Origin: a virus
IMG/VR virus record: IMGVR_UViG_3300036835_000045
Coordinates: 1-42,896 of that record
Direction: 5' to 3' (one strand)
DNA length: 42,896 bases
This document shows positions 1 through 42,896 of the stretch, piece after piece; the first letter of the stretch is position 1; each line of letters opens with the position of its first letter. The notes below the pieces were generated by a model. It did not search any database, was not told where the DNA came from, and saw nothing but the letters and a program-made list of their open reading frames with translations. Both the position numbers and the translations under genes were made by a program.

Positions 1-127
1 CTTACTCTCGCTCAAATTCCTCAGTATGTTCTAGAAGAATTGAACCGAAATTCTTCCGATATGGAGGATATTTCTAGTCAGCACGCAATTTCCCGTGGAG
101 GCACTCCCGCTGGAGTACATGCCGCCA
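1..127. repeat. Terminal direct repeat, left copy (circular overlap)
   Basis: Bases 1-127 are identical to 42770-42896. The portal reading frame continues through the join, so the contig closes into a circle of 42,769 bp. A 127-bp overlap equals a common assembler k-mer length, so it is an assembly artefact rather than a biological terminal repeat. Confidence 0.93.
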
Positions 128-945
128 CAGCTATTTCATATCTACAGGAACAGGATGACTCAGTTCTTTCTGCCTCAATCTCTTCGATTGAGGATGGAGT
201 GGAGCGAATTACCAAACACTGGCTCAGTTATGTTACTCAGTTCTGGGATTCTCAACGACAAATCTCAGTTTCAGGCGAAAATGGTGCCTTTGAGATGTTC
301 GTTTTGGACAAGAATTCACTTAACTCTAATACGAACTACACTGTTCAGGCTGGTTCGGCAACTCCCAGGAGTCAGGCAGCTAAGCAAAGTTTCATCATGG
401 AACTTTTCAAGATGGGACTTATTCCTCCAGATAAGGCGTTGAGATATTTGCAGATGAGCGAGACTGGAAAGATGTATGAAGAACTCCAGATTAATGCTCG
501 TCAGGCTCAACGTGAGAACGTTAAAATGTCTCAGGGTGATCCTAATGTTACTGTGAATTCTTGGGATGAGCATATTGCTCATCTACAGGAACATGATAAC
601 TATAGGAAGCGTCAAAGCTACGAAATGCTGCCTCCTGAACTACAACAAGTGTTCGAGACTCATGTTCGTCAACATAAAGCTATGGTTCTAGTTCATAAGG
701 GAATTCCTCAGGAAATAATTGACCAAGCGATGAATGATCCTTCTGGAGTTGAGCTTGATCGCTTGCTATTCTCTCCGGCGCCTGGAATGATGCCACCGGG
801 GCCGGGAGGCACACCGGGTCAACCCCCTAATTTGCCCCCTAAACCTCCTGGCCCTTTACCGGGAAGTCCATTACAGGGAAATTCACCGGGAGCACAACCT
901 CCATCGGGATTAAGTAGCCCAACACCATTACCACCAGGACATTAA
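1..945 (+). CDS. Portal protein, C-terminal part (gene split by contig ends)
   Basis: This is the 3' part of the portal gene that begins at 41633; the frame is open from base 1 and matches the frame entering the 127-bp overlap at 42770. Joined across the overlap the protein is about 693 residues, normal for P22-type portals. The portal forms the dodecameric ring through which DNA is packaged and ejected. The C-terminus (about the last 60 residues) is a Pro/Gly-rich low-complexity tail after the helical core. It sits between the terminase cluster and the scaffold/capsid genes, as expected. The ATG at 40 is internal and is not a start. Confidence 0.85.
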   Translation, partial: LTLAQIPQYVLEELNRNSSDMEDISSQHAISRGGTPAGVHAATAISYLQEQDDSVLSASISSIEDGVERITKHWLSYVTQFWDSQRQISVSGENGAFEMFVLDKNSLNSNTNYTVQAGSATPRSQAAKQSFIMELFKMGLIPPDKALRYLQMSETGKMYEELQINARQAQRENVKMSQGDPNVTVNSWDEHIAHLQEHDNYRKRQSYEMLPPELQQVFETHVRQHKAMVLVHKGIPQEIIDQAMNDPSGVELDRLLFSPAPGMMPPGPGGTPGQPPNLPPKPPGPLPGSPLQGNSPGAQPPSGLSSPTPLPPGH

Positions 946-946
946 A

Positions 947-1189
947 ATGGCAACTCCACTTCCCCCAAAACAAGGGAAAAAGGGTATGTGGTCAGCTAAA
1001 AGTTTCGCAACGAGACATAACCACAGTCTTGGTCCCGCACAATCTGTTAAAGCTGCAAGTGTAGCCAATGCTATTCTGAAGAAAACTGGTGATGAGGGAC
1101 AAGCTATTCGTATAGCTAATTCTGTGGCTGAAAGATCAGGTACACAGAAAGCTGCGGGTCGTAGATTGATGGGTAAACAAAGTGGCTAG
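947..1189 (+). CDS. Small basic hypothetical virion-cluster protein
   Basis: An 80-residue Lys/Arg/Ala-rich protein starting one base after the portal stop. I do not recognise a family. It ends with the motif QKAAGRRL, which recurs near the N-terminus of the next gene, suggesting a related pair or a local duplication. The position between portal and scaffold suggests a minor head or assembly role; that is inference. It overlaps the next gene by 8 bp. Confidence 0.7.
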   Translation: MATPLPPKQGKKGMWSAKSFATRHNHSLGPAQSVKAASVANAILKKTGDEGQAIRIANSVAERSGTQKAAGRRLMGKQSG

Positions 1190-1439
1190 TCATCAGAAGG
1201 CTGCTGGACGTAGATTAAAACTTACCACTATTAGTGGAGGTAAGGGTCAGAAGCCTGTTACCTTTCATAAAGGTGGACTTCATCAATCTTTAGGAGTTCC
1301 CCAAGGACAAAAAATACCGTCAGGTAAAATGTCATCGGCTCTGGCCGGTAACTATGGTCCGAAGGCTAAAAAACAAGCTAACTTCGCTCAGGGAATGTTA
1401 CGAGCGGGTCGGAACACAGCAAGGAACAATAATGGCTAG
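1182..1439 (+). CDS. Small basic hypothetical virion-cluster protein
   Basis: An 85-residue, Lys/Gly/Gln-rich protein with a GTG start at 1182 overlapping the previous stop. Its N-terminus carries HQKAAGRRL, a near copy of the preceding protein's C-terminal TQKAAGRRL. No recognised domain. It overlaps the start of the next gene by 8 bp, so the three small genes are probably translationally coupled. Role unknown. Confidence 0.65.
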   Translation: MASHQKAAGRRLKLTTISGGKGQKPVTFHKGGLHQSLGVPQGQKIPSGKMSSALAGNYGPKAKKQANFAQGMLRAGRNTARNNNG

Positions 1440-1923
1440 AGCACAAGTTGGAAACATTCATGGATTCGCCGCTGTCGGTGCTAATGGGTTCGTAGGAAAT
1501 ATCACGGCAGATGGGTCAAACACAGTTACGATTGATGACACCTTTGGTGTTCCTGTAGGAAGCAACGTTGATATTATCAATAAAACAACTGGTGCTGTTC
1601 TTGCTAGCAATCGTCAGATCACTGGTCTTACTAGTGCTGGTGTATTAACTTATAGTGGTGCTGATGTTGCTGCTGTACCGGGTACTCATGTTGTTGTTCT
1701 TACTGGAACTACTACTAATACTGGATATACTAATCTTAATGGTGGATCTACTCCTGGCGAAGCTTTTACAATGGGTGGGGAAGCAATGACCATTGATCGT
1801 GCCAGAACTAGATTGAAGGCTATTAATGGTACAACTTATTCTGATACTGAGTTGGATAAGTTGACCTTTAATGATATGAAGTACGCTCTCCGTCTTGCTG
1901 AGGCTCCTGGGAGTGTTTACTAA
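1432..1923 (+). CDS. Beta-rich protein sharing a domain with the major capsid protein
   Basis: A 163-residue protein. I chose the ATG at 1432 because AAGGA lies 6-7 nt upstream; a longer in-frame start at 1354 would overlap the previous gene heavily. Residues about 22-80 (TADGSNTVTID ... LTYSGADV) closely parallel residues about 144-205 of the major capsid protein (TADGANTVTVD ... VTYDGADV). In the capsid protein this stretch looks like an insertion in the HK97 fold. A stand-alone copy next to the capsid genes suggests a decoration or head-stabilising protein; the similarity is seen, the role is inferred. Confidence 0.75.
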   Translation: MARAQVGNIHGFAAVGANGFVGNITADGSNTVTIDDTFGVPVGSNVDIINKTTGAVLASNRQITGLTSAGVLTYSGADVAAVPGTHVVVLTGTTTNTGYTNLNGGSTPGEAFTMGGEAMTIDRARTRLKAINGTTYSDTELDKLTFNDMKYALRLAEAPGSVY

Positions 1924-2327
1924 TGGCTGTCCCTCCGCAGTTTATTAAGAAAGCTGCTAAGCGTAGAATTGACGCTCCTGTTCCAACTAATCAGGCTGGT
2001 AACACAAAGAAAGTTTCTACTTTTAGGAATCCAGGAAATAAGGCTGGTATTAATCAGAATCAACAAGTTTCTTCTCTTGCAAAAGTAGGTGCCCCTGATC
2101 CTGATGCTGGTAATGAAGTAGGAGAAAACTTCGTTAAGCCTGGAAGGGGTGGACCAACTCCACCTGCATCTGGAGGAACTTTTCTGGACCAATTGAAATC
2201 TGTTGCTCCTAAAAAGCCAAAGACTAAGGTTCAGCCAGCAGCCGCTCGTAAAGTTTTGGCTATGAGACTAGCGAAGGCGAGAAATGCCCCCTCCCCAACC
2301 TCCCTCGGCCAGAACCCCGGTCAATAA
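1923..2327 (+). CDS. Basic Pro/Lys-rich hypothetical protein
   Basis: A 134-residue basic protein, mostly low complexity (Lys, Pro, Ala, Asn). The ATG overlaps the previous stop in a TAATG arrangement, implying coupled translation. No family recognised. Its location just before the scaffold gene suggests an assembly or internal head role, unproven. It overlaps the next gene by 44 bp in another frame. Confidence 0.65.
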   Translation: MAVPPQFIKKAAKRRIDAPVPTNQAGNTKKVSTFRNPGNKAGINQNQQVSSLAKVGAPDPDAGNEVGENFVKPGRGGPTPPASGGTFLDQLKSVAPKKPKTKVQPAAARKVLAMRLAKARNAPSPTSLGQNPGQ

Positions 2328-2679
2328 TCCTCTGTTAGCTTTGCTAGCAGAAGGTGGACAAGCTCAACAACCAAACTTGCCCCAAATTCCTCAGGGTTTA
2401 GGTTCACCAATTCAACAAGGTATGCCAGTAGGTCCACAAACTCCACCACAAGGTATGCCACCGGGTATGCCACTTTCTAATCCTGCCCAACAAGCTTCTG
2501 GGATGATTCCAAATCTTGGAGTTCGTTCTGGGATGGGGGGTATGCTTTCAGATAAGTTGGCTAGAATTGGAGGACAAGCTCCAACTCCACCAATTAATCC
2601 AGTAGTTGAAACATTCGATAATGCTCCGCCGATTGTTCGTGAAGCGATCCGTCGACGCTTATTCACACAAGGAATGTAA
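2284..2679 (+). CDS. Pro/Gln/Gly-rich hypothetical protein
   Basis: A 131-residue protein. Residues about 1-85 are Pro/Gln/Met/Gly-rich with repeated QGMP/PGMP units. The C-terminal 45 residues look ordered (PPIVREAIRRRLFTQGM end). AAGGCGAGA lies just upstream of the ATG at 2284. It abuts the scaffold gene with no gap. Unrecognised; it resembles disordered head-assembly accessory proteins, but that is a guess. Confidence 0.65.
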   Translation: MPPPQPPSARTPVNNPLLALLAEGGQAQQPNLPQIPQGLGSPIQQGMPVGPQTPPQGMPPGMPLSNPAQQASGMIPNLGVRSGMGGMLSDKLARIGGQAPTPPINPVVETFDNAPPIVREAIRRRLFTQGM

Positions 2680-3507
2680 ATGTCAGACCCAAGTTCCCAG
2701 GGGCCTCCTGATATTTCTGGATATATGCCAGATGTTTCAGGGGCTACAGGATCAGATACTTCAGGCCAGGGCGAAGCCAGCCTATCCGATGATTTTTTGC
2801 GTAACGTTCCCGAAGCTGACAGGGCCGTTGTTGGACGGTACATCAAAGATTGGGATTCCGGTGTTACCAAGAGATTCCAGGAGATTCATAACCAGTATGC
2901 TCCTTACAAAGATCTAGGGAGTGTTGAACAACTTCGGAGTGCTATTGAAGTCTATGACTTGTTGGACAATAGTCCTGAAGTTGTTTATGAAACTCTGAAG
3001 CAACATTTCCAAGAGAATGTTGCTCCTCAGAATTACCAGGGTTATAATCCACAGAATCAACAATTTCAAGCACCACCACAACCTCCTCCTGAACTTCAAC
3101 AGGCACTTAATCCATTCATCCAGCCTCTACAGGAAAAACTTCAAGAGCAGCAAGAGATGATGGAGAAAATGGCCCAGGTGATTTTGCAGGGGAATCAGAG
3201 TCAACAGGAAGCTGCTGAGGATCGTGCTTTGGATCAATATCTTGCCGAGTTGGAAGAACGACACGGTAAATTTGACCAGCGTGCAATTCTCATGAGTTTG
3301 TATGAAGGCAAAGACGGGGATCAAGCTGTAAAAGAATGGCGTGAATCTCTTAGTCAGTGGGCGCCACAACCACAAACTCAAGTTCCTCCGCCCTTGTTTG
3401 GTGGGAGCACTCCTTCTGATAATGTTGATATTGGTGCTATGTCAGATAAGGACGTTCGATCATTGACCGCAAATGTTTTTGCGGCTTTGCAGAACAATAA
3501 TCAATAA
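2680..3507 (+). CDS. Putative capsid scaffold protein
   Basis: A 275-residue acidic, Gln/Glu-rich, largely helical protein directly upstream of the major capsid gene, the standard scaffold position. Residues about 115-175 are a Pro/Gln stretch leading into a coiled coil (LQEKLQEQQEMMEKMAQ). The C-terminus (SDKDVRSLTANVFAAL) would be a short helix, typical of scaffold segments that contact the coat. Composition and synteny support the call rather than a catalytic motif. Scaffolds guide procapsid assembly and are lost before DNA packaging. Confidence 0.75.
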   Translation: MSDPSSQGPPDISGYMPDVSGATGSDTSGQGEASLSDDFLRNVPEADRAVVGRYIKDWDSGVTKRFQEIHNQYAPYKDLGSVEQLRSAIEVYDLLDNSPEVVYETLKQHFQENVAPQNYQGYNPQNQQFQAPPQPPPELQQALNPFIQPLQEKLQEQQEMMEKMAQVILQGNQSQQEAAEDRALDQYLAELEERHGKFDQRAILMSLYEGKDGDQAVKEWRESLSQWAPQPQTQVPPPLFGGSTPSDNVDIGAMSDKDVRSLTANVFAALQNNNQ

Positions 3508-3517
3508 GGACAAGGCA

Positions 3518-4729
3518 ATGGCACAAGCCACCATGACGGCCCTTACCGCTATCCTTAAGGAGATTTACGAGGGTCGTATTGAATCTCAACTTCAAAACGA
3601 AGTTGTTGCAGCTAAGCGAATTGAGCGAACCTCCGATGGAGTTGTTGAAACCGTCGGTGGTAAGTATGTAGACTTCCCAATTCGTGTCGGTCGAAATGCA
3701 GGTGTTGGTAACCGACTCGAAAACGAAGCTTTGCCTACTGCTGGTTCACAGCAATACGCTGCGCCGCATGTTCCTCTGACGTATTGTTATGGTAGAGTTC
3801 GACTCACTGGTCAGCTTATTGAGTTGGCTGAGAAGAACTACCAGTCTTTTGCTTCCGCCCTTGATGAAGAAATGAATGGAATTAAGGACGATGCAGCTAA
3901 GGACTACAACCGTCAGATTTATGGTAATGGAACTGGCGTTATGGCTAACGTTACGGCTGATGGTGCAAATACTGTCACGGTTGACAATATACAGTACCTC
4001 GAAGTTGGAGGTTTCATTGATATTAGGACTCGTGCTACTGGTGCGGCGGTTGCTGTCCAGAGAAATATCACGGCCATCAATGAATCTACAAAGACTGTAA
4101 CGTATGACGGTGCCGATGTTACAGCCACAACTGCTGAGGGAATCTATCGTGAGGGCAACTTCACTGGTGGTACTTCCCGAGAGTTGTCAGGATTTGATCT
4201 GATTATTTCAGATACACTTGTGCTGCATGGAATTGATCCAGCTTTGCAGCCTAAGTGGAAGGCAAGTATTGCCAACAATCCCGGTGGTGCTGGAACTCCC
4301 AGGGCACTTTCTGAAGGTCTTATGATTCAGACCTGCGATACTGTTCGCACAAAGTCTGGTCGCAAGATCACAGTTATTTTCACTGGCCTTGGATGCCGTC
4401 GTGCTTACTTTAACCTTCTAACTCAGCAACGCCGCTACACGGATACTAAGCAATTCGATGGCGGCTTCCAGGGTTTGGCCTTCAACTACGGAACTGAAAT
4501 CCCTGTAGTGGAAGATGTGGATTGCAAGCCAAACACCATGAAGTTCATTGATGAAAAGTCACTTAAGATTTTCCGTAATCGTCCCTGGCATTGGGCCGAT
4601 ACAGACGGAACGGTTCTTAAGTGGGTTACTGGTTATGATGCCTGGGAAGGTTTCATGAAGCAGTACAGCGAATTAGGGACAACACATCGCAACGCTCAAG
4701 CATCTCTGAACGACATTATCGAGGGCTAG
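3518..4729 (+). CDS. Major capsid protein (HK97 fold)
   Basis: A 403-residue protein. ATG at 3518 chosen because AAGGA lies 7 nt upstream; the in-frame start at 3473 falls inside the scaffold gene. The N-terminal helix (LKEIYEGRIESQL), a region like the E-loop around residues 45-75 and the long central helix (ALDEEMNGIKDDAAKDYNRQ) fit HK97-type coat proteins of podoviruses and actinophages. Residues about 144-205 look like an inserted beta-domain, also present alone in the protein at 1432. A strong hairpin terminator follows, consistent with high expression. Confidence 0.9.
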   Translation: MAQATMTALTAILKEIYEGRIESQLQNEVVAAKRIERTSDGVVETVGGKYVDFPIRVGRNAGVGNRLENEALPTAGSQQYAAPHVPLTYCYGRVRLTGQLIELAEKNYQSFASALDEEMNGIKDDAAKDYNRQIYGNGTGVMANVTADGANTVTVDNIQYLEVGGFIDIRTRATGAAVAVQRNITAINESTKTVTYDGADVTATTAEGIYREGNFTGGTSRELSGFDLIISDTLVLHGIDPALQPKWKASIANNPGGAGTPRALSEGLMIQTCDTVRTKSGRKITVIFTGLGCRRAYFNLLTQQRRYTDTKQFDGGFQGLAFNYGTEIPVVEDVDCKPNTMKFIDEKSLKIFRNRPWHWADTDGTVLKWVTGYDAWEGFMKQYSELGTTHRNAQASLNDIIEG

Positions 4730-4793
4730 ACTGAATGAAAAAGTATTCTGAAACTTGGAGTAAGAACAGGGTACATTGATTTCCACGGGAGGA

Positions 4794-4829
4794 GAAGGGA
4801 GCAGGGCTGTCGGACCCCCTGCTCCCTTC
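4794..4829 (+). terminator. Strong hairpin after the capsid gene
   Basis: GAAGGGAGCAGGG (4794-4806) pairs perfectly with CCCTGCTCCCTTC (4817-4829), a 13-bp stem extendable by an A-T pair, with a 10-nt loop. The U-tract after it is weak (TTCACATTT), so it may be a partial terminator or an RNA-stabilising hairpin that sets the high coat-to-lysis gene ratio. Confidence 0.75.
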
Positions 4830-4847
4830 TTCACATTTAGGAGAATT

Positions 4848-5609
4848 ATGAGTCTTTATCCATGTAGACGTGATCTTAAGCCATATGATCCCGGACCTGA
4901 TCCTACAATTGTTCCTTGGATGGTTATTGCCCATGTGGCAGTTTATAATCAGCCTGGAATTGATGAGGGTCCAGCTTATCATGATGGTCTAGAGTGGCAC
5001 TTCTATATTGACAAAGGCCCAGGTGCTCCACAAGATATTATCACACAACTTCGTGATACTCAGTACCAAGCAGATTCCAGTTATCTTGCTAATGGTTTCT
5101 GGAAAAATGGACGATTTTGTGGAGCTATTAGCTTTGAATCTGAGGGAACGGGTGATGATCCTTGGACTGATGCTCAGGTTGATGCCATAGTTTGGCTGTT
5201 TCAGGAAGCTCATTTCTTGGATGGAATCCCTATGCAAGTTTGTCCTGCTTGGGATGCTCAGGGATTTGGTTATCACAGATTGTTCAATGAGTGGAATCAG
5301 CCATATCATTCATGCCCTGGGGATCAGAAGGTAGATCAATTCAACAATGTAATCATGCCTAGACTTCTAAAGCCTGTTACTGAACCATCGGAGGATGATG
5401 TGGCTTTGCATATTGTATCAGCAAAAGGTGGAAATGGCTCATGGTGGCTTACTGATTGGATTACAAAGCGTTACATCAATACTCCTGATGAAGCTGCCAA
5501 TATTGTCTTTTCAACTGTTAAGACAGGTGGAAAGATTGAACACAATGGTCAGAATGGTCCGGTAGAATATCCAAAAGATGTTGTAGACTGGGTTCCTGAG
5601 GTTAGTTGA
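4848..5609 (+). CDS. Endolysin, N-acetylmuramoyl-L-alanine amidase (PGRP/Amidase_2)
   Basis: A 253-residue protein; ATG at 4848 has AGGAG 5 nt upstream, so I rejected the longer in-frame start. Residues about 20-175 show the zinc amidase pattern: H29 (VIAHVAV), an internal His at 143 (GYHRLF), and a C-terminal HSCPGD (C156) expected to complete the zinc site. E97 (SFESEG) may be catalytic. Residues about 185-253 are a separate small domain (SWWLTDWITKRYI), perhaps cell-wall binding. It cleaves the amide between MurNAc and L-Ala for lysis. It lies right after the capsid terminator; no holin is adjacent. Confidence 0.85.
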   Translation: MSLYPCRRDLKPYDPGPDPTIVPWMVIAHVAVYNQPGIDEGPAYHDGLEWHFYIDKGPGAPQDIITQLRDTQYQADSSYLANGFWKNGRFCGAISFESEGTGDDPWTDAQVDAIVWLFQEAHFLDGIPMQVCPAWDAQGFGYHRLFNEWNQPYHSCPGDQKVDQFNNVIMPRLLKPVTEPSEDDVALHIVSAKGGNGSWWLTDWITKRYINTPDEAANIVFSTVKTGGKIEHNGQNGPVEYPKDVVDWVPEVS

Positions 5610-6082
5610 TGGACGTTAAGAAACGTCTGATAGAATTAGCAGACGGATCATACGTTGAAGAAGATGTTCTCAACATTGTGGAAAAGATTCGCGCCTACGA
5701 TAGCAATCTTAGCGTCAAGTATTGCGATCCTGCTCGGGCTGATCCAAGTGATCCTCCTTATAAAGTAGTAGAGCTTTGTCCTGATGGTATGGAGCGAGTA
5801 GTATTTGGAGTGTGGGAACTCAATGAGAAAATACTTGAAAGGCTCTATGCTGCTGATAACTCCCGCACTAACGTTCTCGTTGACATACATGGCAATAATC
5901 TTATTGCGAAAGCGCAACAGGAACGTCGTTATAACGAGGTATGTCTAGAGGATCAAGACGTAGTATCACATCTTCTGAAATCTCCTAAGGGACGCTATAG
6001 TTTTAGACGCCGCCTTGACGATGCTTTGGTCATCGTAGACGATGATTCCTGTAGAAAGCACAAAGTCTATGAACGTAGGTGA
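5609..6082 (+). CDS. Hypothetical protein downstream of endolysin
   Basis: A 157-residue charged protein. Its ATG overlaps the endolysin stop (ATGA), so I prefer 5609 to the TTG at 5606. No recognised domain; mixed alpha/beta by eye (CPDGMERVVFGVWELNEKILERLY). The position between lysin and head-tail adaptor is consistent with a structural or assembly role, but nothing in the sequence shows it. The C-terminus overlaps the next gene. Confidence 0.7.
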   Translation: MDVKKRLIELADGSYVEEDVLNIVEKIRAYDSNLSVKYCDPARADPSDPPYKVVELCPDGMERVVFGVWELNEKILERLYAADNSRTNVLVDIHGNNLIAKAQQERRYNEVCLEDQDVVSHLLKSPKGRYSFRRRLDDALVIVDDDSCRKHKVYERR

Positions 6083-6695
6083 TATTAAGCGTCGTGCATC
6101 TAACCTCTTGGGTGATGATGCTATGCTTGTCTTTGAAACAGCTGATCTTCTAGACATGATTAATGATGCCCAGATGGATATTTGTCGTAAAACTGGTTTT
6201 TTAACAGGTACAGATAACTTTGATGGGGTTAAAGGAACAGAGAAGTATGATCTACAGGCTAGTTGTATAGAAGTAAAGCGTGTGACTTGGCAGGGATCAC
6301 GTTTGATTCGTACCACTTGGCAGGAATTAGACATGATTGATCCTGCAAGAAATACTACTCAGGGAACTCCTACAAAATTCTATGTAGATGGCGATCAAAT
6401 TGGTCTTTACCCTGTTCCTAGCACTACTACCACGTTGGCTGTTTCTGTTCAATACTCTCGTTGTCCAATTGCATTGAGTTCTGATACTCAAACTCCTGAA
6501 CTTCCATTGGCTTTCCACGAAGATATTGTGACAAGAGTAGTTGCTCGGGGACATGAGCAAGTTGAGGATTTTCAAGCTTCACAAGCTAAGGCAACTGAGT
6601 ATAATCAGTCAATTACCCTTACTCAGCAGCAGTTGATGGATGGAACTGAGGAAACTTACTCTTATATCAGAGATACAGAGGGACCGTATACTTAA
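6069..6695 (+). CDS. Head-to-tail adaptor protein
   Basis: About 208 residues from the ATG at 6069 (MNVGDIKRRASNLLGDD), which fits the usual N-terminus of this family; an in-frame ATG at 6042 is the alternative. The helical N-terminal domain (ADLLDMINDAQMDICRKTGF), the PTKFYVDGDQIGLYPVPS segment and the C-terminal helix are typical of podovirus adaptors that bind beneath the portal (P22 gp4 / T7 gp11 role). It directly precedes the nozzle gene, as expected. The recognition rests on pattern memory, not on a search. Confidence 0.72.
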   Translation: MNVGDIKRRASNLLGDDAMLVFETADLLDMINDAQMDICRKTGFLTGTDNFDGVKGTEKYDLQASCIEVKRVTWQGSRLIRTTWQELDMIDPARNTTQGTPTKFYVDGDQIGLYPVPSTTTTLAVSVQYSRCPIALSSDTQTPELPLAFHEDIVTRVVARGHEQVEDFQASQAKATEYNQSITLTQQQLMDGTEETYSYIRDTEGPYT

Positions 6696-8260
6696 TGCCT
6701 CGTCCTACTAGTTTTCAAGATATGGAATTGAAGAACTTTTCAGGATTGGACCTTCGTGGCCCTTCTGAATTGCTGTCTGAGCGTAGTTTGGCTTCTCTGA
6801 TTAATATGGAAGTCGGAGATGTGGGACAACTTAAGAGTAGACCTGGGTTTAAGCAGATTTATAACGGTTCAGCTTTTGGAAACGTGCCCTGTAGATTTAT
6901 TGGACATCACACTGGTAACACTCATAGTCAAATTCTGATTCAAACTATTGTTGATGGCTTTGTGTCACTTCATGGTGCGGGTAAAATTTTTGTTTCTAGT
7001 GATGGTGGAGTAACTTTTACTCAAATTTCTACTCCTGCGGGTACAAACTATCAATGTGGTAGAAGCTCACAGTACGGAAGTACCTACGGCACTAACATTC
7101 CAAGTTCATCTGGACTGTTGGGTTGGGATGGAGCTACCTTTACAACTCCAATTTCAGGGACAAAGGGTAGTTCTTACAATGGATTCTTCGCACAAGATCG
7201 CTACTTCACAATTGAAGATTCGTCAGGTCAACTGTGGTTCTCTGATCCTGGTAATGCTGCCTCATATCCTGGCGCAAATACTATCGGGTTCACAGTTGAT
7301 AACAAAGACAAGATCGTAGGTATCGTTCCCTACAGGGATAGAGTGGTAATTTTCTTCCAGAACTCTATTCGAGTGCTCTATACCAATGGTCCCCCATCTT
7401 CGTGGATTTTGAAGTTCCTTCCATTTTATATGGGTGTGAGAACTCAGGATTGCTACTATGTCTATAGGGATCTAATCTACTTCTTGTCCTCTGAAGGGTT
7501 TTTCAGAACTGATCTTTCACAACTTGAAGAACTCTCAAAGCCAATTGCTCCGGTTTTTCAGACACGATGGGAAGCTTACGAATTAAATGCTCCAACCTAT
7601 AACAAATATACAGATGCTATTGGATTTTGGAGAGATAGATTCATTATCTCACTGAGAACTCGTGGGGCTAGTACTCCTTATATCCCTACTCATAGAATGT
7701 TTATGTATAACATTCGTAATGGAGCATGGTCTGAGATAATCCCGAATATAAGTAATAGTGATTCTCTACCATTCTCTCCATCTACTTCTTTCATGTCTGT
7801 ATTTATGGGTAGGAGAGCTGCATCTGTCAGTGAGTATGTCAAGGAAGGTCTTTACATGCTTACTGGTGATAGTTCAGGTAGACTTTTCTGTTTCGATGAT
7901 GAAGATCCTGTGTATTATGATGGAACTTCTAATGCTACTAACTTCATAACTACAATGAGAACAAAAGATATTGATGCAGATTTACCATCAGAACAGAAAC
8001 GTTCTCCAAGAGTAGCCTTCCGTTATCGTAAGACCAACACCACAACAGTCAATACAAAGATGAATGTGAATGGAACAGATCAAGCGGTTGTTCCAGTTTC
8101 ATCAAACTCAACAGCATCAAAACAAGTTCGTCTTAAGGGTCCGGGATATTTCCGTAAGTTCAGTCTAGAAATCTCAGATACCTCAGATCAATATGTAGAA
8201 ATTGAGGGAGTCACTGTAACTATTAAACGTAAGAATGAATTGTCTGAGACAACTACATGA
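6695..8260 (+). CDS. Tail nozzle / DNA stabilisation protein (beta-propeller)
   Basis: A 521-residue protein dominated by beta-strand and Gly/Ser turns. The segment IVPYRDRVVIFFQNSIRVLY and repeated aromatic strand motifs match P22 gp10 / T7 gp12-type nozzle proteins, which form a hexameric tube below the adaptor. The N-terminus (FSGLDLRGPSELLSERSLASLINMEVGDVGQLKSR, cited in part) matches the start seen in many podovirus nozzle proteins. It overlaps the adaptor stop by one base and the next gene by 4 bp. Confidence 0.8.
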   Translation: MPRPTSFQDMELKNFSGLDLRGPSELLSERSLASLINMEVGDVGQLKSRPGFKQIYNGSAFGNVPCRFIGHHTGNTHSQILIQTIVDGFVSLHGAGKIFVSSDGGVTFTQISTPAGTNYQCGRSSQYGSTYGTNIPSSSGLLGWDGATFTTPISGTKGSSYNGFFAQDRYFTIEDSSGQLWFSDPGNAASYPGANTIGFTVDNKDKIVGIVPYRDRVVIFFQNSIRVLYTNGPPSSWILKFLPFYMGVRTQDCYYVYRDLIYFLSSEGFFRTDLSQLEELSKPIAPVFQTRWEAYELNAPTYNKYTDAIGFWRDRFIISLRTRGASTPYIPTHRMFMYNIRNGAWSEIIPNISNSDSLPFSPSTSFMSVFMGRRAASVSEYVKEGLYMLTGDSSGRLFCFDDEDPVYYDGTSNATNFITTMRTKDIDADLPSEQKRSPRVAFRYRKTNTTTVNTKMNVNGTDQAVVPVSSNSTASKQVRLKGPGYFRKFSLEISDTSDQYVEIEGVTVTIKRKNELSETTT

Positions 8261-8733
8261 GTACACACGAACTATACCCTTATTTTGATCCTGCGGGGCA
8301 AATACAATGGGAGGGAGAAGTTCTCTCTCCTGCTGACGTGGGTGACACAGATGTTGGTCAAGCTACTGCAAAAGCAAATGCAGATCACCAACATGGTTTA
8401 TTTTACGGTCCCTGGAACTCTATAGCTTTAGCTAATCCTTGGGTAATTTATGGAGCACCTTATAGATCCCCGGAATACGCCCGAGTTGGTGGAACATGCA
8501 TTATTCGTGGGATGATTAAGGGCGGCACAGTTGGGCAAACCATTGGAATCCTCCCTGTAGGATACATTCCAAAGACCGCAACAGAGATGTTTATTTGTTG
8601 GGGTCAAGGTGGAGCTTCAAGAGTTGATCTTCGTGCTGATGGAACCTTGATTGCATCAGAGAGTAATCCTGGTGTTGGTTCTGGAGCTTATGGATATCTC
8701 AGTCTCGGTCCAAATTTCTATTCTACGGATTAA
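8257..8733 (+). CDS. Tail fibre-like or minor tail protein
   Basis: A 158-residue protein. The C-terminal half (WNSIALANPWVIYG ... IIRGMIKGGTVGQTIGILPVGY) matches the beta-sandwich domain found at the tips of many actinophage tail proteins, in which a hydrophobic strand repeat ends in LPxGYxP. The N-terminus is a short linker with QATAKANADHQH. Likely a small receptor-binding or collar fibre protein. ATGA overlap with the nozzle gene. Confidence 0.65.
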   Translation: MSTHELYPYFDPAGQIQWEGEVLSPADVGDTDVGQATAKANADHQHGLFYGPWNSIALANPWVIYGAPYRSPEYARVGGTCIIRGMIKGGTVGQTIGILPVGYIPKTATEMFICWGQGGASRVDLRADGTLIASESNPGVGSGAYGYLSLGPNFYSTD

Positions 8734-8735
8734 TT

Positions 8736-8963
8736 ATGGCTGCTGATACTGGTGTTTTAGAATCTATGTTAAAGAGAATACAGGTTCTCCAGGGAATGAA
8801 GGATGCCCGAGGTCCACAAGGTATTCTCAGTCGTGGTGCAAACATATATAATGCTGGATCGCTTGCAGCCCAACGAGGGGGAGGGCTACAGTACGGCAGG
8901 TACAACCCCTTGCAAAATGGTTCTGTGTCCTTAGATGCTATCCGCCGGAAACTTTACGGGTGA
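8736..8963 (+). CDS. Small hypothetical virion-cluster protein
   Basis: A 75-residue protein with an N-terminal helix (LESMLKRIQVLQGMKDA) and a Gly/Arg-rich middle. Unrecognised. It is packed between the fibre-like gene and the internal virion genes with 2-3 bp gaps, so it is probably a minor virion protein. Confidence 0.65.
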   Translation: MAADTGVLESMLKRIQVLQGMKDARGPQGILSRGANIYNAGSLAAQRGGGLQYGRYNPLQNGSVSLDAIRRKLYG

Positions 8964-8966
8964 AAA

Positions 8967-9632
8967 ATGGCTACTTTACCTCCAGAAGTGTTAGCAAGTA
9001 TTGCTAGTAAGAGACTTGGAATTCAGTCACAACATGATACAGCCTTACAACAGGCTGCTCAGGGTTATAACACTAACTTGTATAACCTTGACCAGTATGC
9101 TAAGGATACTGGTAAGAGAATTAATGATCAGTATGCTTCACAGGGACTCTTTAGCTCTGGAATTCGTGTAAACGAACAAGGTCGTTTGCAGCAGAATGTT
9201 GGAGAGCGTAAGGGATTTCTAGGTCAGCAATATGCTGGACAGCAATCAGGCATTGAAGGTCAGTATCAAAATGCTTTATCTGATTTGCAGCAATATCAAG
9301 CCACTGCTATGCAAGATGCTACTCGTCAAGAGTTAGCTCAGCAGCAGAATCAAGCTCAAATGGCTTTGCAGCAAAGACAAATTGATGCTCAAAATGCTGC
9401 AACTATGCAAGCTGCTGCTGCACAACAGCAACAACAAGCTCCCGCTGCTGCTCCTGCTGCACAAGGCCCAGATCAAGCTTCTATTGATTATTGGAATGCT
9501 GTTCAATATTTGAATGCTGTTAAGTTGTGGAATGCTACACAACTTTGGAACCAGGCTATGCAATCTCAGAACAGAACTGAATTTGCTGGATCAGGTAACC
9601 CACTTGGTATGGCAGGTGCGAGGTTTAAGTAA
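8967..9632 (+). CDS. Internal virion (ejection) protein, Gln/Ala-rich
   Basis: A 221-residue, Ala/Gln-rich, almost wholly helical protein with a poly-Gln/Ala/Pro stretch around residues 150-170 and a repeated LWNA/YWNA motif in the C-terminus (YWNAVQYLNAVKLWNATQLW). Low-complexity helical proteins in this position, ahead of a very large protein, are the small ejection proteins of podoviruses (T7 gp14-like role) that leave the head with the DNA. Function is inferred from synteny and composition. Confidence 0.7.
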   Translation: MATLPPEVLASIASKRLGIQSQHDTALQQAAQGYNTNLYNLDQYAKDTGKRINDQYASQGLFSSGIRVNEQGRLQQNVGERKGFLGQQYAGQQSGIEGQYQNALSDLQQYQATAMQDATRQELAQQQNQAQMALQQRQIDAQNAATMQAAAAQQQQQAPAAAPAAQGPDQASIDYWNAVQYLNAVKLWNATQLWNQAMQSQNRTEFAGSGNPLGMAGARFK

Positions 9633-11227
9633 TGGCTGATTTTAGTTATCTTCCCAAAGGGGCACAAGGAGCTTTAAGATTATTACAAGGTAGACCCGCT
9701 GGAATGCCTCCAGCACCTTCTAATAGCTTTGGTGATCTTAAAGCTGGACTAGATGCTCTTACAAAGGGTGATGGTCTAGATATGAACGCCGTTGCTAATG
9801 ACCCTATTTTGCAGCTAGAGAATCAGCGAATTAGTGAAATGCCTACAGGGAGCGGGGATATTACTGCCGCTCTCCGTGAGGCTGCTGCTGCAAATGCATA
9901 TGGTGGTCCTTCTCTTGACCAACTTCGTGCCTATGGTAATGAGGGTCAAGCTAGAATCAGTAATTTGTATGCTCAACTCGGAGCATATTTGCAGGGTCGG
10001 CAATCTGATACTGCAAATCAATATGCTGCTGGAGAAATGCGTACTGGTGCTGGTTATGAAAATGCCCAAAGAGATATTGCTGCTGCTCAACAACAGGCTC
10101 AGGACGCAGTTCAAGGTGCTGTTAGTGGTGGAGTAGGAAAAGAAGCTGCTGCTGAAGCTACTGCTGCTGCTACTGCTGCTATTCAGAGACAACAAGCTCT
10201 GAATACTTCAAATAAAGCTAATGCTCTTGGAAATATGCAGAGTATGGCTACTGGTAAGGCAGCTTTGTATAATGATTTAATGTCTGGTGCTCAACAGGAG
10301 AAAACTGCTCAGTCTGGACTGTTTGGTAGTCAAGTAAATAGCTTGATTGGTAGAGCGCAAGCCGAAATGGCTGCTGCTAACCAACGTACAGCTATGGCAC
10401 AGGAAAGTATTAGGCAAAAAGCAGCCGAGCAATCTGCGACTGCGCAGCAGAAAGCTAATGATGCACGTTATAAAGCTCTAGAAGATGCTATTAAGCGTGC
10501 TCAGTCTGGTCAGAAGTCTACAGACAACCTTTCAGGAATTAAGGGTGTTCTAGCTTACGCTATGAGGGCAGGTAATCCACAAGCTGCTAAGAATTTCATG
10601 GATATGTTGAATCAGTCCCGAGTTTCTGCTGCTCAATGGAATAATCGTATAGCTACTGACCCTGGATTCGCAGCCACAAATAAGAGAACAACTCCTGACG
10701 AGCAACTTCAAATGCTGCTTGGCAATGTTGGTGGAACAAGAGAAGATTTGTCTACTGACATTAATCCTCGTGGTGATATTCTCAATCTGATTAGAAATAC
10801 ACCTGAACTGGCAGGACTTAAGAAATACATTATCTCTGATCCTGAATCTGCTATTAGAGCCGGAGAATATATCCCTGCCTTTGGTGTATCTCAGCAAGAG
10901 TATGAGAAAGCTGGTGGAGGCGGCGGTGGCGGTGGAGGTTTAATGGGAGGATTGAAGGGTGGACTAATTGGCAATGCAATTAGTCCACTTGCTGCTTTAG
11001 GTGGTGCTGGAATTGGGGCACTTAAGGGAATGGGAGTTCTTGGTGGAGGCGGAAAGAATCAGCAAGACTATCGAAATCAGTTTACTCCTTTTGTGAATCT
11101 CACAGCACTACGACATGATCCACAAGCTACTCAGGCATATTACAACTACTTCAATTCAAATCCACAAGATTTGATGATGAACCTTTTCAACATCTACCAG
11201 GGTAAGTATGGACAAGGTTCCTTTTAA
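9632..11227 (+). CDS. Internal virion (ejection) protein with Gly-rich hydrophobic segment
   Basis: A 531-residue protein. Residues about 1-330 are Ala/Gln-rich coiled coil. Around residue 425 a run of ten glycines leads into a hydrophobic Gly/Leu/Ala stretch (LMGGLKGGLIGNAISPLAAL) that could insert in a membrane. The combination suits a podovirus ejection protein that helps build the trans-envelope conduit (T7 gp15-like role, inferred). One-base overlaps with both neighbours. No enzyme domain seen. Confidence 0.7.
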   Translation: MADFSYLPKGAQGALRLLQGRPAGMPPAPSNSFGDLKAGLDALTKGDGLDMNAVANDPILQLENQRISEMPTGSGDITAALREAAAANAYGGPSLDQLRAYGNEGQARISNLYAQLGAYLQGRQSDTANQYAAGEMRTGAGYENAQRDIAAAQQQAQDAVQGAVSGGVGKEAAAEATAAATAAIQRQQALNTSNKANALGNMQSMATGKAALYNDLMSGAQQEKTAQSGLFGSQVNSLIGRAQAEMAAANQRTAMAQESIRQKAAEQSATAQQKANDARYKALEDAIKRAQSGQKSTDNLSGIKGVLAYAMRAGNPQAAKNFMDMLNQSRVSAAQWNNRIATDPGFAATNKRTTPDEQLQMLLGNVGGTREDLSTDINPRGDILNLIRNTPELAGLKKYIISDPESAIRAGEYIPAFGVSQQEYEKAGGGGGGGGGLMGGLKGGLIGNAISPLAALGGAGIGALKGMGVLGGGGKNQQDYRNQFTPFVNLTALRHDPQATQAYYNYFNSNPQDLMMNLFNIYQGKYGQGSF

Positions 11228-14109
11228 TGGCAGCTAGAGACTATGCCCTGAACGTAGGTGGAATTAGTGGAAGTTCTCCACAAGTTTCTGCTCAGGGATT
11301 TGCACCTGAAGTTCTGAAACTTGCAGGACAACTTACTAGACAACGTGCTCAGGCTGGTATTGGAACTCCACACACTAGCCCTGGAATTATGCAGCGTTTG
11401 TTTGACGTTATCCAACGCCCACTTTACGCTTCTGCTAACACGGTAGATTATGCTGTTAAGGGCAAGAATCCTCTAATGGGGACTTTTAAGGGATTGGCGG
11501 GGCAGGATAAAACTTCATATGACCAAGTTCTTGGTGACATGGGTATGTCTGGAGGTTGGCAACGTTCCCTTCTTGGTTTTGGAGCTGATATTGCTCTTGA
11601 TCCTACTACTTATCTTGGTGCAGGAATTGAGAAAAATGTCGCCGAGGGAGTTGCCAGACGAGCAGGAATAGAAGCCTCAGCAGAAGCTATTGAAAAAGAA
11701 GCTGGGGCTAACATAGTTAAGCGTGAAGCTGCTAAGGCTCTTGACCAAGGTGCCCATATAGAACAGATAGAAACTGAGGCTTCTAAGGCTGCACGGTTAA
11801 AGCACTATCAAGAATTTCAAATTCCCGAGGGTATGTCTGAGGATGCTGCCTACAGGCAGATGACGAAAACTGCTCCTGAAGCTCAGTACACAAATGTAGT
11901 TACTAATGATCTTTCTAAAAAGGAAGCTAAGCAGGTAGGTCAGGAAGTTGCTAGAGGCAATGCTCTTTCTAAAGTTCAAGAAAATGTAGATAAGGAGCTT
12001 GCTGCACAACGGGGCAAGGTTTATTTGAAGTTCATGGGTAAGCAGACTCCTATTGCCAGTGAAAGTCTTTATCGTGTGGGTAGAGCAGCAGCAGATGTTA
12101 CTAAGGATCTACCAATAATCAAGGGATTCAATGCTGCATTCCGCCCTGGATACAATTTACCACAAGGTCTGAACACTATTAAGAGGAATGTTGAGAGCCT
12201 TGGTATCCATCTTGGTGAACAAAAGCTACAGAAGCTTGCAGGAAACCTACATGGACTTTCCCCCGGTGAAGGCGAAAATGTTATGCGGGCGATTAGTGCA
12301 GGTCGTCCAATTGAGGGTACAGCAGAAGCTACTGGCAGACCACTTCAAGAGTATGCTGATCTATTGAAGAATGAAGTCCAACATACTTGGGATAATGAAG
12401 CTGAACTTGGACTTCGTGGTAGAGCAGCACAACTAGCTTCACGAGATAGTAGTCTCCCACGGCCTCCGAATTTTCGTGAGAACTATGTTCCCATGATTCT
12501 TCGTGGTGGAACTCCAGAAGAACGAGCGGCCTTTAAGAAAGGTGTTCGTCAGGGACTTCCCGGTCATACAATTGAAGATGCAGAAGCTAAAGGATTGAAG
12601 CCTGTTCTCAATCCTAACGAGGCTTACGGTTACAAGATCATTAAATCTGGCCGTATAACTGATCCTGCTAACGTTAATAGAGCAGCAGCCAAAGAATTTG
12701 GTGTTACAATTGATGACCTGGCACCGGGGACTGTTAAAAAGAAGATTGGTCGTGGTCTAGCTGATAACCTAGGACTAAAGCCGTATAAACTCCCTGGCTT
12801 TGAAACTCCTACAACTTACTTCCCTCCCGAGATTGGTGATGCTCTTAAGCAATCTTTCCGTCAGTCAGTTGATCCAGCAGCGGGTGGTGATCTTCTAAGG
12901 TATTTTGATAAAGTACAGAATGCTTGGAAGCTCAACATGACGGCTGTAAACCCAGGTCACCATATTCGTAACTTCGCTGGTGACGTGTGGCTGAATCATA
13001 TGGACGGACTTCATAACGTAAAACGTTATGAGGATTCAGCCAAAGTCTTGAAGAACTGGAGTGATAATCCAGATTCCTTTAAGATGATGGTTGGTGATGT
13101 TCCAGTCAACTCATCTCAGCTTATGGATTTGTTCACCAGAAATGGTGGAAAGTCTGGATTCTTCCGGCAGGAGTATGCTCAAACTGCCAAAGGTTTTCAA
13201 GGATTCGCTAGGCATCCTGTAGAAACGATCCGACAAGCTGCTGAAAAACGTGAGGACTGGACTAGAATGGCCCACTTCCTTGACGTTATGGATAAAGGTG
13301 GCGTCAAAGGAATTAAAGCCTCAACTTGGGATGATGTTGAAAACATCGCCAAGGAAGCTGGACAGAGAGTTCGTAAGTTCAATATTGACTACGGTGACCT
13401 GACTCCGTTTGAACGTAATTTTATGAAGCGAGTTGTGCCATTCTATACTTGGATGAGGAAGAACATTCCTCTACAACTAGAGACAATGGCTATGGACCCC
13501 GGCAAGATTTCTGTTATGCCGAAGGGTTTGCGTGCGCTTCAAAACATTACGGGTCAAGATCCGAATCAATCAGTTTTCGGACTCAATACAGTTCCTCAAT
13601 GGCTTCGTGAAATGGCTGGTGTGAGAATTGCTGGTGAAGGAATTGGACGAAACCAACTCTACTTCAACCCTAGCATCATTCCATCGTCAGACATTGGGCA
13701 ATACTTCAATGCTCAGAATCCTCTTGATGTTCTGAGAACTTTTGGAGCTAGCGTAACTCCAGTTGTTCGTATGCCAATTGAACAAGCTACAGGGAGGATG
13801 CTGAATTCCGGTGCTCCAGTTGGTCAAATGAGCAACTACCTGGATCAGAATATTGCTCCGCCTTCACTTTCCGCTGCCGCTTCTCTACTCCCATTCAGAG
13901 TTAACACCCCTGTAGCGAGTTTCGGAGGGAAGGGAGAACCTCAGGATATAGCGAAGTTACTTGGAATTACATTGTATCCTGTTGGTCCACAACAGCAACT
14001 TGGAGAACTTCGTAGGCAGCAAGATCCAATTCAAGCTTTATTAAAGGCGAGAAAGACAAAGAGACCACGATCTTGGGAGTCGGGTTATGGACAACCAACA
14101 AAACCCTAG
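11227..14109 (+). CDS. Large internal virion (ejection) protein
   Basis: A 960-residue protein, the largest in the genome. The central region contains LNMTAVNPGHHIRNFAGD, followed by a helical part and ERNFMKRVVPFYTWMRKNIP near residue 730. These two motifs recur in large internal virion and polyvalent phage proteins (LPD38-like). An N-terminal hydrophobic part (SLLGFGADIALDPTTYLGAG) may meet the membrane. No lysozyme or transglycosylase motif was seen, unlike T7 gp16. The role in DNA ejection is inferred from size and order. Confidence 0.72.
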   Translation: MAARDYALNVGGISGSSPQVSAQGFAPEVLKLAGQLTRQRAQAGIGTPHTSPGIMQRLFDVIQRPLYASANTVDYAVKGKNPLMGTFKGLAGQDKTSYDQVLGDMGMSGGWQRSLLGFGADIALDPTTYLGAGIEKNVAEGVARRAGIEASAEAIEKEAGANIVKREAAKALDQGAHIEQIETEASKAARLKHYQEFQIPEGMSEDAAYRQMTKTAPEAQYTNVVTNDLSKKEAKQVGQEVARGNALSKVQENVDKELAAQRGKVYLKFMGKQTPIASESLYRVGRAAADVTKDLPIIKGFNAAFRPGYNLPQGLNTIKRNVESLGIHLGEQKLQKLAGNLHGLSPGEGENVMRAISAGRPIEGTAEATGRPLQEYADLLKNEVQHTWDNEAELGLRGRAAQLASRDSSLPRPPNFRENYVPMILRGGTPEERAAFKKGVRQGLPGHTIEDAEAKGLKPVLNPNEAYGYKIIKSGRITDPANVNRAAAKEFGVTIDDLAPGTVKKKIGRGLADNLGLKPYKLPGFETPTTYFPPEIGDALKQSFRQSVDPAAGGDLLRYFDKVQNAWKLNMTAVNPGHHIRNFAGDVWLNHMDGLHNVKRYEDSAKVLKNWSDNPDSFKMMVGDVPVNSSQLMDLFTRNGGKSGFFRQEYAQTAKGFQGFARHPVETIRQAAEKREDWTRMAHFLDVMDKGGVKGIKASTWDDVENIAKEAGQRVRKFNIDYGDLTPFERNFMKRVVPFYTWMRKNIPLQLETMAMDPGKISVMPKGLRALQNITGQDPNQSVFGLNTVPQWLREMAGVRIAGEGIGRNQLYFNPSIIPSSDIGQYFNAQNPLDVLRTFGASVTPVVRMPIEQATGRMLNSGAPVGQMSNYLDQNIAPPSLSAAASLLPFRVNTPVASFGGKGEPQDIAKLLGITLYPVGPQQQLGELRRQQDPIQALLKARKTKRPRSWESGYGQPTKP

Positions 14110-14326
14110 CCCGTTAGAAGCTTTATTTGGACCCCCAGGTTTTCCTCAACAGGGAGTACCGTTCTCGGATGCGGTAGCTCGTAAGCTAGGTCTTGATTCA
14201 CCTATGGGTAAGACAGCTTACTTTGCTTCATTTAAATCAAGTTATCCATCGAATACTCAACAGCAAGATGGAGACTTGTATCACATGCTTCGAGAAGAAA
14301 TGGTGAGCAGACTTGCTCAGAAGTAA
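14087..14326 (+). CDS. Small hypothetical protein after the large ejection protein
   Basis: A 79-residue protein starting at an ATG inside the end of the previous gene (23-bp overlap). Pro/Gln-rich N-terminus, then a short charged helix (LYHMLREEMVSRLAQ). Unrecognised; perhaps a minor virion component. Confidence 0.65.
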   Translation: MDNQQNPSPLEALFGPPGFPQQGVPFSDAVARKLGLDSPMGKTAYFASFKSSYPSNTQQQDGDLYHMLREEMVSRLAQK

Positions 14327-14479
14327 GTGGACATTAGATTAGTTGGAATAATTGGATTAATATATGGCATGGCAATTGCCATAGTAAGACATCGGCTACG
14401 TAAGCAGGTGAATAATCACGAAAAAAGGATAGTTAAACTAGAACGGAAAAGGAATAAACTAGAGGGTGAGGATGAATAG
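14327..14479 (+). CDS. Small membrane protein with basic coiled-coil tail
   Basis: A 50-residue ORF with a GTG start one base after the previous stop. One transmembrane segment (LVGIIGLIYGMAIAIV) is followed by a highly basic, heptad-like tail (VKLERKRNKLEGEDE end). It overlaps the WhiB gene by 8 bp. The topology would suit a holin-associated or spanin-like protein, but there is no specific signature. The shadelgarno match upstream is weak; the packing and the hydrophobic helix are the evidence. Confidence 0.55.
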   Translation: MDIRLVGIIGLIYGMAIAIVRHRLRKQVNNHEKRIVKLERKRNKLEGEDE

Positions 14480-14747
14480 ACAGTGGTATCTAGAGGGAGC
14501 GTGCATAGATAACCCTGACTTCGTAGATTTTCCTTCATTAAAAGACACCCGCGTAATTGCTACGTCTAAAGCAATTTGTGATAAATGCCCTGTGCAGCAA
14601 GAGTGTTGGGCTGATGCCTATGCGGGTCACATTGATGAAGGAATTTTCGGAGGGGCTTTACCATCCGAGCGACGACTAGTTGGTGCGTTACTTAGAATCC
14701 CACCATTATCTACTGCGGATTATATTGTTTCGATGTTAAAGTCATAA
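14472..14747 (+). CDS. WhiB-family iron-sulfur transcriptional regulator
   Basis: A 91-residue protein with the four WhiB cysteines C11, C36, C39 and C45 (CxxC plus flanking Cys) and the GIFGG turn (57-61) before a basic SERR stretch. These bind a [4Fe-4S] cluster, contact the sigma-factor region 4 and bind DNA. I prefer the ATG at 14472 (AGAGGG 5 nt upstream) to the GTG at 14466. WhiB proteins are essentially confined to Actinobacteria and their phages. As last gene of the late operon it may act on host or phage promoters. Its 3' end overlaps the convergent RuvC-like gene by 38 bp. Confidence 0.9.
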   Translation: MNRQWYLEGACIDNPDFVDFPSLKDTRVIATSKAICDKCPVQQECWADAYAGHIDEGIFGGALPSERRLVGALLRIPPLSTADYIVSMLKS

Positions 14748-15183
14748 AGCCTCGTGGATCGGCGTGCTTATTTTTGACAAGCCAATAAGCTCCGTGAGCG
14801 ATAGCTGAAACATTGTTGGGTACATGTACCCCTTTTTGGTAATTGTATCCGATATATCCGCAGCCCACAGGAAGTACGGATGCTGGTTGCGACACCAGTT
14901 TAATACCATACTGTCTTGCGTAGAATTCCAATGCTCCAATAATAAGTAGAGCCGGTGGTCTATTCCATTCATGTCCCCACCCCCGATTCATTTTCATAGG
15001 ACGAACGTAGTAATCTTCGTAAACAATCTGATCCCATGAATAAGGGTCCATGTCTAACAAGACTTCGTAGAAATCTTCTGTCTCTTTGGTAACTCCCATA
15101 ACAGACAGTTCAGGCTTGCCAGAACCGTAGTTCCAGCAAGCCCAACCTGTATGCTTTCCAGGGTCAACAGAAAGCAATTTCAT
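14710..15183 (-). CDS. RuvC-like Holliday junction resolvase
   Basis: A 157-residue protein with an RNase H fold pattern: first-strand acidic D7 (LLSVDPGKHTGWA), second acidic residue E56 (IVYEDYYVR) and a C-terminal helix ending AIAHGAYW (H130). In related phage resolvases an Asp normally sits four residues before that His; here it is Ser126, so the metal site may be altered. It would resolve branched DNA before packaging. Last gene of the leftward block. Confidence 0.72.
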   Translation of the reverse strand: MKLLSVDPGKHTGWACWNYGSGKPELSVMGVTKETEDFYEVLLDMDPYSWDQIVYEDYYVRPMKMNRGWGHEWNRPPALLIIGALEFYARQYGIKLVSQPASVLPVGCGYIGYNYQKGVHVPNNVSAIAHGAYWLVKNKHADPRGFMTLTSKQYNPQ

Positions 15184-15396
15184 TTATTTATCGTCACTTT
15201 CTGGCATAGCAACACCTTCAGCAATGACATCGGCGGGAAATCCCGATTTGTCGTTACCCTCCGCTCCCTTAAAATAGAGAGGTCTTGGATAACTGATTGG
15301 CTTGATTTTCTTTATTCCTTCATAGTAATGAAGAATAGCTGTCCACTCATCTAAGAGATGAGTTATATTGGTCTGTGTTACCGTTGCATCCGACAT
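15184..15396 (-). CDS. Hypothetical protein
   Basis: A 70-residue protein immediately upstream of the resolvase, with zero gap. GAGGT lies upstream of its ATG. N-terminal helix (NITHLLDEWTAILHYYEGIKKI), acidic C-terminus. Unrecognised. Confidence 0.65.
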   Translation of the reverse strand: MSDATVTQTNITHLLDEWTAILHYYEGIKKIKPISYPRPLYFKGAEGNDKSGFPADVIAEGVAMPESDDK

Positions 15397-15406
15397 ACGT
15401 TAACCT

Positions 15407-16066
15407 CTATTCATCTGATGGTGGGGGTGGAATTGATGTATCCCAATTTGGGGTATCAAAATCTGATGGCAATGGTTCTGATTGTCCAGGCTGCAATCCA
15501 TACAAAGGGTCGGGTGGAGAATCATCAGTGGCAGACATAGCATTCAAAGTAAATGCTACACACCACGGATTAGCAAATTTCAACAATCCATGACAATTTG
15601 CTGTCTTTTCTCTCACCATTGCGGTTGCAGCATTCATAGCCGCTATACACCCTTGATTGCATGTGCAGAAAGGAATATTCACATATGCTGTGGCTTCCTT
15701 GAAATCAGTAAAGGTAGCCGCCACAGTTGGTGTTCCATAACAATGGATATAAACATTGAAGGCTCGCCAATTTCTTTGAGCCTCATTCCAACAAGAACTC
15801 AGTGTATATCCAGAACCGAAGGCTCCTGTGGAATATGCCAGCCAAGCAACAACTCCAGCCGGAGGATCAGCAGCGGCAGTTAAGGCTATTGCTCCTGTAC
15901 CTATAACTCCAATTGCACAATCTGTTGATTGACTGTTTGTTGCCCATCCCATACCATCTACAATAGGTGGAATAGCCGGACCTGCTTCTTGTGGACGATA
16001 ATGTGCATCAGCACAAGCTGTTGTGAACACTCCTAGAATCATCACTATAGCAATTATCTTTTTCAC
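15407..16066 (-). CDS. Exported Cys-rich protein, possible lipoprotein
   Basis: A 219-residue protein with a GTG start and a clear signal peptide (MKKIIAIVMILGVFTTAC). C18 could be a lipobox Cys, though TTAC is a poor match. The mature part has about ten further Cys, including PFCTCNQGC, suggesting disulfides, a hydrophobic stretch near residues 60-80 and a Pro/Asp-rich tail. A secreted phage protein made with replication genes suggests a surface function such as superinfection exclusion; that is inference. Its start overlaps the upstream membrane-protein gene by 4 bp (GTGA). Confidence 0.72.
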   Translation of the reverse strand: MKKIIAIVMILGVFTTACADAHYRPQEAGPAIPPIVDGMGWATNSQSTDCAIGVIGTGAIALTAAADPPAGVVAWLAYSTGAFGSGYTLSSCWNEAQRNWRAFNVYIHCYGTPTVAATFTDFKEATAYVNIPFCTCNQGCIAAMNAATAMVREKTANCHGLLKFANPWCVAFTLNAMSATDDSPPDPLYGLQPGQSEPLPSDFDTPNWDTSIPPPPSDE

Positions 16067-16239
16067 TGTTCGTCATTCCTCCAATGCAATCCAATATCAA
16101 ACACCGCAAGCGTCAAAAGAACAGCAGCAACAAGAAGAATGCTGCCAATGACAATATTGACAGTTCCTTCTCTACTGAATGCTAACGCTGCGAATATGAA
16201 TATTGTGATAGGAACAACGAATCTTGGTTTGAACTTCAT
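16063..16239 (-). CDS. Two-helix membrane protein, holin-like
   Basis: A 58-residue ORF. Two hydrophobic segments (FVVPITIFIFAALAF and IVIGSILLVAAVLLTLAVF) are joined by a short SREGTVN loop, with a charged C-terminus ending WRNDEQ. The size and hairpin topology resemble small holins. GAGGGAGAGG precedes the ATG. It couples to the exported Cys-rich protein through a 4-bp overlap and so may work with it rather than in lysis. Confidence 0.6.
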   Translation of the reverse strand: MKFKPRFVVPITIFIFAALAFSREGTVNIVIGSILLVAAVLLTLAVFDIGLHWRNDEQ

Positions 16240-16254
16240 GTCGGACCTCTCCCT

Positions 16255-16335
16255 CTAACTACTTATGCTATCCCAAATATGTAGAGCGATAGCTATAATT
16301 GCTGCAATACAGATTCCTGCTACAACTGCTTTCAA
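16255..16335 (-). CDS. Possible 26-residue transmembrane peptide
   Basis: A short ORF with a TTG start overlapping the polymerase stop. It reads as one hydrophobic helix (VVAGICIAAIIAIALHIW) with a short polar tail. It fills the gap between polymerase and the two-helix membrane gene. Only its hydrophobicity and coupling position support it. Confidence 0.35.
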   Translation of the reverse strand: MKAVVAGICIAAIIAIALHIWDSISS

Positions 16336-18119
16336 GCTAGTCTCTTTTCATCTACAGGAAATGGAACCTCAAACTGCTCACCGGGCCATTCCATGATTTT
16401 CTTAACTCGTTCTCGGTCAGCTTCCGAACTTTCTATTGGAAGCTCTATCCAGAGAGAGTCGTGGACCTGAGATACAATCTCAAATCCCTCGTCATCTAGC
16501 TGTTCCATTGATTCAAATATGATCTGCGCACAGCCTCCTTGTACTACACTATTGAAAGCATCTTTATGCTTCCACACAACATCGAAGTGTCGGCGGCGTC
16601 CATTCCACATCTTAACGTAGCCACGAGTTCTGGCGACACCTTCACACTTCCTCATAATTTTCCGCCACTCAGGGTACGAGCGGTGGAATTGATCTAGAAT
16701 TTCCTCTGCTGTAGCGAGAGGCAAATCAAGTCGTGCATCACGCCAGATTTGCATACGCAGAACTTCTGGACCACCACCGTAGATTGTCAGGAAGTTCGTT
16801 TGTTTTCCTGCGTACCTTGCTTCACTTCTCGATAGTCCTGTAAGTTCTTCAAGTTTGAGTCTATCCGATGTAAGCTGATGTACGTCAACTCCGGTTTTGT
16901 ATGCTTCCAAGATAGGAGTACATTCAGCGTAAATTGCTCCGAGCCGGAATTCCACCTGGCTATAATCGAACTCCCAGAGTTCGTAGCCTTCTTTAGCTCT
17001 GAGCATTGATTTGACAGGAGTTCTTTCAATGTCTCTAGGAATTTGTTGCATGTTTGGTTTAGTGCAGCTGAGTCTTGTGGTGACAGTTCCATGCTGTTTA
17101 AATTCAGGGTGAATTCGTGAGTCATTAGTTACTTTATTAAACCACCCTTCATACCAAGTGCTGTTAGCCTTCTGCCATGAGCGGTAGTCCAACACCCTGA
17201 GAGCCTCTGGATGATTGAGTCTTGACAGGACTCGCTCACTCATGTTAGGAAGGCCCAATGGAAACTCTTTCGACTTCCGTTTCGTTGGTGGACCTAGAAT
17301 CGGTAGACCTAGACCTCCTTCTGTCTCTGATGCAAACAACCTATGTGCCAGTTGAGAAGGTTTCCCAGGGTCATATCCAAACTGGTCAAGAGTCTCCTGC
17401 ATTGCTCGACGAGCTTCCTCTGACAGCTTGACGGCAGTATCCTTATCAATTTGAACACCCCTTTGTTCAATCTTGGTAAGGATACGAAGCCGTCTTTCCT
17501 CTTTATCATATAACTCTTCGAGGCCCTGCTCTACGATTCGAGGCCAGAAATATTCATGCAAGTGGAAAGTTATGCGTGTGTCTCCACAAGCATACTTCTC
17601 CATTACCTCAGGTGGGATTTTCTCCCATCCTCCAAGATGCTTGCCAATGTCCTTAAGTTCCGTGCGATCCTTTTTGTCATTAACCAACTTCGCCAATGAG
17701 TCAAGTTCGTGACTAAATTTGTTCTCATCGTCCATCCAGGATAAAATAAGCGTGTCGCGTAGTTTTCCCGAAAGAAAGATTCCTTCTGCTTCAAGAACTT
17801 TGAAATCAAACTTGAATCCATGTCCGACATATATACAATCGGATCGTTCCAGAACACATGCCAAGTCACGGAGCCATCCGTATGGTAGATTTTCATTGTG
17901 CTTGGCAAACAGAGTTCGATCATGGTTATGTCGAAAGGGGAAATAGAAGGAGAGTTCGTAGTCATTATTCTCCGGTAGTCTACAGTAGAATGAGATTCCC
18001 ATAAGCTCTCGGGAATCCCAATCATCTGTCCAGTTAGTCTCTGTGTCTACCGCTATAACGTCTGCTTTAAGCAGAGTTGTCCTGGCCTGTAAGAATTCTT
18101 CTCTAGTTTGTATTAGCAT
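16332..18119 (-). CDS. polA: DNA polymerase I, family A with 3'-5' exonuclease
   Basis: A 595-residue replicative polymerase. The N-terminal exonuclease shows motif I DTET (D25, E27), motif II HGFKFDFKVL and motif III YACGDTRITFHLH. The polymerase domain has motif A DYSQVEFR, motif B with K and Y in GKQTNFLTIYGG, and motif C QVHDSLWIEL. Motif B keeps Phe at the position equivalent to E. coli F762. Motif C has HDS where most family members have HDE. No 5' nuclease domain, as usual for phages. It sits just after the primase-helicase with a 1-bp overlap. Confidence 0.93.
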   Translation of the reverse strand: MLIQTREEFLQARTTLLKADVIAVDTETNWTDDWDSRELMGISFYCRLPENNDYELSFYFPFRHNHDRTLFAKHNENLPYGWLRDLACVLERSDCIYVGHGFKFDFKVLEAEGIFLSGKLRDTLILSWMDDENKFSHELDSLAKLVNDKKDRTELKDIGKHLGGWEKIPPEVMEKYACGDTRITFHLHEYFWPRIVEQGLEELYDKEERRLRILTKIEQRGVQIDKDTAVKLSEEARRAMQETLDQFGYDPGKPSQLAHRLFASETEGGLGLPILGPPTKRKSKEFPLGLPNMSERVLSRLNHPEALRVLDYRSWQKANSTWYEGWFNKVTNDSRIHPEFKQHGTVTTRLSCTKPNMQQIPRDIERTPVKSMLRAKEGYELWEFDYSQVEFRLGAIYAECTPILEAYKTGVDVHQLTSDRLKLEELTGLSRSEARYAGKQTNFLTIYGGGPEVLRMQIWRDARLDLPLATAEEILDQFHRSYPEWRKIMRKCEGVARTRGYVKMWNGRRRHFDVVWKHKDAFNSVVQGGCAQIIFESMEQLDDEGFEIVSQVHDSLWIELPIESSEADRERVKKIMEWPGEQFEVPFPVDEKRLA

Positions 18120-19840
18120 TAGACTTCTAAGTGGTTAGTATTTTCAGATACTGGCTTCTGTTCATCTTTTTTAGACAAATTCTGAATGAGACTTTGATCG
18201 GCCTTAAGGGTAAAGTGGAGTTTGTTATCTCGATGGATAGTCACGATCGGAGGTTTTGCAGCCAAACGAACTTTCAGGGGTATTCCCGTAAGGTCAGCTC
18301 CATCGGGATTATTCCAAAGACAGAACACAGTGGTTGCCCTTGCCGTGAGGTATCTATTCCCATACACGTCATCCAGTTTGTTAGGCTTCTTGTTGTCCCC
18401 GCTTGCTTTTCTATGATGGTGAATAAAAAAGGTAAAACAATTATGTCGTTGACGTATCCGATCGTTAAAATCCATGAGGCACTTAGCTGAGGACTCATCA
18501 CTAAGCTCGTTTGAAGTTGTGCTACCCAACGAATCGACGATGATTCCATCCAGTTTATTCTCCGCTATCCATTCCTCTAGGAACTCTTGCTCTTTAGTGT
18601 AGTTAAGGTAGAGCGGTTCTCCGAGGGGTAGAAATTTAAGCCCTTCTTCCAAGAGTTCAACTTCATCTTTTTCCCAGGACTCAGCTTGGTGTTGGACGAA
18701 GAACTTAAGGTCAATAAGCCCCATTTCCAATGATACAAAACCAATTCGTTTTGGCTCAGGAATTGGCCGTTCAAGAAAATCCTTCCCCAAGACTACGTGT
18801 TGACTGAAATCCAAACCGAACTGCGTTTTGCCTACGCCGGGTGGACCAGTGAGAAGAAAATATCCCGCTTCCTGTAGCAGACCTTCCCATACCCATTTAA
18901 GTTCAACTGTAGTTTCAAGTAGTGTTTGAAAGCCATAGGTATGGAACTTCTCTACAACCTCTACGTTGATTAATGGATACTTCGCTCTGGCGATAGCTAC
19001 AATTTGAGCTAAACGCTTTGCTTGATCTTCACGCCCAGCAAACTTCCCCCACCTATTATCTGCATTCAGCAACAGGGAAAAGATTTCAACGTCTTTGAGT
19101 TGAAGTTCCGCTAACTCATAACCGAGTCTCATTAAGCCATCAGATCGTAAACCTTCTGGCAAACCTTGTCGGAATAGATACCACGTCTGACCGGGAATTT
19201 TATACAGGGCAATTACATCTGTTGCATCAGGTATTGCGTTGTCGAGTACCGAAATTTCGGGAAGGTTTGGAGCTTCTGGCAGACCAGCAAAGTTTTGTAG
19301 GGAGTGAATAGCTGCGGAGAAATACAGAAGCTCGACAGGTGAATCTCGTTTATGATTATGGGTGGTTGGTGGTCGTAGAACTTGCGTAGCATCCCATCCT
19401 GAAATGTCAGCTTCCAAAGCAATAGCAAGGAGCCTGTTGACTCGTTCAAGTTCAGGAACCTGCAACACCGTATCCAATTTCCAGTACCAATGTTCATGGC
19501 CTTCGGAATTTGAACTTCGTACTCGGACAGTTGGTTCAGGTATATCGCCAAGTGTTTCAGGAATATGACCATCAAGTTCTGCCCATATAACTGTCGATCC
19601 TTTCACATCTTTCTTCTGGCTCGACTTATCCATATACAAGGCAGGTCCAAAATAAACGTCTACTTTATCTGCTTGGTCCTTGATCCTTTCAAGTAGAGCA
19701 GATTGTTCGCTCGGCCATTCAAACCATTCTTGCCTCCATGAAGGCTTGCCTTTAGGATTTGCTCTCTTAAATGCTAAGTAAGCATATCCTTCAAAATCTC
19801 CATAGATCAAATGGAAGAAGTCGGAAAGTTCTGTTTCCAT
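18119..19840 (-). CDS. Primase-helicase (PrimPol-like plus RecA-fold helicase)
   Basis: A 573-residue protein from the ATG at 19840. A GTG at 19936 would add 32 residues but would place a hairpin inside the gene. The N-terminal part has the archaeo-eukaryotic-type primase pattern: VIWAELDGH, a His in GHEHWYWKLD and DATQVLRPPTTHNHK. The C-terminal part is a DnaB/RepA-like ATPase with Walker A TGPPGVGKT, Walker B GIIVDSLGS and a FFIHHHRK sensor region. It would prime and unwind for the adjacent DNA polymerase. Confidence 0.87.
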   Translation of the reverse strand: METELSDFFHLIYGDFEGYAYLAFKRANPKGKPSWRQEWFEWPSEQSALLERIKDQADKVDVYFGPALYMDKSSQKKDVKGSTVIWAELDGHIPETLGDIPEPTVRVRSSNSEGHEHWYWKLDTVLQVPELERVNRLLAIALEADISGWDATQVLRPPTTHNHKRDSPVELLYFSAAIHSLQNFAGLPEAPNLPEISVLDNAIPDATDVIALYKIPGQTWYLFRQGLPEGLRSDGLMRLGYELAELQLKDVEIFSLLLNADNRWGKFAGREDQAKRLAQIVAIARAKYPLINVEVVEKFHTYGFQTLLETTVELKWVWEGLLQEAGYFLLTGPPGVGKTQFGLDFSQHVVLGKDFLERPIPEPKRIGFVSLEMGLIDLKFFVQHQAESWEKDEVELLEEGLKFLPLGEPLYLNYTKEQEFLEEWIAENKLDGIIVDSLGSTTSNELSDESSAKCLMDFNDRIRQRHNCFTFFIHHHRKASGDNKKPNKLDDVYGNRYLTARATTVFCLWNNPDGADLTGIPLKVRLAAKPPIVTIHRDNKLHFTLKADQSLIQNLSKKDEQKPVSENTNHLEV

Positions 19841-19884
19841 AGAACCTGTTTCCAACTTCAAGCTCACCCTTTCTGTTTGGTGGA

Positions 19885-19936
19885 GTGGGGAGAGGCTCTC
19901 AACGTAGGTGGAGTCGTCTACACAACCTCTCCCCAC
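19885..19936 (-). promoter_or_regulatory. Intergenic hairpin upstream of primase-helicase
   Basis: GTGGGGAGAGG (19885-19895) pairs with CCTCTCCCCAC (19926-19936), an 11-bp stem around a 30-nt apical part that may form a small inner stem (GTAG/CTAC). It lies in the 100-bp gap between the probable SSB and the primase gene. There is no U-tract, so an mRNA processing or attenuation element is more likely than a simple terminator. Confidence 0.6.
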
Positions 19937-19943
19937 GAATTGA

Positions 19944-20447
19944 TTACTCTGTTACATCAGGACCAAATTCCACGGAGCCATTATCTTCAACATACCGCTG
20001 GACTTTCATTTGAGGATTCCCGTTGTATTCCCCAACTTCCACAAGTCCGATGACTGTGCAATTCTCCAACTCTGGAACTCGCTTCGTGTGTTCGCACTTG
20101 TGATATTCCTCAAACTCATCACAATCTTCCTCACACACGATTTGCAACTTCATTCCATCTTGATCCCAGTTTTTACCAGTGATGGCTTCAAGTTGTTTCT
20201 TCAACTTCCAACGAGCACCAGGCTTCAATGAAGGCCAGTCATCAATCGGAAAGTTCTCAAACTGCTCGTATTCAACATCAGTGTCACCAATTGTTCCCGG
20301 TGGCATATCTGTGAAGTGCATTTTGAGATTGATAATCATCCCGTCCTTAGCATTGTTCTGCTTGTAGATAGCTTTGTCTGTAGTCAGACGAAACCATCCG
20401 GCGGGACGTACATCGACACCACCAAAGTCAAGGTCAAGTTCAACCAT
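19944..20447 (-). CDS. Probable single-stranded DNA-binding protein
   Basis: A 167-residue acidic protein from the ATG at 20447, which overlaps the stop of the ATPase gene upstream. Beta-rich pattern (GWFRLTTDKAIYKQN ... MIINLKMHF ... CTVIGLVEVGEYNGNPQMKV) consistent with an OB fold. The acidic C-terminus (VEFGPDVTE) resembles SSB tails. Its position between a Sak4-like annealing ATPase and the primase-helicase fits a phage SSB. No signature is decisive, so the call is inference. Confidence 0.55.
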   Translation of the reverse strand: MVELDLDFGGVDVRPAGWFRLTTDKAIYKQNNAKDGMIINLKMHFTDMPPGTIGDTDVEYEQFENFPIDDWPSLKPGARWKLKKQLEAITGKNWDQDGMKLQIVCEEDCDEFEEYHKCEHTKRVPELENCTVIGLVEVGEYNGNPQMKVQRYVEDNGSVEFGPDVTE

Positions 20448-21219
20448 TAGTTTCAGTTTCCTTTTCAAGTTCAAGTGAATATTGACGTGCTAGGTTAAGC
20501 TGTTCTTGAATAGCTTTCTGCACGTCACCTGCTGTTGGGTTGGTGATTTCACGTTCCAGAGTGGAGCTAAACCGATTCTTCGCCCTGATACGTGAGGATG
20601 GCATACATTTAAGTGTTCGAGTTGTTTCTCCCTTGCTGTCGGTTTTAGAACTGAGATACAGAATCCCGCTACACAATGTAGCAATCGTGCTAGAAAGTGA
20701 AGGAGAGTTTCCAGGCCGGATAAGAATCGTAGTTCCTTGGTCATCCTGTTCTTCCTTGATGTGGGAAATCAGAATGATGTTCTTGCCGGACCTTTCCTTT
20801 AAATCAAGCAGAGCTTTTCTGAGCCTTGTGTTGTTGATGTTGTATTCATTTTGGCTCGGAAGATCAGGATGCCGCCCTGTAGGAATCTTCTTCATCTGCT
20901 CGTTAAGCTCTAGCATTTGAAGCGTTGAGAAGGTATCAATTACAATTGTCTCAGTCTGCTCGTAGATTGGTGCTTTTCCGAGTATGACTTCATCAACTGC
21001 TTTTTTAAACCTCTCAAACGTGTTGACTACAAGAAACTTGGTATTCACAAGTTCTCTATGGTTCAAGAGAGATTGACGAGAACCTTCAGTATCCCACAAC
21101 AAGACATTAGGGAATTGAGCAGCTAGAACTGTCTTTCCAACTCCCCAATCCCCATATAGCCAGATCATCCAGTTTCCTGGATTATCTACAACAGTCTGAA
21201 CTTCATCAGACAGGGGCAC
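20440..21219 (-). CDS. Sak4-like RecA-fold ATPase (AAA_24)
   Basis: A 259-residue single-domain RecA-like ATPase. Walker A is YGDWGVGKT (residues 22-30), followed by LLWDTEGS, Walker B ETIVIDTFS and a sensor strand NIILISHIKEE. This layout matches the phage Sak4 family of single-strand annealing recombinases that work with an SSB, and the probable SSB gene overlaps its 3' end. Role in recombination-dependent replication and repair. Confidence 0.82.
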   Translation of the reverse strand: MPLSDEVQTVVDNPGNWMIWLYGDWGVGKTVLAAQFPNVLLWDTEGSRQSLLNHRELVNTKFLVVNTFERFKKAVDEVILGKAPIYEQTETIVIDTFSTLQMLELNEQMKKIPTGRHPDLPSQNEYNINNTRLRKALLDLKERSGKNIILISHIKEEQDDQGTTILIRPGNSPSLSSTIATLCSGILYLSSKTDSKGETTRTLKCMPSSRIRAKNRFSSTLEREITNPTAGDVQKAIQEQLNLARQYSLELEKETETNG

Positions 21220-21466
21220 TTAGGTCCTCCATTATAGCCTTTAGAACTATCATGTTTCGTTTGAGAGCTTTCCCACTATTTGGAAGCCAGACAATTGAAT
21301 CATACTCACGAAGAAAAGCTCTCCGTGGAGTACAGTGTTTACAACGACACCTTAGAGTTGGTTCTCGTACTTGGTATTTTACTGGTGCAGGAGTATCCCA
21401 CCAAATATCTAGTCGATGGCCTCCAGGAGTTTTCTTCTGTCCACGTTTCCACTTAGAGTTATACAT
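21206..21466 (-). CDS. Small basic hypothetical protein
   Basis: An 86-residue, strongly basic protein with a CRCKHC cluster near the middle (LRCRCKHCTPRRAF) that could bind zinc or nucleic acid. It overlaps the PD-(D/E)XK gene by 8 bp and the Sak4-like gene by 14 bp, so it belongs to the recombination operon. Family not recognised. Confidence 0.65.
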   Translation of the reverse strand: MYNSKWKRGQKKTPGGHRLDIWWDTPAPVKYQVREPTLRCRCKHCTPRRAFLREYDSIVWLPNSGKALKRNMIVLKAIMEDLSAPV

Positions 21467-22403
21467 GTTGTATCAACCTTTGTGGTTGTAGGTTCAAGGG
21501 AACTTCTATCTTTGACTTCTGTTCGTATTCCTCTTCCAAAAGAGGTCTATCGTTAATTCCCTTGATCCGCAAGAGACACGGCTCTTGGAAACTACAATTC
21601 TTGCAATCAAGTCTCTTAGACCGAAGTGGAGTCTTATAGTTGTCAAACAGACGATCAGCCATGAGTTTCATATCCGCAACGAACGTATCAATCTCTTGAT
21701 CTGATCGGTAAGCCTTTTCACGAGAGAACAACTTTTCAGTTGTGGCGTTCTCTGGCTTAGCATAATCATACGTGTTGAACATATTGATTATCGCACCATG
21801 AACCTTCTCACCTTGCTCTCGTAGTGCAGCGATATACAGGGGAGTTTGCGGTTCCATCATTACTTGCACAGGAGTCCAAAAGTTACTCACCATACTTTTG
21901 TGATCCCAGGCCCAGAGTTTCTCGTAATACTCAGAGAGCACGTCGATATATCCCTGTAGGATGAAATTTCTTCCACGAATCGTCGAAAAAGCGACTGTGA
22001 AATGATATTCAGTCTTTAGGATGCGGTGACCCTTATCCTCTACAGGGGCGAATTCCTCAACATAGCGCATCGTAAGACGCATGGCTTTATTTAACAGGCC
22101 AAGCATCTGCATGTTATCAGAGTGCGCATTGATGCGATCTGCAAAGTACTGAATCATCTTCTCTTTGCGAACATCTTTTGGTACTCTGGCAATCGCCCCG
22201 TCGTACCATTCTTTGAGTGCAAGATGAATCTCTGTACCCAAATTAAGTGCGTCACCCTTGGATTTCTTAAACCAATTGCGAGCATAGGAGTAGTTCCAGA
22301 GTTCTTCACAACGATCCCAATCCTGGAACTGGGAATAGGAAAAAATCGGCCAGTCGGCGTAATCGCTCGACATAGACCGATCTAAGAGATTTTCTGTGGA
22401 CAT
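21459..22403 (-). CDS. PD-(D/E)XK nuclease, Cas4/RecB type with Fe-S cysteines
   Basis: A 314-residue nuclease. The ATG at 22403 has GGAGG 5 nt upstream, so I rejected the longer ORF. Residues GTEIHLALKEW (about 56-66), GYIDVLSEY and WAWDHKSM supply the catalytic His, Asp and DxK motifs. C32 (DRCEELW) plus the C-terminal CKNCSFQEPC make the four-Cys set seen in Cas4/AddB-type iron-sulfur nucleases. Lying upstream of the Sak4-like annealing ATPase, it would be the resecting exonuclease partner. Confidence 0.87.
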   Translation of the reverse strand: MSTENLLDRSMSSDYADWPIFSYSQFQDWDRCEELWNYSYARNWFKKSKGDALNLGTEIHLALKEWYDGAIARVPKDVRKEKMIQYFADRINAHSDNMQMLGLLNKAMRLTMRYVEEFAPVEDKGHRILKTEYHFTVAFSTIRGRNFILQGYIDVLSEYYEKLWAWDHKSMVSNFWTPVQVMMEPQTPLYIAALREQGEKVHGAIINMFNTYDYAKPENATTEKLFSREKAYRSDQEIDTFVADMKLMADRLFDNYKTPLRSKRLDCKNCSFQEPCLLRIKGINDRPLLEEEYEQKSKIEVPLNLQPQRLIQHV

Positions 22404-22425
22404 AGTTCCTCCGAATTGTTGGGAA

Positions 22426-22480
22426 CTAGTTGGACGAGTCATCACTGTAATGCGGATTACAGCTTCCCTCGTCCAACTAG
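22426..22480 (-). promoter_or_regulatory. Nested two-tier hairpin before the nuclease gene
   Basis: An outer perfect 13-bp stem, CTAGTTGGACGAG (22426-22438) with CTCGTCCAACTAG (22468-22480), encloses an inner 7-bp stem CTGTAAT/ATTACAG with a GCGG loop (22445-22462). On the minus strand it ends 23 nt before the nuclease ATG. No U-tract follows, so it is a candidate RNA processing or translational control element. Confidence 0.7.
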
Positions 22481-22498
22481 CTCTTTACTCAGTTTTCT

Positions 22499-22996
22499 CT
22501 AGACGCCGGCCAGGCTGCCGTCGAGAACACTGAGAGCAACATCTTCGTCAGGAACTTGGTGAGTTTCAATGAGTTCATCGAGTTCTGCACGAAGCTGCTT
22601 GTAAACTGTGACAGACACAATTCGTGCTTCATGCTTCTTAGAGCCAGGCTCGTTAAAGAGTCCAGCCTTCTCGATCATCTCACGAAGTTTCTGAGTGCAT
22701 TCCTCGTCAGTCCCCATCATTGCATCCCAGCGAGAAATGAACTTCTGGACTAGATCAGTAGAAATGTGGAAGGCTTCTGCCGCAGCTTCCAGAGATTTAA
22801 CTGAGTCGGATTTTCCGACTTCAATCCCCGCTGCGTTCATTGCACAGCCGTTCCAATTCTTACGCTTGATCGTAGTTCTTGAAGCAGCCGCAAACATAGC
22901 CTGCTTCAATCCGGCAGGGAATTGATCAATTACTCCCTGCAATCCACCATTCGTAGTTGTACTACCTGCAAAGTTATCGCTTCCCCAATTTCCCAT
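22499..22996 (-). CDS. Hypothetical protein
   Basis: A 165-residue protein with AGAAAGGATG upstream of its ATG. Ser/Thr/Gly-rich N-terminus, a conserved-looking KNWNGCAMNAAG stretch and helical remainder (KSLEAAAEAFHISTDLVQKFISRW). I do not recognise it. It lies between a promoter/terminator pair and the nuclease gene, so it is transcribed with the recombination genes. Confidence 0.75.
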   Translation of the reverse strand: MGNWGSDNFAGSTTTNGGLQGVIDQFPAGLKQAMFAAASRTTIKRKNWNGCAMNAAGIEVGKSDSVKSLEAAAEAFHISTDLVQKFISRWDAMMGTDEECTQKLREMIEKAGLFNEPGSKKHEARIVSVTVYKQLRAELDELIETHQVPDEDVALSVLDGSLAGV

Positions 22997-23022
22997 TGGT
23001 AAGCATCCTTTCTATTTGGTTT

Positions 23023-23124
23023 TTATGGTCTACGAGCTACACGACCAACAAGAAGATTGATTAAGTATACGAGAGCAATAATGCCCAATTCGATTACAAT
23101 GATCCATCCCTGCGTTTCGGTCAC
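23023..23124 (-). CDS. Small 33-residue membrane protein
   Basis: GTG start at 23124 with AAAGG about 9 nt upstream. One transmembrane helix (WIIVIELGIIALVYLINLLV) and a basic C-terminus (GRVARRP). It is the first ORF after the 23154-23196 promoter. No family assigned. Confidence 0.5.
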   Translation of the reverse strand: MTETQGWIIVIELGIIALVYLINLLVGRVARRP

Positions 23125-23153
23125 TATACGCCTTTCTGTCGGGATGGAACCAC

Positions 23154-23196
23154 ATCAAAGCATACTTTTCCCGGCTTGTCAAGGCTTTTCTTTGAC
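23154..23196 (-). promoter_or_regulatory. Leftward promoter with shared operator (site a)
   Basis: On the minus strand TTGACA (23182-23177), a 17-bp spacer, then TTTGAT (23159-23154). The inverted repeat TGTCAA-N9-TTGAC (23177-23196) overlaps the -35. It drives the 33-residue membrane ORF and the recombination genes below it. Confidence 0.7.
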
Positions 23197-23205
23197 CCTA
23201 TACGT

Positions 23206-23244
23206 GAAAAGGGGAGAGGGAATTTCTTTCCCTCTCCCCTTTTC
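23206..23244. terminator. Bidirectional terminator
   Basis: GAAAAGGGGAGAGGGA (23206-23221) and TCCCTCTCCCCTTTTC (23229-23244) form a perfect 16-bp stem with a 7-nt loop and A/T-rich ends on both sides. It separates the 267-residue protein gene from promoter site a. Confidence 0.85.
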
Positions 23245-23304
23245 GGCCCCTACTGTCTAGTCAGAAAGGTGAATTAAAGAACTAGACAGTTTCAGTTGGG
23301 ATCT

Positions 23305-24108
23305 TTACTCCGTCCCGTTGTCATCATCCTCTTCGAGTTCGTCATCTTCTTCGACTTCCTCGTCGTCATCTGCAAGAGAAGGAGTCCGCAACTTTGCGGA
23401 GAGCTTCTTGTTGACGGGATCAGGAAGATCAACTTCAAACTCAGAAGGTGGATGCTCCAAATCAATTCCCTGATCTGCGAGGAATTGACGAAGTTCAGGA
23501 GTTTTCCATCCAAGCGGAGCACAAACTGTGTTCGCAATGTTTGAAAGAGTGTTGGACTTCTCGGGACGAGGTTCACCATCAATGAACCAATCGAATCCCT
23601 GGAAAACTCGCTTTCCACGCTTTCCACGAGCGCCAGTCCGCTTCTTCGGCTCTGGAATTCCAGAAATGTCTTGCTTGAACAGCTTAAGAATTCCAGCCAG
23701 AGCTTTGTATTCCTCCATCAAATCCTTACGGGCTTGCGTCCACTGAGCAACTTGCTCATCAGACGGCTTTTCCGTTTGGATTTCTTCTTGCGCCTTGACT
23801 TGTTCCGCCAAGTACTCATCAACAGAAGTGCTGAAATTGTCATTCAGGGACTTGATGATTCCCTTGAAAACTCCAGCGAGCTTTTCGGGATCTTCAATTC
23901 CCTTCAAAGCTGAAACAAGATTGTCCGCATTTGTGGACCAATCTGATTCGTATTGCTCTGCGAGCCTATTTCCAAGCGCACGCTTTCCTGCGGTTTCTGA
24001 GCCAGAAGCTGCATCAAGTTGCTCATCAAGTTGAGCAATCTCAGAAACTTTCTCTCTCAGAAGATCAGGGGAAACGGAAATTCCGCCTCCGCTAGACGTA
24101 TCTGACAT
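23305..24108 (-). CDS. Hypothetical protein with acidic tail
   Basis: A 267-residue protein. N-terminal two-thirds helical; a basic patch KKRTGARGKRGKRVF near the middle, then FDWFIDGEPRPEKS, and a very acidic C-terminus (DDDEEVEEDDELEEDDD). It is monocistronic: its own promoter (site b) lies just upstream and a strong terminator just downstream, so it is probably abundant. The basic patch plus acidic tail suggest nucleic-acid or histone-like binding, which is speculation; no family recognised. Confidence 0.75.
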   Translation of the reverse strand: MSDTSSGGGISVSPDLLREKVSEIAQLDEQLDAASGSETAGKRALGNRLAEQYESDWSTNADNLVSALKGIEDPEKLAGVFKGIIKSLNDNFSTSVDEYLAEQVKAQEEIQTEKPSDEQVAQWTQARKDLMEEYKALAGILKLFKQDISGIPEPKKRTGARGKRGKRVFQGFDWFIDGEPRPEKSNTLSNIANTVCAPLGWKTPELRQFLADQGIDLEHPPSEFEVDLPDPVNKKLSAKLRTPSLADDDEEVEEDDELEEDDDNGTE

Positions 24109-24162
24109 GGGTGTACTGCCTTTCGGGTAGTCGTGTGGTGCATGGGTCGAACCACTAGGGGC

Positions 24163-24205
24163 ATCATGCGCCTATGTTTCTAGGTTGTCAAGTCATTTCT
24201 TTGAC
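24163..24205 (-). promoter_or_regulatory. Leftward promoter with shared operator (site b)
   Basis: Minus-strand TTGACA (24191-24186), 17-bp spacer, CATGAT (24168-24163). Inverted repeat TGTCAA-N9-TTGAC at 24186-24205. A further GACTGA-ATA-TCAGTC palindrome starts at its upstream end. It drives the gene starting at 24108. Confidence 0.7.
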
Positions 24206-24233
24206 TGAATATCAGTCTTGTCAGGACAAACAG

Positions 24234-24296
24234 AATCCGCAATTATCGGACCTTGCTAGATATAGTTTGCAAACCGCTAGATATAGCTTGCGGATT
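24234..24296. repeat. Palindromic/direct-repeat cluster
   Basis: A 9-bp inverted repeat AATCCGCAA (24234-24242) / TTGCGGATT (24288-24296) encloses two near-identical 16-mers, GCTAGATATAGTTTGC (24255-24270) and GCTAGATATAGCTTGC (24276-24291). They are 21 bp apart and flank a GTTTGCAAAC palindrome. It lies upstream of promoter site b, between two leftward transcription units. Protein-binding or origin-like site; function unknown. Confidence 0.65.
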
Positions 24297-24321
24297 GTGT
24301 CTGAGAGTTTAGAAGGTATCC

Positions 24322-24681
24322 TCATGCTCCCTCGCCCTCTCCGTCGATCTGAGACACACTGCCAAGGCTCTCGGGCCATTCCCCGGCACCCACCCACGTC
24401 TGACCATGTGCTCCCTCCCTGGATTTCATTAACGATTCCCCTTTTTGATTTCTTACATCTTGTGGTGGAATACATTTACTTCCATCTTTATGAAGATCCA
24501 AGTTATTAGGAGTACTAAAATGTTCGTGACAGACAACACAATGAATCTCTTTTAATCCTCTCCACGATCTATGACAAACCCTACAATGTGTTCCCTGATG
24601 ATCTGTACCCCACCATCCATGTTCATTTGCATAAGCACAGGTAGTACATTCTAGATCTTGTTCTTCTGTAAACGTACTCAT
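24322..24681 (-). CDS. Double zinc-binding protein (FDXHR-like)
   Basis: A 119-residue protein with two likely zinc sites: C12/C15 with C33/C36, and HCVVCHEHFSTPNNLDLHKDG with C48, C51, H64 and C70. The second resembles the FDXHR-type zinc-binding motif common in actinophage proteins. The C-terminal 45 residues are low complexity. ATGA overlap with the upstream Cys-rich gene. Presumably binds nucleic acid or protein; no direct evidence. Confidence 0.7.
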   Translation of the reverse strand: MSTFTEEQDLECTTCAYANEHGWWGTDHQGTHCRVCHRSWRGLKEIHCVVCHEHFSTPNNLDLHKDGSKCIPPQDVRNQKGESLMKSREGAHGQTWVGAGEWPESLGSVSQIDGEGEGA

Positions 24682-25082
24682 AAACTCTCCGATAATCGCG
24701 AATGGAATTTCGTGGGTTCCACGGCGACATTCCCTTGTGGCGCAACGGATTTCTGGCCTACAGGGGCCATGATTTCATTTAGAGCTTTGCCAGACTTCAC
24801 CGGCCAAGTTAGTCGTTTCCTTGCCTGTAGCGAAGCAGCAACCAAGCCGTGATATTTCTGCCCTGGGTTTTCTTCTCGGAAACATCTCTGGCACAAAGTT
24901 TCCCACGGCAAACATTTATGTCCGAGACAACCTTCGCAACGACGAACATAACCTTCCCACACTAACCTATGAGGAAAGCAACAAGTACTACAAGTCCAAA
25001 GAAAATCATTCTTAAAGGTTAATTCGTCGGAAACTTGTCTTGTGACGTAATCCTGTTTCTTACAGCAGCAGTAAGTTTTCAA
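24678..25082 (-). CDS. Cys-rich zinc-ribbon protein
   Basis: A 134-residue protein with a dozen Cys in the first 75 residues (YCCCKKQDY, WTCSTCCF, RCEGCLGHKC, LCQRCF), consistent with two or three zinc ribbons. The tail is basic. Translationally coupled to neighbours by 4-bp overlaps on both sides. Unrecognised at family level. Confidence 0.65.
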   Translation of the reverse strand: MKTYCCCKKQDYVTRQVSDELTFKNDFLWTCSTCCFPHRLVWEGYVRRCEGCLGHKCLPWETLCQRCFREENPGQKYHGLVAASLQARKRLTWPVKSGKALNEIMAPVGQKSVAPQGNVAVEPTKFHSRLSESL

Positions 25083-25489
25083 GTCTTTAAATCTTCTGAA
25101 CTAATGACTTCTCGAATCCAGATTCTCATTTTGGCTGCAAGCTCAGGTCTTAGGTCAGCTCTATTATGATTAACAGAGAACTCTTTTCCCAAAGCTATAT
25201 CAATTATCTTATCAATTTGATTCCCAACCTTATCATATATAAGATTGGTTTGTTTCCGAATTTGAGGTCCAATTTCTTCAAGTTGAGTAGAAACTACTTC
25301 ATCCACCCTATTCTTAACCAAGAGCTTTACATCTTCACCCTTAAAGAGATTTTCTATCTCTTTGTGTTCTCTCTTAAGTTCCTTCAAGACAGAGTGAGCT
25401 TCACGAGTAGCTAACTTTAGCTCTAATATAGCATCTTCAAACTGCTTGATCTTTTGCTCTAGGTTTGTCAATCCTTGTGAATTACTCAT
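25079..25489 (-). CDS. Coiled-coil hypothetical protein
   Basis: A 136-residue helical protein; residues about 8-60 are a Leu/Glu/Lys heptad coiled coil (NLEQKIKQFEDAILELKL). The rest is also helical (LRPELAAKMRIWIREVI). Probably self-associating. No domain recognised. Confidence 0.65.
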   Translation of the reverse strand: MSNSQGLTNLEQKIKQFEDAILELKLATREAHSVLKELKREHKEIENLFKGEDVKLLVKNRVDEVVSTQLEEIGPQIRKQTNLIYDKVGNQIDKIIDIALGKEFSVNHNRADLRPELAAKMRIWIREVISSEDLKT

Positions 25490-25504
25490 AGGTTGTCCAA
25501 GTCC

Positions 25505-25837
25505 TCATAGATTATCCAAGTCATAGCCAAAGTCATCATCGCGAATAGAAACTCCCTTTGCTGTTTGCTTATCCTTGATCTTGTGGCAACTAGGACATAA
25601 CCATTCCAAGTTGTATGGATCGTTATCCCAGATATCTTTATTGATGTGATTAACTTGTAGCTGGTTGACTGTCCGCAAATAGGGTGCTGCAAGTTCTAAG
25701 TCCTTAGGAGCATCAGCAGGAAGTATTTTCGGTGATCTTCCACAATCGTTACAGATGTAAGGAACTTTGAGTCTAAAGAGAACATTTCGTCCACGTCTGC
25801 GCATTGTACTTCTTGGATCTTTAGGGTTGCCTTTCAT
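25505..25837 (-). CDS. HNH endonuclease
   Basis: A 110-residue protein with zinc ligands C29/C32 (ICNDCG) and C81/C84 (LCPSCH) around the HNH core: H64 in VNHINKD, N76 in NDPYNLEW and H85. The stand-alone small size fits free-standing phage HNH enzymes, either homing-type or packaging-associated. Here it lies among accessory genes far from terminase, so homing or host-DNA attack is likelier. ATGA overlap with the upstream gene. Confidence 0.85.
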   Translation of the reverse strand: MKGNPKDPRSTMRRRGRNVLFRLKVPYICNDCGRSPKILPADAPKDLELAAPYLRTVNQLQVNHINKDIWDNDPYNLEWLCPSCHKIKDKQTAKGVSIRDDDFGYDLDNL

Positions 25838-26076
25838 TTTCCCAAATACTTCTCCACAATCACTTTGCGCTTAGGATCACCAAGAACATGATGGTCACGA
25901 ACTACACCAACCACCTTGAACTTCGGTGGAGTATCGTCTGGATGAACATACTGAGTAATTCTATCCTTTAGGAGAACGTTAAGACGTTCTTTCGCATGTT
26001 CAGGGTTAGAAGCTACAATCATTATGTTTACAGTTGCACGTACCTCATATATATTCGTTTCATATTCTTTTGTCAT
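25834..26076 (-). CDS. Hypothetical protein
   Basis: An 80-residue alpha/beta protein (YEVRATVNIMIVASNPEHAKERLNVLL is its core, quoted in part). It starts only 2 nt after the tRNA-like gene, so tRNA 3' processing would leave an almost leaderless mRNA. Function unknown. Confidence 0.65.
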   Translation of the reverse strand: MTKEYETNIYEVRATVNIMIVASNPEHAKERLNVLLKDRITQYVHPDDTPPKFKVVGVVRDHHVLGDPKRKVIVEKYLGK

Positions 26077-26078
26077 AG

Positions 26079-26170
26079 TTCCGGGGCTAGGAATCGAACC
26101 TAGACTTCAGAAAAGCAGAAAGGCCCTAGAAACCAAACTTCTGCGTGCTTCCTATAAACACTACCCCGGA
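26079..26170 (-). tRNA. tRNA-like gene, type II, anticodon uncertain
   Basis: On the minus strand a 7-bp acceptor stem TCCGGGG/CCCCGGA, a D arm GTGT/GCAC with a GG-containing loop, and a canonical T arm CTAGG-TTCGATT-CCTAG are clear. No CCA is encoded. The 41 nt between D and T arms do not give a normal anticodon arm. One fold has CAGAA/TTCTA (one C-A mismatch) around GTTTGGT, which would give anticodon TTG plus a 23-nt variable arm. The alternative GCAGAA/TTCTGC stem has an 18-nt loop. Isotype therefore not assigned; possibly degenerate or repurposed. Confidence 0.7.
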
Positions 26171-26174
26171 GAGA

Positions 26175-26357
26175 CTACTGTTCCGATATGCAGATAATTC
26201 GTGCTGCATTATCAGATATCTTGTTGCAGGCGTCAAGCTTCTGATTATGGTGTATCAGGATGCTCAAAGAAACTATCAGACTTACTATCAAAATCGTCAG
26301 TAAGATCAGAACTACGATTTTTACTGATGAGTCCTTCGTTTGTATGCTCAAGTTCAT
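26175..26357 (-). CDS. Small single-pass membrane protein
   Basis: A 60-residue protein from the ATG at 26357 (AAGGGTGG just upstream). One strong transmembrane segment (IVVLILLTILIVSLIVSLSI), then a short cytosolic or external tail with two Cys. Its first 113 bp lie inside the 3' half of the zinc-ribbon gene in another frame. It ends 4 bp before the tRNA-like gene. Confidence 0.6.
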   Translation of the reverse strand: MNLSIQTKDSSVKIVVLILLTILIVSLIVSLSILIHHNQKLDACNKISDNAARIICISEQ

Positions 26358-26511
26358 CCACCCTTGCTTGCAAGTTCGCAATCAGGATTTGCTGAGCACG
26401 AACACAATTCCACCAATGCATGTGCGCCCTACGATTTTCATCATTAGGATCACGCACTGACAATTCGTCATCCTGAATAAGCACTCCACAGTTTGCGCAT
26501 GAATCTTCCAT
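26245..26511 (-). CDS. Zinc-binding coiled-coil protein
   Basis: An 88-residue protein from the ATG at 26511, which overlaps the upstream stop (TAATG). A longer TTG-initiated ORF is rejected because a membrane-protein gene occupies that space. C5/C8 (SCANCG) with H30-H32 and C36 (HMHWWNC) form a probable zinc site, followed by a coiled coil (LIANLQARVDELEHTNEGL) and an acidic Ser/Asp tail. Similar small proteins are common in actinophages; role unknown. Confidence 0.68.
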   Translation of the reverse strand: MEDSCANCGVLIQDDELSVRDPNDENRRAHMHWWNCVRAQQILIANLQARVDELEHTNEGLISKNRSSDLTDDFDSKSDSFFEHPDTP

Positions 26512-26633
26512 TAAAGCGACTGTTCCTTTCTTTTCTTGGCTTTCAAGTTCTGAAAGTGATTGTAGTACGTCGGTACAAGGATACAGAGAACCATAACAAG
26601 CCAGAGTATCCAATCTAGGGGAGTCGCCGTCAT
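26511..26633 (-). CDS. Small 40-residue membrane protein
   Basis: The ATG overlaps the previous stop (ATGA at 26630-26633), and its own stop overlaps the next ATG. One transmembrane helix (WILWLVMVLCILVPTYY) and a strongly basic tail (LKAKKRKEQSL). The perfect coupling on both sides makes it a real gene. Function unknown. Confidence 0.68.
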   Translation of the reverse strand: MTATPLDWILWLVMVLCILVPTYYNHFQNLKAKKRKEQSL

Positions 26634-26833
26634 TCTGGATTCCAGTCTCCAATTATTGTGAGCTTTCCGTACTCGACTGACACGTTTCGCTCATCAGTTA
26701 CTTCGCAGTACTCACCTATGAATTCACTAAGAGGCATTTCATCTTCCTCTACATCCGGTGTGTAAATACGGATTTGAACTTCCATCTCTGGATCAAGTCC
26801 TTCTAGATGTTCTTTCAGTTCACGGAGTTTCAT
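26630..26833 (-). CDS. Small conserved-type phage protein
   Basis: A 67-residue protein starting MKLRELKEHLEGLDPEMEVQ, a pattern seen at the start of many small phage proteins of unknown function. Then acidic beta-strands ending YGKLTIIGDW. AAGGATG lies 5 nt upstream of the start. Confidence 0.68.
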   Translation of the reverse strand: MKLRELKEHLEGLDPEMEVQIRIYTPDVEEDEMPLSEFIGEYCEVTDERNVSVEYGKLTIIGDWNPE

Positions 26834-26845
26834 GCTTCATCCTTT

Positions 26846-27124
26846 TCATTCATGGGTATTCAGAAATTCTCCAAGTTTATCTATCAAGGCTCCCACCTGT
26901 TCTAGATAGTTCACTTGAATAATCCCTGCCTCAACCTCGTCTAACCCCTCAGCTCTTTCTTCTGCTCCAAGGTAAGTAAAGAGGTCTTTCATCTGTTCAA
27001 CTGCTTTAGGATTACCTAAGTCTTTCTTTAGAGTATCGTGGTAGTAAACTTCCAAGGAATCTGTTATGAGAGAAAGCTCATTACCTGTCAAGGTAATGTT
27101 CCACTCTCTGTCATCACATATCAT
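26846..27124 (-). CDS. Hypothetical protein
   Basis: A 92-residue acidic helical protein (LSLITDSLEVYYHDTLKKDL; YLEQVGALIDKLGEFL). It overlaps the upstream gene by 11 bp. Unrecognised. Confidence 0.62.
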   Translation of the reverse strand: MICDDREWNITLTGNELSLITDSLEVYYHDTLKKDLGNPKAVEQMKDLFTYLGAEERAEGLDEVEAGIIQVNYLEQVGALIDKLGEFLNTHE

Positions 27125-27371
27125 TTTCTGCCTCTAGTATTTCTACCTCTGTCTGATACTCTTGTAGAGTTTCATTGGGCATCTCTCCATAAGAAGAAGT
27201 AACTGATCTAGGCATTGTGATTTCAAGATAAGGTATCTGACAAATACGTAGTATAGTTATTCCATCCACGGACACCCATACAACTTTGCCATCCTCACGG
27301 ATTGTTACATCTACTCCAAAGTTTGGAGCAGTTATATCAACTGCATCTCTCGGATCAACCTTTGGTTCCAT
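27114..27371 (-). CDS. Hypothetical protein
   Basis: An 85-residue acidic beta-rich protein (FGVDVTIREDGKVVWVSVDG). Its ATG overlaps the previous stop (TAATG at 27369-27373). Unrecognised, but tightly coupled within the operon. Confidence 0.65.
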   Translation of the reverse strand: MEPKVDPRDAVDITAPNFGVDVTIREDGKVVWVSVDGITILRICQIPYLEITMPRSVTSSYGEMPNETLQEYQTEVEILEAENDM

Positions 27372-27535
27372 TATACTGTCTTAACCTCCTGAATTTCTTC
27401 TTCTGTTGCACCGTAGTTACGGGCTTGTCGTTCTAGTATGTCAAGCTCATACTCTAAGAGGCTAAGCTGAGAAGTCAGCCTAGCCATTTCTCTTAGAGTC
27501 TGTTGCTTTCTGATTTCGTTATGACTCCTTGGCAT
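27371..27535 (-). CDS. Small coiled-coil protein
   Basis: A 54-residue ORF coupled on both sides by TAATG overlaps. It is one continuous amphipathic helix (REMARLTSQLSLLEYELDIL) with an acidic C-terminus. It fills what would otherwise be a 160-bp gap. Probably a dimer; function unknown. Confidence 0.65.
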   Translation of the reverse strand: MPRSHNEIRKQQTLREMARLTSQLSLLEYELDILERQARNYGATEEEIQEVKTV

Positions 27536-28089
27536 TAATTCATGCTCCTACAGGTATCAACACAATCTGCGCCGTGTAAGTGTTGATGGCAGAAAACTAT
27601 AACTCCGCCACCAACTCCCATCTCAACTTCCTGTCGTCCATCCTTCAAGAGTTCAGGCCAAGAATCACCTGGACGCAAGTAGTAATGAATAGTCTTGAAG
27701 ATCGGAACCTCAGGCTTTGTCTCGATCAAGTTATTGGACGGATCTTTTTCGGCTGGCTTACGTTTCTTGGATCTAGGTTTCTTTAAGTTTCCTGTAGCGT
27801 CAGGAACCTGTCCCGCTGTAGCCTTGTCGAGAAACTTCTTCATATCCTTGAAGTCTTTGAACTCTGGAATACCTGCCATTGGCTTCACCTTTTCTGTATG
27901 ACCAGGAGCAAGTTTGATTGTCTCTGTTCCATCTTCTTGCATCCCTCTAATATAAACTGTATCACATCCGAAGCACCTACCAACTACTCCTACAGGGGCT
28001 TCGTAGAAGCGAATTGATCCTGAGAACCCACACGCACAATCTATATGAGCATTAGGATCAGGGTATTTCTCTAGCTGTTGATAGACCAT
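27535..28089 (-). CDS. Hypothetical zinc-ribbon protein
   Basis: A 184-residue protein. The N-terminal ribbon has CACGF and RCFGCDTVY (two CxxC/CxC pairs), then a basic linker (KKPRSKKRKPAEK) and a C-terminal domain ending in FCHQHLHGADCVDTC, a second possible metal site. Probably a nucleic-acid-binding protein. Its start abuts the upstream gene at 28089. Confidence 0.68.
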   Translation of the reverse strand: MVYQQLEKYPDPNAHIDCACGFSGSIRFYEAPVGVVGRCFGCDTVYIRGMQEDGTETIKLAPGHTEKVKPMAGIPEFKDFKDMKKFLDKATAGQVPDATGNLKKPRSKKRKPAEKDPSNNLIETKPEVPIFKTIHYYLRPGDSWPELLKDGRQEVEMGVGGGVIVFCHQHLHGADCVDTCRSMN

Positions 28090-28487
28090 TACTCACTTGC
28101 TCCGTTTAGTTTCCTGAGGATTCCGTCTACGAAATCTACAGGGGACATATCGTGGTCGCCGGCCATAACTTCTTCCATAGCCTGTTCTCTAACATCTTTC
28201 AGACTGAACAAGATTAACTCAAACTCATTATCAGTCAGAGTTTCTAGGACATGAAGTTGGGAAGCAATAGCTCCAATAGTTGAGAGAGCTATTCTAATAG
28301 TTTCTGACATTTGAGTACAGGCATCTATGATACTTGTCTCAATTGAGTCAGCATCCATCTTCTCCGTGTCTATCTCTTCCTTGAATTTCATTCCAAGTCC
28401 ATGATAGACATTCATCATGTTGAACTCTAAAATCTCGAGTTCTTCCTTTGGAGATTTCATGCCATCTTGATCGTAGGGCTTACTCAC
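28089..28487 (-). CDS. Helical hypothetical protein
   Basis: A 132-residue acidic helical protein. I chose the GTG at 28487, which overlaps the helicase stop (GTGA) with AGGGA upstream; an ATG at 28460 is the alternative. Sequence features: long helices (ETSIIDACTQMSETIRIALS), no motif recognised. It is coupled to the helicase, so it may act with it. Confidence 0.65.
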   Translation of the reverse strand: MSKPYDQDGMKSPKEELEILEFNMMNVYHGLGMKFKEEIDTEKMDADSIETSIIDACTQMSETIRIALSTIGAIASQLHVLETLTDNEFELILFSLKDVREQAMEEVMAGDHDMSPVDFVDGILRKLNGASE

Positions 28488-30652
28488 AGCAAATCCCTGA
28501 GAACATCGGCCCATTCGGAACCGTTACGAAGTTCACTATCTTCCATGATACCCTCGATCATAGCTTCCTTTTCTTCCAGCTTTGCTGCAATAAACTGATC
28601 GACAGAGTTCTCACACTGAATGATATGGATGGTAACAGCGTCTTTCTGACCCTTACGGTGAAGCCGGTCCTCTGCTTGCTCATTGAACTTCGGGTTCCAC
28701 CAAAGATCAAGGAAAATCGCATGGTTAGCTCCACCAGTCCAATTATCAGACTTTTGAAGGTTCAGACCCTCGCCACCAGTTTTCATGTTGACAAGCAGAA
28801 CTTGAATCTCTTTGTTCTGAAATGCTGATTCTATCTGCTCGAACTTGCTCGAATTCTCACCAGCGAGAATTTCTGCCGACCATCCATTTTTTGCGACTCT
28901 GCGCTTCATTTCATGGAGTGGCTCGTTAAACTGTGAGCTAAAGACTACAACCTGCTCTCCAGTATCTACAAGTTGCTCGACAATATCCATTGCCTCATCA
29001 ATCTTTGCAGACTCGAAGCAATCCAACTGACGAAGAGTTCCATCCATCTGCTTTACCTTAATACTGGCAGGGATGATGTTGACTTGACGAAGCCGAGTAA
29101 GTTGAGCGAGAAGTGAAGTGATGTTAATCTTCGCATCCTTGTTATCATCCAAGTAAACAAAGAAGTCATCACGAAGAGCTTGGTAAATTGCATCTTGCTC
29201 AGGACCACGCTCGACGTAACGAAACTCACGAGTCTTATCAGGAAGTTCAGGCAAGCACTCTTGCTTCGAGTGACGGATCACCTGATCTTTCATCGCCGTA
29301 ATAATCCGCTCCCAATCGACTTGAACAAGAGGGTTACCGGAATCATCTTTCTCACCCCAACCGAAGCAATACTCACGCTCGAACCTACGAACATCAGGGA
29401 AACGAACGGGGTCAAAGATATGAAGATAAGCCCACATCTCTTTAGGATGGTTCTGAATCGGAGAACCCGACAGAGGCAGGATGAACTTTGCCTTCTTCGA
29501 GAGTTCAACAGCGTTCTCAAAGATCTTTGTCGGGTTGCTATTAGCTCCGCCCTTAAGTTTGTGAACTTCGTCCATCACTACAATATCCCACTCGTAATCA
29601 AGGATCTTTGAAGTGTTCATCATATCGTAGTTTGCGATGACCATTGTGTTCGTGGCGTAAGCAAGCTGCAATTGGAAGTCTCGTGCAACTTTGTTGCCAT
29701 CCATAACAATAGCTTCACGCTCTTCGTTCCACCGACGAATCTCTTTGAACGTAGAGAACCGAAGAGTTTTCTTTGTGAGCCACAGGATATGAGGCAGGCG
29801 ATCGTACTTCTCGTAGAACAAAGGGATGATGATGTCGAAGAAGAAAGCACTCTCGGCTGTCTTACCAAGACCCATATCGTTAGCGTTCAGCACACCCTTC
29901 TTGCCAGCAAGAAAACGTGAAGCCATGAAACAAACATCATCCCACTGGTAATCGAGGATCTTATCATCCCACGGCTTACCCTTCCGAAGTTCCTCGTACT
30001 GCTTCTTTGTTTCTTCGAAAAGCTGACGGGCTGCGATGTTCTTCAAAGTAAGACCATGCAAACGCTGTTGGTTCTCAATCTCTGTTTGCAGAGCAGAGAG
30101 TTCAGTCTGAAGCTTTGCAGCCTCTGCCATGGAGTCTTGTCTCGCTAGGCGCATTTCCTGAATACGCTTCTGGAAATCCTCAAACAGAAGTTCCTCTTCC
30201 TTTTCTGACTCTTGGATCAAGTTGATGAGAGGATCGTAGAGAGACTGAGTAGCTTTAATTTTCGTCTGGATTTCAAGTATCCGTTTGTTAATCTCCGCAA
30301 GCTCAGCGTACTCTGGATCAGTTTCCTTAGCTTCGCTGACTGTAGCTTCACTAGTTGTAGAGAAATCGAAGTTCACTACAGGGAGTTCCTCTACAGGAGC
30401 AGGCTCGAAAGTTTCCAGCTGAGCTTTGTTGGAAGCATCTGATCCAGCCTTGCGAGCGCAATTCAGGATCGCCTTAATTTGCCCCGGCGTGAAGCTTGAC
30501 TTGTTCTTCATATCCAGCATGAAGCTAAAGTCACCATCGTAGAGCTTGACGTAAGTTTCGGCTCTCACGGACCAGTAGTTATTCACGTCGTTCTCAGTGA
30601 AACGAGCGTGAAGTGAAGTTTCCTTCTCGATTTGTTCCTTGGTCAGTTCCAT
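28484..30652 (-). CDS. SNF2-family DNA helicase/translocase
   Basis: A 722-residue SF2 protein. An N-terminal extension with a long coiled coil (about residues 110-200) precedes the motor. Walker A DMGLGKT lies at 259-265, the Walker B box DEVH at 361-364, motif III at LSGSPIQN and motif VI in QAEDRLHRKGQ near residue 660. GGEGLNLQ precedes motif VI as in Swi2/Snf2 proteins. Such phage enzymes act as replication or remodelling helicases. It lies in the transcription unit from promoter site c. Confidence 0.9.
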   Translation of the reverse strand: MELTKEQIEKETSLHARFTENDVNNYWSVRAETYVKLYDGDFSFMLDMKNKSSFTPGQIKAILNCARKAGSDASNKAQLETFEPAPVEELPVVNFDFSTTSEATVSEAKETDPEYAELAEINKRILEIQTKIKATQSLYDPLINLIQESEKEEELLFEDFQKRIQEMRLARQDSMAEAAKLQTELSALQTEIENQQRLHGLTLKNIAARQLFEETKKQYEELRKGKPWDDKILDYQWDDVCFMASRFLAGKKGVLNANDMGLGKTAESAFFFDIIIPLFYEKYDRLPHILWLTKKTLRFSTFKEIRRWNEEREAIVMDGNKVARDFQLQLAYATNTMVIANYDMMNTSKILDYEWDIVVMDEVHKLKGGANSNPTKIFENAVELSKKAKFILPLSGSPIQNHPKEMWAYLHIFDPVRFPDVRRFEREYCFGWGEKDDSGNPLVQVDWERIITAMKDQVIRHSKQECLPELPDKTREFRYVERGPEQDAIYQALRDDFFVYLDDNKDAKINITSLLAQLTRLRQVNIIPASIKVKQMDGTLRQLDCFESAKIDEAMDIVEQLVDTGEQVVVFSSQFNEPLHEMKRRVAKNGWSAEILAGENSSKFEQIESAFQNKEIQVLLVNMKTGGEGLNLQKSDNWTGGANHAIFLDLWWNPKFNEQAEDRLHRKGQKDAVTIHIIQCENSVDQFIAAKLEEKEAMIEGIMEDSELRNGSEWADVLRDLL

Positions 30653-30712
30653 TAGAGTTGAGATTCCTTGATGATGTTGAAGTGGGTATCACACAAACCG
30701 ATACGATCGCCG

Positions 30713-30883
30713 CTAGGACGGAGACCAATTATTGCTGGCACCAACGAGAAAACCCTGCCAGCAATTCAGTTGTAAGGTATTCTGTGGCGTCAGCTTCCCA
30801 TGCTCACCATGAGCGTAGAAACTACAGCGAAATGGTTCGCCATCTGGAAGAAGGATCGGAGGTTGTTTGTTCTCCGGTTTCAC
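30713..30883 (-). CDS. Small hypothetical protein in the helicase leader
   Basis: A 56-residue ORF with a GTG start and an excellent ribosome site (AGAAAGGTG, 5-7 nt upstream). It starts KPENKQPPILLPDGEPFRCS and ends NNWSPS. It lies in the 5' region of the helicase transcript, about 60 bp upstream of the helicase ATG. It could be a real small protein or a leader peptide; a 10-bp hairpin lies inside it. Confidence 0.55.
   Translation of the reverse strand: MKPENKQPPILLPDGEPFRCSFYAHGEHGKLTPQNTLQLNCWQGFLVGASNNWSPS
30731..30765 (-). promoter_or_regulatory. 10-bp hairpin upstream of the helicase
   Basis: ATTGCTGGCA (30731-30740) pairs perfectly with TGCCAGCAAT (30756-30765) around a 15-nt loop. 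It lies about 80 nt upstream of the helicase start, inside the small leader ORF, with no U-tract. Possible translational coupling or attenuation element. Confidence 0.55.
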
Positions 30884-30911
30884 TGTTTCACCTTTCTAGT
30901 TTTACTTGTTT

Positions 30912-30948
30912 CGGGACATGACTGTCCGAGCAGCAACGTGCTGCCCGG
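30912..30948 (-). promoter_or_regulatory. Structured 5' leader (two hairpins, possible three-way junction)
   Basis: In the minus-strand transcript GCAGC-ACGTT-GCTGC and GGACA-GTCA-TGTCC lie side by side and can be closed by CGG/CCG. The pair starts within a few bases of the predicted transcription start of promoter site c. Such 5'-terminal structures protect or regulate mRNA. Confidence 0.5.
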
Positions 30949-30950
30949 CC

Positions 30951-30993
30951 AGCATAATCTTTTAATCGGACCTTGTCAAGGCATTTCTTTCAC
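30951..30993 (-). promoter_or_regulatory. Leftward promoter with shared operator (site c)
   Basis: Minus-strand TTGACA (30979-30974), 17-bp spacer, TATGCT (30956-30951). The operator is TGTCAA-N9-TTCAC, one base off the consensus arm. It drives the leader ORF and helicase operon. Confidence 0.7.
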
Positions 30994-31007
30994 TCAGTTA
31001 TCAGTTA

Positions 31008-31730
31008 TCAGTTGTCTGGGTCAGCTTCTAGATTTTCTTTGGCCAATTCTTTGGGGTTGCTCAACATTTTCTTGGTGTCTGCCACACTCTTGTTATCCAT
31101 TGAGGTTCGGTATCGAGTGTTTAGTATACTCAGGCGTTCTTCCGTGTTGGGGTATTTGAACCCTTCCTTGCGTAAGAGGTTCAAGACATGGCGGTTATCT
31201 TGGTAGATGGGAAGCTCGAGGATTTGTTTTAGGAAGTTCCCGAACTTCATGTATTCCTCGTAAGCCCATTCCATGTTCTTACGAATTTCTTCGGAAGTTT
31301 GTCCTTCTACAGGGGTGTCTTGCTCGGCTTGTAAAGCCCGCTGATAAATTCTCCCAAGCCCCTGACGAATTGAATTCTGCATAGCTTGTGCTATATTTCT
31401 GCCTAGGTAACCTATAACCTCCTCGAAGTTAAGTTGCTGCCTGCCAACTTTGACTCGAATAGTTGGATCCTCTAGATCTTCTAGGTTGATCGTGCATTTA
31501 TAATAATTCTCCCCGCCAATCTTTTTCTCATCCAGCATACCAATCTTGACAAGTGGTTTGATGTATTGATAAATGGACTGATATGAAACTCCTTTACGGG
31601 TAGCTAGTTGTTTAATCGTCATTCTGCTAGCTTGACAATTCAATAATATCCATACATCAGTCTTTGTAAGTGTGATTCCAGACTCCATTAGTGCTTCAAA
31701 GTACGTAATAACTGCCTCATTCTCATCCAT
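31008..31730 (-). CDS. Winged-helix transcriptional regulator
   Basis: A 240-residue protein. Residues about 20-79 form a MarR/ArsR-like winged HTH: LTKTDVWILLNC, recognition part MTIKQLATRKGVSYQSIYQY, then the wing MLDEKKIGGENYYKC. The remainder is helical (LNFEEVIGYLGRNIAQAMQ) and may oligomerise. It is the first gene of the leftward block. Its start codon lies 6 nt after the -10 of promoter site d, so it is predicted to be leaderless and may bind the operator there (autoregulation, inferred). Confidence 0.78.
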   Translation of the reverse strand: MDENEAVITYFEALMESGITLTKTDVWILLNCQASRMTIKQLATRKGVSYQSIYQYIKPLVKIGMLDEKKIGGENYYKCTINLEDLEDPTIRVKVGRQQLNFEEVIGYLGRNIAQAMQNSIRQGLGRIYQRALQAEQDTPVEGQTSEEIRKNMEWAYEEYMKFGNFLKQILELPIYQDNRHVLNLLRKEGFKYPNTEERLSILNTRYRTSMDNKSVADTKKMLSNPKELAKENLEADPDN

Positions 31731-31736
31731 GAGGGG

Positions 31737-31779
31737 AGCTTAGAGTAACTTTTTCTGGATGTCAAGAGGTTTCTTTGAC
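31737..31779 (-). promoter_or_regulatory. Leaderless leftward promoter with shared operator (site d)
   Basis: Minus-strand TTGACA (31765-31760), 17-bp spacer, TAAGCT (31742-31737), then CCCCTC and the ATG of the regulator at 31730. Inverted repeat TGTCAA-N9-TTGAC at 31760-31779. The -10 is weak, but the spacing equals that of the other sites. Confidence 0.62.
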
Positions 31780-32152
31780 TATCAAGTGCGTTTAAGGCAG
31801 GGGTTAGTGAGTCTTAATTCAATAGACAAAAATTGGTAATAAACTGGACTCAGTCCAGAATAGAAGGTTACTTGAACGGGGGGGTTGGGGGGTAAAAGCC
31901 CTGGTCAGGGCACAGGCTGTGTTTAAGCTGTTTAAGTAGGATTTAAGGTGGGGTCAATCCATCTTGGCTTGTGGTGGACCCCCCCTAAGGGGGTCCACCA
32001 AAGATGGTTGAGGGAATTACGGCCATTCCGTTTTCACGTATGTAAACGGAATCACGTGGTTTATTGAGATAGACTTCAGTCATTAAATACGAAACATGCC
32101 CGAATCCCTGTAGCGGAATCCTTTTTTTGCCAAATGAAACTTCCCGATCAAA
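31780..32152. other. Non-coding, structured region; candidate origin
   Basis: No credible gene. Contents: four TTTAAG hexamers between 31790 and 31948; palindrome CTGGACT-C-AGTCCAG near 31844; a G-rich run of seven then six G near 31878; hairpin GCCCTG-GT-CAGGGC; a large hairpin with GGTGGACCCCC/GGGGGTCCACC near 31972-31999 bracketed by CCATCTT/AAGATGG; hairpin ATTCCGTTT/AAACGGAAT near 32026-32050. Short repeats, G-runs and hairpins next to the early promoter suggest a replication origin or control region; no direct proof. Confidence 0.5.
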
Positions 32153-32239
32153 TAAAAAAGCGACCGCGTCCTGGGCGGCGCGGTCGCATTTCCGTTCGTT
32201 GTCGAACGGAAATGCTTCCCCCGGCCGAAGCCGGGGGAA
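32153..32239 (-). terminator. Triple hairpin with U-tract ending the 291-residue gene
   Basis: In minus-strand order: TTCCCCCGGC/GCCGGGGGAA (10 bp), ATTTCCGTTCG/CGAACGGAAAT (11 bp) and GCGACCGCG/CGCGGTCGC (9 bp), the last followed at once by TTTTTTATTT. The final hairpin is a textbook intrinsic terminator. Confidence 0.88.
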
Positions 32240-32244
32240 TTCAA

Positions 32245-33120
32245 TTACTGCTTCGGCTTGCCTTCGATGGCAAGAATTCCCGTCGGGAATTCGTGAGCGT
32301 AGTACTTCATGCTTGCCGTTACCTCGTGGCCTTCATCCTTAAAGACCTTTCGGATGCCAGACCAGTCGATGACGAAGCCCTTTCGGAAATCACTCACGAT
32401 GTCGTGAGCAATATCGCTCGGCAACTTATCAACGATCGGTGCACCGTTCCAACTAAACCGCAGGTTGGAATTCATGGCGGCCCGACCGCTCGGGCTATCC
32501 GAAATTTCTCTTGCGAGGTTAGAAAGTCTAGGGGAGAACTTACCCTTGACAATCTCGCCGCCTTGCTTCACGGGGTTAAGCGGGAATTCCGGCTCACCGT
32601 AACTATCTCCGCTCTTACTGTGCGGCACGGCGTCAGGGTCCTTCTGAACGACCCACGAATAAAGCTGGCGGATCAATTCGCCGAGGGACTTAGCGGTTTC
32701 CCGTTTCGTCTCGTAATCCTCATCGGTCACCTTGACAGGCTGCGATTCAGCCTTGACCTTATTGATCCAATGATCTCGCTCGTTTAGGGCGTCAGTCTTA
32801 AGTTCCGACACGGCTTCTACGAGTGCGAGAATCGTGCGAGGATTGTCGTCTACGGTCTGGTAGAACAATTCCCGAACCTGAGACTTGAATTCTCGCACAG
32901 TGTTGGCAACTTCTGGCTCGGCTTGTGTGATTCCGAGTAGGAATTTCTTAAGTTCGGAGTCTTTAACCTCCGCTTTATCGGCATCACCGGTAAGTTGCGT
33001 GTTAATGCTCTCGTATTCGGCACGCAAGACTTTAAGTGTGTCGAAGTTGATAGCGTCAAGTTGGATATTGTGCCGAACCATAAGGTCTAGCACGGACGTT
33101 TCCGAAGTTTCTTCGGACAT
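32245..33120 (-). CDS. Hypothetical protein of the GC-rich island
   Basis: A 291-residue protein; ATG preceded by AAGAAAGGTGAT, a near-perfect actinobacterial ribosome site. Acidic helical N-terminal half (LDAINFDTLKVLRAEYESI), then a segment SDSPSGRAAMNSNLRFSWNG and a C-terminal alpha/beta part. No family recognised. It sits alone between a long structured leader and a strong terminator, with codons visibly GC-richer than the phage core genes, so it may be an acquired, independently expressed cargo gene. Confidence 0.75.
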   Translation of the reverse strand: MSEETSETSVLDLMVRHNIQLDAINFDTLKVLRAEYESINTQLTGDADKAEVKDSELKKFLLGITQAEPEVANTVREFKSQVRELFYQTVDDNPRTILALVEAVSELKTDALNERDHWINKVKAESQPVKVTDEDYETKRETAKSLGELIRQLYSWVVQKDPDAVPHSKSGDSYGEPEFPLNPVKQGGEIVKGKFSPRLSNLAREISDSPSGRAAMNSNLRFSWNGAPIVDKLPSDIAHDIVSDFRKGFVIDWSGIRKVFKDEGHEVTASMKYYAHEFPTGILAIEGKPKQ

Positions 33121-33356
33121 GGATTAATCACCTTTCTTAGTTAACTAGCTAGTTGATCTTGGTAGTAGCACTAATCGGAGGCTACCTACTCCCGCCCGCC
33201 CGAAATTCGGGCGTAGACTCACCATTGATTAACGTGATCCAGGTGCTGTCACGTGAGAAAGCTATGGGGCCGTGGGGGCCGGGCGATCCGGCCACGAGAG
33301 AGACGATACGGGGCCAAGATAAACTCAGGCCCAACGGAAACCCAACGTAAGAACAA
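33121..33356 (-). promoter_or_regulatory. Long structured leader of the 291-residue gene
   Basis: No gene seen. A weak promoter candidate (TTGGGT, 18-bp spacer, TATCTT; around 33315-33345) would give a 5' leader of about 190 nt. It holds hairpins CGCCCGAA/TTCGGGCG (near 33206-33223) and GGCCGG/CCGGCC (near 33276-33293) and a TCACGTGA palindrome. Possible RNA-level control. Confidence 0.4.
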
Positions 33357-33440
33357 CTTGCGAATCAAACATATGTTCGCTTGATTTATCAAGCGCACAT
33401 ATGTTCGATTTAATAATGAGACTCATTCTCGATTCGCAAG
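33357..33440. repeat. Dyad region with two SOS-box-like repeats
   Basis: An outer 10-bp inverted repeat CTTGCGAATC (33357-33366) / GATTCGCAAG (33431-33440) encloses ACATATGTTCG at 33369-33379 and 33397-33407 and a CGCTTGAT-TT-ATCAAGCG stem (33378-33395). Read on the minus strand the first repeat is CGAACATATGTTTG, one base from the Gram-positive SOS box CGAAC-N4-GTTCG. Confidence 0.65.
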
Positions 33441-33462
33441 CCATGAAGCTAAGGATCAGTTC

Positions 33463-33533
33463 GCGACCGCACGATGCCTGCGGCGTGCGGTCGCATTTGG
33501 AAAAACTCTCCCGGCCCGGATTGACCGGGAGAG
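33463..33533 (-). terminator. Two hairpins after the 71-residue gene
   Basis: CTCTCCCGG/CCGGGAGAG (33506-33514 with 33525-33533) is followed on the minus strand by TTTTT, an intrinsic terminator. Beyond it lies GCGACCGCACG/CGTGCGGTCGC (33463-33473 with 33484-33494), one of three related GCGACCGC hairpins in the island. Confidence 0.82.
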
Positions 33534-33561
33534 CTTTCCATCATGGCGAGAGTTTAAGGCG

Positions 33562-33777
33562 TCACCACCCGTTCCCGTTTGCGTTCTTTGTCTCGGTGAG
33601 AACTTCGACGATGCGGTTGAGCTTCGCAAGCTCGTTCTCTACCGTGTAGATAGAAACAATCTTGCCACAAGCCGTGGCCAGAACTCTCGCTTGCTGCGAA
33701 ACAAGCTCGGTCAAGGCCGCCTCAACAATTCGGGTTTCTGAATCGGTCTTGCTGAGATGCTGCGATTGGATTGCCAT
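33562..33777 (-). CDS. Small hypothetical protein of the GC-rich island
   Basis: A 71-residue helical protein (ETRIVEAALTELVSQQARVL ... VENELAKLNRIVEVLTETK), probably a coiled-coil dimer. Excellent ribosome site AGAAAGGTGA upstream of the ATG, within a 17-bp leader identical to that of the ORF at 30883. It has its own promoter and terminator. Family not recognised. Confidence 0.7.
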   Translation of the reverse strand: MAIQSQHLSKTDSETRIVEAALTELVSQQARVLATACGKIVSIYTVENELAKLNRIVEVLTETKNANGNGW

Positions 33778-33824
33778 GATGTTTCACCTTTCTAGTCTGG
33801 CGAGTCGTTCTCGCCGACAAGATC

Positions 33825-33853
33825 AAGATACAGGATCGGCGGATACTTGGCAA
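33825..33853 (-). promoter_or_regulatory. Promoter of the 71-residue gene
   Basis: Minus-strand TTGCCA (33853-33848), 17-bp spacer, TATCTT (33830-33825). A hairpin GGCGAG/CTCGCC lies in the 5' leader. An inverted repeat ATGGTCC/GGACCAT (near 33853-33884) abuts the -35 and could be an operator. Confidence 0.6.
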
Positions 33854-33884
33854 TGGTCCAAACGGATCATTTGATTCGGACCAT

Positions 33885-33940
33885 ACAAATGTTCGCCGCA
33901 CGTATGTTCGACAAACAAATGTTCGCTTGATAAATCAAGC
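33885..33940. repeat. Three iterons at 15-bp spacing plus hairpin
   Basis: ACAAATGTTCG (33885-33895), ACGTATGTTCG (33900-33910) and ACAAATGTTCG (33915-33925) repeat with an exact 15-bp period. The last copy runs into GCTTGAT-AA-ATCAAGC (33925-33940). The 26-bp unit at 33915 is a near copy of 33369-33394. Confidence 0.75.
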
Positions 33941-33964
33941 AAATGAAGCTATGTGAATCAAATT

Positions 33965-33995
33965 GCGACCGCGCTAACAGGTGCCGCGCGGTCGC
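33965..33995 (-). terminator. GCGACCGC-type hairpin after the 129-residue gene
   Basis: GCGACCGCGC (33965-33974) pairs with GCGCGGTCGC (33986-33995), a 10-bp stem. Only a weak T-rich run (AATTTGATT) follows on the minus strand. Third copy of the island's hairpin family. Confidence 0.65.
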
Positions 33996-34036
33996 GTTGG
34001 GCAAACTTTCGTCTGCCTCAACGCTCGAGCTTTAGT

Positions 34037-34426
34037 TCAGGATGAGATTGCGTTGTGGATGAAATCTCCCAGCACTTCGATCTGCTTGCAGAAATTCTCC
34101 GCACCGTAGCCCGGAGACTTCAACCACGAAACAAGTTCGGCTTCACCGAACCGAACGACGGTTTCGTGAGAAAGTTTGCCGTCGGTCAACTTGGCGTGAG
34201 GACCGTACCCTGCCCACGGCCGAGGAAATTCCTGAACGACGATAACTTCTCCCCTCTCATAGAGACTGTCCCACGTTGCTACGTTAGAGAAGATGGCGAA
34301 CGAAATGATGTTCGCAATGTCATCACACAAGATGGTGTAGTCGGCGAATGAGGCGAGGTAGGTTCCGTCATATGTTGGACCTTCGAGAGAAACGATTTCG
34401 AAGTATGTTGGACTCGGGTAGAACAT
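34037..34426 (-). CDS. Hypothetical protein of the GC-rich island
   Basis: A 129-residue protein with AAAGGA upstream of the ATG. Alpha/beta by eye with several aromatic residues (YFEIVSLEGPTYDGTYLASF) and a C-terminal helix (ENFCKQIEVLGDFIHNAI). No domain recognised. Transcribed alone from a promoter with a TATCGG palindrome; a good candidate for a cargo (moron-type) gene. Confidence 0.7.
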   Translation of the reverse strand: MFYPSPTYFEIVSLEGPTYDGTYLASFADYTILCDDIANIISFAIFSNVATWDSLYERGEVIVVQEFPRPWAGYGPHAKLTDGKLSHETVVRFGEAELVSWLKSPGYGAENFCKQIEVLGDFIHNAISS

Positions 34427-34465
34427 CGGGGTTCCTTTCGGATGAGGGGTTACTGTCTTGCACTT

Positions 34466-34486
34466 AGTATATCGGCACGCCCGATA
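34466..34486 (-). promoter_or_regulatory. -10 element with overlapping palindrome
   Basis: Minus-strand TATACT (34471-34466) overlaps the perfect inverted repeat TATCGG-CACGC-CCGATA (34470-34486), placed like a repressor operator about 40 bp before the gene at 34426. No convincing -35 seen. Confidence 0.5.
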
Positions 34487-34499
34487 GAAACCTTAGAAA

Positions 34500-34775
34500 G
34501 TTTCTGTGTGAACTTTGTCACCCCGAACTCTAACCCTCTAGTTAAGGTTGAGGCTTGGCGGCGCTGAGAATCCCTAAACTCTTGCGGCTCTCAGCTTATG
34601 GCAGCTTTAGCCAAGTCGTTCGCTCGCTGAGTTTCGCGACGGAGCGAAGCGGAGGTGGTGTAGGGGTATATGTACAGTAATTAATACTTAGACTAATCAT
34701 AGATCAACTGGACACCCAAAGACCTAGTATATAAGGTGTATCCCAAGACCGTACCAAGAGAAGGATTTTAGACTA
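34500..34775. other. Non-coding divergent region with nested stems and tail-fibre promoter
   Basis: No gene seen. A nested structure has outer CTTGGC (34554-34559) / GCCAAG (34610-34615) and inner GCTGAGA (34563-34569) / TCTCAGC (34589-34595). A second stem is TTCGCTC (34619-34625) / GAGCGAA (34642-34648). Downstream, TATATAAGG near 34728 is a likely -10 for the tail fibre. TTAGACTAAT occurs at 34688-34697 and again at 34768-34777 across the start codon. A small RNA or control region is possible. Confidence 0.5.
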
Positions 34776-36665
34776 ATGCCATACAGTCTACAAGATTTGA
34801 TGTACGCGTACTTCGCTCCTACACGCTTAGGTACTCTAGATGATAACCTAAGACAATTTTACCAGTCGAAGTACGATCAAGGACTAAACGCCTCGAATGA
34901 TACGGGAGGATCAGGAACTTCACTACCTCCTGGCGGAGCTACGAATACTGTACTCACCAAGAACTCTCCTACAGATCAAGATGTTTCTTGGAAGGCAGTG
35001 ACAGGTATCCCCCCTGTAGGAGGTTCGACGGGGTACGTTCTTACAAAGCAGAGTACAGCGGATTACGATTTTATCTGGCAAGCTCCCTCTACACCAATTA
35101 ATCAGAGTATTTCAGCCAGAACAGCAACGACAGCTAACATCACCTTAAGTGGAACGTTTACTGTAGATGGTGTACCACTTGTTTTAGGTAATAGAGTTCT
35201 GGTTAAGGATCAGACAGATCAGACACAGAATGGACTTTATACTGTAGCAAGCGGAGCATGGACCAGAACGAATGATCAACTGTTAGGTTCAATAATAAGT
35301 GTGCAGGAAGGTACAATTAATGGCGATGTTATCTTCATGTGTACCACAAATGCTACCATCATCCTGGGTGTTACTTCAATAGTTTTCAGTAGGGTAGCCG
35401 CATCAGGTCTGAGGGATTTGAAAGATGGAACGTGGACACAAACGGATGCATCAACTACGGACACAATTCGTGTCCAGCTACGTCCACAAATAGGTTTCGA
35501 TTCATGCATAGTATCAAGCAATGCAATCCTGATGTGTGCTGACTTAGCTACAACCTTTGCTCTACCGGCTGCCACTTACAATAACGGAACTGGTGGTGTG
35601 GGAGCATCCTTGACGGCCACAACTAACGGAGCACTAAGTGTTGATGCTAAGTCCCCTGTAGCAGGGGACATGATTTTGGTAAAGAACCAAGCGAACCTTT
35701 TCGAGAACGGTGTCTACACAGTTAATGCTCCCGGTGATGCTTCCAACCCGTTCATCCTAGTTAGGCACGTTAACTTGGATAGTGGTGATAAGTTCGCCAG
35801 GAACGTGCTGATTTACGTGTCAGATGGCAACGTGTTCCAGGGTTCACTTTTCAGGGTTGCCCCTGTAGGAACGACAACCACAATTGCTACAGGCACAACT
35901 AACATCATATTTAAGACGATTGCGCATCCTGATGCTGCTCCCGGTGATGTATGCTGGAACTCTGAACGAAACATACGAAGGTTCGCAGAAGATTTCGAGT
36001 TGTTTGCTACAGCAGTAACAACGAACGCTACCCTCTTAAGTGGTATAGTCACACCTATGTACGCTTACCTTACGGGGGCTGGATCTCAGGTAACGCAAAC
36101 TGGAACTGCTGATTTGTTGCCAGGTGTCGCCCAAATAGAGACAGGCACGACGGCTACCGGGTACGGAGCAATTCAGTTCGGAAACCTAGGTTCTATAATT
36201 ACTGCGGGTAGGGCGTTCAGGTTTGGTTGTAAATCAAAGATTACAACTCTCACAGTTCCAGCATCTCAGGCGTTCACTACTCGTTACGGGTTCATGGATA
36301 ACGTGGGAATAAACCAGGGGACCCCACCTACGGCGGGAATTTACTTCGAGGCTAATGCTGATGGTTCTAATTGGAAGTGTATTTGTAACCACGCAAGCAC
36401 ACCTACAGTAGTAGATACAGGAATTGCTCCGATCACAGGTTCACAGCCATTCGCAATTTATTGTGATGATAGTGGAGTAGCTTGGTTCTATTTGGGAACT
36501 AATGCTCCGTGGAGTATTAGTACGAACTGGCCTACAGGTTCAGATTCCCTTGGTTGTGCGGCACAAATTACCAAGACTGTTGGTACGACAACTAGATCCA
36601 TTAAAGTGGATTACATGTCGGCTTGGATACCGGAGACTCGTGGCAACATGAACATGCTACCATGA
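34776..36665 (+). CDS. Tail fibre / tailspike protein
   Basis: A 629-residue Thr/Gly/Ala/Ser-rich beta protein. The N-terminus (MPYSLQDLMYAYFAPTRLGT) is a probable virion-attachment part. Two copies of a fibre repeat occur: TVDGVPLVLGNRVLVKDQTD ... NGLYTV (about 125-160) and a second with GDMILVKNQANLFENGVYTV (about 290-315). This repeat is common in phage fibres. The C-terminal 200 residues look like a lectin-like jelly roll (AIQFGNLGSIITAGRAFRFG). AAGGA lies 10 nt upstream. The ATGA overlap with the SGNH hydrolase gene indicates a joint role in receptor handling. Confidence 0.82.
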   Translation: MPYSLQDLMYAYFAPTRLGTLDDNLRQFYQSKYDQGLNASNDTGGSGTSLPPGGATNTVLTKNSPTDQDVSWKAVTGIPPVGGSTGYVLTKQSTADYDFIWQAPSTPINQSISARTATTANITLSGTFTVDGVPLVLGNRVLVKDQTDQTQNGLYTVASGAWTRTNDQLLGSIISVQEGTINGDVIFMCTTNATIILGVTSIVFSRVAASGLRDLKDGTWTQTDASTTDTIRVQLRPQIGFDSCIVSSNAILMCADLATTFALPAATYNNGTGGVGASLTATTNGALSVDAKSPVAGDMILVKNQANLFENGVYTVNAPGDASNPFILVRHVNLDSGDKFARNVLIYVSDGNVFQGSLFRVAPVGTTTTIATGTTNIIFKTIAHPDAAPGDVCWNSERNIRRFAEDFELFATAVTTNATLLSGIVTPMYAYLTGAGSQVTQTGTADLLPGVAQIETGTTATGYGAIQFGNLGSIITAGRAFRFGCKSKITTLTVPASQAFTTRYGFMDNVGINQGTPPTAGIYFEANADGSNWKCICNHASTPTVVDTGIAPITGSQPFAIYCDDSGVAWFYLGTNAPWSISTNWPTGSDSLGCAAQITKTVGTTTRSIKVDYMSAWIPETRGNMNMLP

Positions 36666-37255
36666 TTTACTCGAACGGTAAAGCCGTAACCTTTGATGGT
36701 CAGTCACTTAATGTAATTAACGGGTTCCCTGGTAAGTTAATGCTTCCTTATTACCCGCATGTCCAGTACCGGAACCCCTCAGTGGGCTCTACGAGTTGGA
36801 CCACTTTAACTTTGAACGCACCAAAGAGAACGTTCATTTACTGTACAGGACAATTCAACGTCATGGTTATGAACGGAGGCCAGTCTGATCTAAGCCCTGT
36901 AGTGAATGGTGGTGAGGGCAACACTGGTGCTCAGTTATACTCTGATGAAGTAGTATATGCTAACATGGCTAGAGCAGTAGGTTACCAAAAGATAGCTACA
37001 GTTACCATAGTTCCAGCTACCACATTCTATAACATACCACCGGCAGATCAGAACAGGCTAGATTTCAATACTTTAGTAAAGGCTGATGCATCTCATGCTT
37101 TTGATCTTGTTATGGATTTAGCATCAGATAGCCAATTGTCAGACCCGAGTGGGCCTATGTACTTAGATGGTTTACATTGGTCGGTTGCTGGTTGTAACTA
37201 CGTTGCATCACTTTTCGCTGCCAACCCTACGTTTAACAGTTGGTTATCGAATTAG
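36662..37255 (+). CDS. SGNH/GDSL-family hydrolase
   Basis: A 197-residue enzyme from the ATG at 36662 (4-bp overlap with the fibre stop). Block I is TFDGQSLN with nucleophile S15, a GGQSD stretch (72-76) stands where block III GxND is expected, and block V is DGLHWS with D169 and H172. This is the carbohydrate-esterase-like SGNH pattern. Next to a tail fibre it probably deacylates host surface polysaccharide during adsorption. Confidence 0.78.
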   Translation: MIYSNGKAVTFDGQSLNVINGFPGKLMLPYYPHVQYRNPSVGSTSWTTLTLNAPKRTFIYCTGQFNVMVMNGGQSDLSPVVNGGEGNTGAQLYSDEVVYANMARAVGYQKIATVTIVPATTFYNIPPADQNRLDFNTLVKADASHAFDLVMDLASDSQLSDPSGPMYLDGLHWSVAGCNYVASLFAANPTFNSWLSN

Positions 37256-37364
37256 TTGCACATAGCCTGCAAATGTCATCCTCGTTAAGATCGTCTATCT
37301 TAACGAGGAAATGACATTTAAGACAGCGCTTCCATAGAAGTGCGTCTTTCCAAGTGTTTTTCAT
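37233..37364 (-). CDS. Small zinc-ribbon protein
   Basis: A 43-residue ORF from the ATG at 37364 (an in-frame ATG at 37382 would add six residues). RCLKCHFLVKIDDLNEDDIC with RLC gives CxxC-x14-CxxC, a typical small phage zinc ribbon. It follows the MazG-like gene by about 30-50 bp and overlaps the 3' end of the SGNH gene on the other strand. A long perfect hairpin lies within it, and the ribosome site is weak, so the ORF is likely but not certain. Confidence 0.55.
   Translation of the reverse strand: MKNTWKDALLWKRCLKCHFLVKIDDLNEDDICRLCATNSITNC
37271..37319. terminator. Long hairpin between convergent genes
   Basis: AAATGTCAT plus CCTCGTTAAGAT (37271-37291) pairs with ATCTTAACGAGG (37297-37308) and, after a 2-nt AA bulge, ATGACATTT (37311-37319); loop CGTCT. 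21 base pairs in all. It lies just past the SGNH stop and probably ends transcription from both sides, although it also lies inside the small zinc-ribbon ORF. Confidence 0.75.
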
Positions 37365-37414
37365 GTTGAGCGTGATGAACATGCCATCACACTACACCTT
37401 AGCTCTCTGCCCTA

Positions 37415-37702
37415 CTAGCTCTTTAGTTGTGCAAGGGCATCCACTAGATCAATTCGATGGCGAGCGGCGAACTCAAAGACTAGCAAAAGGATTTGCGCAA
37501 GTTCGATGGGAATACCGCTCAATTCTCCTTTATCCGTTGTCATAATATCTTGGAACGGCCAGCCATAGTCAAACATGATTTTCAAGTTTGCTACTGACTT
37601 TACCAGTTCATCTTGAATTTCAGGTTCCTCGCATTCACGAGGTTTTCTGAGAGAAGCTACAACTTCTCCTATGGAGTCGTAGTTAGTCTCCATCATTAGC
37701 AT
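37415..37702 (-). CDS. MazG-like protein
   Basis: A 95-residue protein. The C-terminal part GIPIELAQILLLVFEFAARH, followed by RIDLVDALAQLK, matches short phage MazG-like proteins, where the usual text is GIPxELADVLI...GIDL. The metal-binding Asp of ELAD is Gln70 here, so hydrolase activity on (p)ppGpp or NTPs may be lost or changed. GAGGA precedes the ATG, and it overlaps the upstream gene by 20 bp. Confidence 0.55.
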   Translation of the reverse strand: MLMMETNYDSIGEVVASLRKPRECEEPEIQDELVKSVANLKIMFDYGWPFQDIMTTDKGELSGIPIELAQILLLVFEFAARHRIDLVDALAQLKS

Positions 37703-37880
37703 TATCTTCCTCCACTAATTTCCAGTTGGGTTCTATTGTTACATCTAACTTGACGTGTGGTGTTTGGTACTTGATCTTTTCGAGGGCGTTCTCTAACCTT
37801 CCTTGTGCTCGTAACTTACTACTAGCCTCAACTGTTACATCTATTAGTAACTTGGTTTTCCATACGTCACCTAAGGCCAT
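37683..37880 (-). CDS. Small hypothetical protein, leaderless
   Basis: A 65-residue protein (beta-helix-beta by eye; LLIDVTVEASSKLRAQGRLE). Its ATG lies 5 nt after a consensus TATATT -10, so it should be translated from a leaderless mRNA. First gene of a three-gene leftward operon. Family unknown. Confidence 0.65.
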   Translation of the reverse strand: MALGDVWKTKLLIDVTVEASSKLRAQGRLENALEKIKYQTPHVKLDVTIEPNWKLVEEDNANDGD

Positions 37881-37885
37881 GCCCT

Positions 37886-37952
37886 AATATAACATAAAAT
37901 TCTCCCCTTGTCAAGACATTTGTTTGACATCACACTGAAATAATGGTATACC
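37886..37952. promoter_or_regulatory. Divergent leaderless promoter pair with symmetric operator (site e)
   Basis: Leftward: TTGACA (37914-37909), 17 bp, TATATT (37891-37886), then 5 nt to the ATG at 37880. Rightward: TTGACA (37924-37929), 17 bp, TATACC (37947-37952), then 6 nt to the ATG at 37959. The two -35 boxes form a perfect TGTCAA-N9-TTGACA inverted repeat. One bound protein could control both operons. Confidence 0.82.
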
Positions 37953-37958
37953 CTGAAT

Positions 37959-38507
37959 ATGGCGCGTAAGTCAATACCATCTGAAAACCCAATTCGACGT
38001 ACTCGATTAAATGAACACAAGACTCTGGATGAGTTCGCCCAAGAGTGCAAGGTTCATATCCAAGCGGTTTATTTGAATGAGATGGGAATGTACCCAACCG
38101 TACTACCATCCATAATGAAAAGGTTGGTGGGACATTATGGACTTGACTCAACAAACGCAGAAGAAGCTTACCAATATTACGTTCTCAACAAACGGCTTAG
38201 ATTTGCGGAGCAACATGCTCCTTACGTTCTTGGACAACCTGACGTCAGCCGGTGTCCAATACGAACTTTCCGCAACTCCATTGGATATAACACCGTCTTT
38301 GGATTCGCAAACGCAATCGCAATTAACCCTACAATTATTCGACGAGTAGAAGGTTGCAAGGTAGACATTTTTCCTCGGGAATTAAAACGCGCCCTGAAGG
38401 ATATTCGTCTCCCTGTAGCAGAAATCGACGACCTCGAATACCAGCATCAGGAGTATTTCTATAGTGGAGTTCGACTTCAACGAGCCAGAAAAGCCCAAGC
38501 CAGCTAA
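37959..38507 (+). CDS. Tandem HTH DNA-binding protein, leaderless
   Basis: A 182-residue protein with two HTH-like repeats. The first is RTRLNEHKTLDEFAQECKVH and its continuation QAVYLNEMGMYPTVLPSIMKR (about residues 12-62, quoted in parts). The second is RTFRNSIGYNTVFGFANAIA with NPTIIRRVEGCKVDIFP (about 100-152). Shared positions include FA, ExG, VxP/IFP and KR(A/L). First gene of the late operon, starting 6 nt after a -10. It is a good candidate for the protein that binds the TGTCAA-N9-TTGAC sites, or for a packaging-site recognition factor. Confidence 0.7.
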   Translation: MARKSIPSENPIRRTRLNEHKTLDEFAQECKVHIQAVYLNEMGMYPTVLPSIMKRLVGHYGLDSTNAEEAYQYYVLNKRLRFAEQHAPYVLGQPDVSRCPIRTFRNSIGYNTVFGFANAIAINPTIIRRVEGCKVDIFPRELKRALKDIRLPVAEIDDLEYQHQEYFYSGVRLQRARKAQAS

Positions 38508-39150
38508 AGTTAAGGAAAAGAGTCTTACTGATTCTGAGATTTCTATCCTGGCTTTAGTTGAGCAGATTTATTGGGAGACTGGACATATTCCTACACAGGA
38601 AACTATAGTTTCACGTCTGGATTCACTTGGTTCTCCCAAGGTTGTTAAACGTGTCAGAGATACTTTTAATAACCAGAAGTTTCAGGAAGCTCTAGAGATT
38701 CGTGGCCTAGAGCGTCCAATGGACGCAAAGCGACTTACAGCTACTCAGCTTCTGTTAGTTAACATGCTTCTGAATGTTGAGGATAAGAAAAGCTTAAGAC
38801 AGAAGCTTGATCTTCTCAACATCAACATGGCGAAATATCAAACATGGTTGCGTGATCCTGCGTTCCATGAATACCTCACCATGCGTACTGAGCAGATGTT
38901 TGAGAACTCAGATCATGATGCTTATAAGGCTCTTTTGCAATCGGTAGTTCGTGGTGATGTTTCTGCTCTTAAGCTTTTCTTTGAGATGCGTGGTATTTAC
39001 AGTCCCAGGATTGATGTTAACATTAACATCGAGTCTGTGATTTATAGGGTTGTTGAAGTTGTAGGTAAGCATATTAAAGATCCACAGATTCTCAATGCTA
39101 TAGCTGACGAGGTAGAGCAAATGGAGATTCCACGTTATGCCTCGAAGTAA
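38464..39150 (+). CDS. Terminase small subunit (putative)
   Basis: A 228-residue protein with a GTG start at 38464 and AGGAG about 10 nt upstream. N-terminal HTH-like part (SLTDSEISILALVEQIYWETG; PTQETIVSRLDSLGSPKVVK, in parts) resembling phBC6A51-type terminase small subunits. The middle is helical, and the C-terminal SVIYRVVEVVGKHI region may oligomerise. Overlap of 14 bp with the large subunit. The small subunit recognises phage DNA for packaging. Confidence 0.75.
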   Translation: MEFDFNEPEKPKPAKVKEKSLTDSEISILALVEQIYWETGHIPTQETIVSRLDSLGSPKVVKRVRDTFNNQKFQEALEIRGLERPMDAKRLTATQLLLVNMLLNVEDKKSLRQKLDLLNINMAKYQTWLRDPAFHEYLTMRTEQMFENSDHDAYKALLQSVVRGDVSALKLFFEMRGIYSPRIDVNINIESVIYRVVEVVGKHIKDPQILNAIADEVEQMEIPRYASK

Positions 39151-40639
39151 AGCTACGCAGATTAAGAACGAAAAGCAAGCTACCTTTGCTATTGCTTCTG
39201 CTTTACGTTCGCAAGCTCGTTTCCCAAACATCTATCAATACAAACCTCACGATAAACAAAGACGTTTCCATGAGTCTCTTTTACCGAAGAAACAGTTTGT
39301 AGGCGGAAACAGAAGTGGTAAGACGTATGCGGGCGCAGCCGAGGCCATATACTATATGCAGGGGGCGCACCCCTACAAGCGTTTGCCCTGGTCAGCGCCC
39401 ACTTTTGGCCGTATAGTCACCGTTGACATCATCCAAGGTCTGAACAAGATTATCCTGCCGATGTTGGGAAATTTAACTCCTAAATCTTGGCTAGTCAATG
39501 GTTCCTGGGAAGATAGTTACGACAAAGAGTTAAGGACACTAACGTTTGCAAATGGATCATACTGTGAAATTCTGACTTACGAGCAGGATCTAGAAAAATT
39601 CGCAGGAACATCACGACACTGGACTTGGTTCGATGAAGAACCCCCGAAGGATATTTTCACAGAATGTTCTCTACGTTTGTTGGACACGGCTGGACATTGG
39701 TGGGTTACCATGACTCCTGTAGAAGGAATGACATGGACCTACGATGATATTTACGCCCAATTCGGTTTGGACCCTTATCTTCTTGTCATTGAAGTGGATA
39801 TGGATGATAATCCTTACCTTACAGAAGAAGGGAAAGCACTCGCACTTAGCGGACTCAACCAAGAAGAACTTGACGCTCGTAAGCATGGTCGTTATGTTTC
39901 TGTTGGCGGTTTGGTGTACCCTGAGTTTGATCCCGAAAAGCACGTTATCGAACCGATCTCAACTCCGCCGGGCTGGATGCGTTTTGATTCTATGGATCAC
40001 GGTATTCGTAATCCTACTGCTTGGCTCTTTAGTTGTGTTGACCGGGAAGGGCGTATAATTGTTCTAGATGAACATTACGAAGCGGGAAGGATTGTTGCCC
40101 ATCATGCTAGGATAGTAAAGGAGTTCGATCAATTATATGGTGATCCGACTTATAGGGTGGGCGATCCTAGTATCCGTAACACTGATCCTATCACTGGCAC
40201 GAGCGTCCAACTCGAATATGTCTACAATGGAGTCCCTATTATTCTTGGTAACAATGACATTTCTGCTGGTCTTACTCGTGTTAAAACTAAACTCTTGGGG
40301 AATGCTGTAACTGGTCCTGAGGTTTTCATAACTAAGAATTGTGTTAACTTGATTTGGGAACTTCGTAAGTATCGTTGGGGTAAGTGGGCACACAAAAAGA
40401 TGAATTATGAAAAGAATGCTAAAGAACGTCCAGTTGACAAGGACGATCACGCCTGCGATGCTCTCCGATATGCGTTGGCTTCTAGGCCGGAGGTCGATAA
40501 CGGTACAGACATGCCAGATTTTTCAACCTTGCCTCTTGGAGCTACAGATTCAGTTGATCCAATGAAGCCATACACAGACAAAGAACTAATTAGAGTTGGA
40601 CAGAAATACATAGACTTTCATTTAGGAGAGGAATACTAA
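39137..40639 (+). CDS. terL: Terminase large subunit
   Basis: A 500-residue packaging motor. Walker A GGNRSGKT lies at about 56-63, Walker B TWFDEEPP at 163-170 with the catalytic Glu, and a coupling motif VTMTP at about 190-194. The C-terminal RNase H nuclease has D284 and D287 (RFDSMDHG), IIVLDEHY (311) and DDHACDALRY (around 430). The HACDALRY ending and size match TerL of podovirus actinophages and similar genomes. Confidence 0.94.
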   Translation: MPRSKATQIKNEKQATFAIASALRSQARFPNIYQYKPHDKQRRFHESLLPKKQFVGGNRSGKTYAGAAEAIYYMQGAHPYKRLPWSAPTFGRIVTVDIIQGLNKIILPMLGNLTPKSWLVNGSWEDSYDKELRTLTFANGSYCEILTYEQDLEKFAGTSRHWTWFDEEPPKDIFTECSLRLLDTAGHWWVTMTPVEGMTWTYDDIYAQFGLDPYLLVIEVDMDDNPYLTEEGKALALSGLNQEELDARKHGRYVSVGGLVYPEFDPEKHVIEPISTPPGWMRFDSMDHGIRNPTAWLFSCVDREGRIIVLDEHYEAGRIVAHHARIVKEFDQLYGDPTYRVGDPSIRNTDPITGTSVQLEYVYNGVPIILGNNDISAGLTRVKTKLLGNAVTGPEVFITKNCVNLIWELRKYRWGKWAHKKMNYEKNAKERPVDKDDHACDALRYALASRPEVDNGTDMPDFSTLPLGATDSVDPMKPYTDKELIRVGQKYIDFHLGEEY

Positions 40640-41031
40640 TGTCCTTCAATATTCAAGTCAACGGTGACGTGGTTCACGAAGTTGAAATTGATTCGCGTCT
40701 CGTTGTTCAGGTCAAAGTTTTGACCGCCGCTGGAGAAGCCGGAGTTGCTGGTGTTCCTTTCTCTGGCGAGGGAAGTAATTGGGTTAACTTGGTTCTTGTT
40801 ACTCAACAGCCTACTGCACTTCCTGTCAAGGAAGATGATGCTCGTCTTAAGGCTCAGGAAGAAGGTCCAGAGGAAGTTCTTACATACAACCCTGTAGCTC
40901 AGAAAGCAGAGGAAGAACAAGAACTTAATCCTGATGGTTCTGCTGCCCAAGAAACGGAAGAAGCAACGTCCGAAGAAGAGGCCTCGCCGGAAGAAGAAAG
41001 TTCGAACATTGACGTGGAGCCAATGTCCTAA
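40639..41031 (+). CDS. Acidic-tailed hypothetical protein
   Basis: A 130-residue protein. N-terminal 60 residues are beta-rich (QVNGDVVHEVEIDSRLVVQV). The C-terminal half is Glu-rich and disordered (ETEEATSEEEASPEEESS). One-base overlaps with terminase and with the next gene. No family recognised. Confidence 0.68.
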   Translation: MSFNIQVNGDVVHEVEIDSRLVVQVKVLTAAGEAGVAGVPFSGEGSNWVNLVLVTQQPTALPVKEDDARLKAQEEGPEEVLTYNPVAQKAEEEQELNPDGSAAQETEEATSEEEASPEEESSNIDVEPMS

Positions 41032-41546
41032 TGTTTCAGTTAGTGGAATCCCCTACGGCTCTCCCTGGATGTTGTTACTTATGTGGGAGCGGAGATAAGG
41101 CTCCATATATTGATTGGGGTGTGAGCATTGATTTTCATGGTGCTCTTTACACTTGCTCTGAATGTACGGGAGCAGTAGCTAGTTTGTTGGGATATGTTCC
41201 TCGTGAAGTTCATGATCGTATTATTGATGCAAATGATGAACTGATTTCACGGAACCTTGATCTGGAAATTAATAACAGAGAGCTTACACTAGCTATTGAA
41301 CATTTACGGAACGCTGGATTTAAGGTGACACCAAATGAGTCCGTACTTAGCCACGATATTCAGCCTCCTGGTACTGTTGCTGATGTTGACAGTGATATTC
41401 TGGCAAACTCTCAGGATGCTGATGAAAGCTCACGAGAGACAGATGAACTCTTGGATTTTGGAAAGAGAACGTCTGATGAATCGAGTGATGACAAAGGAGT
41501 GGACAAGTTACACTCAAATGAATCAATCTTTGACCTCAAGCTCTGA
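41031..41546 (+). CDS. Zinc-ribbon protein with disordered acidic tail
   Basis: A 171-residue protein. CYLCG (C15/C18) and CSEC (C42/C45) form a zinc ribbon, followed by a helical coiled coil (DANDELISRNLDLEINNREL) and an Asp/Ser-rich tail. The tail region overlaps a membrane-protein gene in another frame, which may explain its low complexity. Role between terminase and portal unknown. Confidence 0.68.
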   Translation: MFQLVESPTALPGCCYLCGSGDKAPYIDWGVSIDFHGALYTCSECTGAVASLLGYVPREVHDRIIDANDELISRNLDLEINNRELTLAIEHLRNAGFKVTPNESVLSHDIQPPGTVADVDSDILANSQDADESSRETDELLDFGKRTSDESSDDKGVDKLHSNESIFDLKL

Positions 41547-41682
41547 GATTGTTTCAGAAGGAATGTCTGATGAGGAAGAACTTCGTCGATGGAAGTTGAT
41601 GCATGAAAACCCTGGAATCGGAGAAGCCCTAAATGGCGACGACCTTACAAGCGAATTCCGAGAACTCGGCCTCATCGAGTAA
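41335..41682 (+). CDS. Membrane protein overlapping the zinc-ribbon gene
   Basis: A 115-residue protein with AAGGTGA 5-6 nt before the ATG. One N-terminal transmembrane helix (YLATIFSLLVLLLMLTVIFW), then a basic coiled coil (ERQMNSWILERERLMNRV) and a charged C-terminal segment (DEEELRRWKLMHENPGIG). 212 bp overlap the previous gene and 50 bp overlap portal. The nested topology resembles spanin pairs, though the outer partner here is a zinc ribbon and not a lipoprotein. Confidence 0.62.
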   Translation: MSPYLATIFSLLVLLLMLTVIFWQTLRMLMKAHERQMNSWILERERLMNRVMTKEWTSYTQMNQSLTSSSEIVSEGMSDEEELRRWKLMHENPGIGEALNGDDLTSEFRELGLIE

Positions 41683-42896
41683 CGGATCAGCTAATAGCGC
41701 CCTCGCCAATATTCGAGGGAGTTCTAGCAATAAGAAGCTTCTAGACTTTGCTAACGAATGCTTCCGTAAGGATAAGGAATATCGTCAGCAATTTGAGAAT
41801 CAATGGTACATGAACCTTGCGTTTTACTTTGGTAAACACTATATGCAGTTTATTGCTAGCCAAGGTCTAACTCCACGGTTGTATGAACCTGCTGCCCCAC
41901 CCTGGCGTGTTAGGTTGGTTATTAATAAGGTTCGTGTCATGCTTCGAAAGGAGATGGCGAAGCTCACTAAGGAAATGCCTATGGGCTTCGTCATCCCTCA
42001 ATCTTCGGACGATGAGGACATTCTAGCTGCACAGGCTGGAGATAATCTTGCAGAGTATTTCTGGCGTGAACAGAAGTTGATGATGCATCTTCGTCGTGCT
42101 GTGTTCTGGATGAGTCTTACAGGAACGGGATTTCTAAAAGATGGTTATGACGAAAATGCTAGGTTCGACGCTGTTCAGAAAGGTGATGTTTTCTTAGATC
42201 GGGTTTCACCTTTTCATGTCTTTGTTCCTGATGTTCAGGAAGAAGAACTTGAAAATCAACCTCATGTGATTCATGCTTGTGCTAAAAATCCTGACGCTGT
42301 TGAACGTATGTATGGTGTGAAAATTAAGCCTGATACTCAAGGCTCAGATATGATGGAGGATAAGTTCCTCTCTGCATTAGGTATCAAACAGTCTAGTACT
42401 AAGACTCAGGTTTACATCAAGGAAATGTGGGTGAAGCCATGTTCCAAGATGCCTAATGGTGGAGTTATTATCTTCACACAAGATCAACTAATCAAGTCCA
42501 TTGATGGTTGGCCTTATCAGCATGGGCAGTATCCGTTCACTAAAATTGATCTAATGCCGTCAGGACGGTTTTACTCTGAATCATCAATGGTTGACCTACT
42601 CCCGCTTCAAAAGGAATACAACAGAACTCGATCCCAACTTATTGAAGCCAAGAATAGAATGGCAAAACCACAACTTCTTGCGCCTCGTGGATCGGTTGAT
42701 CCCAACAAGATTACGAGCGAGCCAGGACTTGTCATACAGTATACTCCTGGCTTTCAACCTCCTACTCCCCTTACTCTCGCTCAAATTCCTCAGTATGTTC
42801 TAGAAGAATTGAACCGAAATTCTTCCGATATGGAGGATATTTCTAGTCAGCACGCAATTTCCCGTGGAGGCACTCCCGCTGGAGTACATGCCGCCA
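41633..42896 (+). CDS. Portal protein, N-terminal part (gene split by contig ends)
   Basis: The ATG at 41633 opens a frame that runs off the contig and continues at base 1 (offset 42,769). The text RVRLVINKVRVMLRKEMAKL, the WMSLTGTGFLKDGYDE region and DLLPLQKEYNRTRSQLIEAK are characteristic of P22-type portals. A Ser/Asn-rich N-terminal 30 residues precedes the folded part. Complete length about 693 residues. It follows terminase through two small overlapping genes. Confidence 0.88.
   Translation, partial: MATTLQANSENSASSSNGSANSALANIRGSSSNKKLLDFANECFRKDKEYRQQFENQWYMNLAFYFGKHYMQFIASQGLTPRLYEPAAPPWRVRLVINKVRVMLRKEMAKLTKEMPMGFVIPQSSDDEDILAAQAGDNLAEYFWREQKLMMHLRRAVFWMSLTGTGFLKDGYDENARFDAVQKGDVFLDRVSPFHVFVPDVQEEELENQPHVIHACAKNPDAVERMYGVKIKPDTQGSDMMEDKFLSALGIKQSSTKTQVYIKEMWVKPCSKMPNGGVIIFTQDQLIKSIDGWPYQHGQYPFTKIDLMPSGRFYSESSMVDLLPLQKEYNRTRSQLIEAKNRMAKPQLLAPRGSVDPNKITSEPGLVIQYTPGFQPPTPLTLAQIPQYVLEELNRNSSDMEDISSQHAISRGGTPAGVHAA
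42770..42896. repeat. Terminal direct repeat, right copy (circular overlap)
   Basis: Identical to bases 1-127; see the left copy. Only one copy exists in the circular molecule. Confidence 0.93.

Follow-up and report, generated by a model that had tools for sequence, protein, structure and literature searches.

A family of putative promoters with A-rich upstream blocks, repeated in the genome of an uncultured, probably actinobacterial, phage

Genome layout and the repeated intergenic sites

The window analysed here, a 42,896-base IMG/VR virus record (IMGVR_UViG_3300036835_000045), carries rightward genes for terminase and presumed structural functions and leftward genes for a DNA polymerase, a primase/helicase, a Sak4-like annealing protein, an exonuclease, and a helicase. 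A single tRNA-Gln gene (anticodon ttg, 26078-26170) is found among small leftward genes. A WhiB gene (14466-14747; PF02467, 2.2e-11) closes the run of structural genes; its homologues in two related genomes, G001 and G005, are 65-66% identical to the window copy. This gene and the best annotated relatives of the phage, namely the uncultured MW202795 (with two annotated WhiB genes), Arthrobacter phages such as GurgleFerb, and Cellulosimicrobium phage DS1, indicate that the host is probably an actinobacterium. GurgleFerb (Jasminevirus) resembles the window in its general layout, with rightward structural genes ending in a WhiB gene and leftward replication genes. A megablast search of the region against isolated phages retrieved no match, nor did a search of Rfam. 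The nearest relative that we found, G001 (IMGVR_UViG_3300036826_000023, 43,007 bp), has a helicase, polymerase, and terminase 80%, 88%, and 89% identical to those of the window, and the DNA of the two phages is mostly 68-82% identical.

The initial annotation had described five copies of the motif TGTCAA-N9-TTGAC, and these are indeed present: four are exact (23177, 24186, 31760, and 37909), the one at 30974 has one mismatch, and all five lie between genes. The site at 37909-37929 is a full palindrome, TGTCAAGACATTTGTTTGACA. Only ~0.02 exact matches would be expected by chance (our own estimate, from 11 fixed bases on two strands). With up to two mismatches the window contains 23 matches against 17.8 expected in shuffled sequences, an ordinary count, and the signal is therefore limited to the five sites. 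Read leftward, the TGTCAA arm is, as had been proposed, a TTGACA -35 element with a -10-like hexamer exactly 17 bp further on, on the minus strand at 5/5 sites, and each of these promoters precedes a gene or operon that runs leftward. A generic promoter scan does not separate the five sites from the background (19 found, 21.7 expected).

The promoter at 23154-23196 (AAAGAAA at 23193-23187, -35 TTGACA at 23182-23177, -10 TTTGAT at 23159-23154), which has orthologues in G001 (at 6605) and G005 (at 2993), is predicted to drive the leftward genes from ~23.1 kb onwards, encoding the exonuclease, the Sak4-like protein, the primase/helicase, and the DNA polymerase. The next one, at 24163-24205 (block at 24202-24196, -35 at 24191-24186, -10 CATGAT at 24168-24163; orthologues in G001 at 5595 and G005 at 1734), precedes gene 23305-24108, whose start is 54 nt past the -10 in the window and 55 nt in G001. 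The promoter at 30951-30993 (block at 30990-30984, -35 at 30979-30974, -10 TATGCT at 30956-30951; G001 orthologue at 41844) precedes a small ORF, which is followed by the helicase gene (28484-30652), with 67 nt from the -10 to the start of the small ORF (69 nt in G001). The promoter at 31737-31779 (block at 31776-31770, -35 at 31765-31760, -10 TAAGCT at 31742-31737; orthologues in G001 at 41016 and G010 at 1129) is followed after 6 nt (8 nt in G001) by gene 31008-31730. The last site forms a divergent pair. Its leftward promoter at 37886-37928 (AAACAAA at 37925-37919, -35 at 37914-37909, -10 TATATT at 37891-37886), kept in G001, G010, G011/L314, and L315, leads after 5 nt (6 nt in G001) into gene 37683-37880, and its rightward promoter, on the plus strand at 37924-37952 (-35 TTGACA at 37924-37929, N17, -10 TATACC at 37947-37952), leads into the gene starting at 37959.

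The genes starting at 31730, 37880, and 37959, whose start codons are 5-6 nt past the -10, are probably leaderless; the layout of the first two is similar in G001, and leaderless genes suit an actinobacterial host. At four sites the promoter holds a fixed position relative to the gene that it would drive, and these -10-to-start distances, kept between the window and G001, thus provide independent support for the promoter reading. The proposal that the family controls most transcription units holds for the leftward replication and recombination genes and for the divergent site before the terminase, where one promoter (37924, plus strand) also faces the late genes, but not for a leftward island at 32.1-34.4 kb or a rightward unit at 34776-37255, both devoid of such a site.

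Conservation in related phages

A PWM trained on the same ten sites that it scored (five from the window and five from G001) gives them 27-34 bits, whereas shuffled controls from the same genomes do not exceed 18, and above 25 bits it finds exactly five sites in G001, at the five syntenic places. Between both phages, columns -46 to -40, -36 to -30, -12, -11, and -7 are identical at four or five of the five sites, whereas the upstream flanks average 34%. The conserved stretches correspond to AAAGAAA (-46 to -40), CTTGACA (-36 to -30), and three positions of the -10; conservation does not extend to the upstream flank, the spacer, or the three bases separating the block from -36. What is kept at the same five places in G001 is thus a directional unit, AAAGAAA-N3-CTTGACA-N17-(T/C)NNNNT, in which -46 to -40 reads AAAGAAA or AAACAAA at all ten sites. 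Six additional orthologous promoters, from four more distant relatives (G005, G010, G011, and L315), have looser A-rich blocks. Across these 16 promoters of six phages, TTGACA preceded by C (-36) and followed by a 17-bp spacer occurs in 16/16, and the -10 invariably ends in T, in agreement with a sigma70/sigmaA promoter (TTGACA, a 16-18 bp spacer, and a TAnnnT-like -10). A scan of IMG/VR for AAAGAAA-N3-CTTGACA-N16-18-TAnnnT recovered at least 120 stretches; among the matches listed, 63 of the 83 AAAGAAA-N3-CTTGACA promoters have a spacer of 17.

The left arm behaves differently. GTC at -49 to -47 occurs in 4/16 promoters, all four in the window, where the triplets are GTC, GTC, GTG, GTC, and GTC, against TCG, ACC, TCC, TTC, and TCG in G001. 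Its near fixation in the window amounts to two adjacent 5/5 columns among 40 flanking ones (P ~6.5e-4, for columns chosen post hoc). TGTCAA at the 9-bp spacing is found at none of the 11 orthologous promoters of five relatives, including all five of G001. The initial annotation had invoked both sigma-70-type promoters and a dimeric repressor: the -35, the 17-bp spacer, the -10, and the start-codon distance of the former are retained in relatives, but the conservation of both arms and of the 9-bp spacing, on which it had staked the latter, is not observed.

At the divergent site, the leftward promoter is kept in all five genomes with a close 37959-type gene, as is a CTTGAC or TTTGAC facing rightward, with 9 bp between the arms in the window and 26, 18, 15, and 15 bp in the others. 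In the window, the rightward hexamer occupies a true -35 position; four relatives have it within the spacer, 7-9 nt from the -10, so that in close relatives the element is about one helical turn closer to the -10. GurgleFerb gene 3 shares the layout of the window gene at 37959, being preceded by TTGACA-N17-TACGGT in GurgleFerb and having a leaderless ATG; in contrast, the intergenic promoters of GurgleFerb have neither the AAAGAAA block nor the TGTCAA arm. We also considered the left arm as a rightward -35 at the other four sites and rejected it by eye, since these sites lack both a -10 placed 17 bp on and a gene running rightward.

Two proteins could be regulators of the five sites. One, encoded at 37959-38507 (plus strand) and adjoining the terminase genes, is a tandem HTH (Cro/CI-type) candidate: six of its seven homologues match HTH_3 (best 1.1e-6), although the window copy itself has no match. 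Its AF2 model reaches a pLDDT of 89 with distant homologues added and 54 without them. In Foldseek this model matches uncharacterised phage proteins, from Microbacterium phage Shocker (E 5e-7) and Arthrobacter phage GurgleFerb (E 8e-6); the GurgleFerb protein has the length of the gene-3 product (168 aa) and is probably that product. The model also resembles SinR, HigA, and 434 Cro domains of the PDB weakly, none with E <0.001. The other, encoded at 31008-31730 (minus strand) downstream of the 31760 promoter, is a winged-HTH/DnaD-like helicase-loader protein (phrog_186, 8e-5) with weak HTH matches below Pfam cut-offs, and a search with it as query found no viral relatives. Compared between the window (31008-31730) and G001 (locus L020:2076-2765), it is only 27% identical, against 60-89% for other proteins, which suggests that it has been replaced or is changing fast between these phages.

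Promoter and operator readings

We consider it quite probable that the sites are a family of promoters for the host RNA polymerase with proximal UP-like elements, and not dimer operators or L5-type stoperators. Host RNA polymerase with its housekeeping sigma factor would read all five members through a perfect C-preceded TTGACA -35, a spacer of constant length (17 bp), and an identifiable -10, and its alpha subunit would contact AAAGAAA at -46 to -40 as a proximal UP element. The replication, recombination, and small early genes would in this way be strongly transcribed leftward, with no need of a phage sigma factor. Host polymerase use, alpha binding, timing, and strength are all deduced here from sequence, position, spacing, conservation, and gene layout. 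The apparent palindrome would arise because GTC precedes the A block in the window phage and mirrors GAC within the -35; in the case of 37909, a pair of divergent -35 elements stand back to back.

The A-rich tract at about -46 to -38 typical of a proximal UP element is present at the sites. Phage Mu Pm and E. coli rrnB P1, sigma70/sigmaA promoters with a proximal UP subsite, likewise combine TTGACA, 17 bp, a -10, and A-rich DNA near -43, and adenines at -41 to -43 are critical in the rrnB P1 proximal subsite (PMC4390567). We examined 138 phage promoters picked by CTTGACA-N17-TATAATA alone, ignoring the upstream sequence, a control set that is AT-richer than the window phage. A content peaks at -45 to -40 in these promoters, and 36% of them have at least five A in -46 to -40, against 4.5% of random 7-mers and 6-15% farther upstream. 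Since these unrelated controls are A-rich at the same position, the A block is an ordinary promoter feature at the proximal UP-element position, and it most likely acts as such an element for the RNA polymerase alpha subunit. Less ordinary is the repetition of its exact letters across two phages: exchanges between A and T should do little harm to a plain UP element, yet 9/10 copies in the window and G001 read AAAGAAA without a single change, and the nearly fixed GTC within the window also speaks against the UP reading. Unlike Mu Pm and rrnB P1, the window phage has this one letter sequence at five places in a single genome.

Other readings can be weighed against these observations. WhiB7 reads an AT-rich motif via its C-terminal AT-hook while bound to sigmaA region 4, and WhiB7-regulated mycobacterial promoters similarly have an A/T-rich block directly upstream of a sigmaA -35. 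A WhiB-type activator reading the A-rich block in this manner could be the WhiB protein that the phage itself encodes (with its homologues in G001 and G005), but we detected by eye no AT-hook at the end of the window WhiB, the position of its gene at the tail of the structural run does not favour this role, and MW202795, despite its pair of WhiB genes, lacks the motif; with the AT-hook missing, WhiB7-like activation is disfavoured and we regard it as very improbable. Even more so is a genome-wide switch in which a dimeric repressor binds TGTCAA-N9-TTGAC at each of the five sites. The four exact and one near copies, all intergenic, and the perfect 21-bp palindrome at one site would suit it, but every relative examined either lacks the left arm or has it at a different distance, as is the case at 37909. 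In the window, moreover, only 37909 is symmetrical over all six bases, as it alone has a T at column -50, the mirror position of the outer A of TTGACA. The L5 13-bp asymmetric consensus is GGTGGMTGTCAAG. With this consensus, the window has a chance-level count of 24 matches at up to three mismatches (19.1 expected) and none with 0-1 mismatches. L5 operators and stoperators do share a TGTCAAG run that overlaps the -35 and sites spread through the genome, but they are asymmetric, monomer-bound, number >20 per genome, and also occur in intergenic regions away from promoters (PMC9283540). By contrast, the window sites are all promoter-like and placed before genes, and we rejected the stoperator likeness proposed initially.

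A phage regulator binding (GTC)AAAGAAA and/or CTTGACA non-palindromically and overlapping the -35, with the 37959 and 31008 proteins as candidates, would explain the letter-level conservation of AAAGAAA with a window-specific GTC, as well as the additional CTTGAC (window: TTTGAC) that 5/5 genomes keep ahead of the 37959 gene, even where it is off the -35; the divergence of the 31008 protein is also what a regulator with a changed site might show. However, the A block and C-36 typify unrelated phage promoters too, the best match of the 31008 protein is a DnaD-like helicase loader, and such sites were not found away from promoters except at 37909. The window-only GTC and the displaced CTTGAC at 37909 therefore leave some room for a phage-specific regulator, which we nevertheless hold to be unlikely. 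In a slightly less likely form, a phage HTH protein would read the directional GTCAAAGAAA-N3-CTTGACA and activate or repress all leftward operons, its recognition having drifted between related phages so that the -49 to -47 triplet changed and the promoter core stayed fixed.

Read as host-polymerase promoters, the repeated family is mostly ordinary and of a kind already known. The uncultured actinobacteriophage probably takes over host transcription via repeated near-consensus promoters and leaderless genes. This removes the genome-wide repressor switch proposed initially, and the promoter pattern can be used to find transcription units in this phage group.

Other repeats in the leftward island

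The non-coding island between leftward genes contains clusters of a CGAAC-N4-GTTCG palindrome (33366-33407 and 33882-33925), which also occur in G001 (38292-38403 and 39429-39510) and G010 (3057-3148). There are five near matches in the window (0.3-0.7 expected), eight in G001 (four exact), and four in G010 (one exact). The palindrome matches the LexA (SOS) box consensus of Gram-positive bacteria. It differs from TGTCAA-N9-TTGAC in being retained in relatives, and as a clustered operator or origin element it is the better candidate. A hairpin, GCGACCGC...GCGGTCGC, occurs in three similar copies, at 32160-32187, 33463-33494, and 33965-33995, each just downstream of one leftward gene (32245-33120, 33562-33777, and 34037-34426, respectively); they have counterparts in G001 at 38258, 39340, and 40566 and are possibly terminators.
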